Positions 1 to 64,000 of a stretch of DNA of 64,000 nucleotides are shown in pieces. The notes under the pieces were generated by a model, which was given only the letters and a program-made list of their open reading frames with translations, did not search any database and had not been told where the DNA came from. This DNA is from Larkinella rosea (GTDB lineage: Bacteria; Bacteroidota; Bacteroidia; Cytophagales; Spirosomataceae). Position 1 is the first letter of the stretch, and each line of letters opens with the position of its first letter. The stretch covers positions 744,001 through 808,000 of the forward strand of contig NZ_RQJO01000008.1 of the NCBI RefSeq assembly GCF_003858635.1, given 5' to 3'. Made by a program: the position numbers and the translations under genes.

Positions 1-2
1 TG

Positions 3-1445
3 CACAGTGGGACCATCGCCGTCAGCAGTGAAGAAGGGAAAGGCAGTGTGTTTACTGTAACCATTCCGCTCGGAAAAAAACATTTACCGGCTTCACAGGT
101 AAGCGACGAGGAAGGAACGAATCAGCGAAGCCATCTGGCCGACTCCTTTCTTGAGGAAGCCAACAGCCTTTTGGCCGAAACAAAACCGGTCTCTTTGCTG
201 GAAAGTACGGATAAACAGGTTGTTTCCGGTTCCGAAGGTTCGATTCTGGTGGTTGACGACAACGCCGACATGCGGGCTTACCTGACCCGTATATTATCCC
301 CCTATTTTGACGTACAGACGGCAATCCACGGCCTAGATGCCCTCGATCAACTGCGTGCGCTGACGCCCCAGCTGATTCTGAGCGATGTCATGATGCCCGT
401 CATGGATGGCAAGCAACTGCTGCGGCAACTTCGCCAGGACGTTACCACGGCGTCGATTCCCCTCATTTTTCTGTCGGCCCGGGCCGGGCAGGAAGCCCGG
501 ATCGATGGGCTGGAAGCGGGCGCGGACGATTACCTGGTGAAGCCTTTTTCGGCGCTGGAACTGCTGACCAAAGTGCGGACGCAAATCAGTCTGGAAGCCT
601 CCCGTCGTCAGGCAACCCAAGCCCTGGCCGACAGTGAAGCGCGCTACCGCCAGTTGTCGAAGGAACTCGACGAGCAGGTTCAGCAACGAACCGCCGAGTT
701 GCAGGCGCTGGTCATCGATCTGCAACGCTCCAACGACAACCTCCAGCAGTTCGCTTACATTGCGTCCCACGATTTGCAGGAACCGCTCCGTAAAATTCAG
801 TCGTTTAGCGGTATTTTACAGCAACAGTTTGGGCCCGAACTGGGCGAAACCGGTCAGGATATGCTGCTTCGGATGGCCTCTGCTGGTGAACGAATGTCGA
901 CGCTCATTCGCGATTTGCTTACGTATTCCCGCATTTCGACCCGCCAGCAAGTATTTGGCCCGGTTTCTTTAGAAAGCATTGTCAGCAAAGTGCTCAGCAC
1001 GCTGGATTGGACCATTAGCCAACGAAATGCCCAGATTGAAGTTGGTCATTTGCCTGTTGTGAAAGGCGATGAAACGCAGCTGGGGCAATTGGTTCAGAAC
1101 CTGCTTTCCAACGCCCTGAAGTTTACGCCGGAAAACCAGACGCCCCGGATTTCCATCCAATCCACCGAGCGTAACGCTGCTGATCTGCCGCCGGGAATTC
1201 GCCCGACCAGCACTGCAACGCGGTTTTTTGAAATCAGCGTCAGTGATCAGGGAATCGGTTTTAACATCAAGTACCTGGACCGGATTTTTCAGGTATTTCA
1301 ACGGCTGCACGGCAAAAGCGAGTACCCCGGAACGGGTGTGGGGCTGGCGATCTGTCAGCGGGTGGTCGGAAATCACGGAGGAGCCATCACCGCCACCAGC
1401 GAGCTGGGAAAGGGAGCTACTTTTTTCGTGTACCTGCCACAATAA
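3..1445 (+). CDS. Hybrid two-component histidine kinase, 5' end outside window
   Basis: The open frame runs in from the left edge, so the true start is missing. The first residues (HSGTIAVSSEEGKGSVFTV) look like the G2 end of a histidine-kinase ATPase domain. A receiver domain follows at about nt 240-600, with the acidic pair in LVVDDN, the phosphoacceptor Asp in LSDVMMPVMDG and the conserved Lys in YLVKPF. After a coiled-coil stretch comes a second kinase core: HisKA His in IASHDLQEPL (about nt 770), N box QNLLSNALKF, G1 DQGIGF and G2 GTGVGLAI. The inferred order is kinase-receiver-kinase, a hybrid sensor passing phosphate between modules. Whether a sensor region lies upstream cannot be seen. 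The stop at 1445 is followed by a hairpin and a convergent gene. The signal sensed is unknown. Confidence 0.9.
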   Translation, partial: HSGTIAVSSEEGKGSVFTVTIPLGKKHLPASQVSDEEGTNQRSHLADSFLEEANSLLAETKPVSLLESTDKQVVSGSEGSILVVDDNADMRAYLTRILSPYFDVQTAIHGLDALDQLRALTPQLILSDVMMPVMDGKQLLRQLRQDVTTASIPLIFLSARAGQEARIDGLEAGADDYLVKPFSALELLTKVRTQISLEASRRQATQALADSEARYRQLSKELDEQVQQRTAELQALVIDLQRSNDNLQQFAYIASHDLQEPLRKIQSFSGILQQQFGPELGETGQDMLLRMASAGERMSTLIRDLLTYSRISTRQQVFGPVSLESIVSKVLSTLDWTISQRNAQIEVGHLPVVKGDETQLGQLVQNLLSNALKFTPENQTPRISIQSTERNAADLPPGIRPTSTATRFFEISVSDQGIGFNIKYLDRIFQVFQRLHGKSEYPGTGVGLAICQRVVGNHGGAITATSELGKGATFFVYLPQ

Positions 1446-1460
1446 AGCGGTTTTTACTTC

Positions 1461-1509
1461 GGAACGAAGCAAGCGGCAAAGTGGAATTTGCGAACGCTTA
1501 CTTCGTTCC
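1461..1509. terminator. Imperfect inverted repeat between convergent genes
   Basis: GGAACGAAGCAAGCG at 1461-1475 pairs with CGCTTACTTCGTTCC at 1495-1509, 14 of 15 positions matching, with a 19-nt loop. It lies between the stops of two convergent genes, so a bidirectional terminator role is inferred. No strong T-run follows on the plus strand. Confidence 0.45.
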
Positions 1510-1519
1510 TCAAAACGTT

Positions 1520-2491
1520 CTACTGACTCCACTCCGTCGGCGTACGATCCCAACGGTGGCCTTTTAGCTCGCTGACTAATTCGGTGGATAAACCGTTGCC
1601 GTCGCTGGCGGCCATGTTGGCTTCCACGTTGCGGAGTTTGCGCATGCCGGGGATGGTCGTGGCTACGTCCGGATTTTCCAGAATAAACCGCAGTGCCATT
1701 TCGGGTAGCGTCATTCCGGCCGGGATCAGCGGTTTTAGCGCGTCGGCATGGTCGATGCTGGAGTTCAGGTTTTCCGGTACGAAATACGTCGAACGCCAGT
1801 CATCCGCCGGGAAGGTCGATTCTTTCGTCAGCGTTCCGGTCAGTGTTCCCTCATCGAACGGAACGCGGGCAATGACGCCAATGTTTAGCTCACGGCAAAG
1901 CGGGAACAGATTGTCTTCCGGTGCCTGATCGAAAATATTGTAAATCACCTGCACGGCATCGATCAGATTGGTACGCAGGGTATTCAGGCAGTTGTCGGGT
2001 TCCCAGCGGTTTACGGAAATGCCCCACGCTTGCACTTTCCCTTCTCTGGTCAACTTCGTAATGGCTTCTTTCCACTCATCGTTGTCGGCCCAGCCATCTT
2101 CCCAGACGTGGAACTGCTGCAGGTCAATCGTTTCGACACCCAGATTTTTCAAACTTTTTTCGGTGTATTCAACAATGTAATCGGCTGGAAAAACATCTTT
2201 CAGAGCAAACTCCGGTTTCGATGGCCACTTGCGGTTTTTGGGCGGAATCTTGGTGGCTACATACAGCCGTTTATCGCTGTAGCGTTGGAGTAAATCACCC
2301 AGAATCCGCTCGCTCAGTCCCTCGCCGTAGCCCCAGGCGGTATCGAAGAAATTACAACCCAGTTCAACCGAACGGTCGAGTGCCTGATCGACCTCCTCGC
2401 GTTCAGACCCAGTCCAACCGGCCAGGCCCCACATGCCATAGCCTATTTCACTCACTTGCCAGCCAGTCCGGCCAAACGTACGGTACTGCAT
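1520..2491 (-). CDS. Aldo/keto reductase
   Basis: A 323-residue protein with the normal length and motifs of the aldo/keto reductase superfamily, cytosolic NAD(P)H-dependent carbonyl reductases with a TIM-barrel fold. The catalytic tetrad can be placed: Asp and Tyr in NFFDTAWGYGEGLSE, Lys in VATKIPP and His in LQQFHVWED. The N-terminal MQYRTFGRTGWQVSEIGYG is the typical opening of this family and supports the ATG at 2491. The substrate cannot be inferred; many such genes are general aldehyde or sugar reductases. It is divergent from the small ABM-domain gene at 2619, with a repeat-rich gap between them. Confidence 0.93.
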   Translation of the reverse strand: MQYRTFGRTGWQVSEIGYGMWGLAGWTGSEREEVDQALDRSVELGCNFFDTAWGYGEGLSERILGDLLQRYSDKRLYVATKIPPKNRKWPSKPEFALKDVFPADYIVEYTEKSLKNLGVETIDLQQFHVWEDGWADNDEWKEAITKLTREGKVQAWGISVNRWEPDNCLNTLRTNLIDAVQVIYNIFDQAPEDNLFPLCRELNIGVIARVPFDEGTLTGTLTKESTFPADDWRSTYFVPENLNSSIDHADALKPLIPAGMTLPEMALRFILENPDVATTIPGMRKLRNVEANMAASDGNGLSTELVSELKGHRWDRTPTEWSQ

Positions 2492-2493
2492 TT

Positions 2494-2612
2494 TTAGTTA
2501 AGAATTAAGAGTTATGAGTTATGAGTTATATTGCAATGGGAGCGCAACTCATAGAAGCTGCTAATTTGCAGCGCAAGTTTTAACTCTTAACTCTTAACTC
2601 CTAACTCTTCAC
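2494..2612. repeat. Intergenic inverted repeat of short TTAACTC/GAGTTAT units
   Basis: Near 2496-2530 the plus strand carries tandem variants of TTAAGAGT/TTATGAGT; at 2578-2605 it carries TTAACTCTTAACTCTTAACTC. The two arms are roughly reverse complements. The gap separates divergent genes, so a terminator is not expected. It looks like a degenerate intergenic repeat family, comparable in style to the one at 54.2-54.35 kb. Confidence 0.55.
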
Positions 2613-2618
2613 TAAATA

Positions 2619-2918
2619 ATGTTGATTCGTATCGTTCGAATGAGTTTTCAGGAGCGGAGAACCGCTGATTTCCTGGCTATTTTTGAAGCATCCAAACAAA
2701 AAATCCGTACGTTTCCCGGCTGTCTTCACCTTGAACTGCTCCGTGATCTCGATAAGCCAGCGGTTTTTGTAACCTACAGCCATTGGGAGTCGCCCGAAGC
2801 GTTGGAGAATTACCGCCGGTCGGAGTTGTTTAAAACCACCTGGGCCGCTACCAAAGTTCTGTTTGCCGAACGCGCATCGGCTTATTCGGTCGAAAAACTG
2901 GAAACCGTAACGACCTGA
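2619..2918 (+). CDS. ABM-domain (putative quinol monooxygenase-type) protein
   Basis: A 99-residue single-domain protein with the pattern of the antibiotic biosynthesis monooxygenase (ABM) ferredoxin-like fold: an N-terminal strand (MLIRIVRMSF), a helix ending in FPGCLHLELLRD, then VFVTYSHWESPEALENYRRSELF. Members are small dimeric cofactor-free monooxygenases or, often, proteins of unknown activity. The ATG at 2619 gives the usual length. It appears to be a single-gene unit ending before the plug-domain gene at 3010. The exact reaction is not inferable. Confidence 0.8.
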   Translation: MLIRIVRMSFQERRTADFLAIFEASKQKIRTFPGCLHLELLRDLDKPAVFVTYSHWESPEALENYRRSELFKTTWAATKVLFAERASAYSVEKLETVTT

Positions 2919-3009
2919 AATAAAACCGCTTGTGAATGCATCTTTTCAAATCCTGCGTGGTATTCTGCTAAGAAATAATTATTTTTAAGGTGTATTTTTT
3001 TCGGAACCT

Positions 3010-6000
3010 ATGAACCCCTTTTCCGCCAATCGTCTATCTAAACTGCTCGCCGGTTGGCTCTGGGTATTCATGGTATATACCCACGCATTTGCGCAGGAAA
3101 CGACCACCATAACCGGCCGGGTGACCGAAAAACAAACGGGGCAGCCGATGCCTTTTGCCAACGTTTACCTGAACAACACCACCCACGGCACAACGACCGA
3201 CGACAAGGGGCACTACCGGCTCACCAATGTGCCGCTCGGTACCATCGAACTGGTGGCTTCCTTTGTGGGCTACCAGCCCACCCGCCTGTCGGTTCGCCTG
3301 GAAAACCCCCAGCCTCGCACGATCAATCTGGAACTGAAAAGCACGGGACTGACGCTCGCGGATGTGACGGTGAAAGCGAAGCGCGACAAAACCTGGGAAC
3401 GGCATTACCGGGAATTTGAGCGGGAACTGCTCGGCAGAACGCCCTTTCGGAACCAGTGCGAAATCATGAACCCGAATGTGCTGCGGTTTACGTACGAGAA
3501 AAATGTCCTGAAAGCAACCGCTACCGAACCGCTGGTGATCGAAAACCGGGCGTTTGGCTACCGGATGCAGTACGACATGCAGTATTTTGAGGTGGAAACC
3601 AACGGCCCCATGTATTTTGCCGGGGCCACCCGGTTCGAAGAACTGAAACCGACCGATAACCGGCAGGCCGAACGCTGGCGGCACAACCGGCAACGGGCTT
3701 ATCTGGGCTCAACGCGCCATTTAATGGCCAGTCTGGTGGCGGGAAATTACGAAAAAGAAGGTTTTTTGGTGTATCGGGTGAACCCAAAAAGTCCGGAACG
3801 GACGAACAGCACCAATTTATTCTGGGATATTAACCGCCATTTGCTGCCCGTCAATACTGATTCGCTGATTAAACCGGGACGGCTACTGTTTGAACGCCGA
3901 CTGATTAGCCCGACGCCCCTGAAGGTTTTCTATACCAAAACCATTTCAAACTATTCGCCCTATCGGGATGCGCCGTATGCATACACCGAATTCCGGTTTC
4001 CGCAGGGAATGAGCGAGATAACGACCGACGGGCGGGTAACGCTGCCACTGGGGATGCTGGCGATGGGCTCGCTGGGCAACGACCGGTTTTCGTCGCTTTT
4101 GCCCGCCGACTGGCAGCCGGTTGCCACAGACAATAAACCGGATTCCGCGCTCACCGCCCCGATTGAAGGGCAGGTCCTGGCGTCCGACTACCGGCTGGAT
4201 TCGCTGGTTCGGCACTGGAAACTGGCGCATCCGTATCAGGCACCCTCGGTATTTGCCCACATCGATAAACCGTTTTACGTCACCGGTGACCGGCTCTGGC
4301 TCAGTGCTTACGTACTCGAACCCTCCACCGGACAGGTGCTGTTTGGCGATGGCGCTTTGCACGTTGATCTGCTGACGCCAGAAGGCAAGCTGGTGCAACA
4401 CCAGTGGCTGCGCATCAGCGAAGGACGTTCGATGGGCGATTTTCGGCTTTCGGATTCGCTGGCGACCGGTATTTATCGGCTTCGGGCCTACACCGACGAA
4501 GACTACGCATCGACCCGACCAGCGTTTGAACGGACGATTCCGGTTTATAATCTATTGCGGGGAACCGCAAACGGCGTTGTCAACGGACCGACCGAACCGG
4601 ATGTTCAGTTTCTGCCGGAGGGAGGGCGTTGGGTAGCCGGTTTACCGACGCGAATGGCTTTCAAAGCGGTGGGGCCGGATGGGCGCGGAAAAACCGTGTC
4701 GGGGCGGATTGTGGATGGGCAGGGACAGGAGGTAACTCGTTTTACGAGCAACCGGTTGGGAATGGGCAGCGTGGTGCTGAGTCCTAAAATCGGTCAGTCG
4801 TATCAGGCCGAAGTTCAGCACGAAGGACGGGTTCAACGGGTGGCTTTACCGGCCGTTGAGCCACAAGGACTGGCGCTGAATGTCGATGCGGTGAGCGATA
4901 CGACCGAACTGGTTGTGCGGATTCTGGCCAACGGGTCCCAACCCGATCCGGTTATCTACCTGACTTTTCAAAGTTACGGGCAGTTGATTCAGCGGGCCAA
5001 AATGAAGCTGCAGGGCGGAAAAGCCCGTTTGAGCCTGCCGATGGCCGTTTTGCCGCCCGGGCTCTGCCAGATTACCCTGTATGACGCCAACGGACAGCCC
5101 CGCGCGGAGCGGATCATGTACGTGCCGGAGTCGATTCCGTCAGCCCGGATCAGCGTGATGGCCGAAAAAGCGAAATATACCCCGCGGGAACGGGTCGTTC
5201 TCAACCTGAAAGTAACCGACCGGCCCGATGCGCCGTCGGTTGCAACGCTGTCGGCGTCCGTCACCGATGCCGATCAGATTCCGGAGGACTCCGCCGGGGC
5301 CGATATTCGAACGCATCTGTTGCTGACCGGCGATTTGCGCGGCCGCGTCGAACAACCCGGTTTTTTCTTCAAAGACACCACGGCCGCGTCGCGCCGGGCG
5401 CTGGATGATCTGTTGCTGACGCAGGGCTGGCGTCGGATTGGGCTGCGAAAACCGGAATCGCCGGGGGATACGCTGGGCGGCATTGTATTCAGTGGGCGGG
5501 TTTTGGACGAAAAGCGTAACCCGCTCCCGTTTGCCGAACTGCTGGTTGCCGCGCCTGCTTCGACCCAAAACATTCCGCATTCGATTGGTACCAACCGCTA
5601 TGGGCGGTTTCGGATGGCGGGCCTGGGCGTAACGGACACCCTGCAGCTGCTTGTTCAGGTGATGAATACCCAGTTTAAATCCATCAAGGCAACGGTTGAA
5701 CTCGATACGGCCGGGATCGTCTGGAAGCCATCGTTAAAGGCAGCCGAACCCGCGCCCGACTGGCGGCAGTTTCAGCATCAGCTCGATCTGGCCCGCTTGC
5801 GTCAGGAAGCGGATCCGGGATTGTATCGTGACAAACAGGTAAAAGTGCTGAAAGAAGTAACGATCAAAGGGTATCGACCAAAAGACCGGGAGGAAGACAT
5901 GGGGCCCAGAAGCCTGCACGGGTCCGCGGATGCAACACTTGTTTTCGATGCAAGGTCTCCCGTGTATGCCAATGTTTATGAAATGCTGCGGGGAAAAGTG

Positions 6001-6585
6001 GCAGGTGTTGAGGTGAAGCAGACGATGGGTGGGTATACCGTCAATATCCGGAATGCTATTTCATTCGGCACCGGTAATTCCATGCAACTGCAGTCGCCTT
6101 TGTACCTGCTAGACGGATCGTATTTAACCGAAACGCCGGATGGAAATGCCCTGCTGAGCCTGAATCCCAATGATATTGAGCGGATTGAGGTATTGAAAAA
6201 TGCGACTACATCGGCGATTTACGGGGCGCGGGGCGGCAACGGCGTCATTGCGTTCTACACCAAACGGGGGTTGCCCAAGAAAAACAAAGCGCCCGAACCC
6301 AGCCCCGGACTGAATCAGATGCCGTTTCTCGGTTTTCCGGCCCAGCGGGAATTTTACGTGCCGCGCTACGAAGAAACCACTCCGGCGGTTTTAGCCGACC
6401 AGAATGCGCCCATCGACCGCCGGGATGTGCTGTACTGGAAACCGCTGGTGCAGACCGATGCCAAAGGAAATTCCAACATTGCTTTCCCGTTATCGGATGT
6501 CGTTCGAACCATCCGGGTGGTTGTTCAGGGGAGCACAACCGACGGTCGGCCGGTAGTGGGAATCACGAAAGTGAGGGTGCAGTAA
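3010..6585 (+). CDS. Outer-membrane/periplasmic protein with CarboxypepD_reg, MG-like and TonB-plug domains
   Basis: A 1191-residue exported protein with a signal peptide ending near AFAQ. Residues about 32-118 form a carboxypeptidase-regulatory-like beta sandwich (TGRVTEKQTGQPMPFANVYL). The middle (about 415-720) resembles alpha-2-macroglobulin MG domains (FAHIDKPFYVTGDRLWLSAY, GIYRLRAYTDEDY). A second regulatory-like sandwich lies near 825-900. Residues about 985-1085 are a TonB-receptor plug (VYEMLRGKVAGVEV, LYLLDGSYL, IERIEVLKNATTSAIYGARG). No 22-strand barrel follows, only about 100 further residues, so it is not a complete TonB-dependent transporter. Such plug/MG proteins are common in Bacteroidota and their role is poorly defined. 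It is convergent with the thioesterase gene, with a REP-like hairpin between. Confidence 0.85.
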   Translation: MNPFSANRLSKLLAGWLWVFMVYTHAFAQETTTITGRVTEKQTGQPMPFANVYLNNTTHGTTTDDKGHYRLTNVPLGTIELVASFVGYQPTRLSVRLENPQPRTINLELKSTGLTLADVTVKAKRDKTWERHYREFERELLGRTPFRNQCEIMNPNVLRFTYEKNVLKATATEPLVIENRAFGYRMQYDMQYFEVETNGPMYFAGATRFEELKPTDNRQAERWRHNRQRAYLGSTRHLMASLVAGNYEKEGFLVYRVNPKSPERTNSTNLFWDINRHLLPVNTDSLIKPGRLLFERRLISPTPLKVFYTKTISNYSPYRDAPYAYTEFRFPQGMSEITTDGRVTLPLGMLAMGSLGNDRFSSLLPADWQPVATDNKPDSALTAPIEGQVLASDYRLDSLVRHWKLAHPYQAPSVFAHIDKPFYVTGDRLWLSAYVLEPSTGQVLFGDGALHVDLLTPEGKLVQHQWLRISEGRSMGDFRLSDSLATGIYRLRAYTDEDYASTRPAFERTIPVYNLLRGTANGVVNGPTEPDVQFLPEGGRWVAGLPTRMAFKAVGPDGRGKTVSGRIVDGQGQEVTRFTSNRLGMGSVVLSPKIGQSYQAEVQHEGRVQRVALPAVEPQGLALNVDAVSDTTELVVRILANGSQPDPVIYLTFQSYGQLIQRAKMKLQGGKARLSLPMAVLPPGLCQITLYDANGQPRAERIMYVPESIPSARISVMAEKAKYTPRERVVLNLKVTDRPDAPSVATLSASVTDADQIPEDSAGADIRTHLLLTGDLRGRVEQPGFFFKDTTAASRRALDDLLLTQGWRRIGLRKPESPGDTLGGIVFSGRVLDEKRNPLPFAELLVAAPASTQNIPHSIGTNRYGRFRMAGLGVTDTLQLLVQVMNTQFKSIKATVELDTAGIVWKPSLKAAEPAPDWRQFQHQLDLARLRQEADPGLYRDKQVKVLKEVTIKGYRPKDREEDMGPRSLHGSADATLVFDARSPVYANVYEMLRGKVAGVEVKQTMGGYTVNIRNAISFGTGNSMQLQSPLYLLDGSYLTETPDGNALLSLNPNDIERIEVLKNATTSAIYGARGGNGVIAFYTKRGLPKKNKAPEPSPGLNQMPFLGFPAQREFYVPRYEETTPAVLADQNAPIDRRDVLYWKPLVQTDAKGNSNIAFPLSDVVRTIRVVVQGSTTDGRPVVGITKVRVQ

Positions 6586-6662
6586 CGTACCCACGGACTT
6601 TAGTCCGTGTTTTTTTAGATAGATTGAGGACAGGGAAACACGGACTAAAGTCCGTGGGTACG
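6586..6662. repeat. REP-like inverted pair
   Basis: Two copies of a REP-like unit in opposite orientation: 6586-6609 and 6639-6662. Each contains the palindrome CACGGACTTTAGTCCGTG (or its complement) and a flanking CGTACC. The whole forms a long hairpin between convergent genes, immediately after the stop at 6585, and may also terminate transcription. Further copies lie at 9987 and 10846-10934. Confidence 0.85.
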
Positions 6663-6664
6663 AT

Positions 6665-7183
6665 TTACATCTCGCCGAAAAGTGCCTTTAACTCCTTCGC
6701 GTCGTGCGGTTTCATGCGTCCGGCCAATACCAGCCGGAGTTGGCGACGGCGGAGTGCGCTGGCAAATAGCTCTTTTTCGGTTTCGGTTTCGGGCGTAACC
6801 GGCGGCACTTCGATGGGTCGTCCGTTTTGATCGACGGCAACGAAGGTATAAAACGCCCGGTTGGTGCTCACGCGCGTGCCCGCCGGTATATCTTCCGCCC
6901 AGACTTCGATATTGACCTCCATCGACGAATTAAAGGCCCGCGTGACCTTCGCCTGCATCATCACGATATTTCCCAACTTGATCGGTTCCGAAAACGAAAC
7001 ATTATCGACCGATGCGGTGACAACCACGCGGTTGGAATGTTTCTGGGCCGAAATGGCGGCACAAATGTCCATCCAGTGCAGCAAGCGTCCGCCCATCAGG
7101 TTGTTCAGCGTGTTGGTATCGTTGGGCAATACCATTTCGGTCATGGTAACGAGCGACTCGTGGGCAAATTTGGGTTGTGGCAT
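6665..7183 (-). CDS. Acyl-CoA thioesterase (hotdog fold)
   Basis: A 172-residue protein of the YciA/BACH-type acyl-CoA hydrolase family, cytosolic enzymes that hydrolyse acyl-CoA to free acid and CoA. Recognisable hotdog features are the opening EMVLPNDTNTLNNLMGGRLLHWMDICAA, with the conserved Asn-x-x-Gly-Gly and Asp of the active site, and the strand VVTASVDNVSFSEPIKLG. The length is typical of single-hotdog members. The ATG at 7183 gives the usual N-terminus. It is convergent with the gene at 3010 and reads in the same direction as the Wzi-like gene upstream, 37 nt away. Confidence 0.92.
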   Translation of the reverse strand: MPQPKFAHESLVTMTEMVLPNDTNTLNNLMGGRLLHWMDICAAISAQKHSNRVVVTASVDNVSFSEPIKLGNIVMMQAKVTRAFNSSMEVNIEVWAEDIPAGTRVSTNRAFYTFVAVDQNGRPIEVPPVTPETETEKELFASALRRRQLRLVLAGRMKPHDAKELKALFGEM

Positions 7184-7220
7184 GCCGAAATTTACAAAAT
7201 ATTCGATTCGATTGACGGTT

Positions 7221-8702
7221 TTAGCGGTTTTGGGCAGTCCACGTTTTGCGAATACTCAGAAAACCGCCCACCGAATTATCGTACAACTGACCGGCATCGG
7301 CGGATACAGCCGCCGTGACGACAGAACCGCCCAGCCAGTTGACCGGAATTCCCAACTGCATCAGCGATGACAACTGACGGGGTTTTTCGGAATAGGGCAC
7401 ATCGTACGTTCCGTAATTGATGCTGTAGGATAATTTCGCCAGCAAATCCACTCGCCCCGCCACCCGCGCGCGGAGTCCGGCGTGAAAAACCTGAATGCGG
7501 TTATTAGTAACGATCCAGGTGGAGTTGTCCTGGTATTTCTTCGTTATGTCGGGATACCGCGTGATGAATGGGGAGCCCAAAATGCGATTCTGATACGCCC
7601 AACCTTCGCGGTATTGCGAATTATTGAAGTAATTATCGCGCCCCTCGCCCCGGCGCAGGGTACTGAGTCCGTATAAATCCAGAAAAGAACCGCTCTGGCT
7701 TTTGGTCAGCAGCATCTCCAGTAGCAAATCTTTCACCTGAAAAACCGCATCCGACGAAACCGCCCGGTGGAGCTTAATACCGGTTAAGCCGTCGGGCAGG
7801 TTGGCAAAAATCATCCCGGATGAGTCTTCAAACGGATGCTGGTGATACAGAAACAGGCTGTGGGTTTTCCCGGGGATTTCCAGCCCAAAATCGTAGCTGC
7901 CGAGGTGATTACCAACCCGATTATACCCGTCGAAGTTCGTATAATTGGCCCCGCCCTGTTTGTTGCGGTGCTGAATGGTGAGGAAAACCATCCCAAAATC
8001 GCTCAGTCGACCGGGTAGTTGCCCGTTCACGGCCAGGTTTGGATCGAGGTAGGCCGATTTTCCGCCCCACTGCGCATTGTGATTGATCCCGGCATAAAGC
8101 CGAAAACCCCACGACGGTTTTCCGAGTCGCCAGATGGTCGATTTCTGGTGCAGAAAAGAGTGTTGCATGTAATCGGTATTGGCAAACCAGCCGTGGGCGA
8201 TAAAGGCGTTGACGCCGAGCCAGCCGTTGCGCCAGAGTGGCGTAAAACCGTTGGTGCCAAACCGGATTTTGGTCATGGGAAGCGCGTTGCCCGACCACGA
8301 CCAACTGCCTGTGGATAGGGTCGTATCGACCAAACCGATCACCTCCCGGCGCCGACCCGCCACCAGCTCGAGCGCCCGGTGCGTTACCCGAATATAAGCT
8401 TCCGGAAGCAGCAGCTGGGTTACTTTACCGGTATTTCCCACGACTTCAGCCCGGTAATCCAATGTCCACGCGCGTCGGTTTTGACTGGTATCCACCAGCG
8501 AAACCGCTCCAAAAACACCCGCACGTACGGTGACGATGGGATTTTGAGACGGTACTATGCCAAATTGATTGCTTCGCAGCCAGAAGGGTGTGTTTGTCGC
8601 GGATGACGCCAGACCACCGGCTTCCATATAAGGATTAATTCGATTTTGGGCATTGATCTGGTGAGATAAGATCAGTAGCAGGAAACCGTAACGTTTTTTC
8701 AT
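7221..8702 (-). CDS. Capsule assembly Wzi family protein (copy 1)
   Basis: A 493-residue protein with a signal peptide (MKKRYGFLLLILSHQINAQ) and the pattern of Wzi-family outer-membrane beta barrels, which in enterobacteria anchor capsule at the cell surface. Stretches such as TPFWLRSNQFG, LPEAYIRV, AGRRREVIGL, WSGNALPMTKIRFG and AHGWF recur almost unchanged in the second copy at 20078-21646, so the two are paralogues. This copy is about 6 kb from the polysaccharide locus. It probably acts in exopolysaccharide surface attachment or assembly. The start is supported by a clean signal peptide at the ATG; upstream reads ACGTATG, a partial match to the start motif in the polysaccharide genes. Confidence 0.85.
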   Translation of the reverse strand: MKKRYGFLLLILSHQINAQNRINPYMEAGGLASSATNTPFWLRSNQFGIVPSQNPIVTVRAGVFGAVSLVDTSQNRRAWTLDYRAEVVGNTGKVTQLLLPEAYIRVTHRALELVAGRRREVIGLVDTTLSTGSWSWSGNALPMTKIRFGTNGFTPLWRNGWLGVNAFIAHGWFANTDYMQHSFLHQKSTIWRLGKPSWGFRLYAGINHNAQWGGKSAYLDPNLAVNGQLPGRLSDFGMVFLTIQHRNKQGGANYTNFDGYNRVGNHLGSYDFGLEIPGKTHSLFLYHQHPFEDSSGMIFANLPDGLTGIKLHRAVSSDAVFQVKDLLLEMLLTKSQSGSFLDLYGLSTLRRGEGRDNYFNNSQYREGWAYQNRILGSPFITRYPDITKKYQDNSTWIVTNNRIQVFHAGLRARVAGRVDLLAKLSYSINYGTYDVPYSEKPRQLSSLMQLGIPVNWLGGSVVTAAVSADAGQLYDNSVGGFLSIRKTWTAQNR

Positions 8703-8735
8703 ACGTTTGCTAATCTACTGATTTTGTTGAGGTTC

Positions 8736-9935
8736 TCACGAATCTTTCTCCTTTTTCCGGGCTTCCTTGCGCTTTTCGCGCTTCTGTTTCCGTTCTTCCT
8801 TTCGCTCTTCACGCCGTTCCTTCCGGCTGGCTTTATTTTCCTCGCGTTTTTCCTTGTAGTCCTCTTTCAGGTTCTGGACGGCATCTTTGAAGGTCACAGT
8901 ATTGTCAAATTCCTTTGAAAAGGCTTCGACGTAGGCATTCCGTAGCACACCGATGATGATCGGCCAGACTTCGGTTTTCGTATCCTTGACGGTTCCTTTT
9001 AACGGAATCCGGGTAGCGACCTGATCTTTTTTCTGGTTCTTGAGAATTTCTGTACCGCCCTGCGCCAGCAATTCAGTAAAAAACCGGCTGACCGTCCGGT
9101 TTTCACCTGGTTCTTTCAGCTTGAAAATCTTCATGTCTTTGGTCAGCGGTTTGAAATACCCCACCAACCGACCGTCGTACATGGCCATTTCGCTGTACAC
9201 ACTCACCGTGCCGCGTTCGAAATCCACATTGCCATACTTCCGCGCCAGGTCGTTGAGTTTAACCAGTTGAAGATTGTCGAAGCTGAGGTTGTAATTGAAA
9301 TCCGGCAGCGGTTTGAGCAGGTACATGCCAGCCGCAAACTTCATGGTGCCGCCCCAGCCCGGCACGTCGCCCGTAGCGGTAACTGGCGATGGCAACCGGC
9401 CTTGCTTTTCCTCAACGTTGCGGATATTGCGGATTTCGAGGGCGAATTTCTGAAGAGAAAGATTCGTTTTGGTGGCTTCAAACAGGTTGACCAGCTCCAC
9501 TTTCCCGTCGTAAGCCGCAAACCGGTTGATTTTGATGGGTAATAAATCTTTCACCAGTTTGGTCCAGTCGAGTTCTTTACCGGTTTGGCTGGCCTGTTCA
9601 TTATTGCTAAAGGCAAAGTTCAGTTCGGGGCGATAACATTCGACTTCGCCCACCAAAGCACCCTTAAACAGCGATTTCCATTCGACCGACAGGTCGATTT
9701 TGGGAGCATACAGGAACGGTTCTTTGATTTTACCGTTGATTTTCCGAATGCGCAGGTCTTTGATCTGGTAAGAACCCGTGATGAGGGCAATATCGACGTC
9801 TTCGACATGGCCCGTATAGGAGCCCATGTCGGCCATCAGTTTATTGAGGTACCGCAGAACGAAGTAGGGGAGCAACAATCTGGCGATTATCAATAAAATG
9901 ACAATCGCCAGAATAATTTTGGTGGAGCGTTTCAA
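8736..9935 (-). CDS. DUF748/AsmA-like envelope protein
   Basis: A 399-residue protein with one N-terminal membrane segment (IILAIVILLIIARLLLPYFVLRYL), followed by a beta-rich periplasmic region typical of DUF748/AsmA-like proteins (YTGHVEDVDIALITGSYQIKDLRI). AsmA relatives are thought to take part in lipid or outer-membrane homeostasis; no precise role is established for DUF748. The last 45 residues are extremely charged, almost entirely Lys, Glu and Arg (KEERKQKREKRKEARKKE), probably a helical or disordered tail. It lies in line with the Wzi-like gene downstream, 33 nt away, so co-transcription is plausible. Confidence 0.8.
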   Translation of the reverse strand: MKRSTKIILAIVILLIIARLLLPYFVLRYLNKLMADMGSYTGHVEDVDIALITGSYQIKDLRIRKINGKIKEPFLYAPKIDLSVEWKSLFKGALVGEVECYRPELNFAFSNNEQASQTGKELDWTKLVKDLLPIKINRFAAYDGKVELVNLFEATKTNLSLQKFALEIRNIRNVEEKQGRLPSPVTATGDVPGWGGTMKFAAGMYLLKPLPDFNYNLSFDNLQLVKLNDLARKYGNVDFERGTVSVYSEMAMYDGRLVGYFKPLTKDMKIFKLKEPGENRTVSRFFTELLAQGGTEILKNQKKDQVATRIPLKGTVKDTKTEVWPIIIGVLRNAYVEAFSKEFDNTVTFKDAVQNLKEDYKEKREENKASRKERREERKEERKQKREKRKEARKKEKDS

Positions 9936-9986
9936 AGCAACTTGGGTTGATGTTGCTTATAAAACTGGAAACCAGCGGAATGGTTA

Positions 9987-10010
9987 CGTATCCACGGACT
10001 TTAGTCCGTG
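9987..10010 (+). repeat. REP-like unit, single copy
   Basis: CGTATCCACGGACTTTAGTC begins a 24-bp unit with the same palindrome as at 6586-6662 and one change in the flank (CGTATCC for CGTACCC). It is unpaired here. It lies between two minus-strand genes, just downstream of the pentapeptide gene's stop. Confidence 0.8.
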
Positions 10011-10019
10011 GGGGCGGTT

Positions 10020-10793
10020 TTACCGGCGGCCTGGTGAGAACTTCCGGCCGTCGAGCGTGGCGTATTTAAAATCGGCGGGGCCGTCAAAAACCGTATTTTC
10101 GAAGCTGGAATTACGGGGCAAATGGGTGTATTTAAAATCCGCCATGCCGTCGAAGCGCGTGCTGTTGAAATTGGCACCCTCGTCGAACTTCGTGTATTTG
10201 AAATCGGCATACTGGCTGAATCGGGCTTTACTAAATCCGATTGCTTCTCTAAAACCGGTGTATTTAAAATTACCCAGCGTACTAAACCGGGCGTCGCCGA
10301 AATCGGCCGCAGCCCGGAATTTGGCGTATTTAAAGTTGGCTTCTTCCCGAAACGTACTGCCGGTAAACAGGGCCCGTTGTTTAAAATCCGAATATTTGAA
10401 TTCAGACCCTTTTTCGAACGTGCAGTTTTCGAAGGTTACGGCCTCCGTGAAATGGGCGGCATAGGTAACCCCGTTTCCGCTCCACCGGCGGCCTTCCTGA
10501 TCGATGTGTTTATAGGCCAGAAAATCGCCTTTGAATGTACAGTTCCGGAACGTGACCGGTGTTTCAACGGTACTTTCGTAGGCATCGTTGTCGCCCCAGG
10601 AGCCTTCGGTAACGCGTTTTTTATTGGCCAGTTCTGTCAGGTCGAGGGTGCCGGTGATGGTGACATTTTCGTAGGAAATAACCTCTTTCCGGTTGATTTT
10701 AGCAATTATTTCGCTGGCATTGACCGTGCGTTGCGCCCAGGCAGCTGGCAGAGTGATGAGAGCAAAGAGAAGCGTAGTTAGTACATTTTTCAT
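10020..10793 (-). CDS. Exported pentapeptide-repeat protein
   Basis: The preferred start is the ATG at 10793, which gives a clear signal peptide (MKNVLTTLLFALITLPAAWAQ); a 15-codon longer frame is possible but lacks this. From about residue 65 onward the protein is a run of pentapeptide repeats (A[D/N]FxxxxF type), predicted to form a right-handed quadrilateral beta helix. The repeats have a higher period: FKYxxF recurs about every 20 residues (SEFKYSDF, ANFKYAKF, GNFKYTGF, ADFKYTKF, ADFKYTHL, ADFKYATL). It is probably periplasmic or outer-membrane. Its function is unknown; the signal peptide argues against a gyrase-protecting Qnr-type role. Confidence 0.8.
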   Translation of the reverse strand: MKNVLTTLLFALITLPAAWAQRTVNASEIIAKINRKEVISYENVTITGTLDLTELANKKRVTEGSWGDNDAYESTVETPVTFRNCTFKGDFLAYKHIDQEGRRWSGNGVTYAAHFTEAVTFENCTFEKGSEFKYSDFKQRALFTGSTFREEANFKYAKFRAAADFGDARFSTLGNFKYTGFREAIGFSKARFSQYADFKYTKFDEGANFNSTRFDGMADFKYTHLPRNSSFENTVFDGPADFKYATLDGRKFSPGRR

Positions 10794-10845
10794 AAGGGAA
10801 GATCTGATTTTCCCTAAGGATGAAAAATAACCGGCCAAGGTTGCA

Positions 10846-10934
10846 CGTACCCACGGACTTTAGTCCGTGAAATCCTCAACATGAGAACTAACGTCCGATT
10901 TGTCAAAATGGCACGGACTAAAGTCCGTGGGTAC
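10846..10934. repeat. REP-like inverted pair
   Basis: The unit at 10846-10869 and its inverted copy at 10912-10934 are separated by about 42 nt. They share the CACGGACTTTAGTCCGTG palindrome and CGTACC flank with the pair at 6586-6662. The element fills the gap between two minus-strand genes and ends one base before a stop codon. Confidence 0.85.
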
Positions 10935-10935
10935 A

Positions 10936-11301
10936 TTATGGCAGCCAGAGCGCTTTGTCATACGCGGTCTCGTAATCGAATTCTTCGAGGGGGACGAAGT
11001 CCGCAAATTTCCCGGCTTCGTCCATTCGGATCGCGTACCACAAACCGGTGGCATCGCGAAGCAAAATCCGGTAGCCGTAGAGCGGATGATAGGTGTCGCT
11101 GTCGGTGCGGTGATCCCAACCGGTTTGTAATTCGATGGCAAAGGCAATCTGCGCCAGCGCTTCATTGATGTAGGCCATCAGGCTGCCAAAACCGTCCAAT
11201 TCTTCCATCCAGATCACCAGCCCATCGATTCCCCAATCGAATAAAGGAGCAGCAGAAACCCGATCGGATGGTTCGGTGATAACAATTTCGTTTGCGGTCA
11301 T
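10936..11301 (-). CDS. Hypothetical protein, last gene of the XRE/nuclease module
   Basis: A 121-residue acidic protein with no motif I recognise. It is soluble, with no signal peptide or membrane segment, and rich in aromatic and acidic residues (FDWGIDGLVIWMEELDGFG, ALWLP at the C-terminus). It follows the RecE-like nuclease gene by 78 nt on the same strand and probably belongs to the same transcript as 11380-12869. Its stop abuts a REP-like pair. No function is proposed beyond membership of this module. Confidence 0.65.
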   Translation of the reverse strand: MTANEIVITEPSDRVSAAPLFDWGIDGLVIWMEELDGFGSLMAYINEALAQIAFAIELQTGWDHRTDSDTYHPLYGYRILLRDATGLWYAIRMDEAGKFADFVPLEEFDYETAYDKALWLP

Positions 11302-11379
11302 TGTGATAAAAACTGGAAAATGAAAAATAAAAAACGCTACATGTTGAATATCAGTGTATTGATTCGACGGGTTGCGTTT

Positions 11380-12087
11380 TTACGATGCCTGCCGGAGCCA
11401 GAAACCGGTTTCTTCCGGTTGTTGCTCTTTCCATTTGCGGAGCCAGAAGCGGTATTTTTTTCGTCCGTAGTCCACAAAATCCGGAATCGAAGTGGCATCG
11501 ACGGCAAAAAGCCGGTGCGGTTTCTGTTTCTGAACACCAATCAGTACAAACCGGAACTGACGGGTTTGCACCCACTCCTGGTTGTCGGAATGGCGGAGGC
11601 TGTCGAGGTAAAAAGCCACCTGCCGGTCGTAATCGTAGTCGTAGCAGCTCTGCAGAAACTGGCTCTGGGTGCGGGCCGAAGTGGTTTTGAAATCCAGAAT
11701 CAGCACGCTCCGGTTTTTTGGGCTGGTATACACCATATCCAGCCGGGCTTTGCAGGCCAGTTCGGTTGCCGGATCGGTAAAAAGCACCACGCGTTCGCGC
11801 TCCGATTTCCGCAGGTACCGGCCACAGAACGAATCGCGACGAACCTGCTCGGTGAGGTGTTCTAGCCGGCCCGACTCGACCGGTTTCATATCAGGCAGCA
11901 ACTGCTCGATAATTCCGCCGACGCTTTCCGGTTCCAGCAGGTGCGAATGAAAGGCTCGCCCGAACTGCATCGCCCGCTGCGGCACAAACCGGTTCGACGT
12001 ATAGCCTAAACTCTCTTCCTTCAAGCGGGTCAGATCGGAATTGGAAACCCGCGGAATGGAACGATAGTCGATCAATTCGGTAATCAT
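11380..12087 (-). CDS. PD-(D/E)XK nuclease, RecE/exonuclease VIII-like
   Basis: A 235-residue protein resembling phage-type RecE-like exonucleases of the PD-(D/E)XK superfamily. The opening SNSDLTRLKEESLG and AMQFGRAFHSHLLEP match the N-terminal helical part with the conserved His. The core is CKARLDMVYTSPKNRSVLILDFKTTSA (Asp, then Asp-x-Lys of the metal site), followed by the QxxxY-like YDRQVAFYLDSLRH. Such enzymes digest one strand of dsDNA for recombination, usually beside an annealing protein of the RecT/Redbeta type. No recognisable RecT is present; the neighbour at 12189 is unknown. The gene is preceded by a strong hairpin at 12135-12166. Confidence 0.8.
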   Translation of the reverse strand: MITELIDYRSIPRVSNSDLTRLKEESLGYTSNRFVPQRAMQFGRAFHSHLLEPESVGGIIEQLLPDMKPVESGRLEHLTEQVRRDSFCGRYLRKSERERVVLFTDPATELACKARLDMVYTSPKNRSVLILDFKTTSARTQSQFLQSCYDYDYDRQVAFYLDSLRHSDNQEWVQTRQFRFVLIGVQKQKPHRLFAVDATSIPDFVDYGRKKYRFWLRKWKEQQPEETGFWLRQAS

Positions 12088-12134
12088 ACGGATTGGATTT
12101 TGATGAAGTATAAAAACAATTCGGCACTGTCGAA

Positions 12135-12166
12135 CCGTGAAGATCAGGCAATCCTGATCTTCACGG
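12135..12166. terminator. Perfect 14-bp hairpin between module genes
   Basis: CCGTGAAGATCAGG (12135-12148), loop CAAT, then CCTGATCTTCACGG (12153-12166). It lies between the genes at 12189 and 11380, both on the minus strand. No uninterrupted T-run follows directly, so it may attenuate or process the transcript rather than end it. Confidence 0.6.
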
Positions 12167-12188
12167 CTAAAAACCGGTTCTTCAACAA

Positions 12189-12869
12189 CTAATTGAGGAG
12201 ATGAATGCCGTTCTCGGTTAACAACTCTTCGGTCGGGTTGAGAAACGGATTGTAGTAATTGTAGGCGGTTTTGATGTTGGCGATGTCCGTCAGCGTTTCC
12301 TGGCGGAAAATCCGGTTTTCCTGACCAAATGCTTTCAGGGCAGCGGTTTCTTCCGGATCGGCCAGTTTGTAGCTGAACGTGGCAATGTAGTAAACACCCT
12401 TCGGCTGAATCTTGGTGTTTTCCTTCTTCTCGGCCACGGCAGTAATCACCACATCGGCCAGCGTCAGGTCGTCGTAGAACAGCGGTTCGATCAGCCGGAA
12501 GATGTTATCGACCGAATAACCGTGGAACAAAACCGCCGACACACAGTTTTTTTCATCGATAAAAAAGATCTCGGCCCAGTTTTTGGTGCCCATGTTCAAA
12601 ATATTATCGGTAAAGATGCGCCAGGCAATCGGCTGGAATGTGAGCGTACGACCGTTCGTTGGACCACCCAGTTTTTCGGTGCCGTTGATGTTAAAGATGC
12701 CTTCTTTGGCGTCGAAACGGTATTGGCGGGGGTGTCCTTCCAGATATTTGTAGCGACCGGCTGTGGGGTTATTAACGACTTCGCCCGTCGTTTCGTTAAC
12801 CTTCTGATAAAGTTTCACTTCCAAACCATTTTGATTTGTTGCGCCGGTGTTGTTTTTTTGTGTGTTCAT
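12189..12869 (-). CDS. Hypothetical protein paired with the RecE-like nuclease
   Basis: A 226-residue soluble protein I do not recognise. It starts with a polar Asn/Thr-rich stretch (MNTQKNNTGATNQNG). The body mixes beta-strand and helical segments, for example FQPIAWRIFTDNIL, WAEIFFIDEKNCVSAVLFHG and GVYYIATFSYK. It is the first gene of the minus-strand module, divergent from the XRE regulator, with operator-like sites between. Its position beside a RecE-like exonuclease would suit a DNA-binding or annealing partner, but no sequence motif shows this. Confidence 0.7.
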   Translation of the reverse strand: MNTQKNNTGATNQNGLEVKLYQKVNETTGEVVNNPTAGRYKYLEGHPRQYRFDAKEGIFNINGTEKLGGPTNGRTLTFQPIAWRIFTDNILNMGTKNWAEIFFIDEKNCVSAVLFHGYSVDNIFRLIEPLFYDDLTLADVVITAVAEKKENTKIQPKGVYYIATFSYKLADPEETAALKAFGQENRIFRQETLTDIANIKTAYNYYNPFLNPTEELLTENGIHLLN

Positions 12870-13167
12870 TAGTATTTGTTGTTTACTGTTCGGACAGGGG
12901 GACCGCTATGCGATCCCTTTTGCCTTTTCAGGGGGTTTGTATTTGAGTTTAAATATACACACTATTATGTATAATACAAAATGATACATAGAAAGATTCT
13001 GGAAAAATTATTTTAGTCGCAAAATCGCTGAAAGAAAGGCTTTTTGACCCCCTTTTTTGACCTTTACCCAACCTTCCACTTTTAAGAAATCAGAAATTCA
13101 GTTAGATTGGAAGGAAAAACCGGTGTACGAAAAAATACATAGTTCTGTGTAAATTATTTGTTTTCTT
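12870..13167. promoter_or_regulatory. Divergent regulatory region of the XRE/nuclease module
   Basis: A 298-bp AT-rich gap between divergent genes. It holds two related 16-bp dyads: TACACACTATTATGTA at 12956-12971 and TACATAGTTCTGTGTA at 13136-13151. Read on the opposite strand, the first becomes TACATAATAGTGTGTA, matching the second at 13 of 16 positions with the same half-site spacing. They are candidate operators for the XRE protein, one 17 nt before its own start and one about 87 nt before the divergent gene. Confidence 0.6.
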
Positions 13168-13560
13168 ATGCCCATTGGAGCCCGTTTGCAGCAACTGATC
13201 GATGCATTAGACATTAGTGTTCTCGAGTTTGCCCGACAATTGGGGGAGAAACGGGGGGAGAAAGTATACCACATTTTACACGGTCGGTTGAAGCCCCGGT
13301 ATGAAACTTTAGAAAAAATTTTATCGGCTTATCCCACCGTCAACGCCGACTGGCTGCTGCGGGGGGAGGGGCTGATGTTTCGGACGTTACCACAAACCCC
13401 ACTGGCAGCCATCACGTTAGACGACCGGCTGCGAAATATGGAGTTTCTTTTGTTTCAGTTAAACGAACGTGTAGCTTTGTTACAACAAACCAACGACTTG
13501 CTTCGGCAGGAACTGGAAGAAGTCGTTGGGCCAAAAAAAGTCATCAGTCTTTCTACCTGA
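13168..13560 (+). CDS. XRE-type helix-turn-helix regulator with C-terminal coiled coil
   Basis: A 130-residue protein. Residues about 4-65 form a lambda-repressor/XRE-like helix-turn-helix (RLQQLIDALDISVLEFARQL, VYHILHGRLKPRYETLEKIL) followed by the typical YPTVNADWLLRGEG motif. Residues about 88-120 are a heptad-rich helix (NMEFLLFQLNERVALLQQTNDLLRQELEE), suggesting a dimerising coiled coil rather than a protease or sensor domain. It is divergent from the nuclease module, and the paired dyads in the gap support autoregulation and control of that module. A phage-type CI-like repressor role is inferred. Confidence 0.85.
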   Translation: MPIGARLQQLIDALDISVLEFARQLGEKRGEKVYHILHGRLKPRYETLEKILSAYPTVNADWLLRGEGLMFRTLPQTPLAAITLDDRLRNMEFLLFQLNERVALLQQTNDLLRQELEEVVGPKKVISLST

Positions 13561-13623
13561 GCTGCCAGTCCGATATATCCACGGAAGCAGATCAGTGCAG
13601 GACCCACGACTTTCCTTTTATCT

Positions 13624-14364
13624 ATGTTCTCATTTTTTAAGCGACGCCAGGAACAAGCTTCTTTTTCGGATTTCGGATTTCTGGGTGTAGATATTCATTC
13701 GCACCTGATTCCGGGGATCGACGATGGTGTACCCGATCTGGAAACAGCCCTGACGTGTCTGCGGGCGTTTGAAGAGATGGGGTATAAAAAGGTGATCACA
13801 ACGCCCCACGTCCTGCGCGATTATTACCCCAACAGCAGCGATACCATCCGGCGCGGGCTCGACGACCTTCGCGAAGCCATGGCCGGAACCGATCTGAAAA
13901 TAGAGGTCGAAGCGGCTGCCGAATACCTCATCGACGACCATTTTGTGACTTTACTCCAGGCCAAAGACCTGCTGACGTTCGGCCCGAATTATTTACTGGT
14001 GGAATTGTCGTTTGCCAACCCGCCCCTGAATCTGGACGAAATCCTTTTTCAGATTCAAACCAAAGGGTATCAGCCTATTCTGGCTCATCCCGAACGGTAT
14101 TCCTACTTCAAAGATCAGGCAGAGCGGTTTCATAAAATGCGGGTGCAGGGTTGTCTGTTTCAGTTGAATCTGCTTTCGTTAATCGGGCAGTATGGCGGGC
14201 GGGTGCAGCAGCAGGCGAAACAGTTGCTCGAAGATTCGATGGTCGACTTTGTAGGCTCCGATCTGCATCGCCCCCGGGATGCGGAAAAATTAACCCAATT
14301 GCTGCAATCGAAAGAACTGGCGTTGCTGGGGGCCAACACAATTCTGAATTCTTCCCTGCTTTAA
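13624..14364 (+). CDS. CpsB/YwqE-type PHP-domain protein tyrosine phosphatase
   Basis: A 246-residue metal-dependent PHP phosphatase of the CpsB/CapC/YwqE family, which dephosphorylates bacterial tyrosine kinases that control polysaccharide chain length. Metal-binding motifs are visible in order: VDIHSHLIPGIDDG, TTPHV, the LLVELSF region, HPERY and GSDLH. The length is normal. It opens the plus-strand arm of the polysaccharide locus. The likely partners are the Wzc-like kinases at 33329-35686 and 56045-58375. It acts in the cytoplasm on their C-terminal tyrosine clusters. Confidence 0.93.
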   Translation: MFSFFKRRQEQASFSDFGFLGVDIHSHLIPGIDDGVPDLETALTCLRAFEEMGYKKVITTPHVLRDYYPNSSDTIRRGLDDLREAMAGTDLKIEVEAAAEYLIDDHFVTLLQAKDLLTFGPNYLLVELSFANPPLNLDEILFQIQTKGYQPILAHPERYSYFKDQAERFHKMRVQGCLFQLNLLSLIGQYGGRVQQQAKQLLEDSMVDFVGSDLHRPRDAEKLTQLLQSKELALLGANTILNSSLL

Positions 14365-14799
14365 AAACCGTATAGCGGCCAACCGCCGGTTTCGGCCATA
14401 CGACTCTTTTGGCCGCTGCATCGTTTTGTCTGACATAAACCGCTACTACGGCACAGTTTTTGTTTATTGTCTGATAAATAGGAAAAAAACTTTGCGGAAT
14501 ATTTTCAGATAAGCCAATATAGTATTCCGTAAAAAACTATTTATTGAATTATTTAAAGAATATTCCTCCTTCTCTGCCTTTTTTATAGAATATTGTGTAG
14601 TTAGTATCATTTCTGCTTTCTATATTTAGAATGTAATACTTAAAAGAAGCTAGAAAGAGTTTGTCTGATTTTAAAGATAAACTGCTTTCAGAATTAAGCA
14701 GAAATGCGGTTCTGAACAGTTGGACTTTACGGCCTGACTCCTTCCCTTTTTCTGTCGGAAACCCACTTTTTTTACTTATTATTTTATTTACTCAACGTT
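14365..14799. other. 435-bp intergenic region upstream of ugd
   Basis: An inverted repeat AGCGGCCAA (14374-14382) / TTGGCCGCT (14409-14417) follows the phosphatase stop and could be a weak terminator. The rest is very AT-rich and presumably carries the ugd promoter, but I see no clear TTTG...TAnnTTTG pair. The region ends in the start motif TTTACTCAACGTTATGAA at 14787-14804. Confidence 0.5.
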
Positions 14800-14804
14800 A
14801 TGAA
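14787..14804 (+). promoter_or_regulatory. Start-codon motif TTTACTCAACGTTATGAA (ugd copy)
   Basis: This 18-bp sequence contains the ATG of ugd. It recurs identically at 16173-16190 and 17043-17060, and in shortened or interrupted form before the starts of the genes beginning at 31490, 33219, 35686 and 36550 on the minus strand. Confidence 0.75.
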
Positions 14805-16131
14805 AATTGCAGTTGTTGGAACCGGTTACGTTGGACTCGTAACCGGAACCTGCTTTGCCGAGACCGGCAACCAGGTAACTTGTGTCGACATTGATGAGCG
14901 GAAAGTTCAAAAGCTCATCAACGGTATCATCCCCATCTACGAACCCGGTCTGGATGTGTTGTTTAATCGCAATACGGCCGAAGGTCGTCTGAAATTCACC
15001 ACCAGTCTGGCCGAAGGCATTGAAGGTGCGGAAGTGATCTTTCTGGCCCTGCCAACTCCACCGGGCGAAGACGGTTCTGCCGACCTGAAATACATCCTCA
15101 AAGTCGCCGGTGATCTGGGGCAACTACTCAAGGATTATGCGGTTATCGTCGACAAAAGCACCGTGCCGGTCGGAACGGCCGAAAAAGTACGGGATTATAT
15201 CTCGCTGGGCGCTCAGGTCGATTTCGACGTGGTATCGAACCCCGAATTCCTCCGCGAAGGGGTTGCCATCGAAGACTTCATGAAACCCGACCGCGTCGTG
15301 ATCGGGACCAAGTCCGAACGGGCCAAAGCCGTAATGAACAAGCTGTATGCTCCCCTGGTGCGGCAGGGTAACCCGGTGATTTTCATGGACGAACGTTCCG
15401 CTGAAATGACCAAATATGCCGCCAACGCGTTCCTGGCCGTCAAGATTTCCTTCATGAACGAAATTGCCAACCTCTGCGAAAAAGCCGGAGCCAACGTCGA
15501 CGACATTCGCCGGGGCATCGGAACCGACAGCCGGATTGGCAAGCGGTTTTTATTCGCCGGAATTGGCTACGGCGGGAGCTGCTTCCCGAAAGACGTACAG
15601 GCGCTGGCCAAAACCGCTCAGGAATATGCGTATGATTTCAAGATTCTGAAGTCGGTGATGGACGTGAATGCGAAGCAGAAAACGAAACTGCTTCCGGTTA
15701 TCAATCAGCACTTTAACGGGGATCTGAAAGGTAAAACCATCGCCATCTGGGGGCTGGCCTTCAAACCGTATACCGACGACATCCGGGAAGCTCCGGCGCT
15801 GGAAAACATTCAGGCATTGCTGGAAGCAGGCGCGAAAGTGACGGCTTACGATCCGGAAGCGATGGACAATGTGAAAAACGTGCTGGGTAGCAAAATCACG
15901 TACGCCCACACCTCGTATGCTGCACTTGATGACGCCGATGCGCTGGTGATCATGACCGAGTGGCCGATGTTCCGGACGCCGGAATTCACCAAAATGAATC
16001 TGCTGCTGAAAAATAAAGTCATTTTCGACGGTCGGAACCTCTACGAACTGGAGCAAATGAAAGAAATGGGCTACACATATTACAGCGTTGGTCGGGAAAC
16101 CGTTTCTCAAGAGGTTGAACAACCGGCTTGA
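14800..16131 (+). CDS. ugd: UDP-glucose 6-dehydrogenase
   Basis: A 443-residue enzyme of the UDP-glucose/GDP-mannose dehydrogenase family. It oxidises UDP-glucose twice to UDP-glucuronate with 2 NAD+. The NAD-binding motif is at the start (MKIAVVGTGYVGLVTG), the central helix region contains NPEFLREG, the catalytic Cys is in GYGGSCFPKD, and the C-terminal domain has IWGLAFKPYTDDIREAP. Length and motifs are complete. UDP-GlcA formed here is the substrate of the decarboxylase two genes downstream. The start overlaps the 18-bp motif described separately. The protein ends in EVEQPA, echoed by the EAIEQPA end of Cmk. Confidence 0.96.
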   Translation: MKIAVVGTGYVGLVTGTCFAETGNQVTCVDIDERKVQKLINGIIPIYEPGLDVLFNRNTAEGRLKFTTSLAEGIEGAEVIFLALPTPPGEDGSADLKYILKVAGDLGQLLKDYAVIVDKSTVPVGTAEKVRDYISLGAQVDFDVVSNPEFLREGVAIEDFMKPDRVVIGTKSERAKAVMNKLYAPLVRQGNPVIFMDERSAEMTKYAANAFLAVKISFMNEIANLCEKAGANVDDIRRGIGTDSRIGKRFLFAGIGYGGSCFPKDVQALAKTAQEYAYDFKILKSVMDVNAKQKTKLLPVINQHFNGDLKGKTIAIWGLAFKPYTDDIREAPALENIQALLEAGAKVTAYDPEAMDNVKNVLGSKITYAHTSYAALDDADALVIMTEWPMFRTPEFTKMNLLLKNKVIFDGRNLYELEQMKEMGYTYYSVGRETVSQEVEQPA

Positions 16132-16144
16132 TGCCATCCAACTC

Positions 16145-16171
16145 CTACCTGCCGGTATTCCAGGCAGGTAG
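16145..16171. other. 9-bp hairpin in the ugd-cmk gap
   Basis: CTACCTGCC (16145-16153) and GGCAGGTAG (16163-16171) form a perfect stem with a 9-nt loop, directly before the start motif at 16173. No T-run follows, so attenuation or RNA processing is more likely than termination. Confidence 0.5.
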
Positions 16172-16185
16172 CTTTACTCAACGTT

Positions 16186-16197
16186 ATGAACTTTTAA
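16186..16197 (+). other. Upstream mini-ORF MNF before cmk, within the start motif
   Basis: The ATG inside TTTACTCAACGTTATGAA (motif at 16173-16190) does not open cmk here. It opens a three-codon frame, ATG AAC TTT TAA, ending nine bases before the cmk ATG at 16207. Translation is not proven, but the motif coincides with the true start in ugd. Confidence 0.5.
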
Positions 16198-16206
16198 GTT
16201 GTCTGC

Positions 16207-16998
16207 ATGAAACGGGTCCCGATTACGTACAGCACGAAAATTATCATTGCCATTGACGGATACTCGAGTTGCGGAAAAAGCACAACGGCGAAGCAGGTTG
16301 CGGCACGGTTGGGCTATACGTACATCGACACCGGAGCCATGTACCGGGCGGTTACGCTGCATTTTCTTCAGCGCCGGGTCGAACTGACCAATCCGGAAGC
16401 GGTTACCAGTGCGCTCGATAGCCTGCACATTGCTTTCAGTTTCAATCCGGAGACCGCTTGCAATGAAACGTATCTGAACGGCGTGAACGTCGAAAACGAA
16501 ATCCGGAAGCTCTACGTCGCCAATCTGGTTCCTGAAGTGAGCGCCATTCGGGAGGTACGCCGTGCGATGGTTACGCAGCAGCAGGCAATGGGCCGGAAAG
16601 GCGGAATTGTTATGGATGGCCGCGATATCGGAACCCACGTATTTCCGGAAGCCGAGCTGAAAGTATTCATGACAGCCGACCCTATTATTCGGGCCGAACG
16701 CCGTCAGATTGAACTGTGGGCTAAAGGCGAAGCCGTTGAACTGCATGAAATCGCGGAAAACATCAAAAAACGTGATCATCTGGATACAACCCGCACCGAA
16801 AGTCCACTGCGTCGGGCCGACGATGCGCAATTGCTTGACACTTCATTCTTTACCATCGACGAGCAGGTTGACTGGGTCATTCGTGCTTACAAAGCGAAGC
16901 TGGAGTCACCTGTCGAGTCGCAACGTGCTGATTTCCAGTATGCAGGAAAGCAGGTGGGACGAGAGAAACTGCCGGAGGCAATTGAACAACCTGCCTGA
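16207..16998 (+). CDS. cmk: Cytidylate kinase (CMP/dCMP kinase)
   Basis: A 263-residue protein of the Cmk family, which phosphorylates CMP and dCMP with ATP. The P-loop is IAIDGYSSCGKSTTAKQVA and the CMP-binding segment is YIDTGAMYRAVTL; GGIVMDGRDIGTHVFPEA, the AERRQ lid and the later RDHLDTTRTESPLRRADDA complete the family pattern. A roughly 35-residue C-terminal tail follows the usual end. Its place between ugd and the UDP-xylose synthase gene is unusual; it may supply CDP/CTP for the CMP-sugar made by the cytidylyltransferase at 30807-31490. It could also be the cell's only Cmk; other copies cannot be assessed from this window. Confidence 0.93.
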   Translation: MKRVPITYSTKIIIAIDGYSSCGKSTTAKQVAARLGYTYIDTGAMYRAVTLHFLQRRVELTNPEAVTSALDSLHIAFSFNPETACNETYLNGVNVENEIRKLYVANLVPEVSAIREVRRAMVTQQQAMGRKGGIVMDGRDIGTHVFPEAELKVFMTADPIIRAERRQIELWAKGEAVELHEIAENIKKRDHLDTTRTESPLRRADDAQLLDTSFFTIDEQVDWVIRAYKAKLESPVESQRADFQYAGKQVGREKLPEAIEQPA

Positions 16999-17055
16999 CA
17001 AAATTTAGCACTTTCCGTCGGAATCAACGACCGCCGGGGAGCTTTACTCAACGTT

Positions 17056-17082
17056 ATGAACCTTTTTAAGCAGCTTGTATGA
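17056..17082 (+). other. Upstream mini-[11 protein letters not shown] overlapping the next start
   Basis: The ATG of the third motif copy (17043-17060) opens an eight-codon frame whose TGA (17080-17082) overlaps the ATG (17079-17081) of the UDP-xylose synthase gene in an ATGA junction. This arrangement is typical of translational coupling. Confidence 0.5.
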
Positions 17083-18059
17083 AGCGCATTTTAATTACGG
17101 GTGGAGCTGGATTTCTGGGCTCGCACCTTTGTGACCGATTTATCAGGGAAGGCTACCACGTTATTGCCATGGATAATCTCATTACCGGGGATATCCGTAA
17201 TATCGAGCACCTGTTTCCGAACCCCAACTTCGAATTTCATCACCACGATGTATCGCAGTTTATTCACGTTGCGGGTGATCTTGATTACATTCTGCATTTC
17301 GCGTCGCCCGCCAGCCCGATCGATTACCTGAAGATTCCGATCCAGACGCTGAAAGTGGGTTCGTTAGGCATTCATAATTGCCTGGGTTTAGCCCGCGTCA
17401 AAAATGCCCGGGTTTTAATTGCTTCAACGTCAGAAGTATACGGCGACCCGACGGTGCATCCGCAGCCCGAAGAATACTGGGGAAATGTCAATCCGGTGGG
17501 TCCGCGTGGCGTTTACGACGAAGCCAAGCGGTTTCAGGAAGCAATCACGATGGCGTATCACACCTACCACGGTCTGGAAACCCGCATTGTCCGCATTTTC
17601 AATACGTACGGTCCGCGCATGCGCCTGAACGATGGACGGGTGTTACCGGCTTTTATTGGCCAGGCGCTGCGGGGTGAAGACCTGACCATTTTCGGTGATG
17701 GCAGCCAGACCCGCTCCTTTTGTTACGTCGACGACCTGGTGGAGGGCATTTATCGGCTGCTGTTGAGCGATTATCCTCATCCGGTCAATATCGGAAACCC
17801 GGTCGAAATCACGATTAAGGAATTTGCCGAAGAGATCATCAAACTGACCGGAACCAGCCAGAAGGTGGTGTATAAACCGTTGCCAACCGACGATCCGAAA
17901 CAACGCCAGCCGAATATCACGAAAGCAAAAGTGATTTTAGACTGGGAGCCTCAAGTGTCGCGGGCCGAAGGATTGCGAATTACGTATGATTACTTCAAAA
18001 GTTTGCCGGAAGAAGAACTTTACAAAGCGGCTTATCACCGGGAGTTTAGCACAACATAG
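17079..18059 (+). CDS. uxs: UDP-glucuronate decarboxylase (UDP-xylose synthase)
   Basis: A 326-residue extended SDR enzyme matching UDP-glucuronic acid decarboxylases, which convert UDP-GlcA to UDP-xylose with tightly bound NAD. Visible features are [16 protein letters not shown], the HHHDVSQ and [11 protein letters not shown] segments, STSEVYGDP, the catalytic [11 protein letters not shown] (YxxxK) and the [10 protein letters not shown] motif. Its position downstream of ugd fits the pathway UDP-Glc to UDP-GlcA to UDP-Xyl. The start is set by the ATG at 17079, which overlaps the stop of an upstream mini-ORF. Confidence 0.93.
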
Positions 18060-18086
18060 GTATCGCCTTACTAACGATCTTGAAAA

Positions 18087-18830
18087 ATGAAGACAGACAT
18101 TTTTGGTGTTCATTATGATGTAACGAATTATGATGAGGCATCAACGGTAATTATAAAGAAAGCCAAATCAAAGACTTCTTTCGGCGTCACTGCTTTAGCG
18201 GTTCACGGTTTAATCGAATGTTATAAAAACCGGGATCTTAAGGAAAAAGTAAATAAAATTGACCTGATCGTACCGGACGGACAACCAGTGCGCTGGGCAA
18301 TGAATAGCTTTTATAAAACCGGTCTGAAAGATCGGGTATACGGTCCCACGTTAACACTGGAAGTGTTAAAAAAAGCCAATGAGAATGGCCTGTCGGTTTT
18401 TTTATACGGCAGCAAGGAAAACACGTTGCGGTTGTTTATAAAAAACATCAATGACTGGTTTCCGAACATCAAAATTGCGGGCCAGCATGCCGATCGATTC
18501 CGGGATGCTACGCCGGAAGAAGACGAAGCCGACATCGCTAAAATTAACGCATCCGGCGCACACATCGTCCTCGTTGGCCGGGGTTGCCCGCGCCAGGAAG
18601 TCTGGGTTTCCAATCATTTAGGAAAAGTAAATGCCGCCATGATGGCCGTGGGTGCGGCTTTTGATTTTCACGCCGGTACGCTTCCACAGGCACCGGTCTG
18701 GCTTCAAAAAAATGGGTTAGAGTGGCTTTTCAGATTAATTCAGGAGCCAAACCGGCTCTGGAAACGCTATTTATTTACGAATAGTACCTTCATTATGCTT
18801 TTTATTAAACGTAAAGTTGGACTTAATTAA
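18087..18830 (+). CDS. WecG/TagA/CpsF family glycosyltransferase (GT26)
   Basis: A 247-residue protein of family GT26, which in other bacteria adds ManNAc/ManNAcA or glucose residues to undecaprenyl-linked intermediates at the inner face of the membrane. Family hallmarks are VNKIDLIVPDGQPVRWAMN, GLSVFLYGSKENTL, ASGAHIVLVGRGCPRQE and AMMAVGAAFDFHAGTLPQAP. The length is normal. It lies in the plus-strand arm 27 nt after the UDP-xylose synthase gene and probably acts early in repeat-unit assembly. Donor and acceptor are not inferable. Confidence 0.92.
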   Translation: MKTDIFGVHYDVTNYDEASTVIIKKAKSKTSFGVTALAVHGLIECYKNRDLKEKVNKIDLIVPDGQPVRWAMNSFYKTGLKDRVYGPTLTLEVLKKANENGLSVFLYGSKENTLRLFIKNINDWFPNIKIAGQHADRFRDATPEEDEADIAKINASGAHIVLVGRGCPRQEVWVSNHLGKVNAAMMAVGAAFDFHAGTLPQAPVWLQKNGLEWLFRLIQEPNRLWKRYLFTNSTFIMLFIKRKVGLN

Positions 18831-18860
18831 ATCATTAAATAGTCTAAAATCACATTTCAT

Positions 18861-19934
18861 ATGAATATCGTACTGATCACTGGTTCTGCCGGGCTTATTG
18901 GGAGCGAATCCGTTAATTTCTTTGCCGACAAATTTGATCTTGTCATTGGAATCGATAATAATCTTCGTCAATATTTCTTTGGAGCAGACGGAAATACGGA
19001 GTGGAATAGAGACCGCCTGATCGATGTCTACCCAAACTATAAGCATTACGTTGCTGACATTCGTAAAACCGATGAATTAACGCCTATTTTTCAGAAATAC
19101 GGCAATGATATCAAGCTAATCGTGCATGCAGCGGCTCAACCCAGCCATGACTGGGCCGCCCGTGAGCCGTTTACCGATTTTTCGGTCAATGCAACCGGTA
19201 CGCTGAATCTCTTAGAAATGAATCGGTTATACTGTGAAAAGGCAGTTTTTATATTTACATCTACGAATAAAGTGTACGGAGATAATCCGAACTATTTGCC
19301 ATTGGTAGAAAAGGAATTACGTTGGGAGATTTCGGAAGACCATGCCTATTTTAAAAACGGCATTGACGAAAATCTGAGCATCGATCATACCAAACATTCG
19401 TTATTTGGCGCGTCAAAAGTTGCGGCCGATGTATTGGTGCAGGAATATGGCCGGTATTTCGGTATGAAAACCGGTGTTTTCCGGGGAGGTTGTTTGACCG
19501 GGCCGAATCATTCGGGAGCGCAGTTGCACGGTTTTTTATCGTATTTAATGAAATGCGCGATCACTGGAAACCACTACACCATTTTTGGCTATAAAGGCAA
19601 ACAGGTTCGCGATAATATTCACAGTTATGATTTGGTGAATATGTTCTGGCATTATTATCAAAACCCGCGCTCCGGCGAAGTTTATAACGCTGGTGGAGGT
19701 CGATATGCCAATTGCTCGATGCTGGAAGCGATCCAGATCTGTGAAGAAATTACAGACAAGAAAATGAACTTCAGCTATTCGGATACCAACCGGATTGGCG
19801 ATCATATCTGGTATGTAAGTGATGTTTCCAAGTTCAAAAATCATTACCCGGACTGGAACTATAGCTACGATCTTAAAACGACGCTGGGCCAAATTCACGA
19901 CAGTATGACGGCCCGGTTAGTGGCAACGGTATAA
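18861..19934 (+). CDS. Extended-SDR sugar epimerase homologue (CDP-paratose 2-epimerase-like), catalytic Tyr replaced
   Basis: A 357-residue protein resembling CDP-paratose/tyvelose epimerases: [57 protein letters not shown] and [13 protein letters not shown]. The expected YxxxK reads [12 protein letters not shown], so Phe182 stands where the catalytic Tyr should be, while Lys186 is kept. In family members I know, this Tyr is the usual acid/base. It may work with an altered mechanism or on an altered substrate, or be a binding protein. It lies 30 nt after the GT26 gene in the polysaccharide arm. Confidence 0.8.
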
Positions 19935-20077
19935 GAACCCGCGATACAGATCGAATTACGGATATAACCGTAGGCTATCACCGAAAATGGTACATAAACG
20001 AATCGAAATTGCTTTGTCCTGAGTTTGTGAAAAACTGGGGCAAAGCAACTTTTTTTAAACCGTAATCGGCTTGTGTT

Positions 20078-21646
20078 ATGGTGATGAGAATAGTTTCTAA
20101 CCAACGCGTCCACACTACGATGACTCGGTATTTTAGTTTTGGAAAGGCACGTCCAGGTCGGACAAAAATTGCCTTGTTTCTGCTGGTTGCGGTTTTGAAT
20201 CATTCAGCATGGGCGCAATTTGAACGCCCAACGACGGATACTTTGAAAACACAGGGAGTTTTTTACCAGGCTTTGGCCGGAGGTCTGGTTTCCAGCAGCA
20301 GCCGTACGCCCTTTTGGTTCCGGTCGAATCAGTTCGGAGCGATTCCATTAGGAGCACCGGCGGGGATTGTCAGTGTGGGCGCTTCGGGTCTCTGGGGCGA
20401 TGCAAACCAGACGAAACGTCCCTACATTCGAGCGGGTGTACAATTGGTAGGGAATGTAAACCGGGCTTCACGGTTTGTTTTGCCGGAAGCTTATGCTGCC
20501 GTGCGGCTGGGCTACGGCGAACTTTATGTAGGTCGTCGTCGGGAGGTCAACGGCATTACGGATACGCTGCTGACATCCGGGTCTTATGCCTGGTCGGGAA
20601 ATGCAGCACCAATTACGCAGATTCGCCTGGGAACCAAAGGGTTTGCCCCTGTCAAGTTTACAAAAGGACTCCTGGCCGTCAGTGCATTTTACAGCCACGG
20701 CTGGTTTGCAAAAACGGATTCGATGCAACATTCGTACCTGCACGCCAAAGCACTTTACATCCGGATCGGAAAGCCTGCCTGGAAAGTGCGGTTTTACGGA
20801 GGAGTTGCCCACTATGTGCAATGGGGCGGTTATTCAGATTACCTATCGAAAGACTTTACTTTTAACGGGCAGATTCCGGTTTCCTGGTCGGCTTATAAAA
20901 AAGTGGTTTTTCCGGGGAGTGTAACCGGAAACAACGGCCAGTTTGCCACGTTTGATACCATCAACCGCTACGGAAACCACCTGGGCTCTGTCGACGCGGC
21001 TATGGAAATCAGTCTAAAAAAAGCTAATCTGCTTTTTTATATTCAGCATCCCTGGGAAGATCAGTCGGGTCTTGATGGCGGAAACTTTCCGGATGGAATT
21101 TACGGAGCGCGGTGGCAAAATCGCTCTACAGATCTCAACAATGGATTTCGGATGGTGCAGCTGACGGCGGAGTTTATGACAACAATGAATCAGAGCGGCC
21201 CGGACTATCCCAGGGGAAACGATGATTATTTTCATAATTTTCAATACATCGACGGCTGGACGCATCAGAGACGAATCATTGGAACGCCATTTATTACCCG
21301 TCGAATGGATGCCGATCCGAAGTGGTATGGGCTACGAGGGCCATTCAACAGCATTTCGATGATCAGTAACAATCGATTGCAACTGCTGCACATCGGGGCC
21401 GCCGGTATTTTTTCGTCGGGCGTTCAGGTAAGCGCATTGTTATCACAAAGCTGGAATTGGGGACGGCCGGATAGTGTTCAACCGAAAGCCGCCATTCATC
21501 AATTTTCGGGTCTTGCCACGGTTATTCTACCGACCGGCTGGCTGGGAGGGATGGAGTGGAAAGCCAGCGTTGCCTTGGACGCCGGAGATTGGCTGACACC
21601 CTCGCTGGGAGGTATGATTAGTATACTAAAAAGAGGGAGGTTTTGA
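20078..21646 (+). CDS. Capsule assembly Wzi family protein (copy 2)
   Basis: A 522-residue exported protein paralogous to the gene at 7221-8702, sharing TPFWFRSNQFG, LPEAYAAV, VGRRREVNGITD, WSGNAAPITQIRLG and SHGWFAKTDSMQHS. Wzi proteins are outer-membrane barrels linked to capsule attachment. The signal peptide (KIALFLLVAVLNHSAWAQ) is preceded by about 30 polar residues; starting at the ATG at 20120 instead would give a shorter N-terminus. It is the last gene of the plus arm and is followed by a clear intrinsic terminator. Confidence 0.87.
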   Translation: MVMRIVSNQRVHTTMTRYFSFGKARPGRTKIALFLLVAVLNHSAWAQFERPTTDTLKTQGVFYQALAGGLVSSSSRTPFWFRSNQFGAIPLGAPAGIVSVGASGLWGDANQTKRPYIRAGVQLVGNVNRASRFVLPEAYAAVRLGYGELYVGRRREVNGITDTLLTSGSYAWSGNAAPITQIRLGTKGFAPVKFTKGLLAVSAFYSHGWFAKTDSMQHSYLHAKALYIRIGKPAWKVRFYGGVAHYVQWGGYSDYLSKDFTFNGQIPVSWSAYKKVVFPGSVTGNNGQFATFDTINRYGNHLGSVDAAMEISLKKANLLFYIQHPWEDQSGLDGGNFPDGIYGARWQNRSTDLNNGFRMVQLTAEFMTTMNQSGPDYPRGNDDYFHNFQYIDGWTHQRRIIGTPFITRRMDADPKWYGLRGPFNSISMISNNRLQLLHIGAAGIFSSGVQVSALLSQSWNWGRPDSVQPKAAIHQFSGLATVILPTGWLGGMEWKASVALDAGDWLTPSLGGMISILKRGRF

Positions 21647-21672
21647 TAGAAACAATCGCTGATAAAATCCTG

Positions 21673-21693
21673 ACCGCAGAAATGCGGTTTTTT
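21673..21693 (+). terminator. Intrinsic terminator of the plus arm
   Basis: ACCGCA-GAAA-TGCGGT (21673-21688), a short GC stem with a GNRA-type loop, followed by five T. It is placed after the stop at 21646 and before the convergent glycosyltransferase gene. Confidence 0.8.
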
Positions 21694-21749
21694 AAGTTAT
21701 CACTATCCGGATTTATCAACAGATAAAATCAAAATTTTAAGGATTCTAA

Positions 21750-22931
21750 TTAATCCTGTTCGATAAGAGCTGGTTTTTGCTCAATAAGCGATTGATAGAT
21801 TGTCAGTAATTGTTTCAGGTTATGCTGCGGAGTATGATCTTTTTTGTAGGTTTTCAATGCATTTTTTCGGAACGTTTCCTGTTTGCTTTCCGACAAAGAA
21901 GACCAATAGTTGAGCTGTGACAATAAAGCAGTTGAACTTCCCGGTTCAAAATGTAAGCCATTAAACCCATGTTGAATCATGGACGACATGGCACCAAGAT
22001 TACTGGCGATAACTGGTGTCTCAAGCGAAAAAGCTTCCACAATGGTCATTGGCATTCCTTCAAACCAAATCGACGGAAAAATAAGTGCCGAACACTTTTT
22101 CATCTCTTCAATTACTTCCTCTTTTTTAAGATTTCCAATATAGAAAATATTTGGATTTGTGTCAGCAGCCTGAAGAACTTCATTCTTTAGTGGGCCATCC
22201 CCCGCAATGACGAGCTTATAGGACGTTTGTTTAAATGTTTCCAATAAAAAAGTAATTCCTTTTTCTTTCATTAATCGCCCGATAAACAAAAAACTATCTC
22301 CCCGTTCTGTATCGATCGTTTGCGGTTTTACCACAAAATTAGGCTTCATGATAATTTTTTCAACGGGTAATTTTAAGGAAGATTCGGTAAAGAGAGGCTT
22401 GGAAAAATCAGTCAATGCTGCAATGTAACGGTCAACCATATACCAGGTTCCAATTTTTTTGTGAAACCACACGATAAAAGCCAGCCAAAAAGTTAAAATG
22501 GCAGAGTCACGGTATACCTTGTTTTTGACAGCCTGCCAGGGAAATGCCGATTTAAGACTATCGGTAAACAATTCGCCGTTGTAAAGAAGCGTAACAGAAG
22601 GGCACAGTAAGCGATAATTATGAAGAGTAAGAATAATTGGGATTCCCATTTTTTTTACTGTGTGGATAACAATGGGGCCGCACGCAAAATGAGAATTCTG
22701 GACCTGAACTACGTCTGGCCGAAATTGTTTGATGGCATTTCTAACCCGGGCTGCGGCAGATATATTCCAGATTGATACAAAAAACTGCAAGGCACCCCGC
22801 CAGCCATTTTTGTTATAAAATGCGACTACCTCTACCTCGTTATTCTGTTTTAACAATTCACACTCTTGTTCAAAAATAACGTCTTCTCCACCGCGAAGCT
22901 GGTAATAGGTATGGATAAGTAAGATTTTCAA
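21750..22931 (-). CDS. GT4-type glycosyltransferase
   Basis: A 393-residue GT-B glycosyltransferase of family 4. The N-terminal HTYYQLRGGEDVIFEQE contains the acceptor-side glycine-rich loop. The C-terminal half has FLFIGRLMKEKGITFLLE, VIAGDGPLKNE and the EX7E motif in FEGMPMTIVEAFSLETPVIAS. It uses a nucleotide-sugar donor, not determinable here, on a lipid-linked repeat unit in the cytoplasm. It is the distal gene of the AT-rich cassette, whose base composition is clearly lower in GC than the flanking genes. Confidence 0.92.
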   Translation of the reverse strand: MKILLIHTYYQLRGGEDVIFEQECELLKQNNEVEVVAFYNKNGWRGALQFFVSIWNISAAARVRNAIKQFRPDVVQVQNSHFACGPIVIHTVKKMGIPIILTLHNYRLLCPSVTLLYNGELFTDSLKSAFPWQAVKNKVYRDSAILTFWLAFIVWFHKKIGTWYMVDRYIAALTDFSKPLFTESSLKLPVEKIIMKPNFVVKPQTIDTERGDSFLFIGRLMKEKGITFLLETFKQTSYKLVIAGDGPLKNEVLQAADTNPNIFYIGNLKKEEVIEEMKKCSALIFPSIWFEGMPMTIVEAFSLETPVIASNLGAMSSMIQHGFNGLHFEPGSSTALLSQLNYWSSLSESKQETFRKNALKTYKKDHTPQHNLKQLLTIYQSLIEQKPALIEQD

Positions 22932-23024
22932 GTAACGTCGTGATTAAAATGATACACACTAAATACAAAAAATACGAATCTTAATGTCAATACGAATCCT
23001 TAGTTTATACTTTATCATCAAGAT

Positions 23025-23537
23025 TTAATAAACCAGCTCACCCTGAAATTTAATAATTCTTGCCGGGTTACCGACAACTACTGCATAGTCAGGAATATCT
23101 TTAACAATAACAGAACCTGCTCCAATCGTAACAGAATTTCCAATCCGAATGGGTCCAATGATACAGACATTAGAACCAATGTCAACATTGTTTCCAATAA
23201 CCGGACATTTTGAAAATGTATTATCTGATAACTGCTTGTTTCCAATTGTTGTCGAATGGCGCAACGTGCAGTTTTCGCCAATTACCGATCCGTCATTAAC
23301 AACCAGAGCTTGTCCGTGATAAATGATCAGGCCTTTACCTGTTTTCGTTTTGTAAGGTATTTCAATACCCAAAAACCATTCAACAAATATTCTATATAAA
23401 ATAAGGTAAGGAATAAGTATAATAAAAAGTAATTTATTGGCAGTGGCTGTTGTCGCAAGCCTAAAAGCAATACAAACAAGTCGGCCTTTGATATTGCCCT
23501 GATTTCTTTGCCAGTCCTGAAACAGATTTAAACTCAT
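23025..23537 (-). CDS. Hexapeptide-repeat O-acetyltransferase (serine acetyltransferase-like)
   Basis: A 170-residue left-handed beta-helix transferase. Hexapeptide turns run through IGENCTLRHSTTIGNK, VIGNNVDIGSNVCIIG and IRIGNSVTIGAGSVIVKD and end in the usual VVGNPARII. This form resembles CysE-type acetyltransferases, but it lacks the long N-terminal helical domain and lies in a polysaccharide cassette, so acetylation of a sugar is more likely than cysteine synthesis. It is preceded by an amphipathic stretch with a hydrophobic segment (KLLFIILIPYLILYRIFVEWFL), possibly membrane-associated. It is part of the minus-strand AT-rich cassette. Confidence 0.87.
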   Translation of the reverse strand: MSLNLFQDWQRNQGNIKGRLVCIAFRLATTATANKLLFIILIPYLILYRIFVEWFLGIEIPYKTKTGKGLIIYHGQALVVNDGSVIGENCTLRHSTTIGNKQLSDNTFSKCPVIGNNVDIGSNVCIIGPIRIGNSVTIGAGSVIVKDIPDYAVVVGNPARIIKFQGELVY

Positions 23538-23570
23538 TGTATGGAATAGATAAATGGTCCAAAAAGCAAA

Positions 23571-24563
23571 TTAATGCTTGCCTAAGACAGCATATCGCAA
23601 CAAAAATGATTTATCGTACTTGTATTTCGAGAATAGGCTAAACGTTTTCTTCAGGTTATTACCGGTAATTAAATATTGCAGGCATCTGTCAAAAAAAACA
23701 TTTCGAAAATAAGTAAGATCAAACGCTGACGGCAATTTTGACATAATGGAATTTAACGTATCAATAAGCTCCATTGGGGAATAATCGGGATTCAGAATTT
23801 GCCGATCCTTGATTGAAATGGTACTCAGAACGTTCATCTCACTTTCTGATAGCGCAATATTCCATTTGTTGCAAAAACGAAGCAGAAGCTTTTTGTTTAC
23901 AAGAAAATCATTGTTTATATCATTGACGTAGGTATTCGTGATGTTTGAATTATGGCGTCTATACTTTAGTAAAACCTGATTCAAATTCGCAAAATTCGTT
24001 TTGACAGAGAGATCAACCCAGAAAGCATGATCTTCGTTTTTGGGAAATTGAAGCGGATACCGATCTGTCGTGCCCAAAACACTATTCCTGATCATCACAG
24101 TTGGATGAAAAAGAGGGTTGTAGAATAAAAAAGTAGAAAGGATTTTGGAGTGATTACCGGGCCGGTATTTAGTTTTAGTATTTGAACCGTCTTCGGAGAA
24201 ATACTTCATTGCTGATCCCAAAAGCCCGACCTTCTTATTGGCATCTAAATAGTCGATTTGCTCGGCGAAACGGTTTTTAAGAGATATATCATCGGCATCC
24301 ATTCTAGCAATGAATTCACTATCAGAGCCTAGGTCTATCCCTTTATTTAGTGTATAAATAAGGCCCCTGTTCCTGTCATTAGAAATTATTTTAAGTTTAC
24401 AGTCATTAAATTCTTGCAATACTTCTACTGTTTGATCCGTCGATCCGTCATCAATGACATATAAATCAAAATCTTTATATGATTGATTTAAGATACTTGT
24501 AACGGCTTCTTTTATGTACTTATCTCCGTTAAAAACCGGAAGAATAACACTAATTCTGGCCAT
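23571..24563 (-). CDS. GT2 family glycosyltransferase
   Basis: A 330-residue GT-A enzyme of family 2. It opens with the canonical ISVILPVFNGDKYIKEAVTSIL, then DLYVIDDGSTDQT, and the metal-binding DxD in FIARMDADDIS. The middle contains FHPTVMIRNSV and KNEDHAFWVDLS, typical of sugar transferases acting on lipid-linked oligosaccharides. The C-terminal 100 residues are variable. It sits in the AT-rich cassette downstream of the MptE-like gene, with a gap of about 66 nt. Confidence 0.92.
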   Translation of the reverse strand: MARISVILPVFNGDKYIKEAVTSILNQSYKDFDLYVIDDGSTDQTVEVLQEFNDCKLKIISNDRNRGLIYTLNKGIDLGSDSEFIARMDADDISLKNRFAEQIDYLDANKKVGLLGSAMKYFSEDGSNTKTKYRPGNHSKILSTFLFYNPLFHPTVMIRNSVLGTTDRYPLQFPKNEDHAFWVDLSVKTNFANLNQVLLKYRRHNSNITNTYVNDINNDFLVNKKLLLRFCNKWNIALSESEMNVLSTISIKDRQILNPDYSPMELIDTLNSIMSKLPSAFDLTYFRNVFFDRCLQYLITGNNLKKTFSLFSKYKYDKSFLLRYAVLGKH

Positions 24564-24629
24564 TATCCTAATGAGTGAGTTTGAGAAAATTCAGAAAGTA
24601 TTTAAATTGGACATCAACTACGATAACTT

Positions 24630-25514
24630 TCAAAATAAATCATCGTAATTGATACGATCGAATGCGTTTAGGTTTCCACCAGCTGTTGCATTGTATACTT
24701 TTCTGCCGTTTCTCTCAAATACTTCATTGGCTTTACGAAAACCCATTTCCATCCGCTCAACATTAGGATCGTGCCAGCGGTATCCTTTCCCAAAGTAATC
24801 TGGTGAAAAGTGGTTTGGATCAGCCGTAGTTGAAAGAATATCAAAACCAGCTTCATGCTTATTAGAGATAATTGCTTCTTCCGGAATTTTGTATGAATGA
24901 TCAAAACCGATCATGTATACTTTCTCAAATCCCATGTAATAAGCAAGTTGTAAGCATAAATAGGTTACACTACCACCAACACCGAGGAAACGCACTATTT
25001 TTTCTGAAAATTGCGGATCAAAACTATCGACATCTGAATAAGTTCTGATGACATTCATATTGATAGTCTTATGATCTGGTGCAACGGCATAATTTAAATT
25101 CGCACCAAAAAACTTGTACTGGGGTCCAGTATATTTTTTAATTTCTGCCCCCCGGTCTTCCGCTACTAAATTGTCTTCAAGTACATAATACGTTGGATGA
25201 AATTGCATTTTTTCATAATTCAGATAAATTGCATTGACACCGAACGTATATTCATTTTTAAGCTTCTTTAAATCCAGCTTGTTGAGCGATGGGCCGTTGC
25301 CAATAATAAAACAACGTTTACCTTTATGAATATCCTTAAAGGAAGCAAGCTTGCGCTCATTTTCATTTAAAAATATTCCGGCCCCGGCTAACCTAAAACG
25401 CATGCTGTAAGCAAGCTGAGTTAGAATGGGAGTGTTTCTGTCAAAGGAATTACGATCTACTAAAAGATAATAGAAGGGCGCAACTATTTTTTTGAAAATC
25501 GGATTGTGTCTCAT
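24630..25514 (-). CDS. MptE-like/DUF115 protein
   Basis: A 294-residue protein with the Rossmann-like pattern of DUF115/6-hydroxymethylpterin pyrophosphokinase MptE-like proteins: KGKRCFIIGNGPSLNKLDL, YTFGVNAIYL, FHPTYYVLED, FLGVGGSVTYLCLQLAYYMGFEKVYMIGFDHSY and a C-terminal RKVYNATAGGNLNAF. Relatives occur in flagellin glycosylation and polysaccharide loci, where they are suspected glycosyl- or sialyltransferase-like enzymes. The ATG overlaps the stop of the flippase gene (ATGA at 25511-25514), implying translational coupling. A glycan-assembly role is inferred from context. Confidence 0.78.
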   Translation of the reverse strand: MRHNPIFKKIVAPFYYLLVDRNSFDRNTPILTQLAYSMRFRLAGAGIFLNENERKLASFKDIHKGKRCFIIGNGPSLNKLDLKKLKNEYTFGVNAIYLNYEKMQFHPTYYVLEDNLVAEDRGAEIKKYTGPQYKFFGANLNYAVAPDHKTINMNVIRTYSDVDSFDPQFSEKIVRFLGVGGSVTYLCLQLAYYMGFEKVYMIGFDHSYKIPEEAIISNKHEAGFDILSTTADPNHFSPDYFGKGYRWHDPNVERMEMGFRKANEVFERNGRKVYNATAGGNLNAFDRINYDDLF

Positions 25515-26953
25515 ACGTTGAATAGAGTTAAAATTTTAAAACTGGATAATATAATTAGTGTCAATAAGGGGATCGCCATACTCCGGCGGATAAATCGCCA
25601 AAGATCTTCCTGTAATGAACTAATGGATAAGTCTACGTTCCACCAGTTGTTTATTAAAAGATTTGATAAACCGTGAGCGACTGGAAAGGCCAATATACCG
25701 TAAGAAGGTAGCATCAGCCAGACAATTCCTAAATTTGCAATACCGGTTATTACAGCACTTTTATAAAAAGGAACTCGGTTCGTGGTTACATAGATTTGCG
25801 CATGCATTGCGTGGTTTCGTTCCAGAAACCATACAAAAGCCATAAAAATCAATATTTTTGAGTCAATTAACGTTGTGTTTGCTTTTACTAGAGTGAGTAT
25901 CCAATCGCCGAAGAAAATCAAAACGAGCATACCTAAGACAAACACTAACAATGATTTTTTGATGGATTGCGCACTGATCGTCGATAATTGCTCAATGTTA
26001 TTTTTAACCCGCAAAGTTGAGAATAATGGCAGCTTTGAGTAAAATGGTGCCTGCGAAAATTGAGCTACTGTTGTTACTAATTTTAATGAAAGTAAATAAG
26101 ATGCCAGACTCACCGGGTTTGCTACATACGAATAGATTAATCCTGTTGCCTGGCTTACTCCGGTTGAGCATAAAATCAGCACACCGGACTTCCAGGTTGG
26201 CCCCCAACACCATTTGAAGATCTCCCTATCGAAAATAAAGGCATTAAGCTTCCGAAACATCCCGTCGCAAATCTGGTATTCCAGCAAGGCACTTCGAAGC
26301 ACCAGAATGATAGAAAATAGTAACTGAATAAAAGATAACCATGCCAGATTTGCTCCGATATAGACTACCAGAATGGAAGCCAGGGCACTAAGTAAATTAA
26401 TAATGATATTCCAACGGTTAATCAGTGCGACATGATTGGTGCCAATAATAACTGCGTCGAATTTTTTTGATATAAATTGAAAGAAAATACTAACAATAAA
26501 GAGATAATAGGCCGACCATAATGTTCCGGTATTTGTATTGCTTTTAAGAATGATATTCTCGATTGAAAAATAAGAAAAAATGAATACTATAAAAAGTACT
26601 AAAAATCCAAGTGCGATATAGGTCACATTGATTGTTCCATAGATTCTGTTCATTAAATCCCAATTTGGTTTTCCATCGCTTTGAATTTCCGGTTTCCCAA
26701 AATCTTCGATAGACCTGAGGCCGCTAAATGCGTAAGATATAATTCTTGAAAACGTTGGATAAAATCCGAAATCTACAACAACTGTAAAGGAATTAATTGT
26801 TAATAATAAATACCAAAATGCAATTTCGTCTACATTGTACTTAATTAGTATTAAAGGCGTTAATACTAATAGTTTAATACTATTACTTAGCATACTCCCC
26901 CAGGTCATCGCTGTAGGAGAATTCCATAGGTAATTTGTTGCCTTTTTAATCAT
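25511..26953 (-). CDS. Wzx-type polysaccharide flippase
   Basis: A 480-residue very hydrophobic protein with about 12-14 predicted membrane helices, matching oligosaccharide flippases of the MOP/PST superfamily (for example LLVLTPLILIKYNVDEIAFWYLL near the N-terminus). It would move undecaprenyl-linked repeat units across the inner membrane. It is flanked by 4-bp overlaps on both sides (with 26950-27741 and 24630-25514), so it belongs to a tightly coupled operon. Sequence is weakly conserved in this family; the call rests on topology, length and the presence of a polymerase two genes upstream. Confidence 0.85.
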   Translation of the reverse strand: MIKKATNYLWNSPTAMTWGSMLSNSIKLLVLTPLILIKYNVDEIAFWYLLLTINSFTVVVDFGFYPTFSRIISYAFSGLRSIEDFGKPEIQSDGKPNWDLMNRIYGTINVTYIALGFLVLFIVFIFSYFSIENIILKSNTNTGTLWSAYYLFIVSIFFQFISKKFDAVIIGTNHVALINRWNIIINLLSALASILVVYIGANLAWLSFIQLLFSIILVLRSALLEYQICDGMFRKLNAFIFDREIFKWCWGPTWKSGVLILCSTGVSQATGLIYSYVANPVSLASYLLSLKLVTTVAQFSQAPFYSKLPLFSTLRVKNNIEQLSTISAQSIKKSLLVFVLGMLVLIFFGDWILTLVKANTTLIDSKILIFMAFVWFLERNHAMHAQIYVTTNRVPFYKSAVITGIANLGIVWLMLPSYGILAFPVAHGLSNLLINNWWNVDLSISSLQEDLWRFIRRSMAIPLLTLIILSSFKILTLFNV

Positions 26954-27741
26954 ACTGACATTTGTTTACTTCTCTTTCCAATAACCTCCTGTATTTTATT
27001 TTCAAGCAAAGAATAGACCACTTTAAAGCCTGTTTTATTAAAATGTATATTATCGATTGTGTATTTCATTACTTCTTCCGGACTCCATCGTTTGAGATCA
27101 ATAATGTTCGATAAGTATTTTGACATTTCTGAATCAAATTGATTGACAACTTCATCGATGTTTTTTGGCCGGCCTTTCTGATAATTTCCTTCCCACCCTT
27201 TGACAAACCGATTTGAATTTATCCAAATCAGATTCGGAATTTTCTGCAAATCGGGTATCAGCTTTTCTACCATATAATTTATGGAGTAGATGTTGATGGT
27301 TTTTTCTTCCTTGTATAGGCAATTAAATGGAACAGCGTAATAAGTCTGGTTTTCTTTAAATATTTGCGTAAACCGGATTGTAGTTTTTTTGCTGTCTTTA
27401 AAATTTTCCAGGTTACTGAGCGGGCGCGGAGAAAAATCTACTACACCGCAGTGGAAAATGACAGCATCGTATTCTTTACTGTTGTGTTTCTGTACAAAAT
27501 TCAAAAAATCTACAATTGTTGTATATTTTTCAGGGCAGATAGCATAATGAATATGATATCGTTTTCTTAACATCGATACATACGTATTATGTGGAATCTT
27601 TCCTAGTTTTTTACCTACATTGAACCCTCTGGAATCCGTATATATGAGTAGTTTAGGACGATTACTGTTTTTTACTCTGTAATAGAAGTCCTGAAAATTG
27701 ACAAATGAATCGACAATGTATTTTTTTATAACACCTGTCAT
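26950..27741 (-). CDS. SGNH/GDSL-like hydrolase domain protein
   Basis: A 263-residue protein with a degenerate SGNH pattern: LLIYTDSRGFNVGK for block I (normally GDS), FHCGVVDFS for block III, and DNIHFNKTGFKVV for block V with Asp and His. No signal peptide is evident. In polysaccharide clusters such proteins often remove or transfer O-acetyl groups; an acetyltransferase lies nearby at 23025. The stop overlaps the flippase start. Block I starts with Thr instead of Gly, but the Ser-Asp-His set can still be placed. Confidence 0.65.
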   Translation of the reverse strand: MTGVIKKYIVDSFVNFQDFYYRVKNSNRPKLLIYTDSRGFNVGKKLGKIPHNTYVSMLRKRYHIHYAICPEKYTTIVDFLNFVQKHNSKEYDAVIFHCGVVDFSPRPLSNLENFKDSKKTTIRFTQIFKENQTYYAVPFNCLYKEEKTINIYSINYMVEKLIPDLQKIPNLIWINSNRFVKGWEGNYQKGRPKNIDEVVNQFDSEMSKYLSNIIDLKRWSPEEVMKYTIDNIHFNKTGFKVVYSLLENKIQEVIGKRSKQMSV

Positions 27742-27772
27742 AAAATTGTTTAATTATTGATTGCTATATTTC

Positions 27773-29119
27773 CTAAACTTTAACTTCTTCTCCTGATAAA
27801 CTAAATTCCGGCCTTCTGATCTGGCTATTTTTTCTTTCAATGTCATTGTATATTCTGTAGTAGACGGAGTTTATACTTACTGTTACCAGACAGAATAATA
27901 CAAAATAGTGAAAGAAATAAAATCCATTTAGTGTCTCGGTAATTCCGGTTAATAAATTGTATAACACAAAACCGCCATATATATACGCAATAGGACGATC
28001 GTGGTTATAAATGTATTTTAGTCTGGAGATCAATTGGATGTGTAGGATTATATACGTTATGAGTCCAATGTACCCACAGTCGAACAGGATGGAAAAAGAG
28101 GTATTGTGTGGAGAGGTTAATTCACTATTTTTCCATCCTTCAAATATGTAAGACCAATTCGATGAGACACCGGAACCTTTTTGACCATATTCTCCAAAAC
28201 CAATTAAATGGATTGGCCTGAAGTTTAAAAATTCATTGGTTGACATCCCCCAAATAATGGTTCGCGCGTTGCCCGAGTGAAGGTCATCCTGCGAGCGGGC
28301 GATTGTTTGGAAAATGTCGAGATTCGACATGGCGAATGTAACGGTACTGAAAATAACCGGGCCAAATAATAGCAGCAATATAAGGTACTTGAATGAGGGG
28401 ATATATTTGTTTTGGGATTTTAAAAATAATATTAAGCCTAAAATTACAATTGGATAAAATAAAGCGGATCGTGTGTCTATTAACAACAGCGTCAAGAAGA
28501 AAGACGCAATCATCATTCCCAAAAACAGTGTTTTCTTTTTTACTACGAAAAATGTTATTAATGTGATGGTAAATATTCCCCCAATCGAACTTCCATAACT
28601 ATTGAATCCGCCGGTTAATGGAAATTGTATCCGATCCATTTCGATTCCCAGTCTAGACAGAAGCATGGCTGACTGTGAAAAATCGCCTTCCAGTACGTCT
28701 TCCTGTAAACTTACACCTAATACCCACAGGGTAAAATTAATTAAACATAATACGCCGAATGGTACTATGATGAAGTTTATTACGTACTTAGTTGAATTAT
28801 ACTGCTTTGTATTTGTTATCGAATAAGTCATTAATAATAGCAAAGTCAATAAAATAATGTAGTTTAATAGTTTTGGTAATATCGCATAACTATCATTATT
28901 TGTTCGTATGACGGAAATGCAGGCTAGTACCAATAAAAACAGGAAGGCTTTATTGACTTTGATTATTTTAGTTACTGACCCAACCGTTATTTTATTATCA
29001 ACTATCAGGTACCATACTATTGCAATTATATAAATAAAAGTAATGATAGATTTTGCTACAGAATTACTATTCTGTAGCAAACTAAATATCAAAATAAGGA
29101 CTGGGAAGATCAGATTCAT
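27773..29119 (-). CDS. O-antigen polymerase (Wzy-like)
   Basis: A 448-residue integral membrane protein with about 10-12 hydrophobic helices and a large extracytoplasmic loop toward the C-terminal third (SQDDLHSGNARTIIWGMS, FGEYGQKGSG, TSPHNTSFSILFDCGYIG). The RTIIWG...PHN arrangement is characteristic of Wzy/WaaL-type ligase-polymerase loops. It would polymerise flipped repeat units in the periplasm. It is in the AT-rich cassette, 31 nt upstream of the SGNH gene. Confidence 0.88.
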   Translation of the reverse strand: MNLIFPVLILIFSLLQNSNSVAKSIITFIYIIAIVWYLIVDNKITVGSVTKIIKVNKAFLFLLVLACISVIRTNNDSYAILPKLLNYIILLTLLLLMTYSITNTKQYNSTKYVINFIIVPFGVLCLINFTLWVLGVSLQEDVLEGDFSQSAMLLSRLGIEMDRIQFPLTGGFNSYGSSIGGIFTITLITFFVVKKKTLFLGMMIASFFLTLLLIDTRSALFYPIVILGLILFLKSQNKYIPSFKYLILLLLFGPVIFSTVTFAMSNLDIFQTIARSQDDLHSGNARTIIWGMSTNEFLNFRPIHLIGFGEYGQKGSGVSSNWSYIFEGWKNSELTSPHNTSFSILFDCGYIGLITYIILHIQLISRLKYIYNHDRPIAYIYGGFVLYNLLTGITETLNGFYFFHYFVLFCLVTVSINSVYYRIYNDIERKNSQIRRPEFSLSGEEVKV

Positions 29120-29133
29120 CTTTTTCTCTTTTA

Positions 29134-29862
29134 TTACAAATCCTTCAAAACCGAACTGATTCCCCCATCCAGGGACAGATTGGCGCCGTGGATAAAACCG
29201 CTGCTTTCAGAAGCTAAAAACAAGGCGAGTTTGGCCACATCATTCGGGTATCCAATTCGTTGCACGGGGTGAATCCTTCGGAGTTCATCCAGAGCGCCCT
29301 GGTTACCATCGAAACCGGCCAGTAACATGTCGGTTTCAATGGCGGCCGGGCTGATGGCATTCACCCGCACGCGGCCTTCCAGATCGACAGCCAGGGCTTT
29401 GGTCAGGCCAATCAACGCGCTTTTTGAGGTCGCGTAACTGATAAACCGGCGTTTGGTCAATTGCTGGTGAATACTGCCAATGTTGACGATACTTCCATTG
29501 ACGTCTTCCAGTGTCTCCAGAAAATGCTGACTGAGCAGCAACGGCCCCGTCAGGTTGACGCTCATGGTGTGATTCCAGTCGTCCAGTTTCAACTCGTCCA
29601 GACTCCCGAGCATCTGAACGGCGGCATTGTTGATCAGCACATGCAACTCCGGGATCAATACATTGAATGTGTGTTTCCACTCATTCCGGTATTCGTTATT
29701 GGTACTGAACTCATGCAGATCGAACTGAATCAATTGATCAGCCTGATGATGATCCGACTCCTGAATGTCCAGCCCATACACATAATAGCCGGCTTCGCGA
29801 AAGGCGAGTGCAAGCGCACTGCCAATACCGCCTAAAACACCTGTAATCAGTACCTTTTTCAT
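29134..29862 (-). CDS. SDR oxidoreductase (PtmA-like context)
   Basis: A 242-residue classical SDR: VLITGVLGGIGSALALAF for NAD(P) binding, NNAAVQMLGSL, catalytic Ser in NIGSIHQQ, YATSK with the Tyr-Lys pair, then the NAISPAAIETDML loop. It is adjacent to a 2-hydroxyacid dehydrogenase and a CMP-acyl-sugar synthetase. This grouping recalls the ptmA/ptmB genes of Campylobacter, linked to legionaminic-type sugars, so a role in modified nonulosonate or other sugar-acid synthesis is inferred, not shown. GC content returns to the normal level here, marking the edge of the AT-rich cassette. Confidence 0.88.
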   Translation of the reverse strand: MKKVLITGVLGGIGSALALAFREAGYYVYGLDIQESDHHQADQLIQFDLHEFSTNNEYRNEWKHTFNVLIPELHVLINNAAVQMLGSLDELKLDDWNHTMSVNLTGPLLLSQHFLETLEDVNGSIVNIGSIHQQLTKRRFISYATSKSALIGLTKALAVDLEGRVRVNAISPAAIETDMLLAGFDGNQGALDELRRIHPVQRIGYPNDVAKLALFLASESSGFIHGANLSLDGGISSVLKDL

Positions 29863-29865
29863 GGG

Positions 29866-30810
29866 TTATGCAGTTACACCAATTTCCAGAAACTCAAACA
29901 TTGAACGGATGGCCTGATGGCTGGCGCGTCGAACGCCCTGAATGGTATTGGAGCCGTTGTGGGTGCCGAAAATGCACCGATCAAAATTCCGCAGTTCCGA
30001 GTCCATTGGCAGTGGTTCGGTTTCGAAAACATCCAGACCAGCCGAATGAACTTTACCGCTTTTGAGACCTTCGATCAAAGCGGCCTCGTCGATAATGGGC
30101 CCTCTGGACACATTCACAATCCGGACGCCGTCTTTCATCAATTGAATCGTTTCGGTGTTGATCAGGTGTTTGGTCGAAGGCGTCAGTGCGCAGGTCGTTA
30201 CCACAAAATCCGCCGTTGCCAGTTCTTCAGGGAAACTCAAAAACCGGTACGCTTCCTCGTCTGCTTCGGTCCGTTTCGCAAAGGGGTCATACACGTTGAT
30301 GTGCATGTCGAACGCTTTCAGAAAACGGGCGGTCGCTTTGCCAATATCGCCAAAACCAACCAGGGCAACGGTATGGCCTGCCAGCGACATTCCCGCCGGT
30401 TTTACCCAGTTACCGGCCCGCACTTCGCGGTCGATGTAATACGTTTGCCGGGCCAGCCCCAACACATAGGATACGGCGATGGTGGCTACTTCCGAGCCAA
30501 ACATCATGGGCGTGTTGATGATCGGAATTCCTAATTCTTTGCAGGCTTTGAAATCGACGTTATCGACGCCAATTCCCCATTTAACGGCGGCTTTCAGCTT
30601 GCCGGCTTTCCCGGCGCGGAAGATGCGCTCCGTGGCCTGATCGTCACCGATGATCCAGCCGTCGACGGTCGGGACGAGTTCGAGCAGTTCTTCTTCGGAA
30701 AGAATCTGAACGACTTTCGGCGCCACGACTTCAATGCCGACTTCTTCAAAAAGGGGTAAAAACTCCGCTAATTGCCCCAGCATCGGTGGGCAGGTAATCA
30801 ACACTTTCAT
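29866..30810 (-). CDS. D-isomer-specific 2-hydroxyacid dehydrogenase (phosphoglycerate dehydrogenase-like)
   Basis: A 314-residue NAD-dependent dehydrogenase. The nucleotide-binding motif is TVALVGFGDIGKATARFL. Catalytic residues can be placed as Arg near VTTCALTPSTKHLI, Glu in DVFETEPLP and His in IFGTHNGSNT; NVSRGPIIDEAALIEGL is the usual signature. At 314 residues it is the short form without a regulatory ACT domain. Its neighbours suggest oxidation or reduction of a sugar-acid or glycerate-type precursor for the polysaccharide rather than serine synthesis. Its ATG overlaps the stop of the cytidylyltransferase gene (30807-30810). Confidence 0.88.
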   Translation of the reverse strand: MKVLITCPPMLGQLAEFLPLFEEVGIEVVAPKVVQILSEEELLELVPTVDGWIIGDDQATERIFRAGKAGKLKAAVKWGIGVDNVDFKACKELGIPIINTPMMFGSEVATIAVSYVLGLARQTYYIDREVRAGNWVKPAGMSLAGHTVALVGFGDIGKATARFLKAFDMHINVYDPFAKRTEADEEAYRFLSFPEELATADFVVTTCALTPSTKHLINTETIQLMKDGVRIVNVSRGPIIDEAALIEGLKSGKVHSAGLDVFETEPLPMDSELRNFDRCIFGTHNGSNTIQGVRRASHQAIRSMFEFLEIGVTA

Positions 30811-31490
30811 AGGGCCAGTTCAGGATAAAGTTCAGTAAAGAGGAATTCAGCTACTTTAAAGTTCAGTTCGACATCGATGTCCTGGGCTTCGATGTCCGGA
30901 ATCTCGTACAGGAAGGGACGGTCGCCGATGCGGTTATGTTTCTGAAGCAATGTTTCTTTTTTAAAGAGATACATGCAGGAATTTTCCATGTAAATGGGCG
31001 GCAAATCCTGCGTCCGGAGCAGAATAGCCGGATTGTGATTGACGGCCCGGGCCAACGGATCCCACAACCGGGTCTGCAACCGGGTCACGCCAAACAAGGT
31101 GTCGTAGATCGGGTAGTTTTTCAAAAACTGCTGAATGCCTTTCTCAACGGTTTCGGGCGACAACAGCGGATTAGTGCTGTGGGTCTGCAAATAAAAGTCG
31201 GCGGGAATCTGGTCACAGGTGTTCAGCAACACGTTATTCATCGGAATGGCGCCATCACGCAGGTGCTTGGGCCGTTCCAGAACCGTTACGGTCGGATACA
31301 ATTCCTGAACCTGTTCGATAATCGTCGGACTGTCGGTATCGATGACAACCTGGGTGATGGACGGACACTCCAGCAGGGTGTCTACGATCCGGTGGAACAG
31401 AGGTTTGCCAGCAAAATCGCGGTAGTTTTTGCCGGGAACGCGCTCACTGGAATGGCGCATTGGAATGATGGCTGCTACGGAATGATTCAT
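30807..31490 (-). CDS. Acylneuraminate cytidylyltransferase family protein
   Basis: A 227-residue CMP-sugar synthetase of the NeuA/PtmB/KdsB-like family, which activates a 2-keto-3-deoxy sugar acid with CTP. The nucleotide-binding motif reads IIPMRHSSERVPGKNYRDFAGKPL, a variant of the usual PAR-x-GSKR. Later come VVIDTDSPTIIEQ, HSTNPLLSPETVEKG and DIEAQDIDVELNF. No NeuB-type condensing enzyme occurs in this window, so the substrate is open. ACTCAACGTTA at 31497-31507 lies six bases before the ATG, a copy of the start motif. Confidence 0.9.
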   Translation of the reverse strand: MNHSVAAIIPMRHSSERVPGKNYRDFAGKPLFHRIVDTLLECPSITQVVIDTDSPTIIEQVQELYPTVTVLERPKHLRDGAIPMNNVLLNTCDQIPADFYLQTHSTNPLLSPETVEKGIQQFLKNYPIYDTLFGVTRLQTRLWDPLARAVNHNPAILLRTQDLPPIYMENSCMYLFKKETLLQKHNRIGDRPFLYEIPDIEAQDIDVELNFKVAEFLFTELYPELAL

Positions 31491-31583
31491 ATAGATTAAC
31501 GTTGAGTTTTTTGCAAGACAGCCCGGCGGGTAATTTCTTTCAAACCCTTGCCTTTCCGGGTAGGTAAATCGGCTGTTTACCGA

Positions 31584-32528
31584 TTATTCATAAGCGATTT
31601 GTTTCCTGATGACCGGTTCCTGATTGCCCGATTTTTCCCGCCGGAATACTTCGTTCGGGTAGTAAAACCGTTCCCGAAGCGTGCGATCGAGTGTACCGAT
31701 AAACCGGTACCCCTGATACGTACCCCAGAATTGCAGAATCCGAAAAACCGGGATTTCGGTGACATGCTGCCAGAAGACCCGTTCCTGGATGGCCGTCACG
31801 TAATCGCTGATCAAATTCGATACGGATAAATACGCAAAATCCCAGAGGCCAAACTGCGCCATCGGCTTCAGCCGCTTGAAGGCAATCGCTTCCCGGTAAT
31901 ACCGATTGAATATCTTCCGGGGCGTTTCTTCGTGGACGTGCACAATCGTCGCATCGGCGTTGTAGGCAATCCGGTAGCTCCGTTGCAGGATTTCACTGGC
32001 CCAATGCAGGTCTTCCAGGCCCGTCAGTGATTCGTCGTACGGTAATTCCTGCCACAACGAACGCCGAATGGCCGTGTTGGCATTATTGCAAAACGGGATC
32101 TGCTGGTTGTAGTTGGAAACCGCCGGAAACCATTTGGCGAAGAGTTGTTGCTCCGAATACTTGCTTTGGCTGTTTCCGATCTGCCGTCCGTACGTGAGGG
32201 CCACTTTCGGATCTTCGAACGGCTTGACCATTTGATCAATCCAGTTCGTATAAACCGGGTAAACGTGCGCGCTGGCAAACAGGAGAATATCGCCGGTTGC
32301 GTGCTGACAGCCAATGTTGAGGGCCCGTCCGAACGAAAACTCCTCGGGACGAATCCGGACGATTTTGGCTCCGTAGCTTTCGGCGATGCGAACTGTATTA
32401 TCTTTGGAGCCGGAGTCGACCAGAATAACTTCCAGGTCAATGCCGATTTCCTGCTGCTGGATTCCGTTCAGTAATTTACCAATATGGGCCTCTTCGTTGA
32501 AGGCTCGTATAATTAGGCTGCAAGTCAT
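31584..32528 (-). CDS. GT2 family glycosyltransferase (rhamnosyltransferase-like)
   Basis: A 314-residue GT-A glycosyltransferase. Opening CSLIIRAFNEEAHIGKLLNGI, then VILVDSGSKDNTVRIAESYGAKIVRI, the FGRALNIGCQHATGDILLF segment and SAHVYPVYTNWID, a form seen in family 2 rhamnosyl- or mannosyltransferases where the DxD is modified. ALTYGRQIG and LTGLEDLHWASEI follow. It is 34 nt downstream of the priming sugar transferase gene and so probably adds the second sugar of the repeat unit. The donor is unknown. Confidence 0.9.
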   Translation of the reverse strand: MTCSLIIRAFNEEAHIGKLLNGIQQQEIGIDLEVILVDSGSKDNTVRIAESYGAKIVRIRPEEFSFGRALNIGCQHATGDILLFASAHVYPVYTNWIDQMVKPFEDPKVALTYGRQIGNSQSKYSEQQLFAKWFPAVSNYNQQIPFCNNANTAIRRSLWQELPYDESLTGLEDLHWASEILQRSYRIAYNADATIVHVHEETPRKIFNRYYREAIAFKRLKPMAQFGLWDFAYLSVSNLISDYVTAIQERVFWQHVTEIPVFRILQFWGTYQGYRFIGTLDRTLRERFYYPNEVFRREKSGNQEPVIRKQIAYE

Positions 32529-32562
32529 AGGATTCGATTGCTTTCAGATTTTTAACCCTATT

Positions 32563-33219
32563 TCACCAGGCGTTTTTATCTCCTTTCACCATGCGCTCCA
32601 CCGTCCACCAGCAAATCTTGACATCCAGCGGGATTGACGCGTATTTGGTATACCAGATATCGTAGCGAACCCGGTGGCGCATCTGATTCAGCTCCGACGT
32701 TTCACCCCGCAATCCCTTGGCCTGAGCCAGACCGGTTATTCCGGGTTTGGTTTTAAACCGGTTTTTGTATTCCGGTATCAGCGGCATGTACTGAACATCC
32801 AGCGGAATAGGGTGGGGCCTGGGACCGACTATACTCATGTGACCGGCGATGACATTCAGCACCTGGGGCAACTCATCGAGGTTGGTTTTCCGGAGGATGC
32901 GGCCCACGCGGGTTACCCGGATGTCATTGTGGGTAGCCTGTTTGAAAGAAGCGTTTTTCTGGTATTTCATGGTCCGGAACTTCAGGCAGGGAAACGGCCG
33001 ACCATTCCGCCCCGATCGCAACTGGACGAACAGGATTGGTCCCCGTGATTCCAGCCGGATCAGCAATCCAATCAACGGAATAAACCAGGACAGAATGAAT
33101 ACGCTAACCAAAAGCGATACCGCAATATCGAAGACCCGCTTTGCTACCGGCTTCTGCTTCCCCGCAGCCGTCTCACTGACGACGTAGTACGAGGAGTCGG
33201 GTTGTAACAAGTCAATCAT
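32563..33219 (-). CDS. Undecaprenyl-phosphate sugar phosphotransferase (priming enzyme)
   Basis: A 218-residue bacterial sugar transferase, the short form with a single N-terminal hydrophobic segment (IAVSLLVSVFILSWFIPLIGLLI) and the conserved cytosolic catalytic region: GPILFVQLRSGRNG, PFPCLKFRTMKY, RVGRILRKTNLDELPQ and MSIVGPRPHPIP. It transfers a sugar-1-phosphate from a nucleotide sugar to undecaprenyl phosphate, starting the repeat unit. The start is preceded by an interrupted copy of the start motif (33217-33239: TTTACTCAAC, five extra bases, then ACGTTATGA). Confidence 0.94.
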   Translation of the reverse strand: MIDLLQPDSSYYVVSETAAGKQKPVAKRVFDIAVSLLVSVFILSWFIPLIGLLIRLESRGPILFVQLRSGRNGRPFPCLKFRTMKYQKNASFKQATHNDIRVTRVGRILRKTNLDELPQVLNVIAGHMSIVGPRPHPIPLDVQYMPLIPEYKNRFKTKPGITGLAQAKGLRGETSELNQMRHRVRYDIWYTKYASIPLDVKICWWTVERMVKGDKNAW

Positions 33220-33328
33220 AACGTTTCCAGTTGAGTAAATACAGATTGGGCAATGTTCTTACCAACCGGGATAAAAACCCCGGTCGGTAAGCTGTCAAAA
33301 AGTGATTGTCTGGAGAATGCGAAACCGC

Positions 33329-35686
33329 TTAGCTACCCGGTAACAAACGTTTCAGAAAGGATTTTTTGGCAGGAGAATCTTGTTCGTAGTAACCACCAGA
33401 TCCATAGCCGTAGCCATACCCATAGCCATAGCCGTAGCCATACCCGTAGCCATTTCCTTCGTTGATGGAGTTCAGAATCAGGCTCAGTTTCCGGAAACGC
33501 TGTTCTTTGTACATGACATCCACCATCTTCATGTGTTGTTTTGGCGTTACGTCGTGGCGCACAACATACATGGTGGCATCCGTTTTGTCGGCCAGAATCT
33601 GGGCGTCAGTAACCAGGCCAACGGGTGGTGAATCCACGATGATGTATTGGAACCGCTCCCGGAGCTGATGAAACAGTTCATCCACTTTGTCGCTCACCAG
33701 AAGTTCCGCCGGGTTGGGGGGAATCGGGCCACTGGTCAGGATGTAATAATTATCCATTCCCGGTACGGGTTGTAGAATATCATCCAGCGTAACCTGGCCA
33801 ACCAGAAAGTTACTGATCCCGACGGTATTCGGCATGGCCAGCATTGAGTGCAGCTTCGGACGACGCAAGTCCATTTCCAGAATGACCGTAGGGCGATCGA
33901 TGAGCGCGAGACTGGCACCGAGGTTCAGGGAAATGAACGATTTACCTTCCCCACTGATACTGGACGTAAACAGAATGGCCAGACTCTCGTTGTTTGACCG
34001 CAGGAATTGCAGATTGGTTCGCAGTGCCCGGACTTGCTCGGCCACAATCGACCGGCTGTTGGACGTTACGACCAGCGGGAACTTATGCTTGGCATACGAA
34101 ATCTCCCCAACAATGGGCGTACTGGTCAGCTCTTCGATGTCCGTGCGTTTGCCAATTCGGTTATTCAGCATATCGCGGGTCGCAAAAGCACCAACCGGAA
34201 TCAGCAGACCAATGGCTCCGAATAGCATAAAGACCAGACTCTTTTTGGGCTTGATCGGTTTGCTGCCGCTGCGCGCAATGTCGATGGTCCGGCTATCCGC
34301 AATGGCCGAAGCATACGACAGGGCGGTTTCTTCGCGTTTGGCCAGCAGGTACGTATACAGATTGTTTTTAATGGCCTGCTGGCGCGTAATGTCCAGCAAC
34401 GCCCGTTCCTTGCGGGGAACCGACCGGATCATCGATTCGAACTTGCGGTTGTGCGCCATCAACTTCTGACGGGTGCCCGTCATGATGGTTTTCATCGTCT
34501 GAATATTATCGCTGATGTTCGCTTTGGTCGCTTTGATCTGTTCGTCCACCGACCGCAGGATCGGGTTGTTTTCCGAAGTGGTTTTCGCCAGATTCTCGCG
34601 TTTCAGTTGTAGTTCCGATAAATTGGCAATGAGTCCAAGCAGGGTAGGATCAGTCAGCCCCAGTGTTGAAGGAGCAGCGCCCGATTCGTCTGATTTAGTC
34701 CGGATATAACGTTCCACATCTTCCAGCGCCCCTATCTGAATATTGACCTGGCTCAGCTGAGCGTCGTTCTGCTGAACATTTTGCAGAAAAATCTGGGATT
34801 CGGTGCTGATATCTGTAATGCCTTCCGCTGATTTGAAGCTCTCGACATCCCGCTCAACGGTAGCCAGTTCACCGGAAATAAGTTTTAACCGTTCTTCGAT
34901 GAAGTCCAGGGTGTTAGACGCAACCAGGTTCTTGTCTTTCAGAGCCGCATCATTATACTCTTCCACAATCTTGTCGAGAATATTCCGTCCTTTTTCCGGA
35001 ACAGCGGTTTCCAGGCTAAGTACCAATACCGTTGATTGTTTGCTGGTCGCTTCCACTTTCAGGTCTTCCACGTAGTTTTGAATCACCTCCTGTTTGGGAG
35101 CTACGTGAACGATAACCGGTTCTTTGTCGAGCTTGGTGTTTTTGTTCGTGAAAATCCGCAGCCGGCCATACGCCGTATTCAGGCTCTGGTTAACCGGGTA
35201 TTTCTTGTCACCGATTTTAACGGTTTGCGGATCTACAAATTCGACGGTGAGGTCTTCTTCGTATAACAGCGGTTTCGGATGTTCGATGAGGAGACGGAAC
35301 GGAGAGGATTTGTAAATCTCGCGCTTCCCGACGGGGGTGTCGTGGAAATAGGTAATGTCCAATGCGAGCACATCGTTTACCTTCTCCATGATCGTGTACG
35401 ATTTCAGAATTTCAATTTCGTTTTCGACTACCTTCGAATCCGTGAAGAGATCCATCTCTTTCATGATGTTGTCGGCCGAAATTCCTTTCTTCTCGTCCTT
35501 GATCAAAATGCTGCTCTGGACTTTGTAGATCGGTACCTGGTATTGGAGGTACGCGTAACCGGCGGCTAAAGCAACGACAAGCGACAGCAGAAACCATTTC
35601 CAGTTTTTTAAATACCGGAAGAGTACCAGCCGGAGGTCAGGTTCTTTTTCCTCCTGCTGATGGTAGACATACGGTGTTGTGATCAT
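33329..35686 (-). CDS. Wzc/GumC-like polysaccharide co-polymerase and tyrosine autokinase (copy 1)
   Basis: A 785-residue inner-membrane protein. A Wzz-type chain-length domain with flanking membrane helices (WKWFLLSLVVALAAGYAYLQ; SLVFMLFGAIGLLIPVGAF) encloses a periplasmic coiled-coil region. The cytoplasmic BY-kinase has Walker A FTSSISGEGKSFISLN, Walker A' VILEMDLRRPK and Walker B YIIVDSPPVG. The C-terminal tyrosine cluster is a pure Gly-Tyr repeat (eight GY units) followed by GSGGYYEQD. It works with the Wza-like exporter upstream and is presumably dephosphorylated by the PHP phosphatase. ACTCAACAACGTTATGA precedes and includes the start. Confidence 0.94.
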   Translation of the reverse strand: MITTPYVYHQQEEKEPDLRLVLFRYLKNWKWFLLSLVVALAAGYAYLQYQVPIYKVQSSILIKDEKKGISADNIMKEMDLFTDSKVVENEIEILKSYTIMEKVNDVLALDITYFHDTPVGKREIYKSSPFRLLIEHPKPLLYEEDLTVEFVDPQTVKIGDKKYPVNQSLNTAYGRLRIFTNKNTKLDKEPVIVHVAPKQEVIQNYVEDLKVEATSKQSTVLVLSLETAVPEKGRNILDKIVEEYNDAALKDKNLVASNTLDFIEERLKLISGELATVERDVESFKSAEGITDISTESQIFLQNVQQNDAQLSQVNIQIGALEDVERYIRTKSDESGAAPSTLGLTDPTLLGLIANLSELQLKRENLAKTTSENNPILRSVDEQIKATKANISDNIQTMKTIMTGTRQKLMAHNRKFESMIRSVPRKERALLDITRQQAIKNNLYTYLLAKREETALSYASAIADSRTIDIARSGSKPIKPKKSLVFMLFGAIGLLIPVGAFATRDMLNNRIGKRTDIEELTSTPIVGEISYAKHKFPLVVTSNSRSIVAEQVRALRTNLQFLRSNNESLAILFTSSISGEGKSFISLNLGASLALIDRPTVILEMDLRRPKLHSMLAMPNTVGISNFLVGQVTLDDILQPVPGMDNYYILTSGPIPPNPAELLVSDKVDELFHQLRERFQYIIVDSPPVGLVTDAQILADKTDATMYVVRHDVTPKQHMKMVDVMYKEQRFRKLSLILNSINEGNGYGYGYGYGYGYGYGYGSGGYYEQDSPAKKSFLKRLLPGS
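33402..33452 (-). repeat. Hexanucleotide microsatellite coding for Gly-Tyr repeats
   Basis: About eight tandem hexamers (plus-strand variants CCATAG, CCGTAG, CCATAC, CCCGTAG) encode (GY)n at the kinase C-terminus. Units are in frame, so slippage would change the number of phosphorylatable tyrosines without breaking the reading frame. Confidence 0.85.
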
Positions 35687-35764
35687 AACGTTGTTGAGTA
35701 ATTAGGTACTATCGTTCGGCTGTTTGTCCGGAATACCAGACGGACAGCCATTGGTAATGCTTGC

Positions 35765-36550
35765 TTACCGGCGAATAATAACCGCTATCAGAGACAGCGC
35801 GCCGATGATGGATGGCAGAATGGTGTAAAAGCGATCGGCATAGGCCAAACGGGCTTTACCCGGTTCTACATAAATGACATCGTTTGGATGTAAATAATAA
35901 TAGGGTGACTTGAACAGGTCGCGCTGATTCATGTTGATGCGGCCAAATTCCCGTTTCCCGTTGGTTTCCCGAATCACCATGACGTTATCCCGGCGACCAT
36001 AAATCGTAATATCTCCTGCTAAGCTCAAGGCTTCTGTCAGCGTCATCTGCTCGTTCGGAACGCTGAACATCGAGGGCCGGGTGACTTCCCCCAAAACCGA
36101 TACCTTGAAATTCAGAAACCGTACGGCCACCGTTGGTTCTTTTAGAAAATTCTTCAGTTTTTCCTGAATCAGTTCCTGAGCGCCGGCCGACGTTAGGCCA
36201 AGCACTTTTATTTTTCCCGCCAGCGGCAGTTGAACATTACCCTGCGTATCGACCAGATAACCCACCACCGCCGTTACCGGAACCTGCCCGTTGACCGTCT
36301 GAAAAGAAGGCATCCGCTCGGCCGCAGCGTAAGGGTTAAAAAAACTGCTTGCTTCCGGATTCAGGCTGTTAACATTGATGCTTAATAAATCGTTAGGTTG
36401 GATAGTCGGGATGTACCGGTTGGTGATTTGTTCTATTATCCCCGTACTGTCAGTTGCCGGACTTTGAAAATAAGTGATTTGCTTCTGTGAGATGCAAGAC
36501 GAAAAACCAATTACCAGTAGGCCAAACGCGAGCCAATTCCAATTCTTCAT
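35765..36550 (-). CDS. Wza/GumB-like polysaccharide export lipoprotein
   Basis: A 261-residue outer-membrane export protein. The lipobox is GFSSC with Cys19. The polysaccharide-export domain starts at YIPTIQPNDLLSINVNSLNPEA, followed by an SLBB-type segment (VSVLGEVTRPSMFSVPNEQMTLTEALSLAGDITIYGRRDNVMVIRE) and HPNDVIYVEP. A C-terminal hydrophobic helix (FYTILPSIIGALSLIAVII) could span the outer membrane, as in Wza. It is the first gene of the minus arm, behind a well-formed promoter. TCTCAACGTATGAAG covers its start. Confidence 0.93.
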   Translation of the reverse strand: MKNWNWLAFGLLVIGFSSCISQKQITYFQSPATDSTGIIEQITNRYIPTIQPNDLLSINVNSLNPEASSFFNPYAAAERMPSFQTVNGQVPVTAVVGYLVDTQGNVQLPLAGKIKVLGLTSAGAQELIQEKLKNFLKEPTVAVRFLNFKVSVLGEVTRPSMFSVPNEQMTLTEALSLAGDITIYGRRDNVMVIRETNGKREFGRINMNQRDLFKSPYYYLHPNDVIYVEPGKARLAYADRFYTILPSIIGALSLIAVIIRR

Positions 36551-36702
36551 ACGTTGAGATTTTCGATCAAAAAATTAAGTACTTACTGTATTTATCTATT
36601 TGTCCGACAGAATCTACTCCAAACAGAGCTCATTTAAACCTTATTTGCCGTTAAAAAGGCTCTCACAATCCATTCTGGGCCGGTTTCAGTTGAGAACGGC
36701 AG

Positions 36703-36807
36703 AAATATTTTCTCATATTTTTTGCTCCGAAAACTAGGAAATACCTACCGTATCCTAAATTAATGCCCTTGGAATTTAGGAAATGCAAAAATATTTTCTC
36801 ATTTTTC
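36703..36807. repeat. Direct repeat AAATATTTTCTCAT upstream of the minus-arm operon
   Basis: AAATATTTTCTCATATTTTT at 36703-36722 and AAATATTTTCTCATTTTTC at about 36789-36807 are two copies about 86 bp apart. The right copy overlaps the -7/-33 spacer of the predicted promoter. They may be binding sites for a regulator. Confidence 0.5.
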
Positions 36808-36816
36808 GACATCAAA
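36786..36816 (-). promoter_or_regulatory. Predicted Bacteroidota promoter of the minus arm
   Basis: On the minus strand, TTTG (36816-36813), 19 bases, then TATTTTTG (36793-36786). This fits the Bacteroidota sigma-A consensus TTTG-N19/21-TAnnTTTG exactly. Transcription would start about 225 nt upstream of the Wza-like gene, leaving a long leader. Confidence 0.7.
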
Positions 36817-36960
36817 TTAGTTATCAGACTTTTTAATGGTTTCCCGTTCGTTCATAAATTGGTTACTTACCCCGGGGTATCATTCGAAATATGAATTTTT
36901 TTTTGCAATTACTTAGTTAAATCAACCTGTTCTAATCTTTATCGCTTGTTCCTTTTTGCC

Positions 36961-37284
36961 ATGCGTAAGTATGAATTGACCGACTCACAGTGGGAGAAAT
37001 TAAAGGATATGATGCCCTCTAACAATCGTCCCGGTCGTCCGTGGCGGTCCCATCGCCAATCCATTAATGGAATTCTCTGGATTTTAAATTCCGGTGCGCC
37101 CTGGCGTGACCTGCCCGAGCGTTACGGCTCCTGGAAAACCATTTATGATCGCTTTCGTCGCTGGCAACGCGATGGTACGCTGGCCAAAATCCTGACGCTT
37201 CTGCAGTTGAATTTTCCAGCAGCTCTTACCGCTGAAAGCTACACGCCGATTACGTCGGAACAGGACCTTTCGACTGTCAGCTAG
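36961..37284 (+). pseudogene. IS5-family transposase N-terminal fragment
   Basis: About 107 residues from the ATG at 36961 (a TTG start 15 nt earlier is possible but unneeded). MRKYELTDSQWEKLKDMMPSN, INGILWILNSGAPWRDLPERYGSWKTIYDRFRRW is the conserved N-terminal part of IS5/IS427-type transposases. After about residue 85 the similarity ends and the frame closes. No DDE catalytic part was seen downstream, only a short possible remnant near 37310-37350. It is a decayed element or a domesticated fragment, sitting just outside the minus-arm promoter. Confidence 0.75.
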
Positions 37285-37859
37285 TCAGAGATACATGCAT
37301 TTTCTGACCAGCATCAAAATCGCTACCGTGCTTTCCCAGAACGGAAACAAAAAGTGATTTTTTGATTATTTCAACAGTTGTTGAAATGAGGTATGGTGAC
37401 AGAGATTGTAGAAGCTTCAGCGAATGAAGCTAGTAACTTTTTACTAGTACTCGTGAGGTAAGTATTAGGCCCTCTTTATTGGAAATTCGGTACTTATACA
37501 GTGAGTAAAAGAGAATTGTCAGTCGTGAGATCTGATGCTTCTCGTTGGTGCTCTCTTGCGAACATTTATTCAAATATACTGAAAATTGTTATAAAGCAAG
37601 AGTTTGACACGTAAAATAAATGTTAAATAGGATTTTTATTATTTAACCACTGTTTAATTAAAGAATTAGCCTTTAGGAACTCTAACAATTAACAGACACA
37701 CGAGTTGGTAATGGTGAGGTTGCAAAATTTGTGCCAGTATCATTTTAATCTAGTAGTCTGTTAGAATAGTATAATAAAAAAGTCGGATCTGAACAGATGT
37801 TCCAGGATCCGACTTTTAAGGTTGAAAACAAGAAATACTAAACTATTGGCGTACTGTAC
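37285..37859. other. 575-bp gap between IS fragment and acyltransferase gene
   Basis: AT-rich, with no convincing gene. Near 37310-37350 a frame reading DQHQNRYRAFPERKQK could be the end of a decayed transposase. The right part carries a strong terminator (37778-37817) for the minus-strand gene that ends at 37860. Confidence 0.55.
37778..37817 (-). terminator. Intrinsic terminator of the peptide/acyltransferase unit
   Basis: AAAAGTCGGATC (37778-37789) pairs with GATCCGACTTTT (37806-37817) with a 16-nt loop. On the minus strand the stem is followed by a T-run, the classical form, about 40 nt after the stop of the acyltransferase gene. Confidence 0.85.
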
Positions 37860-38996
37860 TTACGCTATAATCTGCTTGGATAGTAAATCGAGATACATCT
37901 CGGTGCCTAACACTTCCTCGGGCGCTTCGATGGTCCCTACCTGAAGCAGAAAGTCGCGCAAGTCAGTTGAAATTTCGTAGGTGACATACAGTCGGCGGTC
38001 AAATAGGATGGGGGAGTCTTCCAGATCACAGATCGAATACCGCTCCTGATTGAACACGACCCTTTTTTTAGGTCGTTGCCGCTGAGGTTTTAAAAACGAA
38101 TCAGCTTGTTGTTCCAATTCGTGCTGATCGAGAAATTTGTGAATGTAATTCCAACCTTCCCACTGTTCCGGGTATCTGGTCAAATACTGCCAGAATGAAT
38201 CGTAAAGGTGTTGAAGGCTTAACTGACAGTACGTGTCACGGTCACAATTGGCTTCCGGAACAATGGGATCGAGAAAAGACAACACATTGTTGAGATTTCT
38301 TTCCCGATAACTGATGACCGGAATAATGGGTGTTTTGGTAATATACGATAAGAAACCGACCCCTTTGCGAGCCCATAAATTTTTGGCTCCAAAGCGTACC
38401 TGGACTTCTTTATCTTCCTGACGGTTCAGACCGGTTGTACTGGTCACACCGTCGATAAAGATAACCAGGGAGGTTCCGGCCCGCAATTCACGGATGATCT
38501 GAAGAGTCGATGAGGTCTGTTCAGCATCCAGAATCTGGAAGGAATTGGTTAGATTATGCTTTTTCTGAAGACCTCGGATCGTGGACCAGATGTCTTTTCC
38601 CTGTTCCTGATAGGTACCCCTGCTGACCAGCAAAGCAAGGTCAATGCCGTTGCGATAAAGATAACTGGTCAGCAGGCGGTAGGAGCCCAAATGAAAAGTG
38701 CAATAAATATTAGGTTGCTGGCTGTTAATCAGCTTCCGAATAGGTCCTTTCGTTTGTATCAGGTCGTTAGCGGTCAGAAATTGCTGATCGAAGGTGGTAT
38801 AAACCTGTTGAAGTAGCAATTTCTGGAAAAGGTCCTCGTGCTTCTCTATCGGAATCTCAGGCAGAATGTTCTGGACACTGGCCGAGAACGTCGTAAATTT
38901 GAAGAGGTACCCTTTTTCTTTCCGAAGATCCAGAGACTCGAATTGTTGACGACAACGATCGAGTTCTCTCTGATATTGATGCACGAAGTTGCTCAT
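37860..38996 (-). CDS. Lipid A acyltransferase-like (LpxL-type) protein paired with a small peptide gene
   Basis: I choose the ATG at 38996 (378 residues), 11 nt after the stop of the peptide gene; the frame is open upstream to 39068 but that part overlaps the peptide. Residues about 95-235 resemble LpxL/HtrB-type acyltransferases: YCTFHLGSYRLL at the position of the H-x4-E/D motif, LVIFIDGVTSTTG, VRFGAKNLWARKGVGFLSYITKTPIIPVI. His102 is present, but Arg stands where the acidic residue is expected. The last 100 residues are unlike LpxL. It lacks an obvious N-terminal membrane helix. In context, acylation of the neighbouring peptide is an attractive but unproven role. Confidence 0.55.
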   Translation of the reverse strand: MSNFVHQYQRELDRCRQQFESLDLRKEKGYLFKFTTFSASVQNILPEIPIEKHEDLFQKLLLQQVYTTFDQQFLTANDLIQTKGPIRKLINSQQPNIYCTFHLGSYRLLTSYLYRNGIDLALLVSRGTYQEQGKDIWSTIRGLQKKHNLTNSFQILDAEQTSSTLQIIRELRAGTSLVIFIDGVTSTTGLNRQEDKEVQVRFGAKNLWARKGVGFLSYITKTPIIPVISYRERNLNNVLSFLDPIVPEANCDRDTYCQLSLQHLYDSFWQYLTRYPEQWEGWNYIHKFLDQHELEQQADSFLKPQRQRPKKRVVFNQERYSICDLEDSPILFDRRLYVTYEISTDLRDFLLQVGTIEAPEEVLGTEMYLDLLSKQIIA

Positions 38997-39007
38997 AAAA
39001 ATAGGAA

Positions 39008-39211
39008 TTAAGAAAGTGCCAGTTGATCCAGTGCGTTTGATTGCAAACCGTGGAAGGTAACCACCCATTCGCAGCAGCCTTGGCCATCTTTGGCTGCTTT
39101 TATCGACACAATAGAGTTGTCACTGGTTTCATTTTTGGCTATTACATTCAAGTTGATAGTAGCTGAGTTCAACAGTTGTTTTGCAGAGTTGATAACAAAA
39201 GACTTTTTCAT
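39008..39211 (-). CDS. Small peptide, possible RiPP-like or signal precursor
   Basis: A 67-residue peptide beginning MKKSFVINSAKQLLNSATIN, with a Gly-rich stretch and vicinal cysteines at GQGCCEWVVTFHG, ending in NALDQLALS. There is no signal peptide or membrane helix. It is the first gene of a two-gene unit with the acyltransferase-like gene 11 nt downstream, ending in a strong terminator. A charged N-terminus, polar middle and Cys-containing core are what one expects of a ribosomal natural-product precursor, but it matches no precursor family I know. It could also be a small partner subunit of the acyltransferase. Confidence 0.65.
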   Translation of the reverse strand: MKKSFVINSAKQLLNSATINLNVIAKNETSDNSIVSIKAAKDGQGCCEWVVTFHGLQSNALDQLALS

Positions 39212-39366
39212 GGCGATAGATGCTGTTAGAGTTGATTAATTGTTCAGTCATCAATCGATCATTTTGCCCGGGATTATTCTGCCGATTGACTGTGACAAAA
39301 TTACCGGGTGAGAGCAGGGAAAAGAATGGAGTATTTTGTCTAAAATATTATGCAGCTTTAGTAACT

Positions 39367-39390
39367 AATTACTATTTTTAATTAGTAATT
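39367..39390. promoter_or_regulatory. Inverted repeat in the divergent peptide/LytTR gap
   Basis: AATTACTA (39367-39374) and TAGTAATT (39383-39390), 8-nt spacer, within the 218-bp gap between the divergent peptide gene and LytTR gene. It lies about 40 nt before the LytTR start and is a candidate operator. On the minus strand TAATTTTG at 39303-39296 could be a -7 element for the peptide gene; no matching -33 was seen. Confidence 0.45.
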
Positions 39391-39429
39391 TAGCACAGTC
39401 CAAGAAGTAGGATAAAGATTGGAGTAGCA

Positions 39430-40407
39430 ATGACCGAAGTACTGCTAAATCTGAAGTATATCAGAAGACCCTTCAAGAGTCTCAGTATTCTGTTGTTGGC
39501 ATTCCTCACGTTTGAGTCGTTTAATTGGCTTTTTGCCTTTGAACAGAAACTAAGTAAAGTTGCCAATTACGGCGGGGTATTAGGTTATATATGGATCCTG
39601 TTTCGGGGAGGTATCCTACCCGAGATTTCTACCCTCGTTATTGTGCTAATGATGCTCAATATTTACCACGAAGCCTGCCGCATCAAACGATTGGAACTTA
39701 CCCCTAGAAACATATTACGCTACGAGATAAAGATTTTACCCGTAATGCTGGTTGCTTTCTTCCTCTTTAACCCCTTAACACAAACCGTTCGTTATTTGCT
39801 GGTTGAATTTCCGAATTATGATCTGGAGTTCTACCTTGACAAATACATTCAGGGTACCTATAGCGTTAGATTGTATTTCATTTACCTGATCCCGGTGATG
39901 ATCATCGGCTATGGGTCTGTCAACGGCTCACTGTTAATCGATATTCTGGAACAACGCCGACAACGGAAACGGACCAACGAAACCCCCGACCCATTCCAGT
40001 CTTTAACTCCCCAACCCGGTGCCTTCCTTACGCACTTGAAAGGCAAAAATAGTTTTGGAGAAACCATCATTGCGGTTCAGGATTGCTTCTGGTTTGAAAC
40101 CGAAGACCGGTATTATTACGCCATTCACCCAACCGGCCGGTTCTCGATTACCAAAACGATGAACGAACTGGAGCAGGAATTGAATCCGGAACTGTTTTTC
40201 CGAACCAAACGCAACTGTATCATCAACCTCAGTTTTGTTGCGAGTTACGCTTACTGGGAAAACGGCAAGTATAGCATACGCATGCAAACCCCTAATAACG
40301 ACGAAACCGACATGCCGCGGGCTCGCCTTCAGGAGTTCAAAAACCGGCTTGTCCGCTTCTCTGCTCAAGAAGTTGAATACCTCCCGCCTAAAAGCGAAAT
40401 CATCTAG
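39430..40407 (+). CDS. Membrane-anchored LytTR-type transcription regulator
   Basis: A 325-residue protein. The first about 175 residues contain four hydrophobic segments (SLSILLLAFLTFESFNWLF, YIWILFRGGILPEISTLVIVLMML, IKILPVMLVAFFLF, VRLYFIYLIPVMIIGYGSV). The C-terminal about 100 residues form a LytTR DNA-binding domain (DCFWFETEDRYYYAIHP, FFRTKRNCIINLSFVASYAY). There is no receiver domain, so signalling is probably direct from the membrane part. LytTR regulators often control peptide bacteriocin or quorum systems. Divergent to the peptide gene, it is the likely local regulator. The ATG at 39430 is preceded by an AT-rich dyad. Confidence 0.88.
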   Translation: MTEVLLNLKYIRRPFKSLSILLLAFLTFESFNWLFAFEQKLSKVANYGGVLGYIWILFRGGILPEISTLVIVLMMLNIYHEACRIKRLELTPRNILRYEIKILPVMLVAFFLFNPLTQTVRYLLVEFPNYDLEFYLDKYIQGTYSVRLYFIYLIPVMIIGYGSVNGSLLIDILEQRRQRKRTNETPDPFQSLTPQPGAFLTHLKGKNSFGETIIAVQDCFWFETEDRYYYAIHPTGRFSITKTMNELEQELNPELFFRTKRNCIINLSFVASYAYWENGKYSIRMQTPNNDETDMPRARLQEFKNRLVRFSAQEVEYLPPKSEII

Positions 40408-40460
40408 TTCATGCTTACGAACCAGAAGCAAATTTAGATTTCGAACTACTCAAAAAATTA

Positions 40461-41159
40461 TTAAAGATAATCCTTCACCGAAATTCCGTAGCGGGCCAGG
40501 TTCCGGCAACTTCCCAAACCCAGCTTCTGCGCAATATTCGTTTTATGATTCGCGAGTGTTCGGTAACTGATGTGTAATTGTTCGGCAATTTCATACCCCG
40601 TTGCCCCTTGCGCGATCAACCGCAGTATTTCAATTTCCCGTACCGTCAAACGACCCAATTGCTGTTTCGTCTCATCAGTCATTACGTTCATCCCGTAATT
40701 TTTCAGCAAAAGCAAAAAACCGGGGCTGTAATAAAATCCACCCGTGTTGATGGTCTGAAAGCACTTGTATAATTCGTCGAGCCCGTCGTTGGCATACAAA
40801 AAACCGTAGAAACCCTGCTGCATGGCATTTGCCACTAACTTGATATCCGGTTTACTTGTATACAGAATAAACTTCGTTCGCTGATTATCTGTACGAGCCT
40901 GTTGAACGATATCCACACTACGTCGACCGGAAATTTCGGATTCCAGAATAACACACTGCGGCTGTTTCACGCGTATCTGCTGAAGCGTGTCCTCCATTTC
41001 AATCGCTTTTCCAACCACATTGTATCCCTGGGCTTTCAGGAGTTGACAAAGTACTTCGCAGTTAAATAATTCAGCCTGAGCTACTAAAATGGAAAAGTCT
41101 TTTCGCCGGAGAGAAAACGAAGAAGAAGACGATTCCGGTTTTGAATTTGTGCTGTTCAT
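40461..41159 (-). CDS. LuxR/NarL-type response regulator with degenerate receiver
   Basis: A 232-residue protein with a CheY-like N-terminal part (about 22-145) and a LuxR-type HTH (LTVREIEILRLIAQGATGYEIAEQLHISYRTLANHKTNI). The receiver has lost its phosphorylation set: the acidic pair is replaced by QA (ILVAQAE), the phosphoacceptor position reads Glu73 in VILESEISG, and the conserved Lys is Ala in FLYAND. A phosphorylation-independent or constitutive regulator is inferred. No cognate kinase is adjacent. It is convergent with the LytTR gene, 53 nt apart, and its start is close to the divergent small gene at 41253. Confidence 0.9.
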   Translation of the reverse strand: MNSTNSKPESSSSSFSLRRKDFSILVAQAELFNCEVLCQLLKAQGYNVVGKAIEMEDTLQQIRVKQPQCVILESEISGRRSVDIVQQARTDNQRTKFILYTSKPDIKLVANAMQQGFYGFLYANDGLDELYKCFQTINTGGFYYSPGFLLLLKNYGMNVMTDETKQQLGRLTVREIEILRLIAQGATGYEIAEQLHISYRTLANHKTNIAQKLGLGSCRNLARYGISVKDYL

Positions 41160-41252
41160 GGTAAGCGATAGTAGCTCTGCGTTTTGAAGCTACAATTTAA
41201 TCATCCTAATTGGTTCGCGGTGGTAATTGAAATCAATACTTTTTTGCGTGAA

Positions 41253-41480
41253 ATGACCAAAATGGAAATTGGGCCGTTTCACTTTCAGATCGTTGTTGAT
41301 GTAATCAAAAATTATGCGGGAATCGACAGAGAGAATCGAATGCTATATACTGCAAATTTGGTTATTTCACACGAAAAAGTAGTTATTCCGTACGAAATGA
41401 CTTTTTTAGTAGGAAATGAGGGCGTAGTTTTCACTTGTAATTCGAGCAAGAAAACAAGAAACAAGGAACTGAACTACTAA
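41253..41480 (+). CDS. Hypothetical small protein
   Basis: A 75-residue protein from the ATG at 41253 (MTKMEIGPFHFQ); a TTG 69 nt upstream would add 23 residues, but ATG is preferred. It is beta-rich (LVISHEKVVIPYEMTFLVGNEGVVFTCN) with a basic Lys/Arg/Asn tail. No known domain was recognised. It is 10 nt before the HTH gene at 41491 and probably co-transcribed with it. Confidence 0.5.
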   Translation: MTKMEIGPFHFQIVVDVIKNYAGIDRENRMLYTANLVISHEKVVIPYEMTFLVGNEGVVFTCNSSKKTRNKELNY

Positions 41481-41490
41481 ATTAATAACA

Positions 41491-41916
41491 ATGCGGAACG
41501 TTAAGAATTTATCTGGACAAGAAGTGGAGCAACTCCGTCAGACGATTCGTGAGAGCCAAAACAACGTTTTGAAAAAGCGTTGCCAGTGCGTGCTCTACAG
41601 CTACTACGGTCTGACCGTTAGCGAATTGATGGAAATGTTTGCTGTAGATCGTCGCAGCATCTACAACTGGATGAATCGCTGGCAGGAAGACGGTGTTCAG
41701 GGACTGCAGGACAAACCCGGTCGTGGTTTGAAACCGAAACTGAATCCGGAAGATCAGCAGCACGTTGAAAAAGTAATTCAGGCGATGATGACGTTCCCGA
41801 AAGAACCGCGTCAGGTGTTGCAGCAAATCAATCACCAACTGCCGAAGCCTGTTAGTCAGGACACTCTGCGTCGCTTTGTAAAGAAAATATCGAGAATAGA
41901 CAGCATGGCTGCCTGA
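41491..41916 (+). CDS. IS630-type transposase HTH fragment, possibly domesticated
   Basis: A 141-residue protein resembling the N-terminal helix-turn-helix part of IS630-family transposases: KRCQCVLYSYYGLTVSELMEMFAVDRRSIYNWMNRWQEDGVQGLQDKPGRG, followed by a winged-helix-like PKLNPEDQQHVEKVIQ...QDTLRRFVKK. The DDE catalytic half is absent and the reading frame ends neatly before a strong terminator (41933-41981). Its intact frame and proper terminator favour a domesticated DNA-binding protein over a random remnant, but both remain possible. Confidence 0.75.
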   Translation: MRNVKNLSGQEVEQLRQTIRESQNNVLKKRCQCVLYSYYGLTVSELMEMFAVDRRSIYNWMNRWQEDGVQGLQDKPGRGLKPKLNPEDQQHVEKVIQAMMTFPKEPRQVLQQINHQLPKPVSQDTLRRFVKKISRIDSMAA

Positions 41917-41932
41917 TTATCAATAGATAGAT

Positions 41933-41981
41933 CGAATAGTCAGTAGGAACCCCGGTTTGGGCGTTTAGTACTGACTATTCG
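41933..41981. terminator. Bidirectional terminator before dnaG
   Basis: CGAATAGTCAGTA (41933-41945) pairs perfectly with TACTGACTATTCG (41969-41981), followed by CTTTTAT on the plus strand. It lies between the convergent HTH gene and dnaG. Confidence 0.8.
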
Positions 41982-41989
41982 CTTTTATA

Positions 41990-43984
41990 TTACGATACAA
42001 CGGTGCCCAATAGCCGACCGATCTCAATGTCTACTTTTTTGTAGTGCATATATTCTACCATCAGTCGGTCGCTTTCTGCCGGATCAGTCGCCTGACTGAT
42101 CAATTGTTTTAGGTCCCGCATTTGTTGCTCCGCAACCAGTTTTTTCAATCGCAGAATATTGCCAAAAGCCGCATCGGCTAGTTTATCAATTTCCGTTGGT
42201 ACGTAAATTTCGTGTTTCTGCCAGTTTTCACTCAACTGATGGCGAACCGTAACCAGGCCAATCGTTTGTTGTTGGTATTCCGAATTCCGGTGCTGTAAAA
42301 AATAATCCGCCGTCCGTATTTCACTGGCCAGAAACCCCTCCCGGATTTCCCGCAGCATTTCGTTAAAAACCGGGGTTACAAATTCCATGGAACCCAATTC
42401 GCTCAGCATGTAATGGCAGACCGAAATATCCGGTTCCAGTTCGTGCGCACCATAATTAACCAATAGCCTCACACATTCCTCTTCCTGATAAGAAAGCTGA
42501 GAGCGGTTTTGCTGCTGCTTGACCGGGTCCGTAGCCCGGCGATTGACGGGCGATTCCTCTACTGAAAAATCATTTAGAATTTCCGTTAGCTCTTCCGGGA
42601 ACGAAGCCGGGCTCTGACTGGCCGTCCGATTTGAAGCCGAAGCCCTATCCTGTTGCTGCTTAAGCTGCTGTTTTTGCTGACTGAGAACCATCCGGTTACT
42701 TTCCGAGATCAATGTTTGCTCATCGACCTGGAGTTGGCGGGCGGTTTTCTGAAAGAAGACCTGCCGTTTGATCGGATCAGGTATCTTGGAGATGCTTTGA
42801 ATAATTTCCGATATGATTTCGGCCCGCTTGAACGGATTGTCGCCCGCATCTTTCAGCAGGATATCGGTTTTAAACGTAATAAAATCGTTGGAATGCTGGC
42901 TCAGGTATTTTTTAAAAGCGTCGGCGCCCACCTTCCGGACGTAGCTGTCGGGATCGTCGCCGTCGGGGAACGTTGCCACACTGACGTTCAGGCCCTCTTC
43001 CAGCACCATGTCCAACCCACGCAAAGCGGCTTTGATACCGGCGGCATCGCCGTCGTACAGAATGGTGACGTTCTGGGTAAACCGGCTGATCAACCGAATT
43101 TGCTCGATCGTCAATGAAGTACCCGACGACGCTACCACGTTTTTGATCCCGGCCTGGTGCAAAGACAGCACGTCCGTATATCCCTCCGTTAGGTAACAAA
43201 TGTCGTCTTGACGGATGGCATTCTTGGCTTGAAAGATACCGTATAAAACCTGGCTTTTGTGGTAAACCTCCGTCTCCGGTGAGTTAATATACTTCGGTTG
43301 ATTCTTATCCGTTTTCAGAATCCGCGCTCCGAAGGCAATCACCCGGCCGGAGACGTTATGGATCGGAAAAATCACCCGGCCCCGAAATCGGTCGTAGGTC
43401 TTGCCGCCTTCTTTCGACAAAATCAAACCGGCTTTTTCGAGTAATTCCGGTCGATAGCCCCGGCGGGTGGCTTCCTGCAACAAGGCGTCCCACTGATCGG
43501 AGCTATACCCCAGTTCGAACGACTGAACGGTGTTGTCCAGAAAACCGCGTTCGCGGAAATAACTCAGGCCGATACTCTGGCCTTCGTCGGAAGTCAGCAA
43601 ATGAGAATGGTAAAAATCTTTGGCAAAATTCAGCACGATGAACAGACTTTCCCGTTCATTTTGTTTGATCAGTTCATCGGGCGTCAGCTGCTCTTCGGCC
43701 ACTTCAATTCCGTATTTCTTGGCCAGATGACGCAAGGCTTCCGGATAACCGATGTTTTCGATGTCCATCACAAACCGTACGGGATCTCCGGCTTTGCCGC
43801 AACCAAAACACTTGTAGATTTGACGAGCGGGCGAAACGTTGAACGAGGGCGACTTTTCGTTGTGAAATGGGCAGCAGGCAATCCAGTTCTGGCCCCGTTT
43901 TTTGAGCGAGACATAGTCACTGACAACGTCGATAATATCCGCCGACTGGCGGATGCGGTCGATGGTTTCCTCCGGAATGCGCAT
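41990..43984 (-). CDS. dnaG: DNA primase DnaG
   Basis: A 664-residue primase that makes RNA primers for lagging-strand synthesis. The N-terminal CHC2 zinc finger is CPFHNEKSPSFNVSPARQ...YKCFGCGKAGD. The RNA-polymerase domain includes VIFPIHNVSGRVIAFGARIL and the TOPRIM core CYLTEGYTDVLSLHQAG...TILYDGDAAGIKAALRG. The C-terminal helicase-binding region follows a Gln/Ser-rich linker (QQKQQLKQQQDRASASN). Full length for Bacteroidota. The start MRIPEETIDRIRQSADI is canonical. It appears to be transcribed alone here. Confidence 0.97.
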   Translation of the reverse strand: MRIPEETIDRIRQSADIIDVVSDYVSLKKRGQNWIACCPFHNEKSPSFNVSPARQIYKCFGCGKAGDPVRFVMDIENIGYPEALRHLAKKYGIEVAEEQLTPDELIKQNERESLFIVLNFAKDFYHSHLLTSDEGQSIGLSYFRERGFLDNTVQSFELGYSSDQWDALLQEATRRGYRPELLEKAGLILSKEGGKTYDRFRGRVIFPIHNVSGRVIAFGARILKTDKNQPKYINSPETEVYHKSQVLYGIFQAKNAIRQDDICYLTEGYTDVLSLHQAGIKNVVASSGTSLTIEQIRLISRFTQNVTILYDGDAAGIKAALRGLDMVLEEGLNVSVATFPDGDDPDSYVRKVGADAFKKYLSQHSNDFITFKTDILLKDAGDNPFKRAEIISEIIQSISKIPDPIKRQVFFQKTARQLQVDEQTLISESNRMVLSQQKQQLKQQQDRASASNRTASQSPASFPEELTEILNDFSVEESPVNRRATDPVKQQQNRSQLSYQEEECVRLLVNYGAHELEPDISVCHYMLSELGSMEFVTPVFNEMLREIREGFLASEIRTADYFLQHRNSEYQQQTIGLVTVRHQLSENWQKHEIYVPTEIDKLADAAFGNILRLKKLVAEQQMRDLKQLISQATDPAESDRLMVEYMHYKKVDIEIGRLLGTVVS

Positions 43985-44113
43985 GTATCAAAGGTACATA
44001 ACTCCACCCGGTTTTGGCAACATTTTTGCTAAATGAGTTATCGACAGGCAACCTCTTAGTCTCTCTTTTTCCCTCATCCTATGACAACTGCACTACCTAT
44101 AGAATTAAAGAAA

Positions 44114-45493
44114 ATGATATCGTTAAATTTGATTCGACAAGCAATTGTTTTGTCGGCCAGTATTTTTCTACTGATCAGTTTAAATAGCTGCCACAAAAAT
44201 ACGGATGGCGATGCCGTTACTCCGCAGTCAAAAACCGCTGATCAATACAGTGCCGATGTTGCACTCCGGTGGTCAGGAATGCAGTTGTACCTGCTACGAA
44301 ATACGACTGGTTTTTCACCACCCGTAGCGTCGCGGGCGTTGGGATACGCCGGGTTAGCACTTTATGAGTCGATTGTGCCGGGTTTGCCCACCAATCAATC
44401 ATTAGCCGGGCAACTGGCCGGGCTAGCGGAACTGCCAAAAATAGATGCCCAGGCCGAATACTACTGGCCAGCGTCGGCGAACGCAGCCGAGGCACAAATC
44501 CTGCGGCAACTCTACGCGAATACCAGCGATGCGAACAAAGCAAAAATTGACTCCCTGGAAAATCTAACGTTGGCGGAATTTAAAAAAGAAACGGTTTCGG
44601 CGGAAGTGCTGGATCGGTCGGCGGTTTTTGGGAAGCAGCTGGCTGACGCCATTTTTGAATGGTCGAAAACCGATGGCGGGCATGAAGGCTATAATCGGAA
44701 CTACCCAGTCGATTTCAAAGTGCCGCTTTTCAACGGCTCCTGGCAGGTGACGGAGAACGGCCGGAAAATTCCGATGCAGCCATATTGGGGAAAAAACCGC
44801 CTGTTTGTGGCCGGAAATTCGACCCTGCCGCTGCCCAAACCGCTGGCCGTTTCGGCGGATGTGAAATCACAGTATTTCGCCCAATACCTCGAAGTCTATA
44901 CCAAAAACAAATCCCTGACACAAACGGAAAAGGAGATTTCAATCTGGTGGGCCGACGATCCGAGCGAAACGTTTACACCCCCCGGTCATTCGTATAACCT
45001 GGCCCGGATCACGATTCAAACGGCGAAAGCGGATCTCGGAAAAGCCGCTGAAACCCTCGCCCGAACCGGTCTTGCCGTAGCCGATGCCTTCACGATTTGC
45101 TGGAAATTAAAGTACATCCACAACAATGAACGGCCTTACACATTCGTGCGCCGGACCATTGATCCGGCCTGGATTCCGTTCTGGCCTGCGCCCCCTTTCC
45201 CGGGGTATTCGTCCGGGCACGCCACGCAGTCGGCGGCAGCAGCTACGGTTTTGAGTGGGCTATACGGCGAGCTATTTTCATTCACCGATGATTCGCACGT
45301 CAATCGGGTTCGGGATCTGAAACGAAATACGGATTTTAAAGCCCGGAGTTTTACTACGTTCTGGGCTGCGGCCGAAGAGTCGGCTTATTCGCGTTACCTG
45401 GGCGGTATTCACACCCGTCAGGACAACGAAACCGGTTTGAGTGTCGGAAAGGAAATTGGAAGAAATATCAATAATCTGAACTGGAAGAAATGA
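44114..45493 (+). CDS. PAP2/vanadium haloperoxidase-like lipoprotein
   Basis: I prefer the ATG at 44114, which gives a lipoprotein signal (MISLNLIRQAIVLSASIFLL, lipobox LNSC with Cys26), over 44081. The C-terminal half carries the three PAP2/vanadium-haloperoxidase phosphate-binding motifs: KYIHNNERPYTFVRR, FPGYSSGHATQSAAA and SRYLGGIHTRQD. Members are acid phosphatases or vanadate-dependent haloperoxidases; the all-helical length (about 459 residues) fits the Bacteroidota vanadium-haloperoxidase-like group. It is probably periplasmic, lipid-anchored. It is convergent with purF across a shared terminator. Confidence 0.88.
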   Translation: MISLNLIRQAIVLSASIFLLISLNSCHKNTDGDAVTPQSKTADQYSADVALRWSGMQLYLLRNTTGFSPPVASRALGYAGLALYESIVPGLPTNQSLAGQLAGLAELPKIDAQAEYYWPASANAAEAQILRQLYANTSDANKAKIDSLENLTLAEFKKETVSAEVLDRSAVFGKQLADAIFEWSKTDGGHEGYNRNYPVDFKVPLFNGSWQVTENGRKIPMQPYWGKNRLFVAGNSTLPLPKPLAVSADVKSQYFAQYLEVYTKNKSLTQTEKEISIWWADDPSETFTPPGHSYNLARITIQTAKADLGKAAETLARTGLAVADAFTICWKLKYIHNNERPYTFVRRTIDPAWIPFWPAPPFPGYSSGHATQSAAAATVLSGLYGELFSFTDDSHVNRVRDLKRNTDFKARSFTTFWAAAEESAYSRYLGGIHTRQDNETGLSVGKEIGRNINNLNWKK

Positions 45494-45506
45494 TACTGGT
45501 AAAAAA

Positions 45507-45561
45507 GCAAACGCCAACTATAAAAGTATGAACCGAAGTCCCTTTTACGGTTGGCGTTTGC
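45507..45561. terminator. Bidirectional terminator
   Basis: GCAAACGCCAAC (45507-45518) pairs with GTTGGCGTTTGC (45550-45561), flanked by an A-run on the left and CTTTT on the right, between convergent genes. Confidence 0.8.
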
Positions 45562-45582
45562 CTTTTATGATTCCGTTGTTTC

Positions 45583-47475
45583 TTAATAGGCCCGAACGCC
45601 TTTTCCTTCCACGAAGTTGACGAAGGCTTTATTGACAACTTTGTTACCGCCAGGCGTTGGGTAGTTACCTGTAAAATACCAGTCGCCGGAATGGTTGGCG
45701 CAGGCTTTGTGCAGATTTTCAACGGTCTGGAAAATAACCGCAACTTCAGCTTTCAAGTCTTTGGGTTTTACAATTTCCCCTACTTTATCCGAAATTTGCT
45801 CGTGCGTGAACGGATCGTACAACGCCTTGACGTAATTGATCGATGCGGCATTGCCCGATTCGATGGCCGCAACGCATTGCGCATACACTTCATCCACCCG
45901 GTTTTCCAAACCGCTTTCTTTCAGTAGTTGTAAGGTTGCCCGGAAAGCTACAAATTCCTTCATTTTCGACATGTCGATGCCGTAGCAGTCGGGGAAGCGA
46001 ATCTGGGGTGCCGACGAAACAATAATAATTTTCTTGGGCCCCAACCGGTCGAGCATCTTCAGAATGCTCTTTTCGAGGGTGGTACCCCGAACGATGGAAT
46101 CATCAATAACCACTACGTTGTCAACCCCTTTCCGAATGACTTCAAAGGTCGTGTCGTACACGTGCGAAACCATCTCATCCCGTTGCGAATCGTCGGTAAT
46201 GAACGTCCGGAGTTTCACATCTTTCGAAACGAGTTTCTCAATCCGGGGGCGGAACGACAACAGCCGGTCGAGATCCTGTTCAAACAGAATACCGTCCATG
46301 ATGGCTTTCTTGCGCTGCTTGGCCAGGTATTCCTCAATGCCTTCCACCAGACCGAAGAAGGACGTTTCGGCGGTATTCGGGATGTACGAGAAAACCGTAT
46401 TCTCCAGATCGTAATCGATTTCCTGCAAAATCTGCGGAATCAGCAGTTTACCGAGCGTTTTGCGCTCGTTATAAATGTCGGGATCGGAGGCACGGGAGAA
46501 ATAAATCCGCTCGAAACTGCACGAACGTTTTTCAATCGGCTTGATGAATTCGTATTCGTCGTATTCGCCGTATTTGTCAATGATCAGCGCGTGACCGGGT
46601 TTTACTTCGTGAATCTGGTTGTATTCAACGTTGAATGCGGTTTTGATCGCCGGTTTTTCGGAGGCAACGACCACCACTTCGTCATCGGCATAATAATAGG
46701 CCGGGCGAATACCCGCCGGATCGCGGGCAACAAAGGCAGCCCCAAAACCGGTCATACCGACCATCGAATAGCCTCCGTCAAAGTCGCGGCAGGAACGGTG
46801 CAACACCCGTTGCAGGTCCATGTTGTCTTCGATGATGTCCGATAGGTCGGGATTTTCGTAAATACCCTTGAAACGGTCGAACACCCGCTGGTTTTCTTCA
46901 TCCAGAAAGTGCCCGATTTTTTCCATAACCGTTACCGTATCTACTTCGTCCTTCGGATGTTGCCCCAATGAAACCAGTTTATCAAAGAGCTCTTCAACAT
47001 TGGTCATGTTGAAGTTTCCGGCCATGACGAGGTTACGGCTGCGCCAGTTGTTCTGACGAAGCATCGGGTGGCAATTTTCAATTTCATTCGCTCCGTGCGT
47101 CCCGTAGCGCAGGTGACCCATCCAGACTTCTCCCGTAAACGCAAGGTTTTCCTGAAGCCAGCGGGCATCGCGGGCTTTTTCCTTGTTGTTCTTCAGCGCT
47201 TTACGGAATTTCTTATTGATTTTCTGGAAGATGTCGGCGACCGGCTGGCTGGCTACCGAGCGGTAGCGGCTGATGTAGCGGTGGCCCGGGGGCACGTCAA
47301 TTTTGATGTTGGCAACTCCGGCGCCATCCTGACCCCGGTTTACCTGTTTCTCCATCAGCAGGTACAACTTGTTGATGCCGTATAAATGAGTGCCGTACTT
47401 ATCGATGTAATACTGGTACGGCTTGCGGAGCCTTATCAGGGCAATTCCACACTCGTGCTTTATGGCGTCGCTCAT
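45583..47475 (-). CDS. purF: Amidophosphoribosyltransferase
   Basis: A 630-residue enzyme of the first committed step of purine synthesis (PRPP + glutamine to phosphoribosylamine). The N-terminal nucleophile Cys9 follows a short propeptide (MSDAIKHE). The glutaminase domain has NRGQDGAGVA, WMGHLRYGTHG and GNFNMTN. The phosphoribosyltransferase domain has the PRPP loop NVVVIDDSIVRGTT. It is longer than E. coli PurF (about 505 residues), as in the extended Bacteroidota form, with extra segments in the first domain (QKINKKFRKALKNNKEKARD). Its start faces a 650-bp intergenic region; TAACTTTG at 47549-47542 (minus) is a possible -7 element. Confidence 0.93.
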   Translation of the reverse strand: MSDAIKHECGIALIRLRKPYQYYIDKYGTHLYGINKLYLLMEKQVNRGQDGAGVANIKIDVPPGHRYISRYRSVASQPVADIFQKINKKFRKALKNNKEKARDARWLQENLAFTGEVWMGHLRYGTHGANEIENCHPMLRQNNWRSRNLVMAGNFNMTNVEELFDKLVSLGQHPKDEVDTVTVMEKIGHFLDEENQRVFDRFKGIYENPDLSDIIEDNMDLQRVLHRSCRDFDGGYSMVGMTGFGAAFVARDPAGIRPAYYYADDEVVVVASEKPAIKTAFNVEYNQIHEVKPGHALIIDKYGEYDEYEFIKPIEKRSCSFERIYFSRASDPDIYNERKTLGKLLIPQILQEIDYDLENTVFSYIPNTAETSFFGLVEGIEEYLAKQRKKAIMDGILFEQDLDRLLSFRPRIEKLVSKDVKLRTFITDDSQRDEMVSHVYDTTFEVIRKGVDNVVVIDDSIVRGTTLEKSILKMLDRLGPKKIIIVSSAPQIRFPDCYGIDMSKMKEFVAFRATLQLLKESGLENRVDEVYAQCVAAIESGNAASINYVKALYDPFTHEQISDKVGEIVKPKDLKAEVAVIFQTVENLHKACANHSGDWYFTGNYPTPGGNKVVNKAFVNFVEGKGVRAY

Positions 47476-48122
47476 GCCTGGTTTTTTAGTTGATATGAAG
47501 TTAACCTCCGAAGGTGAATTTTCGTTCAGTTGAAGTTAAGGCAAAGTTACGAAAAGGGCAAAGTCTATTATCTACGAGTAACGATACTTTTTTCTAATTA
47601 TGATTAAAAGGATGGCAAATGGGAGTCGTTGGTAAAAAATAGGCAGTTCAAAAATTTTACTACGAAATACATTCGGTTACGGTTTTTAGAAAAGAAGTTT
47701 CATGTACTCATAATCAAGAGTTTATATATGAATTGTCAGAAATATATTGTTGTAAGCTATTGATTATCAGCAAGATTTTATTTGCATAGTACAATCTGTT
47801 AGTGTAATATTGATTTCAAATGGTTACTTATTGTTATTCATTTATAGTATAATTTTAACTCTGTCCACTATGATAAAAATGTACTTCTCTTACAATTCCC
47901 ATCCCAACTGTAGATAGCCGACTGGTGTAAGGTCGTCGGTCATGCTGCCAGCATTCGAATTTTTAAGGTTTGCTCTTCTTGATCTGCCAATGGATTTGAT
48001 CATTGGATTCCATACGGTTTGAATCTGCGATTCGGTTTGACAAAACCCTTGTCTTGGGTGTGCCGAACATGATTTTTGATTTCCCCTTTTTGTCGTTTCC
48101 AATCAACATTTTGGCACTATCC
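47476..48122. other. 647-bp gap between purF and the beta-helix gene
   Basis: Very AT-rich, especially 47560-47880. The two divergent genes must have their promoters here, but I see no complete -33/-7 pair. A short frame on the minus strand (47890-48102) and the upstream part of the plus-strand frame (from 48003) have no protein-like features. Confidence 0.5.
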
Positions 48123-50600
48123 ATGAAAAAATTTACTTCTGATTACATTTTTGTATATCAACCCTACATCTCTGCCACACTGAAATTTCTTTCGGTTTTG
48201 ACGGTTTTCTTTTTAGGGCTAACCCCCGGACTCTATGCCCAAATCACCGTCAACGGCTCCGGTAATTATTCAACCATCCAGGAAGCTGTCAACAACGCGT
48301 CGGCGGGCGCAACCATTGCCGTACCGGCTGGTGTATACAATGAAAATATAACGATTGCCAAGTCGCTAACCATTACGGGCGCAGGCCGGACCAGCACCAC
48401 CATCGTCGGGCAATCCGGGGGGGAAGCTACGGTTGGTGTCAATGGCCCCCTGACCGGGTTTTCTTTAACCGGATTTACGATTTTAGGTCTTGACAATGGA
48501 AATCCGGGTATTGAAAATGGCGCCCTTTTTCTACGGGGGACATTAAGTTCGGTGACCATTGCCGACAACGAAATCATTGCAAACGGAGATCTGGGTTTTG
48601 CTACCATTTACGGGAGCGCGATCAATGCGATTACGGTCAGTGGAAATATTTTCTCAGGAAAAACCTTTACAGGCGACAACCCCAATACCGGAGATCAATT
48701 TGTAATAAATAACGTGGCCAGAGCCCCGGTTTTTTTCAATGGGGGAGGCTCTGGAAGCCGGGTTTCCAATCTGACATTTACGGATAATCAGATAACCGCT
48801 ATTGCGGGTACATCCGCAGGCGGCAACCTGCTCGTCAACATAGAAGCGGAGAATGCAACCATTAAAGGCAATACATTTTCCGGTTCCACCGGGGGGGCGA
48901 TCCCAAGAGCTGCTTTGCGACTACGGGGAACGGGACATAGTGTTACCTGTAACACATTTCTGTCTTCCTGTTCCAACTGCTTGCATATTGAGCGGGATAA
49001 GTTTAATGAAGACCCCTTATCGGGGGCCACTCCTTCTTCCGTAGTGGGTTTAGCTTCACAAAACACATTCCCGGACGGGGGGTATTATGTAAGTCCATCG
49101 ACCTCGTTTACCGCTATTTATCCTACCAGTGCGCAGGCACAGGCCGTTGTTACCGGTGGACAGACCGTAGCAGAAGCACATTTCACCGCAACGCCCGCCA
49201 GCCAGACGGTGGACGCCGGAACAACCACGTCGCTGACCGCTGTGGGTTGCGATGGCGGTATGGTTTCCTGGAGTCCGGGTGGCGCATCCGGCGCATCATT
49301 CACGACTCCGGCCATCACGGCTACGACAACCTACACGGCTACCTGTACGCCCGCGGGCGGAGGTTGCAGCTTCACGGCCACAGCAACCATTGTGGTGCCA
49401 ACGGTAACGGGGAACTTCGAAGGGTTTATGCAAACCGTCAATTGCAGCAGTCTGACGGGTTGGGTTTGGGACAAAGGCAAACCGAATGTGCCCTTGCAGG
49501 TTGGCTTGTATGAAGGGAATAACCTGATTACCATCATTAATGCCGATAAATTCCGGCAGGATTTGCTGACGGCCAATAAAGGCAACGGGGTTCATGCGTA
49601 CAATATTCCGACGCCGGAAGAATTGAAAAATGGATCAGCCCATGTGCTTACTGCGCGGGTGCTGAACAGTGCTTACCAATTGAAAGATTCGCCAAAAGTA
49701 CTGAATTGCGGAGTACCTAACCCGGCTCCTGTTGCCCCGGCGGTTTCTCCACTGTCGGCCACCGTTAACGTGGCTTACACGTCGAGCCAGTTGCCCGCCT
49801 TTACAGATGCTGATCCGTTGACGTACGGCCTGACGGGTTTACCCAATAATCTGACTTTCGATGGGACTACCCGCGTCATCAGCGGTACGCCGGTCGTTGC
49901 CGGAACGTTCCTCCTGAACTACACCGCCAGCGATGGAACGACCACCAGCTCCGCCAGTGTCACGCTGACCGTAACCGGAACCAATTCCGGCACGGTATCG
50001 GGTAATTTCGAAGGCTTCCTGCAAACCGTTAACTGTGGCGTCTTTACGGGTTGGGTTTACGATAAAAACCAGCCGAATGCGCCAATAACCGTTGAATTCT
50101 TTGAAGGAGGGAACAGCATCGGCGTTGTTGAAGCCAGCAATTTCCGTCAGGATTTGAAAACCGCCGGGAAAGGAAATGGTTTCCATGCTTTTAGCGTCCC
50201 CACTCCGGCGGGTGTGAAAACCGGTACGACCCGGGTCATTGGCGCACGGGTTTTGAACTCGACGTACCAGTTAAAAGACTCCCCCAAAACGCTGAATTGT
50301 CCGTCACCGGCCCCGGCCCGGGTTTCGGCGCCTTCAGCTGAAGGCAACAGCCTGAAAGTTAGTGTATTGGGTAACCCGATTGCGGATCAGGTTCAGGTAG
50401 AGGTTCAGGGCGCGGAAGAGCAGACGCTGCGTTTGCAGATCAATGACGCCCAGGGCCGGATCGTAGCTGAACACATTGTGCAGAAAGCCGGGGCCATCGA
50501 GCGGCAGACGCTCCGGGTTGGTAACCAGCCCGCCGGTTTGTTATTCCTGCGCGTCAGTGTTCCGGGTCAGATCCAGACGCTCAAACTGCTGAAGCCGTAA
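48123..50600 (+). CDS. Secreted beta-helix protein with twin unknown domains and T9SS sorting signal
   Basis: The ATG at 48123 starts a protein of 825 residues with an extended signal peptide (FLSVLTVFFLGLTPGLYAQ). A right-handed beta helix of pectate-lyase type follows (YSTIQEAVNNASAGATIAVPAG, then repeated inverting turns to about residue 310). Next come a PKD/Ig-like segment, a domain of about 105 residues (GNFEGFMQTVNCSSLTGWVWD to SPKVLNC), a He_PIG-type Ig domain (ADPLTYGLTGLPNNLTFDG), a second copy of the domain (GNFEGFLQTVNC to SPKTLNC), and a C-terminal type A sorting domain (VSVLGNPIADQVQVEV to LKLLKP). It is probably exported by the type IX system; the ligand is unknown. Confidence 0.85.
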   Translation: MKKFTSDYIFVYQPYISATLKFLSVLTVFFLGLTPGLYAQITVNGSGNYSTIQEAVNNASAGATIAVPAGVYNENITIAKSLTITGAGRTSTTIVGQSGGEATVGVNGPLTGFSLTGFTILGLDNGNPGIENGALFLRGTLSSVTIADNEIIANGDLGFATIYGSAINAITVSGNIFSGKTFTGDNPNTGDQFVINNVARAPVFFNGGGSGSRVSNLTFTDNQITAIAGTSAGGNLLVNIEAENATIKGNTFSGSTGGAIPRAALRLRGTGHSVTCNTFLSSCSNCLHIERDKFNEDPLSGATPSSVVGLASQNTFPDGGYYVSPSTSFTAIYPTSAQAQAVVTGGQTVAEAHFTATPASQTVDAGTTTSLTAVGCDGGMVSWSPGGASGASFTTPAITATTTYTATCTPAGGGCSFTATATIVVPTVTGNFEGFMQTVNCSSLTGWVWDKGKPNVPLQVGLYEGNNLITIINADKFRQDLLTANKGNGVHAYNIPTPEELKNGSAHVLTARVLNSAYQLKDSPKVLNCGVPNPAPVAPAVSPLSATVNVAYTSSQLPAFTDADPLTYGLTGLPNNLTFDGTTRVISGTPVVAGTFLLNYTASDGTTTSSASVTLTVTGTNSGTVSGNFEGFLQTVNCGVFTGWVYDKNQPNAPITVEFFEGGNSIGVVEASNFRQDLKTAGKGNGFHAFSVPTPAGVKTGTTRVIGARVLNSTYQLKDSPKTLNCPSPAPARVSAPSAEGNSLKVSVLGNPIADQVQVEVQGAEEQTLRLQINDAQGRIVAEHIVQKAGAIERQTLRVGNQPAGLLFLRVSVPGQIQTLKLLKP

Positions 50601-50629
50601 GCATTCTATTCAACAACAGTGACTAACTA

Positions 50630-50665
50630 AAAAAGCCCGCTCTGAGTCATCAGAGCGGGCTTTTT
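50630..50665. terminator. Strong bidirectional terminator
   Basis: AAAAAGCCCGCTCTGA (50630-50645), loop GTCA, TCAGAGCGGGCTTTTT (50650-50665). A perfect 16-bp stem between convergent genes. Confidence 0.93.
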
Positions 50666-50674
50666 AGGATCAGG

Positions 50675-51787
50675 TTAACGGGAAGCGGTTTTGCCGATTT
50701 CGTCATACAAAGCCCTGAAACAGTTCGATGCCGTATTTCCGGATTCGTCCGCCTTTTTCCGACCGTAATATTCATCCAGAAACGAACCGGCATCTGACCA
50801 GACCGTTTGAATCATGCCGTGAAACCGGTCTTTCATTGCTTTGGTCGCCGTTGCCCGAAACTTGATCATATCCTGCAATTGAAGCACCGCATTTTTGGGC
50901 ATTCGCCACGGACAGGTCATCACTTTCAATCCTTTCATCGCAAAATAAACCGGTGTCTGATCGGGCCGTTCGTAATGCCAGTCGCAGATCATCACATCTT
51001 TCGGAATCAGATCCACGGCGCGGTGTGTGTTGTTCATGCTGGCTTCCCACATGCCCAAACCGGTGGTTTTTCCGTCCAGCAGCCGGTCGCCCCAGATCCA
51101 CAAGGTCCGGCCGTTCTGTGCCAGATGATCGCGGATCGTTTTCACTTCACCGGCAAATAACTCGGCTTTATCGCGCCCCGAACAGCGCGGGCATTTGTCG
51201 TCGCCGATGTAAAAAACCTCATCCATTCCGGCGTGAAAAGCATCGGTTTCAAAGACCTCACAAATCTCATCGACCAGGTCAAACACTACCTTGTGAACCT
51301 CCGGATGCAGCGGACAGTAGCTTTTGCAATACAAACCGTCGGCGTTGGGCCACTTGTAGCTGACCGGCATTTGAACGTGCGGAGTTTCGTCAAACTGGGG
51401 ATAAACCCGCAGCAGATTGTGCGTTCTGCGCGCCCAGGACTGGTGACCGAGCAGATTGATTTGCGGAATCAGCCGGATGTTGTTTTTCTGGCAGACCTTC
51501 ACCAGTTTCCGGACATCCCGTTTCGAAAGAGAAACGCTGTCGCGCAATTCGGGATGGCTTTTGAATGCGTAATTAAAATCAACGCGGAGAATCAGCGTGT
51601 TTACTTGCCGGGGAGCCAGTTCTTTCTCGATAAAAGTCACGAACTCGTCCACGCGATCGGTTTGGGGAGCGCCAATGCAAAAACCGCGAACGGGCAGTAA
51701 ACTATCGGCCGGTAGTTGGGCAATCGATCCAGTATACAGGAAGAGAAAACCGACCAGTAGGTAAAGTTTTGCGATTTGAGTTTTCAT
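50675..51787 (-). CDS. GH20-like glycoside hydrolase
   Basis: A 370-residue exported protein (signal peptide LYLLVGFLFLYTGSIAQ) with the TIM-barrel pattern of family 20 hydrolases: NTLILRVDFNYAFKSHPEL, KVCQKNNIRLIPQINLLGHQ, the catalytic-type Asp-Glu pair in FHAGMDEVFYIGDDKCPRC (Asp189-Glu190) and WIWGDRLLDG. GH20 enzymes remove terminal beta-N-acetylhexosamine by substrate assistance. It lacks the N-terminal GH20b domain, so specificity is uncertain. It is solitary, with hairpin terminators on both sides. Confidence 0.85.
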   Translation of the reverse strand: MKTQIAKLYLLVGFLFLYTGSIAQLPADSLLPVRGFCIGAPQTDRVDEFVTFIEKELAPRQVNTLILRVDFNYAFKSHPELRDSVSLSKRDVRKLVKVCQKNNIRLIPQINLLGHQSWARRTHNLLRVYPQFDETPHVQMPVSYKWPNADGLYCKSYCPLHPEVHKVVFDLVDEICEVFETDAFHAGMDEVFYIGDDKCPRCSGRDKAELFAGEVKTIRDHLAQNGRTLWIWGDRLLDGKTTGLGMWEASMNNTHRAVDLIPKDVMICDWHYERPDQTPVYFAMKGLKVMTCPWRMPKNAVLQLQDMIKFRATATKAMKDRFHGMIQTVWSDAGSFLDEYYGRKKADESGNTASNCFRALYDEIGKTASR

Positions 51788-51846
51788 GAATGGAGAGAGG
51801 TATAAGCAGGAAAGGAAGAATGAATTGGCAATTCAATCAAAAATAC

Positions 51847-51883
51847 AAAAACCGGTCTATCAGTAATGAACAGACCGGTTTTT
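51847..51883. terminator. Terminator downstream of nuoN
   Basis: AAAAACCGGTCT (about 51847-51858) pairs with AGACCGGTTTTT (51872-51883). On the minus strand it follows the nuoN stop at 51910 and ends in T's. Confidence 0.85.
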
Positions 51884-51909
51884 TCAGGAATGATTCCGTT
51901 AACTTTCAA

Positions 51910-53424
51910 TTACAGACTTCCAATCCAGCGCAGAATCCAGTCCGGTTTGAAAAACAGAATCAGAACCGGTGCCGTCACCACCGCGGCTAAAAAAAGCTGC
52001 GGGAGATTGAGTTTTGTGTCTGATAAATAAGTATTCGAAACCGGTCGGAAATAGAGTAAAAACGGGATTCGGAGGTAATAAAAAAGTGAGACAATGGCGT
52101 TGAGCAAACCGACGACAAAGAGTGCGAGCAACCACGGGTTAGTATCGGTTTGATAGGCTTCCAGCAGGGCCGAAAAAGCCAGCAGTTTGGCCGTGAAACC
52201 CACCGTTGGCGGCAAACCGGTCAGGGCAATCATTACCACCGTCAGTGCCGCACTGAGTAGGGGCTGACTGGAGCCTAATCCGCTGAAATTCTGAATGGTT
52301 AAGTTGCCATTTTGTGGTTTCGCCAGCAGGTCAACGAGCAGGAAAGCCGCCATGTTGATGAACACATAGGTTGCGATGTAAAACGTAGCCGCTTCAAAAC
52401 CGGTTTCGCTGAATGCCACGACCCCCACCAGTAGAAAACCGGCATGCGCGATGGACGAATAGGCCAACAGCCGTTTGGCATCGGTTTGCCAGAGCGCCGA
52501 GAAATTGCCCAGCGTAATGCTCGCCAGCGCAATAACCGCCACTGGTGTCTGAAAACTGGCCGGAAAAGCGGTCAGGATACGCATCAATACCAGCAGGGCT
52601 GCGGCTTTCGGAGCAACGGAAAAAAAGGCCACAACGGGCGTTGGCGCGGCTTCGTAAGCATCCGGAGTCCAGACGTGGAACGGAACCAGCGACAGTTTGA
52701 AGAAAAGACCGGACAATGTCAGAAAACCGGCTACATACACCACAAACGCGTCATTTTGGGCCAATTGGTTCCCCGATTCCGAGAGTGCGAGTGTTCCGGT
52801 CAGTCCGTAGAGCAACGACATGCCGTACAGCATGATGGCCGAACTGATGGCACCGAAAAGCAGGTATTTCAACCCGCCTTCGGATGCCTTGCGGTCGGTT
52901 GAGAGCGCCGTCAACAGGTAGGAACTAATGGAAACGAGCTCGATACTCAGGTAGATCGTCAGCAGATTGACCGACATCGTCATCAGATACAGACCGAGGA
53001 GCATTCCGAGTAAAATGGGAAGCCAGTCGAGGGGCAGTTCGTTTCGGGGCCGGGCAACCGCCCAGCCGTGCAGAATCGCAAAAAAAGCGGCCAGCGTAAC
53101 GATGAGTTTATAAAAAACCGCCTGGTTATCGAGCAGCAATACCGAACTGAAAAGGAAGCCTTTTTCGCGGCCCACCTGCCCGAACGTCAATGCGCCCGCA
53201 ACGACCACCGCTGTCAGCGAAAGGGCGTACAGAATCGAGCGGTTTTTAGATGCGGATAGTGTCGCGTCTGGTGTCGTGGCAAAACCGGCCAGTTGAATCG
53301 GAGAGCGGGGCGTGAAAACCAGATCGGCAATGACGACAAGCACAATGGCAAAAACCAGCGCAAGCTCCGGCCAGAAACCGGACAAGCTCCGTATACTATC
53401 ATTCAGTTGATCAATGAGTTGCAA
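51910..53424 (-). CDS. nuoN: NADH-quinone oxidoreductase subunit N
   Basis: A 504-residue proton-pumping antiporter-like membrane subunit of respiratory complex I, with about 14 membrane helices. Characteristic segments are FWPELALVFAIVLVVIADL at the start, ELVSISSYLLTAL (conserved Glu), KLSLVPFHVWTPDAYEAAPTPVVAFFSVAPKAAALLVLMRIL (conserved Lys) and a later broken helix region. It sits alone here: the neighbour upstream reads the other way, so it is separated from the rest of the nuo operon, which is not in this window. Confidence 0.96.
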   Translation of the reverse strand: MQLIDQLNDSIRSLSGFWPELALVFAIVLVVIADLVFTPRSPIQLAGFATTPDATLSASKNRSILYALSLTAVVVAGALTFGQVGREKGFLFSSVLLLDNQAVFYKLIVTLAAFFAILHGWAVARPRNELPLDWLPILLGMLLGLYLMTMSVNLLTIYLSIELVSISSYLLTALSTDRKASEGGLKYLLFGAISSAIMLYGMSLLYGLTGTLALSESGNQLAQNDAFVVYVAGFLTLSGLFFKLSLVPFHVWTPDAYEAAPTPVVAFFSVAPKAAALLVLMRILTAFPASFQTPVAVIALASITLGNFSALWQTDAKRLLAYSSIAHAGFLLVGVVAFSETGFEAATFYIATYVFINMAAFLLVDLLAKPQNGNLTIQNFSGLGSSQPLLSAALTVVMIALTGLPPTVGFTAKLLAFSALLEAYQTDTNPWLLALFVVGLLNAIVSLFYYLRIPFLLYFRPVSNTYLSDTKLNLPQLFLAAVVTAPVLILFFKPDWILRWIGSL

Positions 53425-53559
53425 AGCGCGGATAAATAGGCAGAAATTGATGGCGGTAAAGGTACAAAAAAAGCGTACTGGTTTTGGCGTTGGTTCGTTA
53501 TCTTGTGGTAAGGATGACCAGTCCGGATTTCGATCACTTTTCCAAATGTATCCATTCCA

Positions 53560-54219
53560 ATGAGAGCAATGCTGATTTTGGGCCTGTTGGTCTTCGGATT
53601 GACGGCCGTATCCCGCGCCCAGGGCGTTTTTCTGACCGACGTCAACGGGCAGGTGCTGCGGGCCAATAAATACGTGGACGTGCAGGGTTCGCCATATCTG
53701 GATGAAGCCTGGAAAGTGGGAGCGGTGACGGCCGCCAACAACAAGTCGTATCCGAACCTGAAAGTGCGGTATGACGTGTACGCGGGCGAACTGGAGTATA
53801 TGCAGAATAATCAGCCCTATCGCTTAAGTCCGGCAGCCATCAAAGAATTCAGGATTACCGGTGACAATGAGCTGGTGTTCCGGAACGGTTTTGCCGCAGT
53901 GAATACCAATACACCCACAACTTTTTATCAGGTGCTGGTCGATGGTCCCACGAAACTGCTGAAGCAGCTGAAAGTAAACATCAACGAGAATAAGCCGTTC
54001 AATTCGGCCACCACCACCAGGGAATTTCAGAAGCAGGAAATTTATTTCATCGCCAAACCGGATGGCACGCTTCAGAAGATTCAGAAGAATAAAAAATCGG
54101 TGCTGGCAGCTTTACCGGAACAGAAAGATCGCGTTGAAAAACTGATCAAAGAACAGGACCTGAACCTGAACGACGAAACAAACCTGATCGCATTGCTGGA
54201 GAGTTTTAATGCGAAATAG
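53560..54219 (+). CDS. Hypothetical exported protein
   Basis: A 219-residue protein with a clear signal peptide (MRAMLILGLLVFGLTAVSRAQG), probably periplasmic. The mature part is beta-rich at first (YPNLKVRYDVYAGELEYMQNNQPYRL) and ends in a Lys-rich helical region (TLQKIQKNKKSVLAALPEQKDRVEKLIKEQDLNLNDETNLIALLESF). I do not recognise a family; conserved proteins of this layout occur in Cytophagales. It is divergent from nuoN and convergent with the TerC gene. Confidence 0.75.
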   Translation: MRAMLILGLLVFGLTAVSRAQGVFLTDVNGQVLRANKYVDVQGSPYLDEAWKVGAVTAANNKSYPNLKVRYDVYAGELEYMQNNQPYRLSPAAIKEFRITGDNELVFRNGFAAVNTNTPTTFYQVLVDGPTKLLKQLKVNINENKPFNSATTTREFQKQEIYFIAKPDGTLQKIQKNKKSVLAALPEQKDRVEKLIKEQDLNLNDETNLIALLESFNAK

Positions 54220-54234
54220 GGAGGGACGATTGTC

Positions 54235-54352
54235 TGTTGACTATAGACCATTGACGATGGACCATTGACCATTGCCGGTAGCCCATAGTTGGCTGTCACT
54301 CGTCAAAAGACAATGGTCTATCGTCAATGGTCGATGGTCCATCGTCAACTAT
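54235..54352. repeat. Long imperfect inverted repeat of GACCATTGACGATG units
   Basis: The left arm (about 54235-54276) carries GACCATTGACGATGGACCAT; the right arm (about 54309-54352) carries ATGGTCTATCGTCAATGGTC and related variants in the opposite sense. Units are tandem as well as inverted. It fills the gap between convergent genes and touches the TerC stop. Confidence 0.7.
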
Positions 54353-55161
54353 CAAATCACTCCGTCCCGTTTAGCCTGTTCTTCGTAGCCGTGGAGTTGG
54401 ACGGGCTGTTGCTTTTTGCGCATCTTGATATTGAGAACTTCGACCAGCAACGAGAACGCAATGGCAAAATAGAGATACCCTTTGGGTACGGCACCGATCG
54501 CATTATCGAAGAAAACCACCTCGGCCAAATGCGCTCCTTCGGCAATCAGCATAAAACCGATCATGATCAGGAAGGCTAGTCCCAGCATTTGAATGCTAGG
54601 GTGATCGTTGACGAATTTGCCGACGGGCCCGGCAAAAAACATCATAATCAGGACAGACAGCACAACGGCGATGATCATGACGGTTACATTCTGGGTTAAG
54701 CCAACGGCGGTCAGGATGGAATCGATCGAGAAAACGATGTTGATGACGGCAATCTGGGCAACGACGCCGGAAATGCTGGCTTTTCCCTTGGACGGGATAT
54801 CTGCTTCGGGTGCGCTGCCCTCCAGTTTGTGGTGAATCTCCGATGTCGCTTTATAGAGCAAAAACAGCCCACCTACAAACAGAATCAGGCTCTGACCGGT
54901 GAAAGCGACTTTTAACCAGCTGCTTTCGTAGTGCATGAATGGTTTGCTAAGCGAAATCAGGATCGAAATACCGAACAACAGAATCACCCGGAAAATCATG
55001 GCCAGTAGCAAACCCAGATTACGGGCTTTGGGTTGGTCGGCCACCGGGAGTTTGTTGGCGGCAATGGAGATAAAAATGATGTTATCGATACCCAGAACAA
55101 TTTCCAGAAAAGTCAGTGTCAATAAACTAACGATGTTTTCAGCGGAGAACAATTGGTCCAT
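54352..55161 (-). CDS. TerC family membrane protein
   Basis: A 269-residue integral membrane protein of the TerC family (Alx/YkoY/TerC relatives). In other bacteria these help with metal supply, notably manganese efflux and metalation of exported proteins. Seven to nine helices are predicted. Family hallmarks: LTFLEIVLGIDNIIFISI with the acidic residues of the metal path, then VAQIAVINIVFSIDSILTAVGL, the repeat-related second copy. The cytoplasmic tail has IKMRKKQQPVQ. The ATG at 55161 is the natural start. No yybP-ykoY riboswitch was recognised upstream. Confidence 0.93.
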   Translation of the reverse strand: MDQLFSAENIVSLLTLTFLEIVLGIDNIIFISIAANKLPVADQPKARNLGLLLAMIFRVILLFGISILISLSKPFMHYESSWLKVAFTGQSLILFVGGLFLLYKATSEIHHKLEGSAPEADIPSKGKASISGVVAQIAVINIVFSIDSILTAVGLTQNVTVMIIAVVLSVLIMMFFAGPVGKFVNDHPSIQMLGLAFLIMIGFMLIAEGAHLAEVVFFDNAIGAVPKGYLYFAIAFSLLVEVLNIKMRKKQQPVQLHGYEEQAKRDGVI

Positions 55162-56044
55162 TCGAATGTATGTAGGTCGTTGTGAATCGGGCCTAAATTA
55201 CCCGCTTTATGCCAGTTCGGCAACAAGTAGAACAAAATCAACGCAAAAAGCCCAGGCCCGACGCACCGAATCAAACGGAGCAATTGGGGGGAAAGGAACC
55301 GGATACCTGCACTGCGTGATAATGCTCATGGCTCAACCGGAGAGAAATGCTCGAAACCCGGGTTTTAGACCGGGTAATTATCAGACCGGCCAATCTGAAA
55401 TTATGCCCTCCTATTAGGGCTTGTCAGGTGATAAAAAAGCCCTAATTTTCGGTTTGATATTGTATTAATCGATTGTTTGTCTGATGTTTAAGCCGTCAAA
55501 AAGTATCTTCTTTTTTATAAATATGATAAAAGAAAGCGATGCCGGGTTACAAGACACCTATTTTTGATGTGTATATACATACAAAACAAATTGGTAAATT
55601 ATTTCTGCCACCATATAATAAATTTCGACTTTGTGATTTGTTTGATAGAGTTTGATTAGTGTAGATTTGTTGTTAACAGAATGGTTATTTAAGTAATATC
55701 ACGTTTAAAACGCTTTATTTCGCCTATCTAATTGCCTTTTCCAGAAAATAAACCCGGTACTATTGCAGGCAAAAGATCGCTTTTGAAGTCATTGATCGGT
55801 TAAGGGTAATTACTTAAGTAAAATAGTAGCAGACGGAAAACTTTTTTTGATCTAAAATTGTAAAAAAGAGAGGTAAGCGGTTATTCTGGTGATTGGGTAG
55901 TTGGAAAAGGCTGAACTTATTGGTCGTAAACAGTCCCCGGAATGAGTCAAATTACTTCGATAGGAACTACTAGCGAATACATTATAAACTGCCGCCGATA
56001 CCGGTTTTAGCGGTTTTAATTCAGTTTGCCTAAGCTATGTGCTC
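55162..56044. other. 883-bp intergenic region between TerC and the second Wzc-like gene
   Basis: The left part (55200-55450) is GC-richer, with several small palindromes (AAACCCGGGTTT near 55354) and no protein-like frame. It ends in a 10-bp hairpin, ATTAGGGCTT (55413-55422) / AAGCCCTAAT (55437-55446), followed by TTTC, which could end a plus-strand transcript. The right part is AT-rich and contains a promoter-like site at 55637-55669 (described separately). Confidence 0.5.
55637..55669 (+). promoter_or_regulatory. Possible promoter of the second polysaccharide cluster
   Basis: TTTG at 55637-55640, 21 bases, then TAGATTTG at 55662-55669, matching the Bacteroidota TTTG-N19/21-TAnnTTTG pattern. 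It is about 375 nt before the start of the second Wzc-like gene. A second TAnnTTTG (TATTTTTG, 55559-55566) has no good -33. Confidence 0.5.
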
Positions 56045-58375
56045 ATGAAGTCATCGAATATGTATGGTTATCCTATGTATCCGCAGGGTGAAATCACCTC
56101 GTCGGATGTGCCGGGAACTTTGAAGGACTACCTGAAACACTGGAAGTGGTTTTTGATATCGCTGATCACGATGATCGTGGCCGGTTTTGTATACATCTGG
56201 TTTACGGAACCGATTTATCGGATTCAGGCGAGTTTGCTGGTCAAAGACGATCAGAAAAGCCCGTCGGACAATGGAGTTCTGAAAGAATTAAATATCTACA
56301 GCCCCAGCAAAGTGGTTGAAAACGAAATCGAAATTCTGAAATCGAATTCGTTGATGAAGAAAGTAGTCGATTCACTTGGTTTGAACATTCGCTATTTTCG
56401 CAGCACACCCTTTGGAAAACGGGAAATTTACGATGATGCCCCCCTTCGCATTATCCTGAAAGAACCAACCGCCAATCTCTACCGCGCGGATCTCGAAATT
56501 GGCATCATCAGCCCCACCACCATCCGGCTGAACGATTGGGTTTATCCGGCCAACCAGATTATCAACACGCCTTTCGGACGGATGCAGATTTTTATCAAGC
56601 AACCGGTGGTGTATTCCAACGAGCCGCTGATTGTGCAGGTGATGGAGCATCCGCAGGCGATTCGGTATTACCTGAGCAAACTCAACGTCGAACCCAGCAG
56701 CAAAACGTCTACGGTTTTGGTTCTGACCATCGAGGACGCCGTTCCGGCCAAGGGTGAAGCCATTCTTAATCAGATGATTGCGAATTACAGCTCGGCCGCC
56801 ACCGACGACAAAAACCGGGTGGTTGCCAGCACGCTGAGTTTCATTCAGACGCGGCTCAAGCTGGTTTCCGGCGAGCTGGCCGGTCTGGAAAAATCCATTG
56901 AAACCTACAAATCCGCGAATCGGATTTCGGGCATTGGCTCCGATGCGCAGGCGCTCCTGAGCACGTTGCAGAACAACGACGCGCAGCTCAATCAGGTCGC
57001 CATTCAGCTCAGTACGCTGGGGGATGTGGAAAAATACATTCGCGCCAAAGGCGAAAACCGGGGCATGTTACCGGCAACCCTGAAATTCAACGATCCCGCC
57101 CTGACATCGCTCATCAGCAAACTGAATGATCTTGAACAGCAACGTAGTTTGCTGGTTCGGAATTCGTCGGACTCCAACCCGGTTTTGCGTTCGCTCGACG
57201 ATCAGATCAGCGCCACCAAAACCAGCATCAATGAAACCATTGCCACCCTGCGCAGCATTCTGACCAACACGCGCAGCCAGTTGCTGGCCACCAACAAGCG
57301 GTATGAAGCCCGGATTCGCGTTATTCCGGGAAAAGAACGGATGTTGATGAACATCACCCGTCAGCAGGCCATTAAAAATAACCTGTACAATTATCTGTTG
57401 CAGAAACAGGAAGAAACCGCTTTGTCGTATGCTTCCATTGCGTCCAACAGCCAGGTGATCGATGCCGCCAGCAGCAGTCCGGAACCGGTCAAACCGATCA
57501 AATTCCTGATTCTGTTTTTGTTCGGCACTGTCGGCCTGATCATTCCGATTGCCATCATTCGGGTTAAAAAATTCTTTAACGAACGGGTTTCGGGGCGGGC
57601 CGAAATCAATCAGGCCACCGATGCGCCCGTGATTGGTGAAATCGCCTATGTGCGGCACGAATTTCCGGTGATTGTCAACGGGCGAAAACGCTCGGTGGCC
57701 GCCGAACAAATCCGGGCGTTGCGGACGAACCTGCAATTTCTGCGGGAGACTCCCAACGACAGTCAGGTGTTGCTCTTTACATCCAGCATCAGTGGCGAAG
57801 GCAAATCCTTTCTGTCGCTCAACGTAGCCGTGAGTCTGGCGCTGGTCGGTCGTCCGACGCTGATTATGGATATGGATTTGCGCCGTCCAAAATTGCACAA
57901 GGCGTTGAATATGCTTAATTTTCGGGGCAGCAGCAGTTACCTGACGGGCGAAGCTACCCTGGATGAGGTGTTGCAGCAGGTACCCGGTTTCGAAAATCTG
58001 TTTATCATTTCGTGCGGACCCATTCCGCTCAATCCGTCAGAACTGCTCAGCGGGCCACGTTTGCAGAAACTGATCGAAGAAGTTCGGATGCGGTTTGACA
58101 ATATCGTGATCGATTCACCGCCGATCGGGCTGGTCACCGACGCCCAGTTGATTGGTCCGTTTGCCGATGCAACGCTCTATGCCGTGCGGCACAATGTTAC
58201 CAACCGCGCTTACCTTAAACTGGTGGACCTGCTGTATGAAGAGAAGCGGTTTCCCAAATTGAATATTGTATTAAACTCGGTCAAAAATAAATATTCGTAC
58301 GATTACCGGTATTACTATTATCGGAAATCGAGCAACGACAAGCCCAATCTATTGCGGAAATACCTGCTCCATTAA
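56045..58375 (+). CDS. Wzc/GumC-like polysaccharide co-polymerase and tyrosine autokinase (copy 2)
   Basis: From the ATG at 56045 (a GTG two codons earlier is possible) it has 776 residues. It has the same architecture as copy 1: membrane helix WKWFLISLITMIVAGFVYIW, Wzz domain, coiled coils, second helix KFLILFLFGTVGLIIPIAII, BY-kinase with Walker A FTSSISGEGKSFLSLN, LIMDMDLRRPK and NIVIDSPPIG. Its C-terminal tyrosine cluster is YSYDYRYYYYRK rather than Gly-Tyr repeats. It heads the second polysaccharide cluster, which has no Wza-like exporter of its own in this window, so it may share the exporter at 35765. Confidence 0.94.
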   Translation: MKSSNMYGYPMYPQGEITSSDVPGTLKDYLKHWKWFLISLITMIVAGFVYIWFTEPIYRIQASLLVKDDQKSPSDNGVLKELNIYSPSKVVENEIEILKSNSLMKKVVDSLGLNIRYFRSTPFGKREIYDDAPLRIILKEPTANLYRADLEIGIISPTTIRLNDWVYPANQIINTPFGRMQIFIKQPVVYSNEPLIVQVMEHPQAIRYYLSKLNVEPSSKTSTVLVLTIEDAVPAKGEAILNQMIANYSSAATDDKNRVVASTLSFIQTRLKLVSGELAGLEKSIETYKSANRISGIGSDAQALLSTLQNNDAQLNQVAIQLSTLGDVEKYIRAKGENRGMLPATLKFNDPALTSLISKLNDLEQQRSLLVRNSSDSNPVLRSLDDQISATKTSINETIATLRSILTNTRSQLLATNKRYEARIRVIPGKERMLMNITRQQAIKNNLYNYLLQKQEETALSYASIASNSQVIDAASSSPEPVKPIKFLILFLFGTVGLIIPIAIIRVKKFFNERVSGRAEINQATDAPVIGEIAYVRHEFPVIVNGRKRSVAAEQIRALRTNLQFLRETPNDSQVLLFTSSISGEGKSFLSLNVAVSLALVGRPTLIMDMDLRRPKLHKALNMLNFRGSSSYLTGEATLDEVLQQVPGFENLFIISCGPIPLNPSELLSGPRLQKLIEEVRMRFDNIVIDSPPIGLVTDAQLIGPFADATLYAVRHNVTNRAYLKLVDLLYEEKRFPKLNIVLNSVKNKYSYDYRYYYYRKSSNDKPNLLRKYLLH

Positions 58376-58486
58376 GCCAGGCCAGTATCAACGTAGCGGG
58401 ACATCAAACCTGAAAAAGTTTTCTTCAACAGTGACGTATTTTTAGACGGAGCCCCGGCAGGTGCCCGATTGTAGATTTTACCCAAA

Positions 58487-59638
58487 ATGACAACTGCGCA
58501 TCCTATTCAGATGGTCGATCTGAAAAGCCAGTATCTGCGTTTGAAAACCGATATTGATGAAGCCATCCGGCATTATCTGGAAACGACGGATTTCATCAAC
58601 AGGCATCCGGTCCACGAGTTCCAGCGGGATTTGGCCGCTTTTTTATGGGCCAACCACGTGATTACCTGCGCCAGCGGAACCGACGCCCTGCAGATTGCCA
58701 TGATGGGGCTGGAACTGAAACCGGGCGACGAAATCATTCTCCCCTCGTTTGCTCCCGTTGCGGTTGCCGAGGTGGTAACGGTTTTAGGACTGAAACCGGT
58801 TTGGGCGGATATTGATCCGGAAACCTTTACGCTGACGCCGGAAACCGTCGAAAACGTGCTTACCTCCCGTACGAAAGCGATTGTGCCGGTGCATCTTTTC
58901 GGCCAATGTGCCGACATGGAACCCTTGCTCAGTCTGGCTTCAGCGAACCAGTTATACGTCATTGAAGATGCAGCTCAGGCGCTGGGCAGCGAATATGAAT
59001 TCAGCGACGGCTCGGTGGAATCGGCCGGGACGCTGGGGCACGTTGGCTGTACGTCGTTTTTTCCGTTGGGGAACCTGGGTTGTTACGGCGACGGCGGGGC
59101 GCTGATCACCAATGATCCTGAACTGGCCGACCGGTTGCAGATGATTGCCAACAACGGCCAGCGGAAAAAATACATTCACGAAGTGGTCGGCGTCGATTCG
59201 CGGCTCGATGCGTTGCAGGCCAGTATTCTGACCGTCAAACTGAAACACCTGACCGAATTTAACCGGCAACGGCAGATCGCTGCGGCCCGCTACGATTACC
59301 TGCTGAAAGATGTTCCCGGAGTTAAGACGCCGGTTACGTTGGATGCCGCATCGCACGTTTATCACCAGTATACGCTGACCGTGCAGCCCGGTATGCGCGA
59401 CGCTCTTCGGGTTCACCTCCACCAGCACGGTATTCCGTCGCGCGTCTATTACCCGGTTCCCATGCATCTCCAGCCAGCTTATTACAACGAGCATTTCCCC
59501 GCCGGCACTCTTCCCGTCACCGAACGACTGTGTCAGCAGGTACTTTCGCTGCCCATTCATACCGAACTGGTTTCGCAGCAGCAGGAAACAATTGTATCGG
59601 TGATCGCCGATTTTATGACGACGAAAAAATACGCCTGA
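58487..59638 (+). CDS. DegT/DnrJ/EryC1-family protein lacking the PLP lysine
   Basis: A 383-residue member of the sugar aminotransferase fold: LKSQYLRLKTDIDEAI, CASGTDALQIAMMGLELKPGDEIILPSF, ADIDPETFTLTPE, VPVHLFGQCADMEPL, EDAAQALGSEY (Asp161). The Schiff-base position normally reads S/T-K-N-L-G; here it is SFFPLGNLGCYGDGG, with Leu194-Gly195, so no lysine can bind PLP. The rest of the active-site scaffold is conserved. Such proteins may be dead homologues, binding partners or use a different chemistry. It is in a cluster with a polymerase and a sugar amidotransferase. Confidence 0.85.
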   Translation: MTTAHPIQMVDLKSQYLRLKTDIDEAIRHYLETTDFINRHPVHEFQRDLAAFLWANHVITCASGTDALQIAMMGLELKPGDEIILPSFAPVAVAEVVTVLGLKPVWADIDPETFTLTPETVENVLTSRTKAIVPVHLFGQCADMEPLLSLASANQLYVIEDAAQALGSEYEFSDGSVESAGTLGHVGCTSFFPLGNLGCYGDGGALITNDPELADRLQMIANNGQRKKYIHEVVGVDSRLDALQASILTVKLKHLTEFNRQRQIAAARYDYLLKDVPGVKTPVTLDAASHVYHQYTLTVQPGMRDALRVHLHQHGIPSRVYYPVPMHLQPAYYNEHFPAGTLPVTERLCQQVLSLPIHTELVSQQQETIVSVIADFMTTKKYA

Positions 59639-59756
59639 TTGCAACGGATCCTTACCCGGTTTATCCGAAAAACAACAATTTCTCCGGATCGATACCGGAA
59701 AAAGAAGCCCATAGACTCGGTTGGATAGCGCCAGGGAAAAAGGGGTAAAAGCAGAG

Positions 59757-61007
59757 ATGGAAAAGGTTTCTCAAAAAACAGCCTGGCCTGAATATGTCCT
59801 TGTGTATGGTTTGATCGCCGTTTCGGGGATTGAATATAGTGGCCCGTATCCGGAGTTCACCATCGGGTTGCTGGCAGTTGCCTGTCTGGCGGCAATCGGC
59901 CGGAAAACGCTTTTTACCGTCCGGCCTTTGCTCATTCTTCTGCTGGCTTTTTTGCTGGAGCTGTTTCAGGCGGTTTACCTCAATCAGTTTGCCCCGCTTT
60001 CCTGGCTCCCGATTCTGCTAAAGCTATTCGTTGGGTATTTGATTATTCACATTTGCGGTTTAAAAACGATCAAGCGATACGTCAAAATTATTTATGTTTC
60101 GACACTCATTAGTTTACCCATTTATTTTTTGACATTTGTTCCTGCGGTTGAGCAATTCCTGATTCAGAATGTAGCCCGGGTGTTTTTTAACCCGGTTTTT
60201 TCGGCGGAGAACGGCCTGACTAGTCCGACAATGCTGGTTTACACGTTCAATCCGTTCGCCGTTGATCAGATCGGTTCCTGGTTAATCAAGTGCAATTCCG
60301 GCCCTTTTCGTAACCCGGGCCTCTTTGCGGTCATGATCAATCTGGCGCTGGTGCTGAACACCATTCGGAAAAAGAGTCTGATCAATCAGCGAAACGGCTG
60401 GTTGGCGGTTGGACTGCTCACGACAGGATCAATGACCGGTTTTGGGACGTTGATCTGTATCGCGGTCGGGTATCTGTTTACGAAACAGACCCTTGGCAAA
60501 CCCTTGAAATTAATGGCTATTTTGCTCATTATTCCCTCGGCCGGTTTTTTGATTTATGCCCAGAAAGCATTCATGGGCGACAGTATGCAGCAAAATATGA
60601 ACCGTACGCAGCAGGAAGGCAAATCCAGTCTGGACAATTCTTACCGGGATTGGGTAGATCTGACGAAGAGTCCTTTCGTCGGTCTGGGTGATGCGGCCCA
60701 GAGCCGTGACCGATCCATTCACCGGGATAATGGCCTGATGGCTCTTCTGATTACGTATGGAATACCGGCTACGTTGTTGTATTTCAGTATGTTGTTTCTG
60801 TTTTTTCGGCGTCTTTGCCGGTATTACGGTTTTCCGGTTTCCTTCGCCGGTTTTGCTTTTCTGTCGGTTTTGATTTCCGGTTTTTCGCAGATTATTTTCG
60901 ATAGCCCTGTTCTGTTGGCTTTTCTATTTTTGGCCGAAAGACTGCGGCAAATTCAGACGAAACCCGTTGCGCGTCAACGTGCTCACTTAACCCCCAGCGA
61001 AGCATGA
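59757..61007 (+). CDS. O-antigen polymerase/ligase-like membrane protein
   Basis: From the ATG at 59757 (the frame extends 12 codons upstream from a TTG) it has 416 residues and about ten membrane segments, for example PLLILLLAFLLELFQAVYL and LKLMAILLIIPSAGFLIYA. A periplasmic loop near residues 285-325 (QEGKSSLDNSYRDWVDLTKS, FVGLGDAAQSRDRSIHRDNGLMALLITYG) has the form seen in Wzy/WaaL proteins. It would polymerise or ligate repeat units of the second cluster. The stop overlaps the next start (ATGA at 61004-61007). Confidence 0.85.
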   Translation: MEKVSQKTAWPEYVLVYGLIAVSGIEYSGPYPEFTIGLLAVACLAAIGRKTLFTVRPLLILLLAFLLELFQAVYLNQFAPLSWLPILLKLFVGYLIIHICGLKTIKRYVKIIYVSTLISLPIYFLTFVPAVEQFLIQNVARVFFNPVFSAENGLTSPTMLVYTFNPFAVDQIGSWLIKCNSGPFRNPGLFAVMINLALVLNTIRKKSLINQRNGWLAVGLLTTGSMTGFGTLICIAVGYLFTKQTLGKPLKLMAILLIIPSAGFLIYAQKAFMGDSMQQNMNRTQQEGKSSLDNSYRDWVDLTKSPFVGLGDAAQSRDRSIHRDNGLMALLITYGIPATLLYFSMLFLFFRRLCRYYGFPVSFAGFAFLSVLISGFSQIIFDSPVLLAFLFLAERLRQIQTKPVARQRAHLTPSEA

Positions 61008-62269
61008 TCAGCGTACCGAAAGAGTTTTTTACCAAATGGAAAAAGAAGGAGCGCGAAAAACGGTGGCCGTTTGCGCTTCCCCGGCAAAAGGTCAGGAGCT
61101 TCATGGAAGCCATCGTCGGCACGCCGGAAGTGGCGACAAAAACCGCCTACCGGCGTTGTAGCCGGTGCGTCCTGGATACAACGGTTTCCGATATCTGGTT
61201 CGATGAGGCAGGCACGTGCAAATATTGCCAGATTCACGACGAGATGGAACGCCTTCATCCGCTGGCCAACATGGAGGAAGATTTGGAGCGGATTATCAGG
61301 CGGATTAAAAAAGCCGGTCGGAACAAAACCTACGACTGCATTGTGGGCGTTAGTGGCGGTCGTGATAGCATTTATACCCTTTTTCTGGCGCGAAAAATGG
61401 GATTGCGGCCCCTGGCGGTTTATTTCGACAATGGCTGGAACACCGAAATTGCGGTTTCGAACATCCGGAAAGCCACCGATTTACTGCGGGTCGACCTGCA
61501 CACGGTCATGGCCGATCTGGACGAATTCAAAGATTTGCAACGGGCCTTTCTAAAAGCGTCGGTGCCCGATGCCGACATCCCGACCGTCTACGCCATCCAT
61601 TCCGTGTTGTATGAAACGGCCGCCAAACAGGGAATCGGGTATATTCTGCACGGACATTCGTTCCGGACGGAAGGCACCTCGCCAATTAGCTGGACTTACA
61701 TGGATGGCCGTTACATCAAGGATGTTCACCGCCGGTTCGGGAGTGGCCACGTCCGGAGTTTTAAAATCATGACGTTACCGTATCTGCTCTACTACAGCCT
61801 CGTGAAGCGGATTCGGGAAGTTCGTTTGCTGGAATACATCGATTACAATAAGAAAAAAGCCGATGAAACGCTGGCCCACGATCTGGGCTGGGTCTATTAC
61901 GGCGGTTATCACCATAAGAACCTCTATACCAAGTTTTTCCAGTCTTTTTTGCTGCCGAATAAATTCAATATCGATAAGCGGAAAACGGAATTGTCGGCGC
62001 TGGTTCGTTCAGGACAGGTAACGCGAAGGGAGGCCATTGCCGAACTGGAAGCAAGTTCGTACAAATACGACCGTTCGGTGGTGATTTACGCCGTCGCGAA
62101 ATTAGGCTGGACACTGGAAGAATGGGAAGCGGTTTATTTCCGTGAGCCCCGTTCCCACAAGGACTTTAAAACCTATTTGCCCCTGATCCGGTTGCTTCGG
62201 CTGCCCATTTGGGTGGCCTGCAAACTGCGGCTTCTGCCCCACATTCTGTATTTGAAATACGCCAGTTAG
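61004..62269 (+). CDS. N-acetyl sugar amidotransferase (WbpG/PseA-like)
   Basis: A 421-residue ATP-pyrophosphatase-fold amidotransferase. The zinc-type motif is YRRCSRCVLDTTVSDIWFDEAGTCKYCQIHDE, followed by the P-loop-like YDCIVGVSGGRDSIYTLFLA, VYFDNGWNTEIAV and HGHSFRTEGTSPISW. Family members (WbpG, PseA/LegX) turn an acetamido sugar into an amidine (acetamidino) form, usually with ammonia from HisH/HisF-like partners. No such partner genes are in the window. It implies an amidino-modified amino sugar in the second polysaccharide. Confidence 0.9.
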   Translation: MISVPKEFFTKWKKKEREKRWPFALPRQKVRSFMEAIVGTPEVATKTAYRRCSRCVLDTTVSDIWFDEAGTCKYCQIHDEMERLHPLANMEEDLERIIRRIKKAGRNKTYDCIVGVSGGRDSIYTLFLARKMGLRPLAVYFDNGWNTEIAVSNIRKATDLLRVDLHTVMADLDEFKDLQRAFLKASVPDADIPTVYAIHSVLYETAAKQGIGYILHGHSFRTEGTSPISWTYMDGRYIKDVHRRFGSGHVRSFKIMTLPYLLYYSLVKRIREVRLLEYIDYNKKKADETLAHDLGWVYYGGYHHKNLYTKFFQSFLLPNKFNIDKRKTELSALVRSGQVTRREAIAELEASSYKYDRSVVIYAVAKLGWTLEEWEAVYFREPRSHKDFKTYLPLIRLLRLPIWVACKLRLLPHILYLKYAS

Positions 62270-62383
62270 AAAGGTGAAAGGCAGACTACGGTTTTTCCAA
62301 AAAATGATCCCATTGGGCACTAACAAATCAGGGCCGATCCTGAAGTGGAACCGACCGCCAGCCGAAAAACCGCATTTTATCCT

Positions 62384-62725
62384 CTAATTGTTGACCGATT
62401 TGACTGCTTTGAACACTTCAGCAATCCGCCGGCGGGCAACCAGTAAAACCGTTCCATTGGTCAGCGTAATTTCGACCTGATAGGTTGAAATCCGGTGAAG
62501 CCTTGAAATGTGATTTGGATTGACGAGGGCGCCCCGGCTGATGCGGATAAATTCGGGTAGCATTTTTTGCCACCGCACCAGGGTTCGGGCGGTCATCAGG
62601 TTCGGTGCATTGCTTCGGTGCAGTAGACTGTAATTGCTATTTCCCTCTAACCAGATAAGCTCGGAGAGTGATAAAGGTACTTTGTATCCTCTCATTTGCA
62701 GAGAGCCGGCTTGTTGCTGTATCAT
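62384..62725 (-). CDS. Stand-alone LytTR DNA-binding protein
   Basis: A 113-residue protein made up essentially of one LytTR domain: LSELIWLEGNSNYSLLHRS, MTARTLVRWQKMLPEFIRISRGALVNPNHISRLHR, and a final VEITLTNGTVLLVARRRIAEVF. It has no receiver and no membrane part, so it must be controlled by level or by a partner. The gene at 62722, in 4-bp overlap upstream, is the obvious candidate. It is convergent with the second polysaccharide cluster and may regulate it. Confidence 0.9.
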   Translation of the reverse strand: MIQQQAGSLQMRGYKVPLSLSELIWLEGNSNYSLLHRSNAPNLMTARTLVRWQKMLPEFIRISRGALVNPNHISRLHRISTYQVEITLTNGTVLLVARRRIAEVFKAVKSVNN

Positions 62726-63165
62726 GAAGAAGTCGTCAACTGTTGTGTGACGTTTTGCAGAAATGAGCGAACACGACCCGCTTCAGTGGTCAGTTCGCAC
62801 CTTTCCAGTTGTAAGAAATTATCCAACATGGTCTTGTCAGTGGCGGTAGCGACCCGTTGGATCCGACCACTTTGACGCGCCCATAGGCTATAGCCATACA
62901 CAGCATTGGGACATTCTTCTAAAACTGCAAATCCATAAGGTGTTGATTCTCCGGATGGTTGGTGCCACAAAATAAACCAACGGGCTTTCGCCATAATTTG
63001 GGATAAGGAGAGCCGTTGTTGTTCCCATACCTGAAAACGATTTAATAACCCTTCAACCGGGACATCAGTAACTGATGGTTCAGGAGGTGGAACAACCCAG
63101 TAAGAAGATTCTGCAATTTCAGTATGCAAACGGTGGCGTTGAGTAAACCAGAAAGACATTTTCAA
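62722..63165 (-). CDS. Hypothetical protein coupled to the LytTR gene
   Basis: A 147-residue soluble protein, unknown to me. It is rich in Trp, Gln and Arg (MSFWFTQRHRL, SSYWVVPPPEPSV, RWFILWHQPSGESTPYGFAVLEE, YGYSLWARQSGRIQRVATATD). The stop overlaps the start of the LytTR gene (ATGA at 62722-62725), which strongly suggests translational coupling and a functional pair. It may be the sensor or modulator for the LytTR protein. The PYGFAVLEECPN...YGYSLWA part could form a small ligand-binding beta domain, but this is a guess. Confidence 0.7.
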   Translation of the reverse strand: MKMSFWFTQRHRLHTEIAESSYWVVPPPEPSVTDVPVEGLLNRFQVWEQQRLSLSQIMAKARWFILWHQPSGESTPYGFAVLEECPNAVYGYSLWARQSGRIQRVATATDKTMLDNFLQLERCELTTEAGRVRSFLQNVTQQLTTSS

Positions 63166-64000
63166 GCAGTTGATAGCTCACTTGTAAGACCAAGCTAATT
63201 GATCCCGGGGGATCATCCAGATGAATAAAAACGCGTGAGAGTATATGTTCATCGATATTCGACCAATTTCAATGCCATTTTGTATGGTTTATAGTTCTAT
63301 TCATAAATTTTTGTTGAAAAGGTAAATTATTTGTACCACTCTTAGCTGAATCGAATACTCCAGAATCAAACAATCACTTTTGACGGGGGGTAAGTGTATT
63401 TGGCACAGTAATTGTCAGGCTCAGAAAAGCATTAAAGTAGAGACGTTTGCGGATGTTGCGAGCGTCTTTTTTCGTTTTTAGATGCGTTGATTGACAGCCA
63501 TCGAAGGGGTGTAAAACCGGACGAATTTACGTTTTGCGTAAAGGCGTTGGCGTGAATTTTAAACCGTTCGATTTCGGATCGTAAAAACCGCCTTCCTGTA
63601 GATGGCCAGTGCGGCTATAGTTGACCTCATTTCGTATTGTCAATAGACCGATTGACGGGAGCAGTTGAGAGACCGGATTAGCATTCCCGAATCTCATAAA
63701 ATACGTTTATTTGGCTAAGCAACAATGAATTTGGACGTCCGAGCGGCTTTGCAAGGTGGTGGTTGGATGAGTGGATGATGTTGTCACTATTTCCAAATAG
63801 TATTGGCTGAAGATCGGTAGAATTAGAATTTTCAATAAGGTAGAGCGGATGAAAAAAGCAGAGTATTTTTTTTGAGAAACTTGAGTAGTTAATGTAACCG
63901 AATGTACTCTTTTTATTGCATTCCCAGCTATGTAAACGATTAAAAATCAAGCGCAAATTTTCTTGTCTGATAAATTGAATGGGCATACGTTTCCACTGAT
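63166..64000. other. 835-bp region without a recognised gene at the right edge
   Basis: I see no protein-like frame; the longest, on the minus strand at 63678-63986, has a random-looking composition and no family features. The left 200 bases presumably hold the promoter of the LytTR pair. AT-rich overall, with a GC-richer stretch at about 63480-63620. Confidence 0.5.

What the first reader, a model, noticed from the sequence alone, without database searches (positions are those of the whole stretch)
14787..36559. Shared start-codon motif TTTACTCAACGTTATGA before many polysaccharide genes
The 18-bp TTTACTCAACGTTATGAA is identical at 14787-14804 (ugd start), 16173-16190 and 17043-17060. Variants overlap or closely precede four minus-strand starts: 31497-31507 (ACTCAACGTTA before the cytidylyltransferase), 33217-33239 (TTTACTCAAC, 5-base insert, ACGTTATGA), 35684-35700 (ACTCAACAACGTTATGA, Wzc) and 36548-36559 (CTCAACGTATGA, Wza). 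The overlap of 25511-25521 reads TTCAACGTATGA. I did not see it at starts outside the 14-36 kb locus. Position at the start codon suggests translation-level control, for example by an RNA-binding protein or a small RNA pairing with AACGTTGAGTAAA, coordinating both converging arms.
Basis: partly seen in the sequence, partly recalled or inferred. Interest (0 to 1): 0.78.

Follow-up and report, generated by a model that had tools for sequence, protein, structure and literature searches.

The report
Start-codon sites for conserved small RNA
A short sequence repeated at the start codons of sugar-polymer genes is the exact mirror image of part of a predicted small RNA gene elsewhere in the same genome, so one tiny RNA may switch off many surface-polysaccharide genes at once.

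Summary
TTTACTCAACGTTATGAA occurs exactly three times in the window; degenerate copies lie at five further starts of the same exopolysaccharide (EPS) locus. Two exact copies (16173, 17043) look like a local duplication.

The key lies outside the window. The same genome (a Larkinella) carries the reverse complement inside an sRNA-like gene: promoter-like box, open arm with seed UUUUCAUAACGUUGAGUAAA, intrinsic terminator. Strong model hits occur in 61 of 121 genomes of the family. No Rfam family matches at cut-off; the terminator stem covaries.

Predicted pairing covers the AUG. Five of 21 called EPS genes reach -18 kcal/mol, against 0 of 925 others. At ugd of two relatives the only changes keep G·U pairs. 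Start-like copies are enriched in 22 genomes with strong sRNA hits (369 against 143 control) but not in 19 without (93 against 101), with exceptions both ways. A seed complement lies in the 3'UTR of a ytxH-like gene in the 11 closest of 22 homologues.

Best reading: a new, apparently Hfq-independent trans-acting sRNA family that represses translation initiation, with the EPS locus as a Larkinella target cluster. Expression and repression are untested.

The parts
14787..14804 (+). sRNA-complementary site spanning the AUG of ugd (UDP-glucose 6-dehydrogenase, 14800-16131)
   Evidence: exact 18-mer; predicted duplex -27.4 kcal/mol; exact in 5 other Larkinella, two G.U-preserving changes in 2 more
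14800..16131 (+). ugd
   Evidence: Pfam UDPG_MGDP_dh N, central and C domains
16145..16171 (+). mRNA hairpin directly upstream of the second site
   Evidence: predicted fold -25.8 kcal/mol for -60..+2; stems of other sequence but paired at the same place in L177, L179, L180, L181
16173..16190 (+). sRNA-complementary site in the ugd-cmk intergenic leader
   Evidence: exact 18-mer; duplex -24.7
16186..16197 (+). mini-ORF M-N-F-stop whose AUG lies in the site; stop 9 nt before the cmk AUG
   Evidence: read directly; comparable mini-ORFs in relatives
16207..16998 (+). cytidylate kinase-like gene (cmk), lying between ugd and the epimerase, unlike in three other Larkinella
   Evidence: Pfam Cytidylate_kin; leader followed directly by ATGAAGCGCATTCTG in L177, L179, L181
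17011..17041 (+). weaker hairpin upstream of the third site
   Evidence: predicted fold -13.2 kcal/mol
17043..17060 (+). sRNA-complementary site in the cmk-epimerase leader
   Evidence: exact 18-mer; duplex -24.7
17056..17082 (+). mini-[12 protein letters not shown] whose stop overlaps the epimerase AUG (17079)
   Evidence: read directly
17079..18059 (+). NAD-dependent epimerase/dehydratase
   Evidence: Pfam Epimerase, GDP_Man_Dehyd
25511..25522 (-). site TTCAACGTATGA spanning the AUG of the MptE-like gene 24630-25514
   Evidence: duplex -18.9 / -18.7; Pfam MptE-like
31497..31507 (-). site ACTCAACGTTA, 6 nt upstream of the AUG of the cytidylyltransferase 30807-31490
   Evidence: duplex -15.4, the weakest of the set; Pfam CTP_transf_3; related site at one start each in L180 and L183, not domain-checked
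33216..33239 (-). site TTTACTCAAC-TGGAA-ACGTTATGA spanning the AUG of the sugar transferase 32563-33219
   Evidence: duplex -23.7 / -24.3 with internal loop; Pfam Bac_transf; same architecture in L178 and L180
35683..35701 (-). site TTACTCAACAACGTTATGA spanning the AUG of wzc (33329-35686)
   Evidence: duplex -18.4 / -18.2; Pfam Wzz, GNVR; same site in L180
36547..36558 (-). site CTCAACGTATGA spanning the AUG of wza (35765-36550)
   Evidence: duplex -19.5 / -20.7; Pfam Poly_export, SLBB

Best explanation
The motif is the target site of a trans-encoded small RNA of about 65-75 nt conserved in this bacterial family. SHOWN by sequence: the sRNA gene has a promoter-like box, a mostly unpaired 5' arm with seed UUUUCAUAACGUUGAGUAAA, and an intrinsic terminator. 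The seed is antisense to the start region of eight sites in the EPS locus: six gene starts and two mini-ORF starts placed so that they could couple to cmk and the epimerase. A complementary stretch also lies in the 3'UTR of a ytxH-like gene. INFERRED: the sRNA is transcribed; in many genera from an ECF-sigma-like promoter, hence perhaps under envelope stress. It pairs over the AUG and blocks 30S initiation (flavobacteria are described as lacking Shine-Dalgarno sequences), lowering export and initiating-transferase steps (wza, wzc, sugar transferase) and precursor supply (ugd) on both arms together. Blocking the mini-ORFs would lower cmk and the epimerase by translational coupling. The ytxH 3'UTR element is either another target or, more likely, a sponge that titrates the sRNA when ytxH is expressed.
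For: 1) Antisense gene: 88 of 125 distinct exact-motif contexts read, on the opposite strand, as seed plus hairpin plus T-run. No Rfam match at gathering cut-off in 10 loci or the window. 2) 10 of 17 predicted pairs, all in the terminator stem, show two-sided compensatory changes. 3) Best E of 1e-7 or better in 61 of 121 family genomes (18 genera), including 9 of 9 Larkinella; outside the family the best hit is 42.8 bits. 4) Synteny: of 29 chosen loci, 22 hold a homologue of the ABC ATPase that neighbours the sRNA in the window's genome, and 20 hold SucC. 5) Pairing: 5 of 21 EPS genes at -18 kcal/mol or better, 0 of 925 others; 40 core-shuffled seeds give mean 0.05, maximum 1 in EPS. 6) Loops and inserts between fixed flanks, sites shifted relative to AUG, and ugd in L183 and L184 reading TTTATTCAATGTTATG, two C-to-U changes that keep G.U pairs. 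7) ACTCAACGN{0,10}ATGA: 369 against 143 control in 22 genomes with strong sRNA hits, 93 against 101 in 19 without. 8) Other targets: a 60-aa membrane protein start in 9 of 20 homologues, one with a pairing-preserving A-to-G change; the ytxH 3'UTR in the 11 closest of 22 homologues, 0 of 200 shuffled controls each.
Against: No expression data: the RNA, its ends and its action are predicted. Of 30 wza-homologue loci, 29 could be scored and only the window's own reaches -18; even the Larkinella G006 homologue does not (-9.2). Extra ugd copies in L182, L185, L187 and L188 show no site. Two exact window copies are probably one site duplicated. The seed's invariance is partly built in: loci were collected by exact match and the model was trained on them. 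37 of 125 contexts were not called sRNA-like; some are targets, two (L113, L156) look like missed sRNAs, others are chance matches. One search has exceptions both ways: with strong sRNA hits but no excess, G011 (6 against 9), G012 (14/13), G015 (6/6), G023 (5/8), G039 (6/7); without a strong hit but with excess, G032 (13/1) and G040 (11/4), both incomplete genomes. The 60-aa protein lacks the site in the window's own genome (-12.1), in G006, and in five other genomes with strong sRNA hits (G011, G021, G023, G024, G031). At -15 the background has 18 of 925 genes against a control mean of 21, so the 31490 site (-15.4) is not informative alone. The 33219 start is predicted largely folded (0.28 unpaired). 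The promoter rule had no chance control.
Confidence: 0.87

Rival explanations
1. The motif is a DNA operator or promoter element bound by a transcription factor or sigma factor shared by EPS genes.
For: Repeated identical 17-mers near gene starts and a shared functional theme.
Against: It overlaps the AUG and runs into the coding sequence; it tolerates 3-5 nt inserts and shifts relative to AUG; the changes at ugd in two relatives keep G.U pairing; the opposite-strand copies end in a terminator; 3'UTR copies sit just before terminators.
Confidence: 0.04
2. It is only the general translation-start context of this organism (A/C-rich leader plus ATGAAA).
For: ATGA and an A/C-rich leader are part of the motif; weak matches occur at many starts.
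Against: 0 of 925 other genes reach -18 kcal/mol; 19 family genomes without a strong sRNA hit show no overall excess of the pattern (93 against 101), 22 with it do (369 against 143).
Confidence: 0.04
3. The exact copies are just recent local duplications or a mobile repeat without regulatory role.
For: 16173 and 17043 share 22 identical bases and flank a cmk gene.
Against: It cannot explain the degenerate sites on the other arm, conservation at ugd in 5 other Larkinella, or the antisense genes across the family.
Confidence: 0.03
4. An RNA-binding protein rather than an sRNA reads the motif at the start codons.
For: The sites are in RNA; Bacteroides uses RNA-binding proteins such as RbpB (PMC11697453, passages and section 8 seen).
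Against: A protein alone would not explain 17-21 nt of antisense complementarity to a conserved terminator-ended gene, nor changes that keep G.U pairs; the motif has no GGA core of the CsrA kind (recalled).
Confidence: 0.05

Closest known systems
FopS/GibS sRNA family of Bacteroides (PMC11697453; passages and section 8 seen)
   Same: Multicopy paralogous sRNAs of Bacteroidota with a single-stranded 5' stretch holding the seed and a Rho-independent terminator; [quoted passage not shown]
   Different: Conserved in Bacteroidaceae with SusC-type targets; no Rfam family reached its gathering cut-off on our loci, though I did not check that FopS is in the release used. Here the seed is a continuous antisense of AUG plus about 13 upstream nt, at eight sites of one biosynthetic locus.
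Sigma-E-dependent sRNAs MicA/RybB of enterobacteria (recalled)
   Same: In many genera here, a stress-sigma-type promoter-like box precedes a short sRNA gene aimed at envelope genes.
   Different: Those use Hfq (recalled); 0 of 19 genomes here have PF17209. The GTC-type box is in 38 of 85 loci; three Larkinella loci pass my rule only with ATC.
Rfp18 of Flavobacterium psychrophilum (PMC9723704; abstract, passages and part 1 of section 15 seen)
   Same: A conserved sRNA of Bacteroidota with several related targets.
   Different: Strongly structured, predicted to pair through its third stem-loop, with metalloprotease targets.
Qrr sRNAs of Vibrio (Rfam RF00378)
   Same: Multicopy sRNAs (recalled); a weak hit on our sRNA strand (21.5 bits, E 0.071).
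   Different: Far below the gathering score of 50.
sRNA sponges of enterobacteria, 3'UTR- or spacer-derived decoys (recalled)
   Same: A transcript 3' end carries the complement of an sRNA seed next to a terminator.
   Different: Here in a ytxH-like 3'UTR; sponge action is inferred only.

Membership tests
trans-encoded base-pairing sRNA | own transcription unit ending in an intrinsic terminator | tested here: met
   seed-hairpin-T-run in 88 of 125 distinct contexts; compensatory changes in the stem
trans-encoded base-pairing sRNA | own promoter | tested here: inconclusive
   TATATTTG 27 nt upstream of the seed in L001; ECF-like spacing rule passed by 41 of 85 distinct loci, failed by 44, no chance control
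trans-encoded base-pairing sRNA | specific complementarity to mRNAs encoded elsewhere | tested here: met
trans-encoded base-pairing sRNA | expressed, and alters target expression | not testable with these tools
   no RNA data available
Hfq-dependent sRNAs | Hfq in the genome | tested here: not met
   PF17209 in 0 of 19 genomes; the control found it in 5 of 14 well-known genomes
FopS/GibS sRNAs | match to the family model or R1 seed | tested here: inconclusive
   no Rfam family at gathering cut-off in 10 loci; presence of FopS in the release not checked; the R1 letters were not available to me
[quoted passage not shown]
   same architecture; several genomes with four or more model hits, e.g. 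G038 with four at E 1.3e-7 or better; weaker hits may be chance
Qrr RNA (RF00378) | gathering score 50 bits | tested here: not met
   21.5 bits
ECF-sigma-controlled sRNA | ECF-type promoter in the window's own genome | tested here: inconclusive
   L001 passes the loose spacing rule (AAC-N17-ATC) but lacks CGTC and has a TAnnTTTG box
sRNA sponge | seed complement in another transcript, conserved | tested here: met
   ytxH 3'UTR in the 11 closest of 22 homologues, 0 of 200 controls each; none in the 10 more distant that could be scored
sRNA sponge | titrates the sRNA | not testable with these tools
   needs experiment

The most novel reading that the evidence does not exclude
This bacterial family runs a complete RNA-level regulon without Hfq. 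A multicopy sRNA family, driven in many genera by a stress-type ECF promoter, carries a nearly fixed seed that is a ready-made antisense of the translation start. Genomes recruit genes into the regulon by acquiring a start tag of the type ACTCAACGTTATGA; here eight sites in one EPS locus, including mini-ORFs that act as sRNA-responsive couplers behind a structurally conserved hairpin. A 3'UTR sponge on the ytxH-like gene closes the loop.
Probability: 0.45. Interest if true: 0.85.

Novelty: new variant of a known kind. Interest (0 to 1): 0.76.

Why it matters
It would be a new sRNA family, conserved in many genera of one bacterial family and not matched by any curated RNA family at cut-off. It would also be a clear case of how sRNAs find mRNAs where neither Hfq nor Shine-Dalgarno pairing is at hand: by direct antisense to the start codon. 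It predicts coordinated shut-off of EPS synthesis, and a natural sponge; both can be tested with one deletion and one reporter. The seed and its complement give a marker for reading post-transcriptional regulons in environmental Bacteroidota from sequence alone.

Tried and rejected
Operator or promoter element: rejected because of position over the AUG, tolerance of inserts, and opposite-strand copies inside terminator-ended genes. General start context: rejected and, overall, by genomes without the sRNA. Conservation of EPS targets across the family through wza: tested, negative. Known RNA families: none at gathering cut-off; below it only trpB (22.9 bits) and Qrr (21.5 bits) in 241 bases of L001. 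Rfp18 as the same RNA: rejected from the text. Hfq dependence: rejected. An antisense transcript from the ugd-cmk leader was considered because the model hits it in G008 (42.5 bits); by eye no T-run follows the hairpin on that strand, so not adopted. Literature: nine searches gave no description of this RNA in the held open-access library; I saw listings only, except two papers (PMC9723704, PMC11697453). Subscription papers are not held.

Limits of the counts. The 925 background genes come from 60 stretches of 20 kb (L212-L271, 1.2 Mb) plus the window outside 13,000-37,500. L268 and L271 were taken because they held partial motif matches, and several others lie near such hits; this favours finding sites, yet none reached -18. 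ORFs whose start lies within 25 nt of a stretch's end were dropped. One search used 13 of the 20 stretches fetched. One search used 85 of 88 loci (duplicates or short upstream dropped). One search merged identical contexts. The start pattern also counts the sRNA genes themselves. Genomes were split as strong or not at best E 1e-7. In one search, three of the nine positive homologues (G047, G016, G036) were those that suggested the test; six were new. In one search, three of the eleven (G000, G006, G047) had been seen before and the G036 site had been fetched without knowing its gene; seven were new. One of the 22 (L493) could not be scored. One search tested the best homologue per genome only. 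Of the 20 model hits fetched several are training loci, and one (L353) is from outside the family. Family and genus names beyond record titles, including which genera belong to Spirosomataceae, are recalled.
Full report
WHAT IS THERE. The 18-mer TTTACTCAACGTTATGAA lies exactly at 14787, 16173 and 17043 on the plus strand. The locus is an EPS cluster: ugd, cytidylate kinase, epimerase, WecG-type transferase and Wzi on one arm; glycosyltransferases, a Wzy_C-domain protein, cytidylyltransferase, sugar transferase, Wzc-like and Wza-like proteins on the other. The genome is a Larkinella: genus-mates G004, G005, G007 and G008 have contigs whose lengths equal those of L. knui, L. punicea, Larkinella sp. 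C7 and L. terrae records.

CHANCE AND LOCATION. The 17-mer has 5 exact copies in 8.17 Mb; at up to one mismatch the reversed control has none in any of 9 Larkinella genomes. The three exact window copies are not three independent events: 16173 and 17043 share 22 identical bases and flank a cmk gene, while in L177, L179 and L181 the leader is followed directly by the epimerase-like start.

THE OTHER COPIES. The two remaining exact copies in the genome (C10:1901175, C15:119614) are outside long ORFs. Read on the opposite strand they are seed, hairpin, T-run. Of the 80 rows shown, 8 are plainly from other groups (two Haemophilus, Saprospiraceae, Granulicatella, Binatia, Alkalitalea, Alkanindiges, Oscillospiraceae), 4 bear only a broader label, and the rest are genera I recall as Spirosomataceae, such as Larkinella, Spirosoma, Fibrisoma, Runella, Dyadobacter, Persicitalea and Rhabdobacter. 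Of 125 distinct contexts then held, 88 passed a terminator rule on the antisense strand and 37 did not. Among 73 distinct sequences the terminator stem is rebuilt with other bases: 10 of 17 predicted pairs have two-sided changes. The invariance of the 17-mer there is by selection. A covariance model led to 20 fetched hits; 17 of 20 keep AACGTTGAGTA while the bases round it vary. Several of these are training loci, so this is supporting only.

DISTRIBUTION AND SYNTENY. Of 121 family genomes, 101 have a hit at E 0.01, but weak hits occur outside the family too; at E 1e-7 there are 61 genomes in 18 genera, with 9 of 9 Larkinella. In 148 genomes drawn from the order, 59 have a hit at E 0.01, and the best outside the family has 42.8 bits. 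In L189 the sRNA lies about 150 nt downstream of an ABC-transporter ATPase gene, with a SucC-like gene next to it. Of 29 chosen loci, 22 hold the ATPase homologue (one only in part) and 20 hold SucC.

PROMOTERS. By a loose rule (AC, 16-18 nt, [G/A]TC at a set distance from the seed) 41 of 85 distinct loci pass, 38 of them with GTC, mostly as TGTGACYT-N17-CGTC, like an ECF sigma promoter as I recall it; 44 fail, and no chance control was run. Larkinella L001 passes only with ATC and has TATATTTG, matching the TAnnTTTG consensus given in PMC9723704 section 15.

PAIRING WITH THE WINDOW. Predicted duplexes are -27.4 (ugd), -24.7 and -24.7 (leaders), -18.7 (25514), -15.4 (31490), -24.3 (33219), -18.2 (35686) and -20.7 (36550) kcal/mol. 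Over starts of 946 called genes, 5 of 21 EPS genes reach -18 and 0 of 925 others do. Forty seeds with the core shuffled but the anti-AUG part kept give a mean of 0.05 (maximum 1) in EPS and 3.6 elsewhere. At -17 four other genes pass against a control mean of 6.2, and at -15 eighteen against 21.2: weak pairing means nothing here. The seed is 0.68 unpaired on average in the predicted sRNA fold.

WHY RNA PAIRING. (a) The sugar-transferase site is split by a loop, TGGAA in the window and CTGGA in L178 and L180, with both flanks kept; the wzc site with its insert is the same in L180. (b) At ugd in L183 and L184 the site reads TTTATTCAATGTTATG: both changes are C to U and keep G.U pairs. Further ugd copies in L182, L185, L187 and L188 have no site. 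(c) A 60-aa membrane protein has the site at its start in 9 of 20 homologues, all 9 in genomes with strong sRNA hits; G012 has CTCGACG, again pairing-preserving. Eleven lack it, including the window's own genome and six others with strong hits (G006, G011, G021, G023, G024, G031). (d) ACTCAACGN{0,10}ATGA is enriched as a group in genomes with the sRNA: 369 against 143 in 22 genomes, 93 against 101 in 19. Five genomes with strong hits show no excess, and two without (G032, G040) do. (e) In the window's genome that pattern has 26 matches against 4 control. In 12 of 26 the ATG opens an ORF of 46 codons or more that could be a gene start, among them ugd, the cytidylyltransferase, a second sugar transferase, a DUF4142 protein, a DUF2383 protein and an SDR.

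THE LEADER. Downstream of ugd the window, L177, L179, L180 and L181 have a hairpin of different sequence, two or three bases, the exact site, and a short ORF. L178 has the ugd site but no such leader. I infer that blocking the short ORF lowers the next gene by coupling. The element also resembles an inverted sRNA gene; the model scores it 42.5 bits in G008.

THE 3'UTR PARTNER. C14:150302 in the window's genome is the seed complement, with one mismatch, in the 3'UTR of a YtxH-like gene just before a terminator. Comparable elements, each with one mismatch to the 17-mer, occur in 8 of 9 Larkinella genomes; G005 gave none within one mismatch. Their link to ytxH was checked by homology only for G000 and G006. 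Searching YtxH homologues without regard to the motif, the 11 closest of 22, from seven genera, all have it (-19.5 to -33.5 kcal/mol, 0 of 200 shuffled controls each). Of the 11 more distant, 10 could be scored and none has it. Here the kept part runs TGATTTACTCAAC in most, matching the sRNA beyond the seed, and the AUG part varies: expected for a sponge or a 3'UTR target.

MECHANISM. Shown: gene structure, conservation, complementarity. Inferred: transcription, repression by blocking initiation, stress control, coupling, sponge action. Hfq was found in 0 of 19 genomes searched, while the control search works, so action would be Hfq-independent or helped by another protein.

AGAINST. No other wza homologue scored has the site (29 of 30 loci scorable), so EPS control looks like a Larkinella feature and the family-wide regulon is broader. 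Some genomes with the sRNA show no enrichment. Nothing here is experimental.

NOVELTY. Nine literature searches (listed under Tried and rejected) and Rfam gave no description. It works like FopS/GibS of Bacteroides, but no shared family was shown. I call it a new variant of a known kind. On re-checking the calls I corrected several statements; none required a change of odds.

Noticed in passing
G000:C14:149925-150320 (L191, L459): Anti-seed element in the 3'UTR of a YtxH-like gene, present in the 11 closest of 22 homologues (seven genera); a candidate sponge.
   Followed up: yes
16145-16171 and 17011-17041: Hairpins directly upstream of the leader sites; in relatives the stem sequence differs but is paired.
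   Followed up: partly
16207-16998: A cytidylate-kinase gene between ugd and the epimerase, flanked by duplicated copies of the sRNA site.
   Followed up: partly
L072, L085, L111, L131, L141, L158: Tandem sRNA copies about 160 nt apart (about 500 nt in L141), with different terminator stems and 5' arms.
   Followed up: no
L149, about 2936-2972 (+): Two anti-seed copies in tandem (TTTACTCAACGTTATCATA then TTTACTCAACGTTATGA), the second opening only a 6-codon ORF; possible double sponge.
   Followed up: no
G000:C15:526192-536357 (L268, L293, L294): Second cluster of sites: a sugar-transferase start, a 46-codon ORF start and the start of a large Ig-domain protein.
   Followed up: partly
L349: One sRNA-model hit appears to follow directly on a coding sequence, so some family members may be 3'UTR-derived.
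   Followed up: no
L413, L275: DUF2383 genes in two genera share the identical start tag ACTCAACGAAATCATGA.
   Followed up: partly
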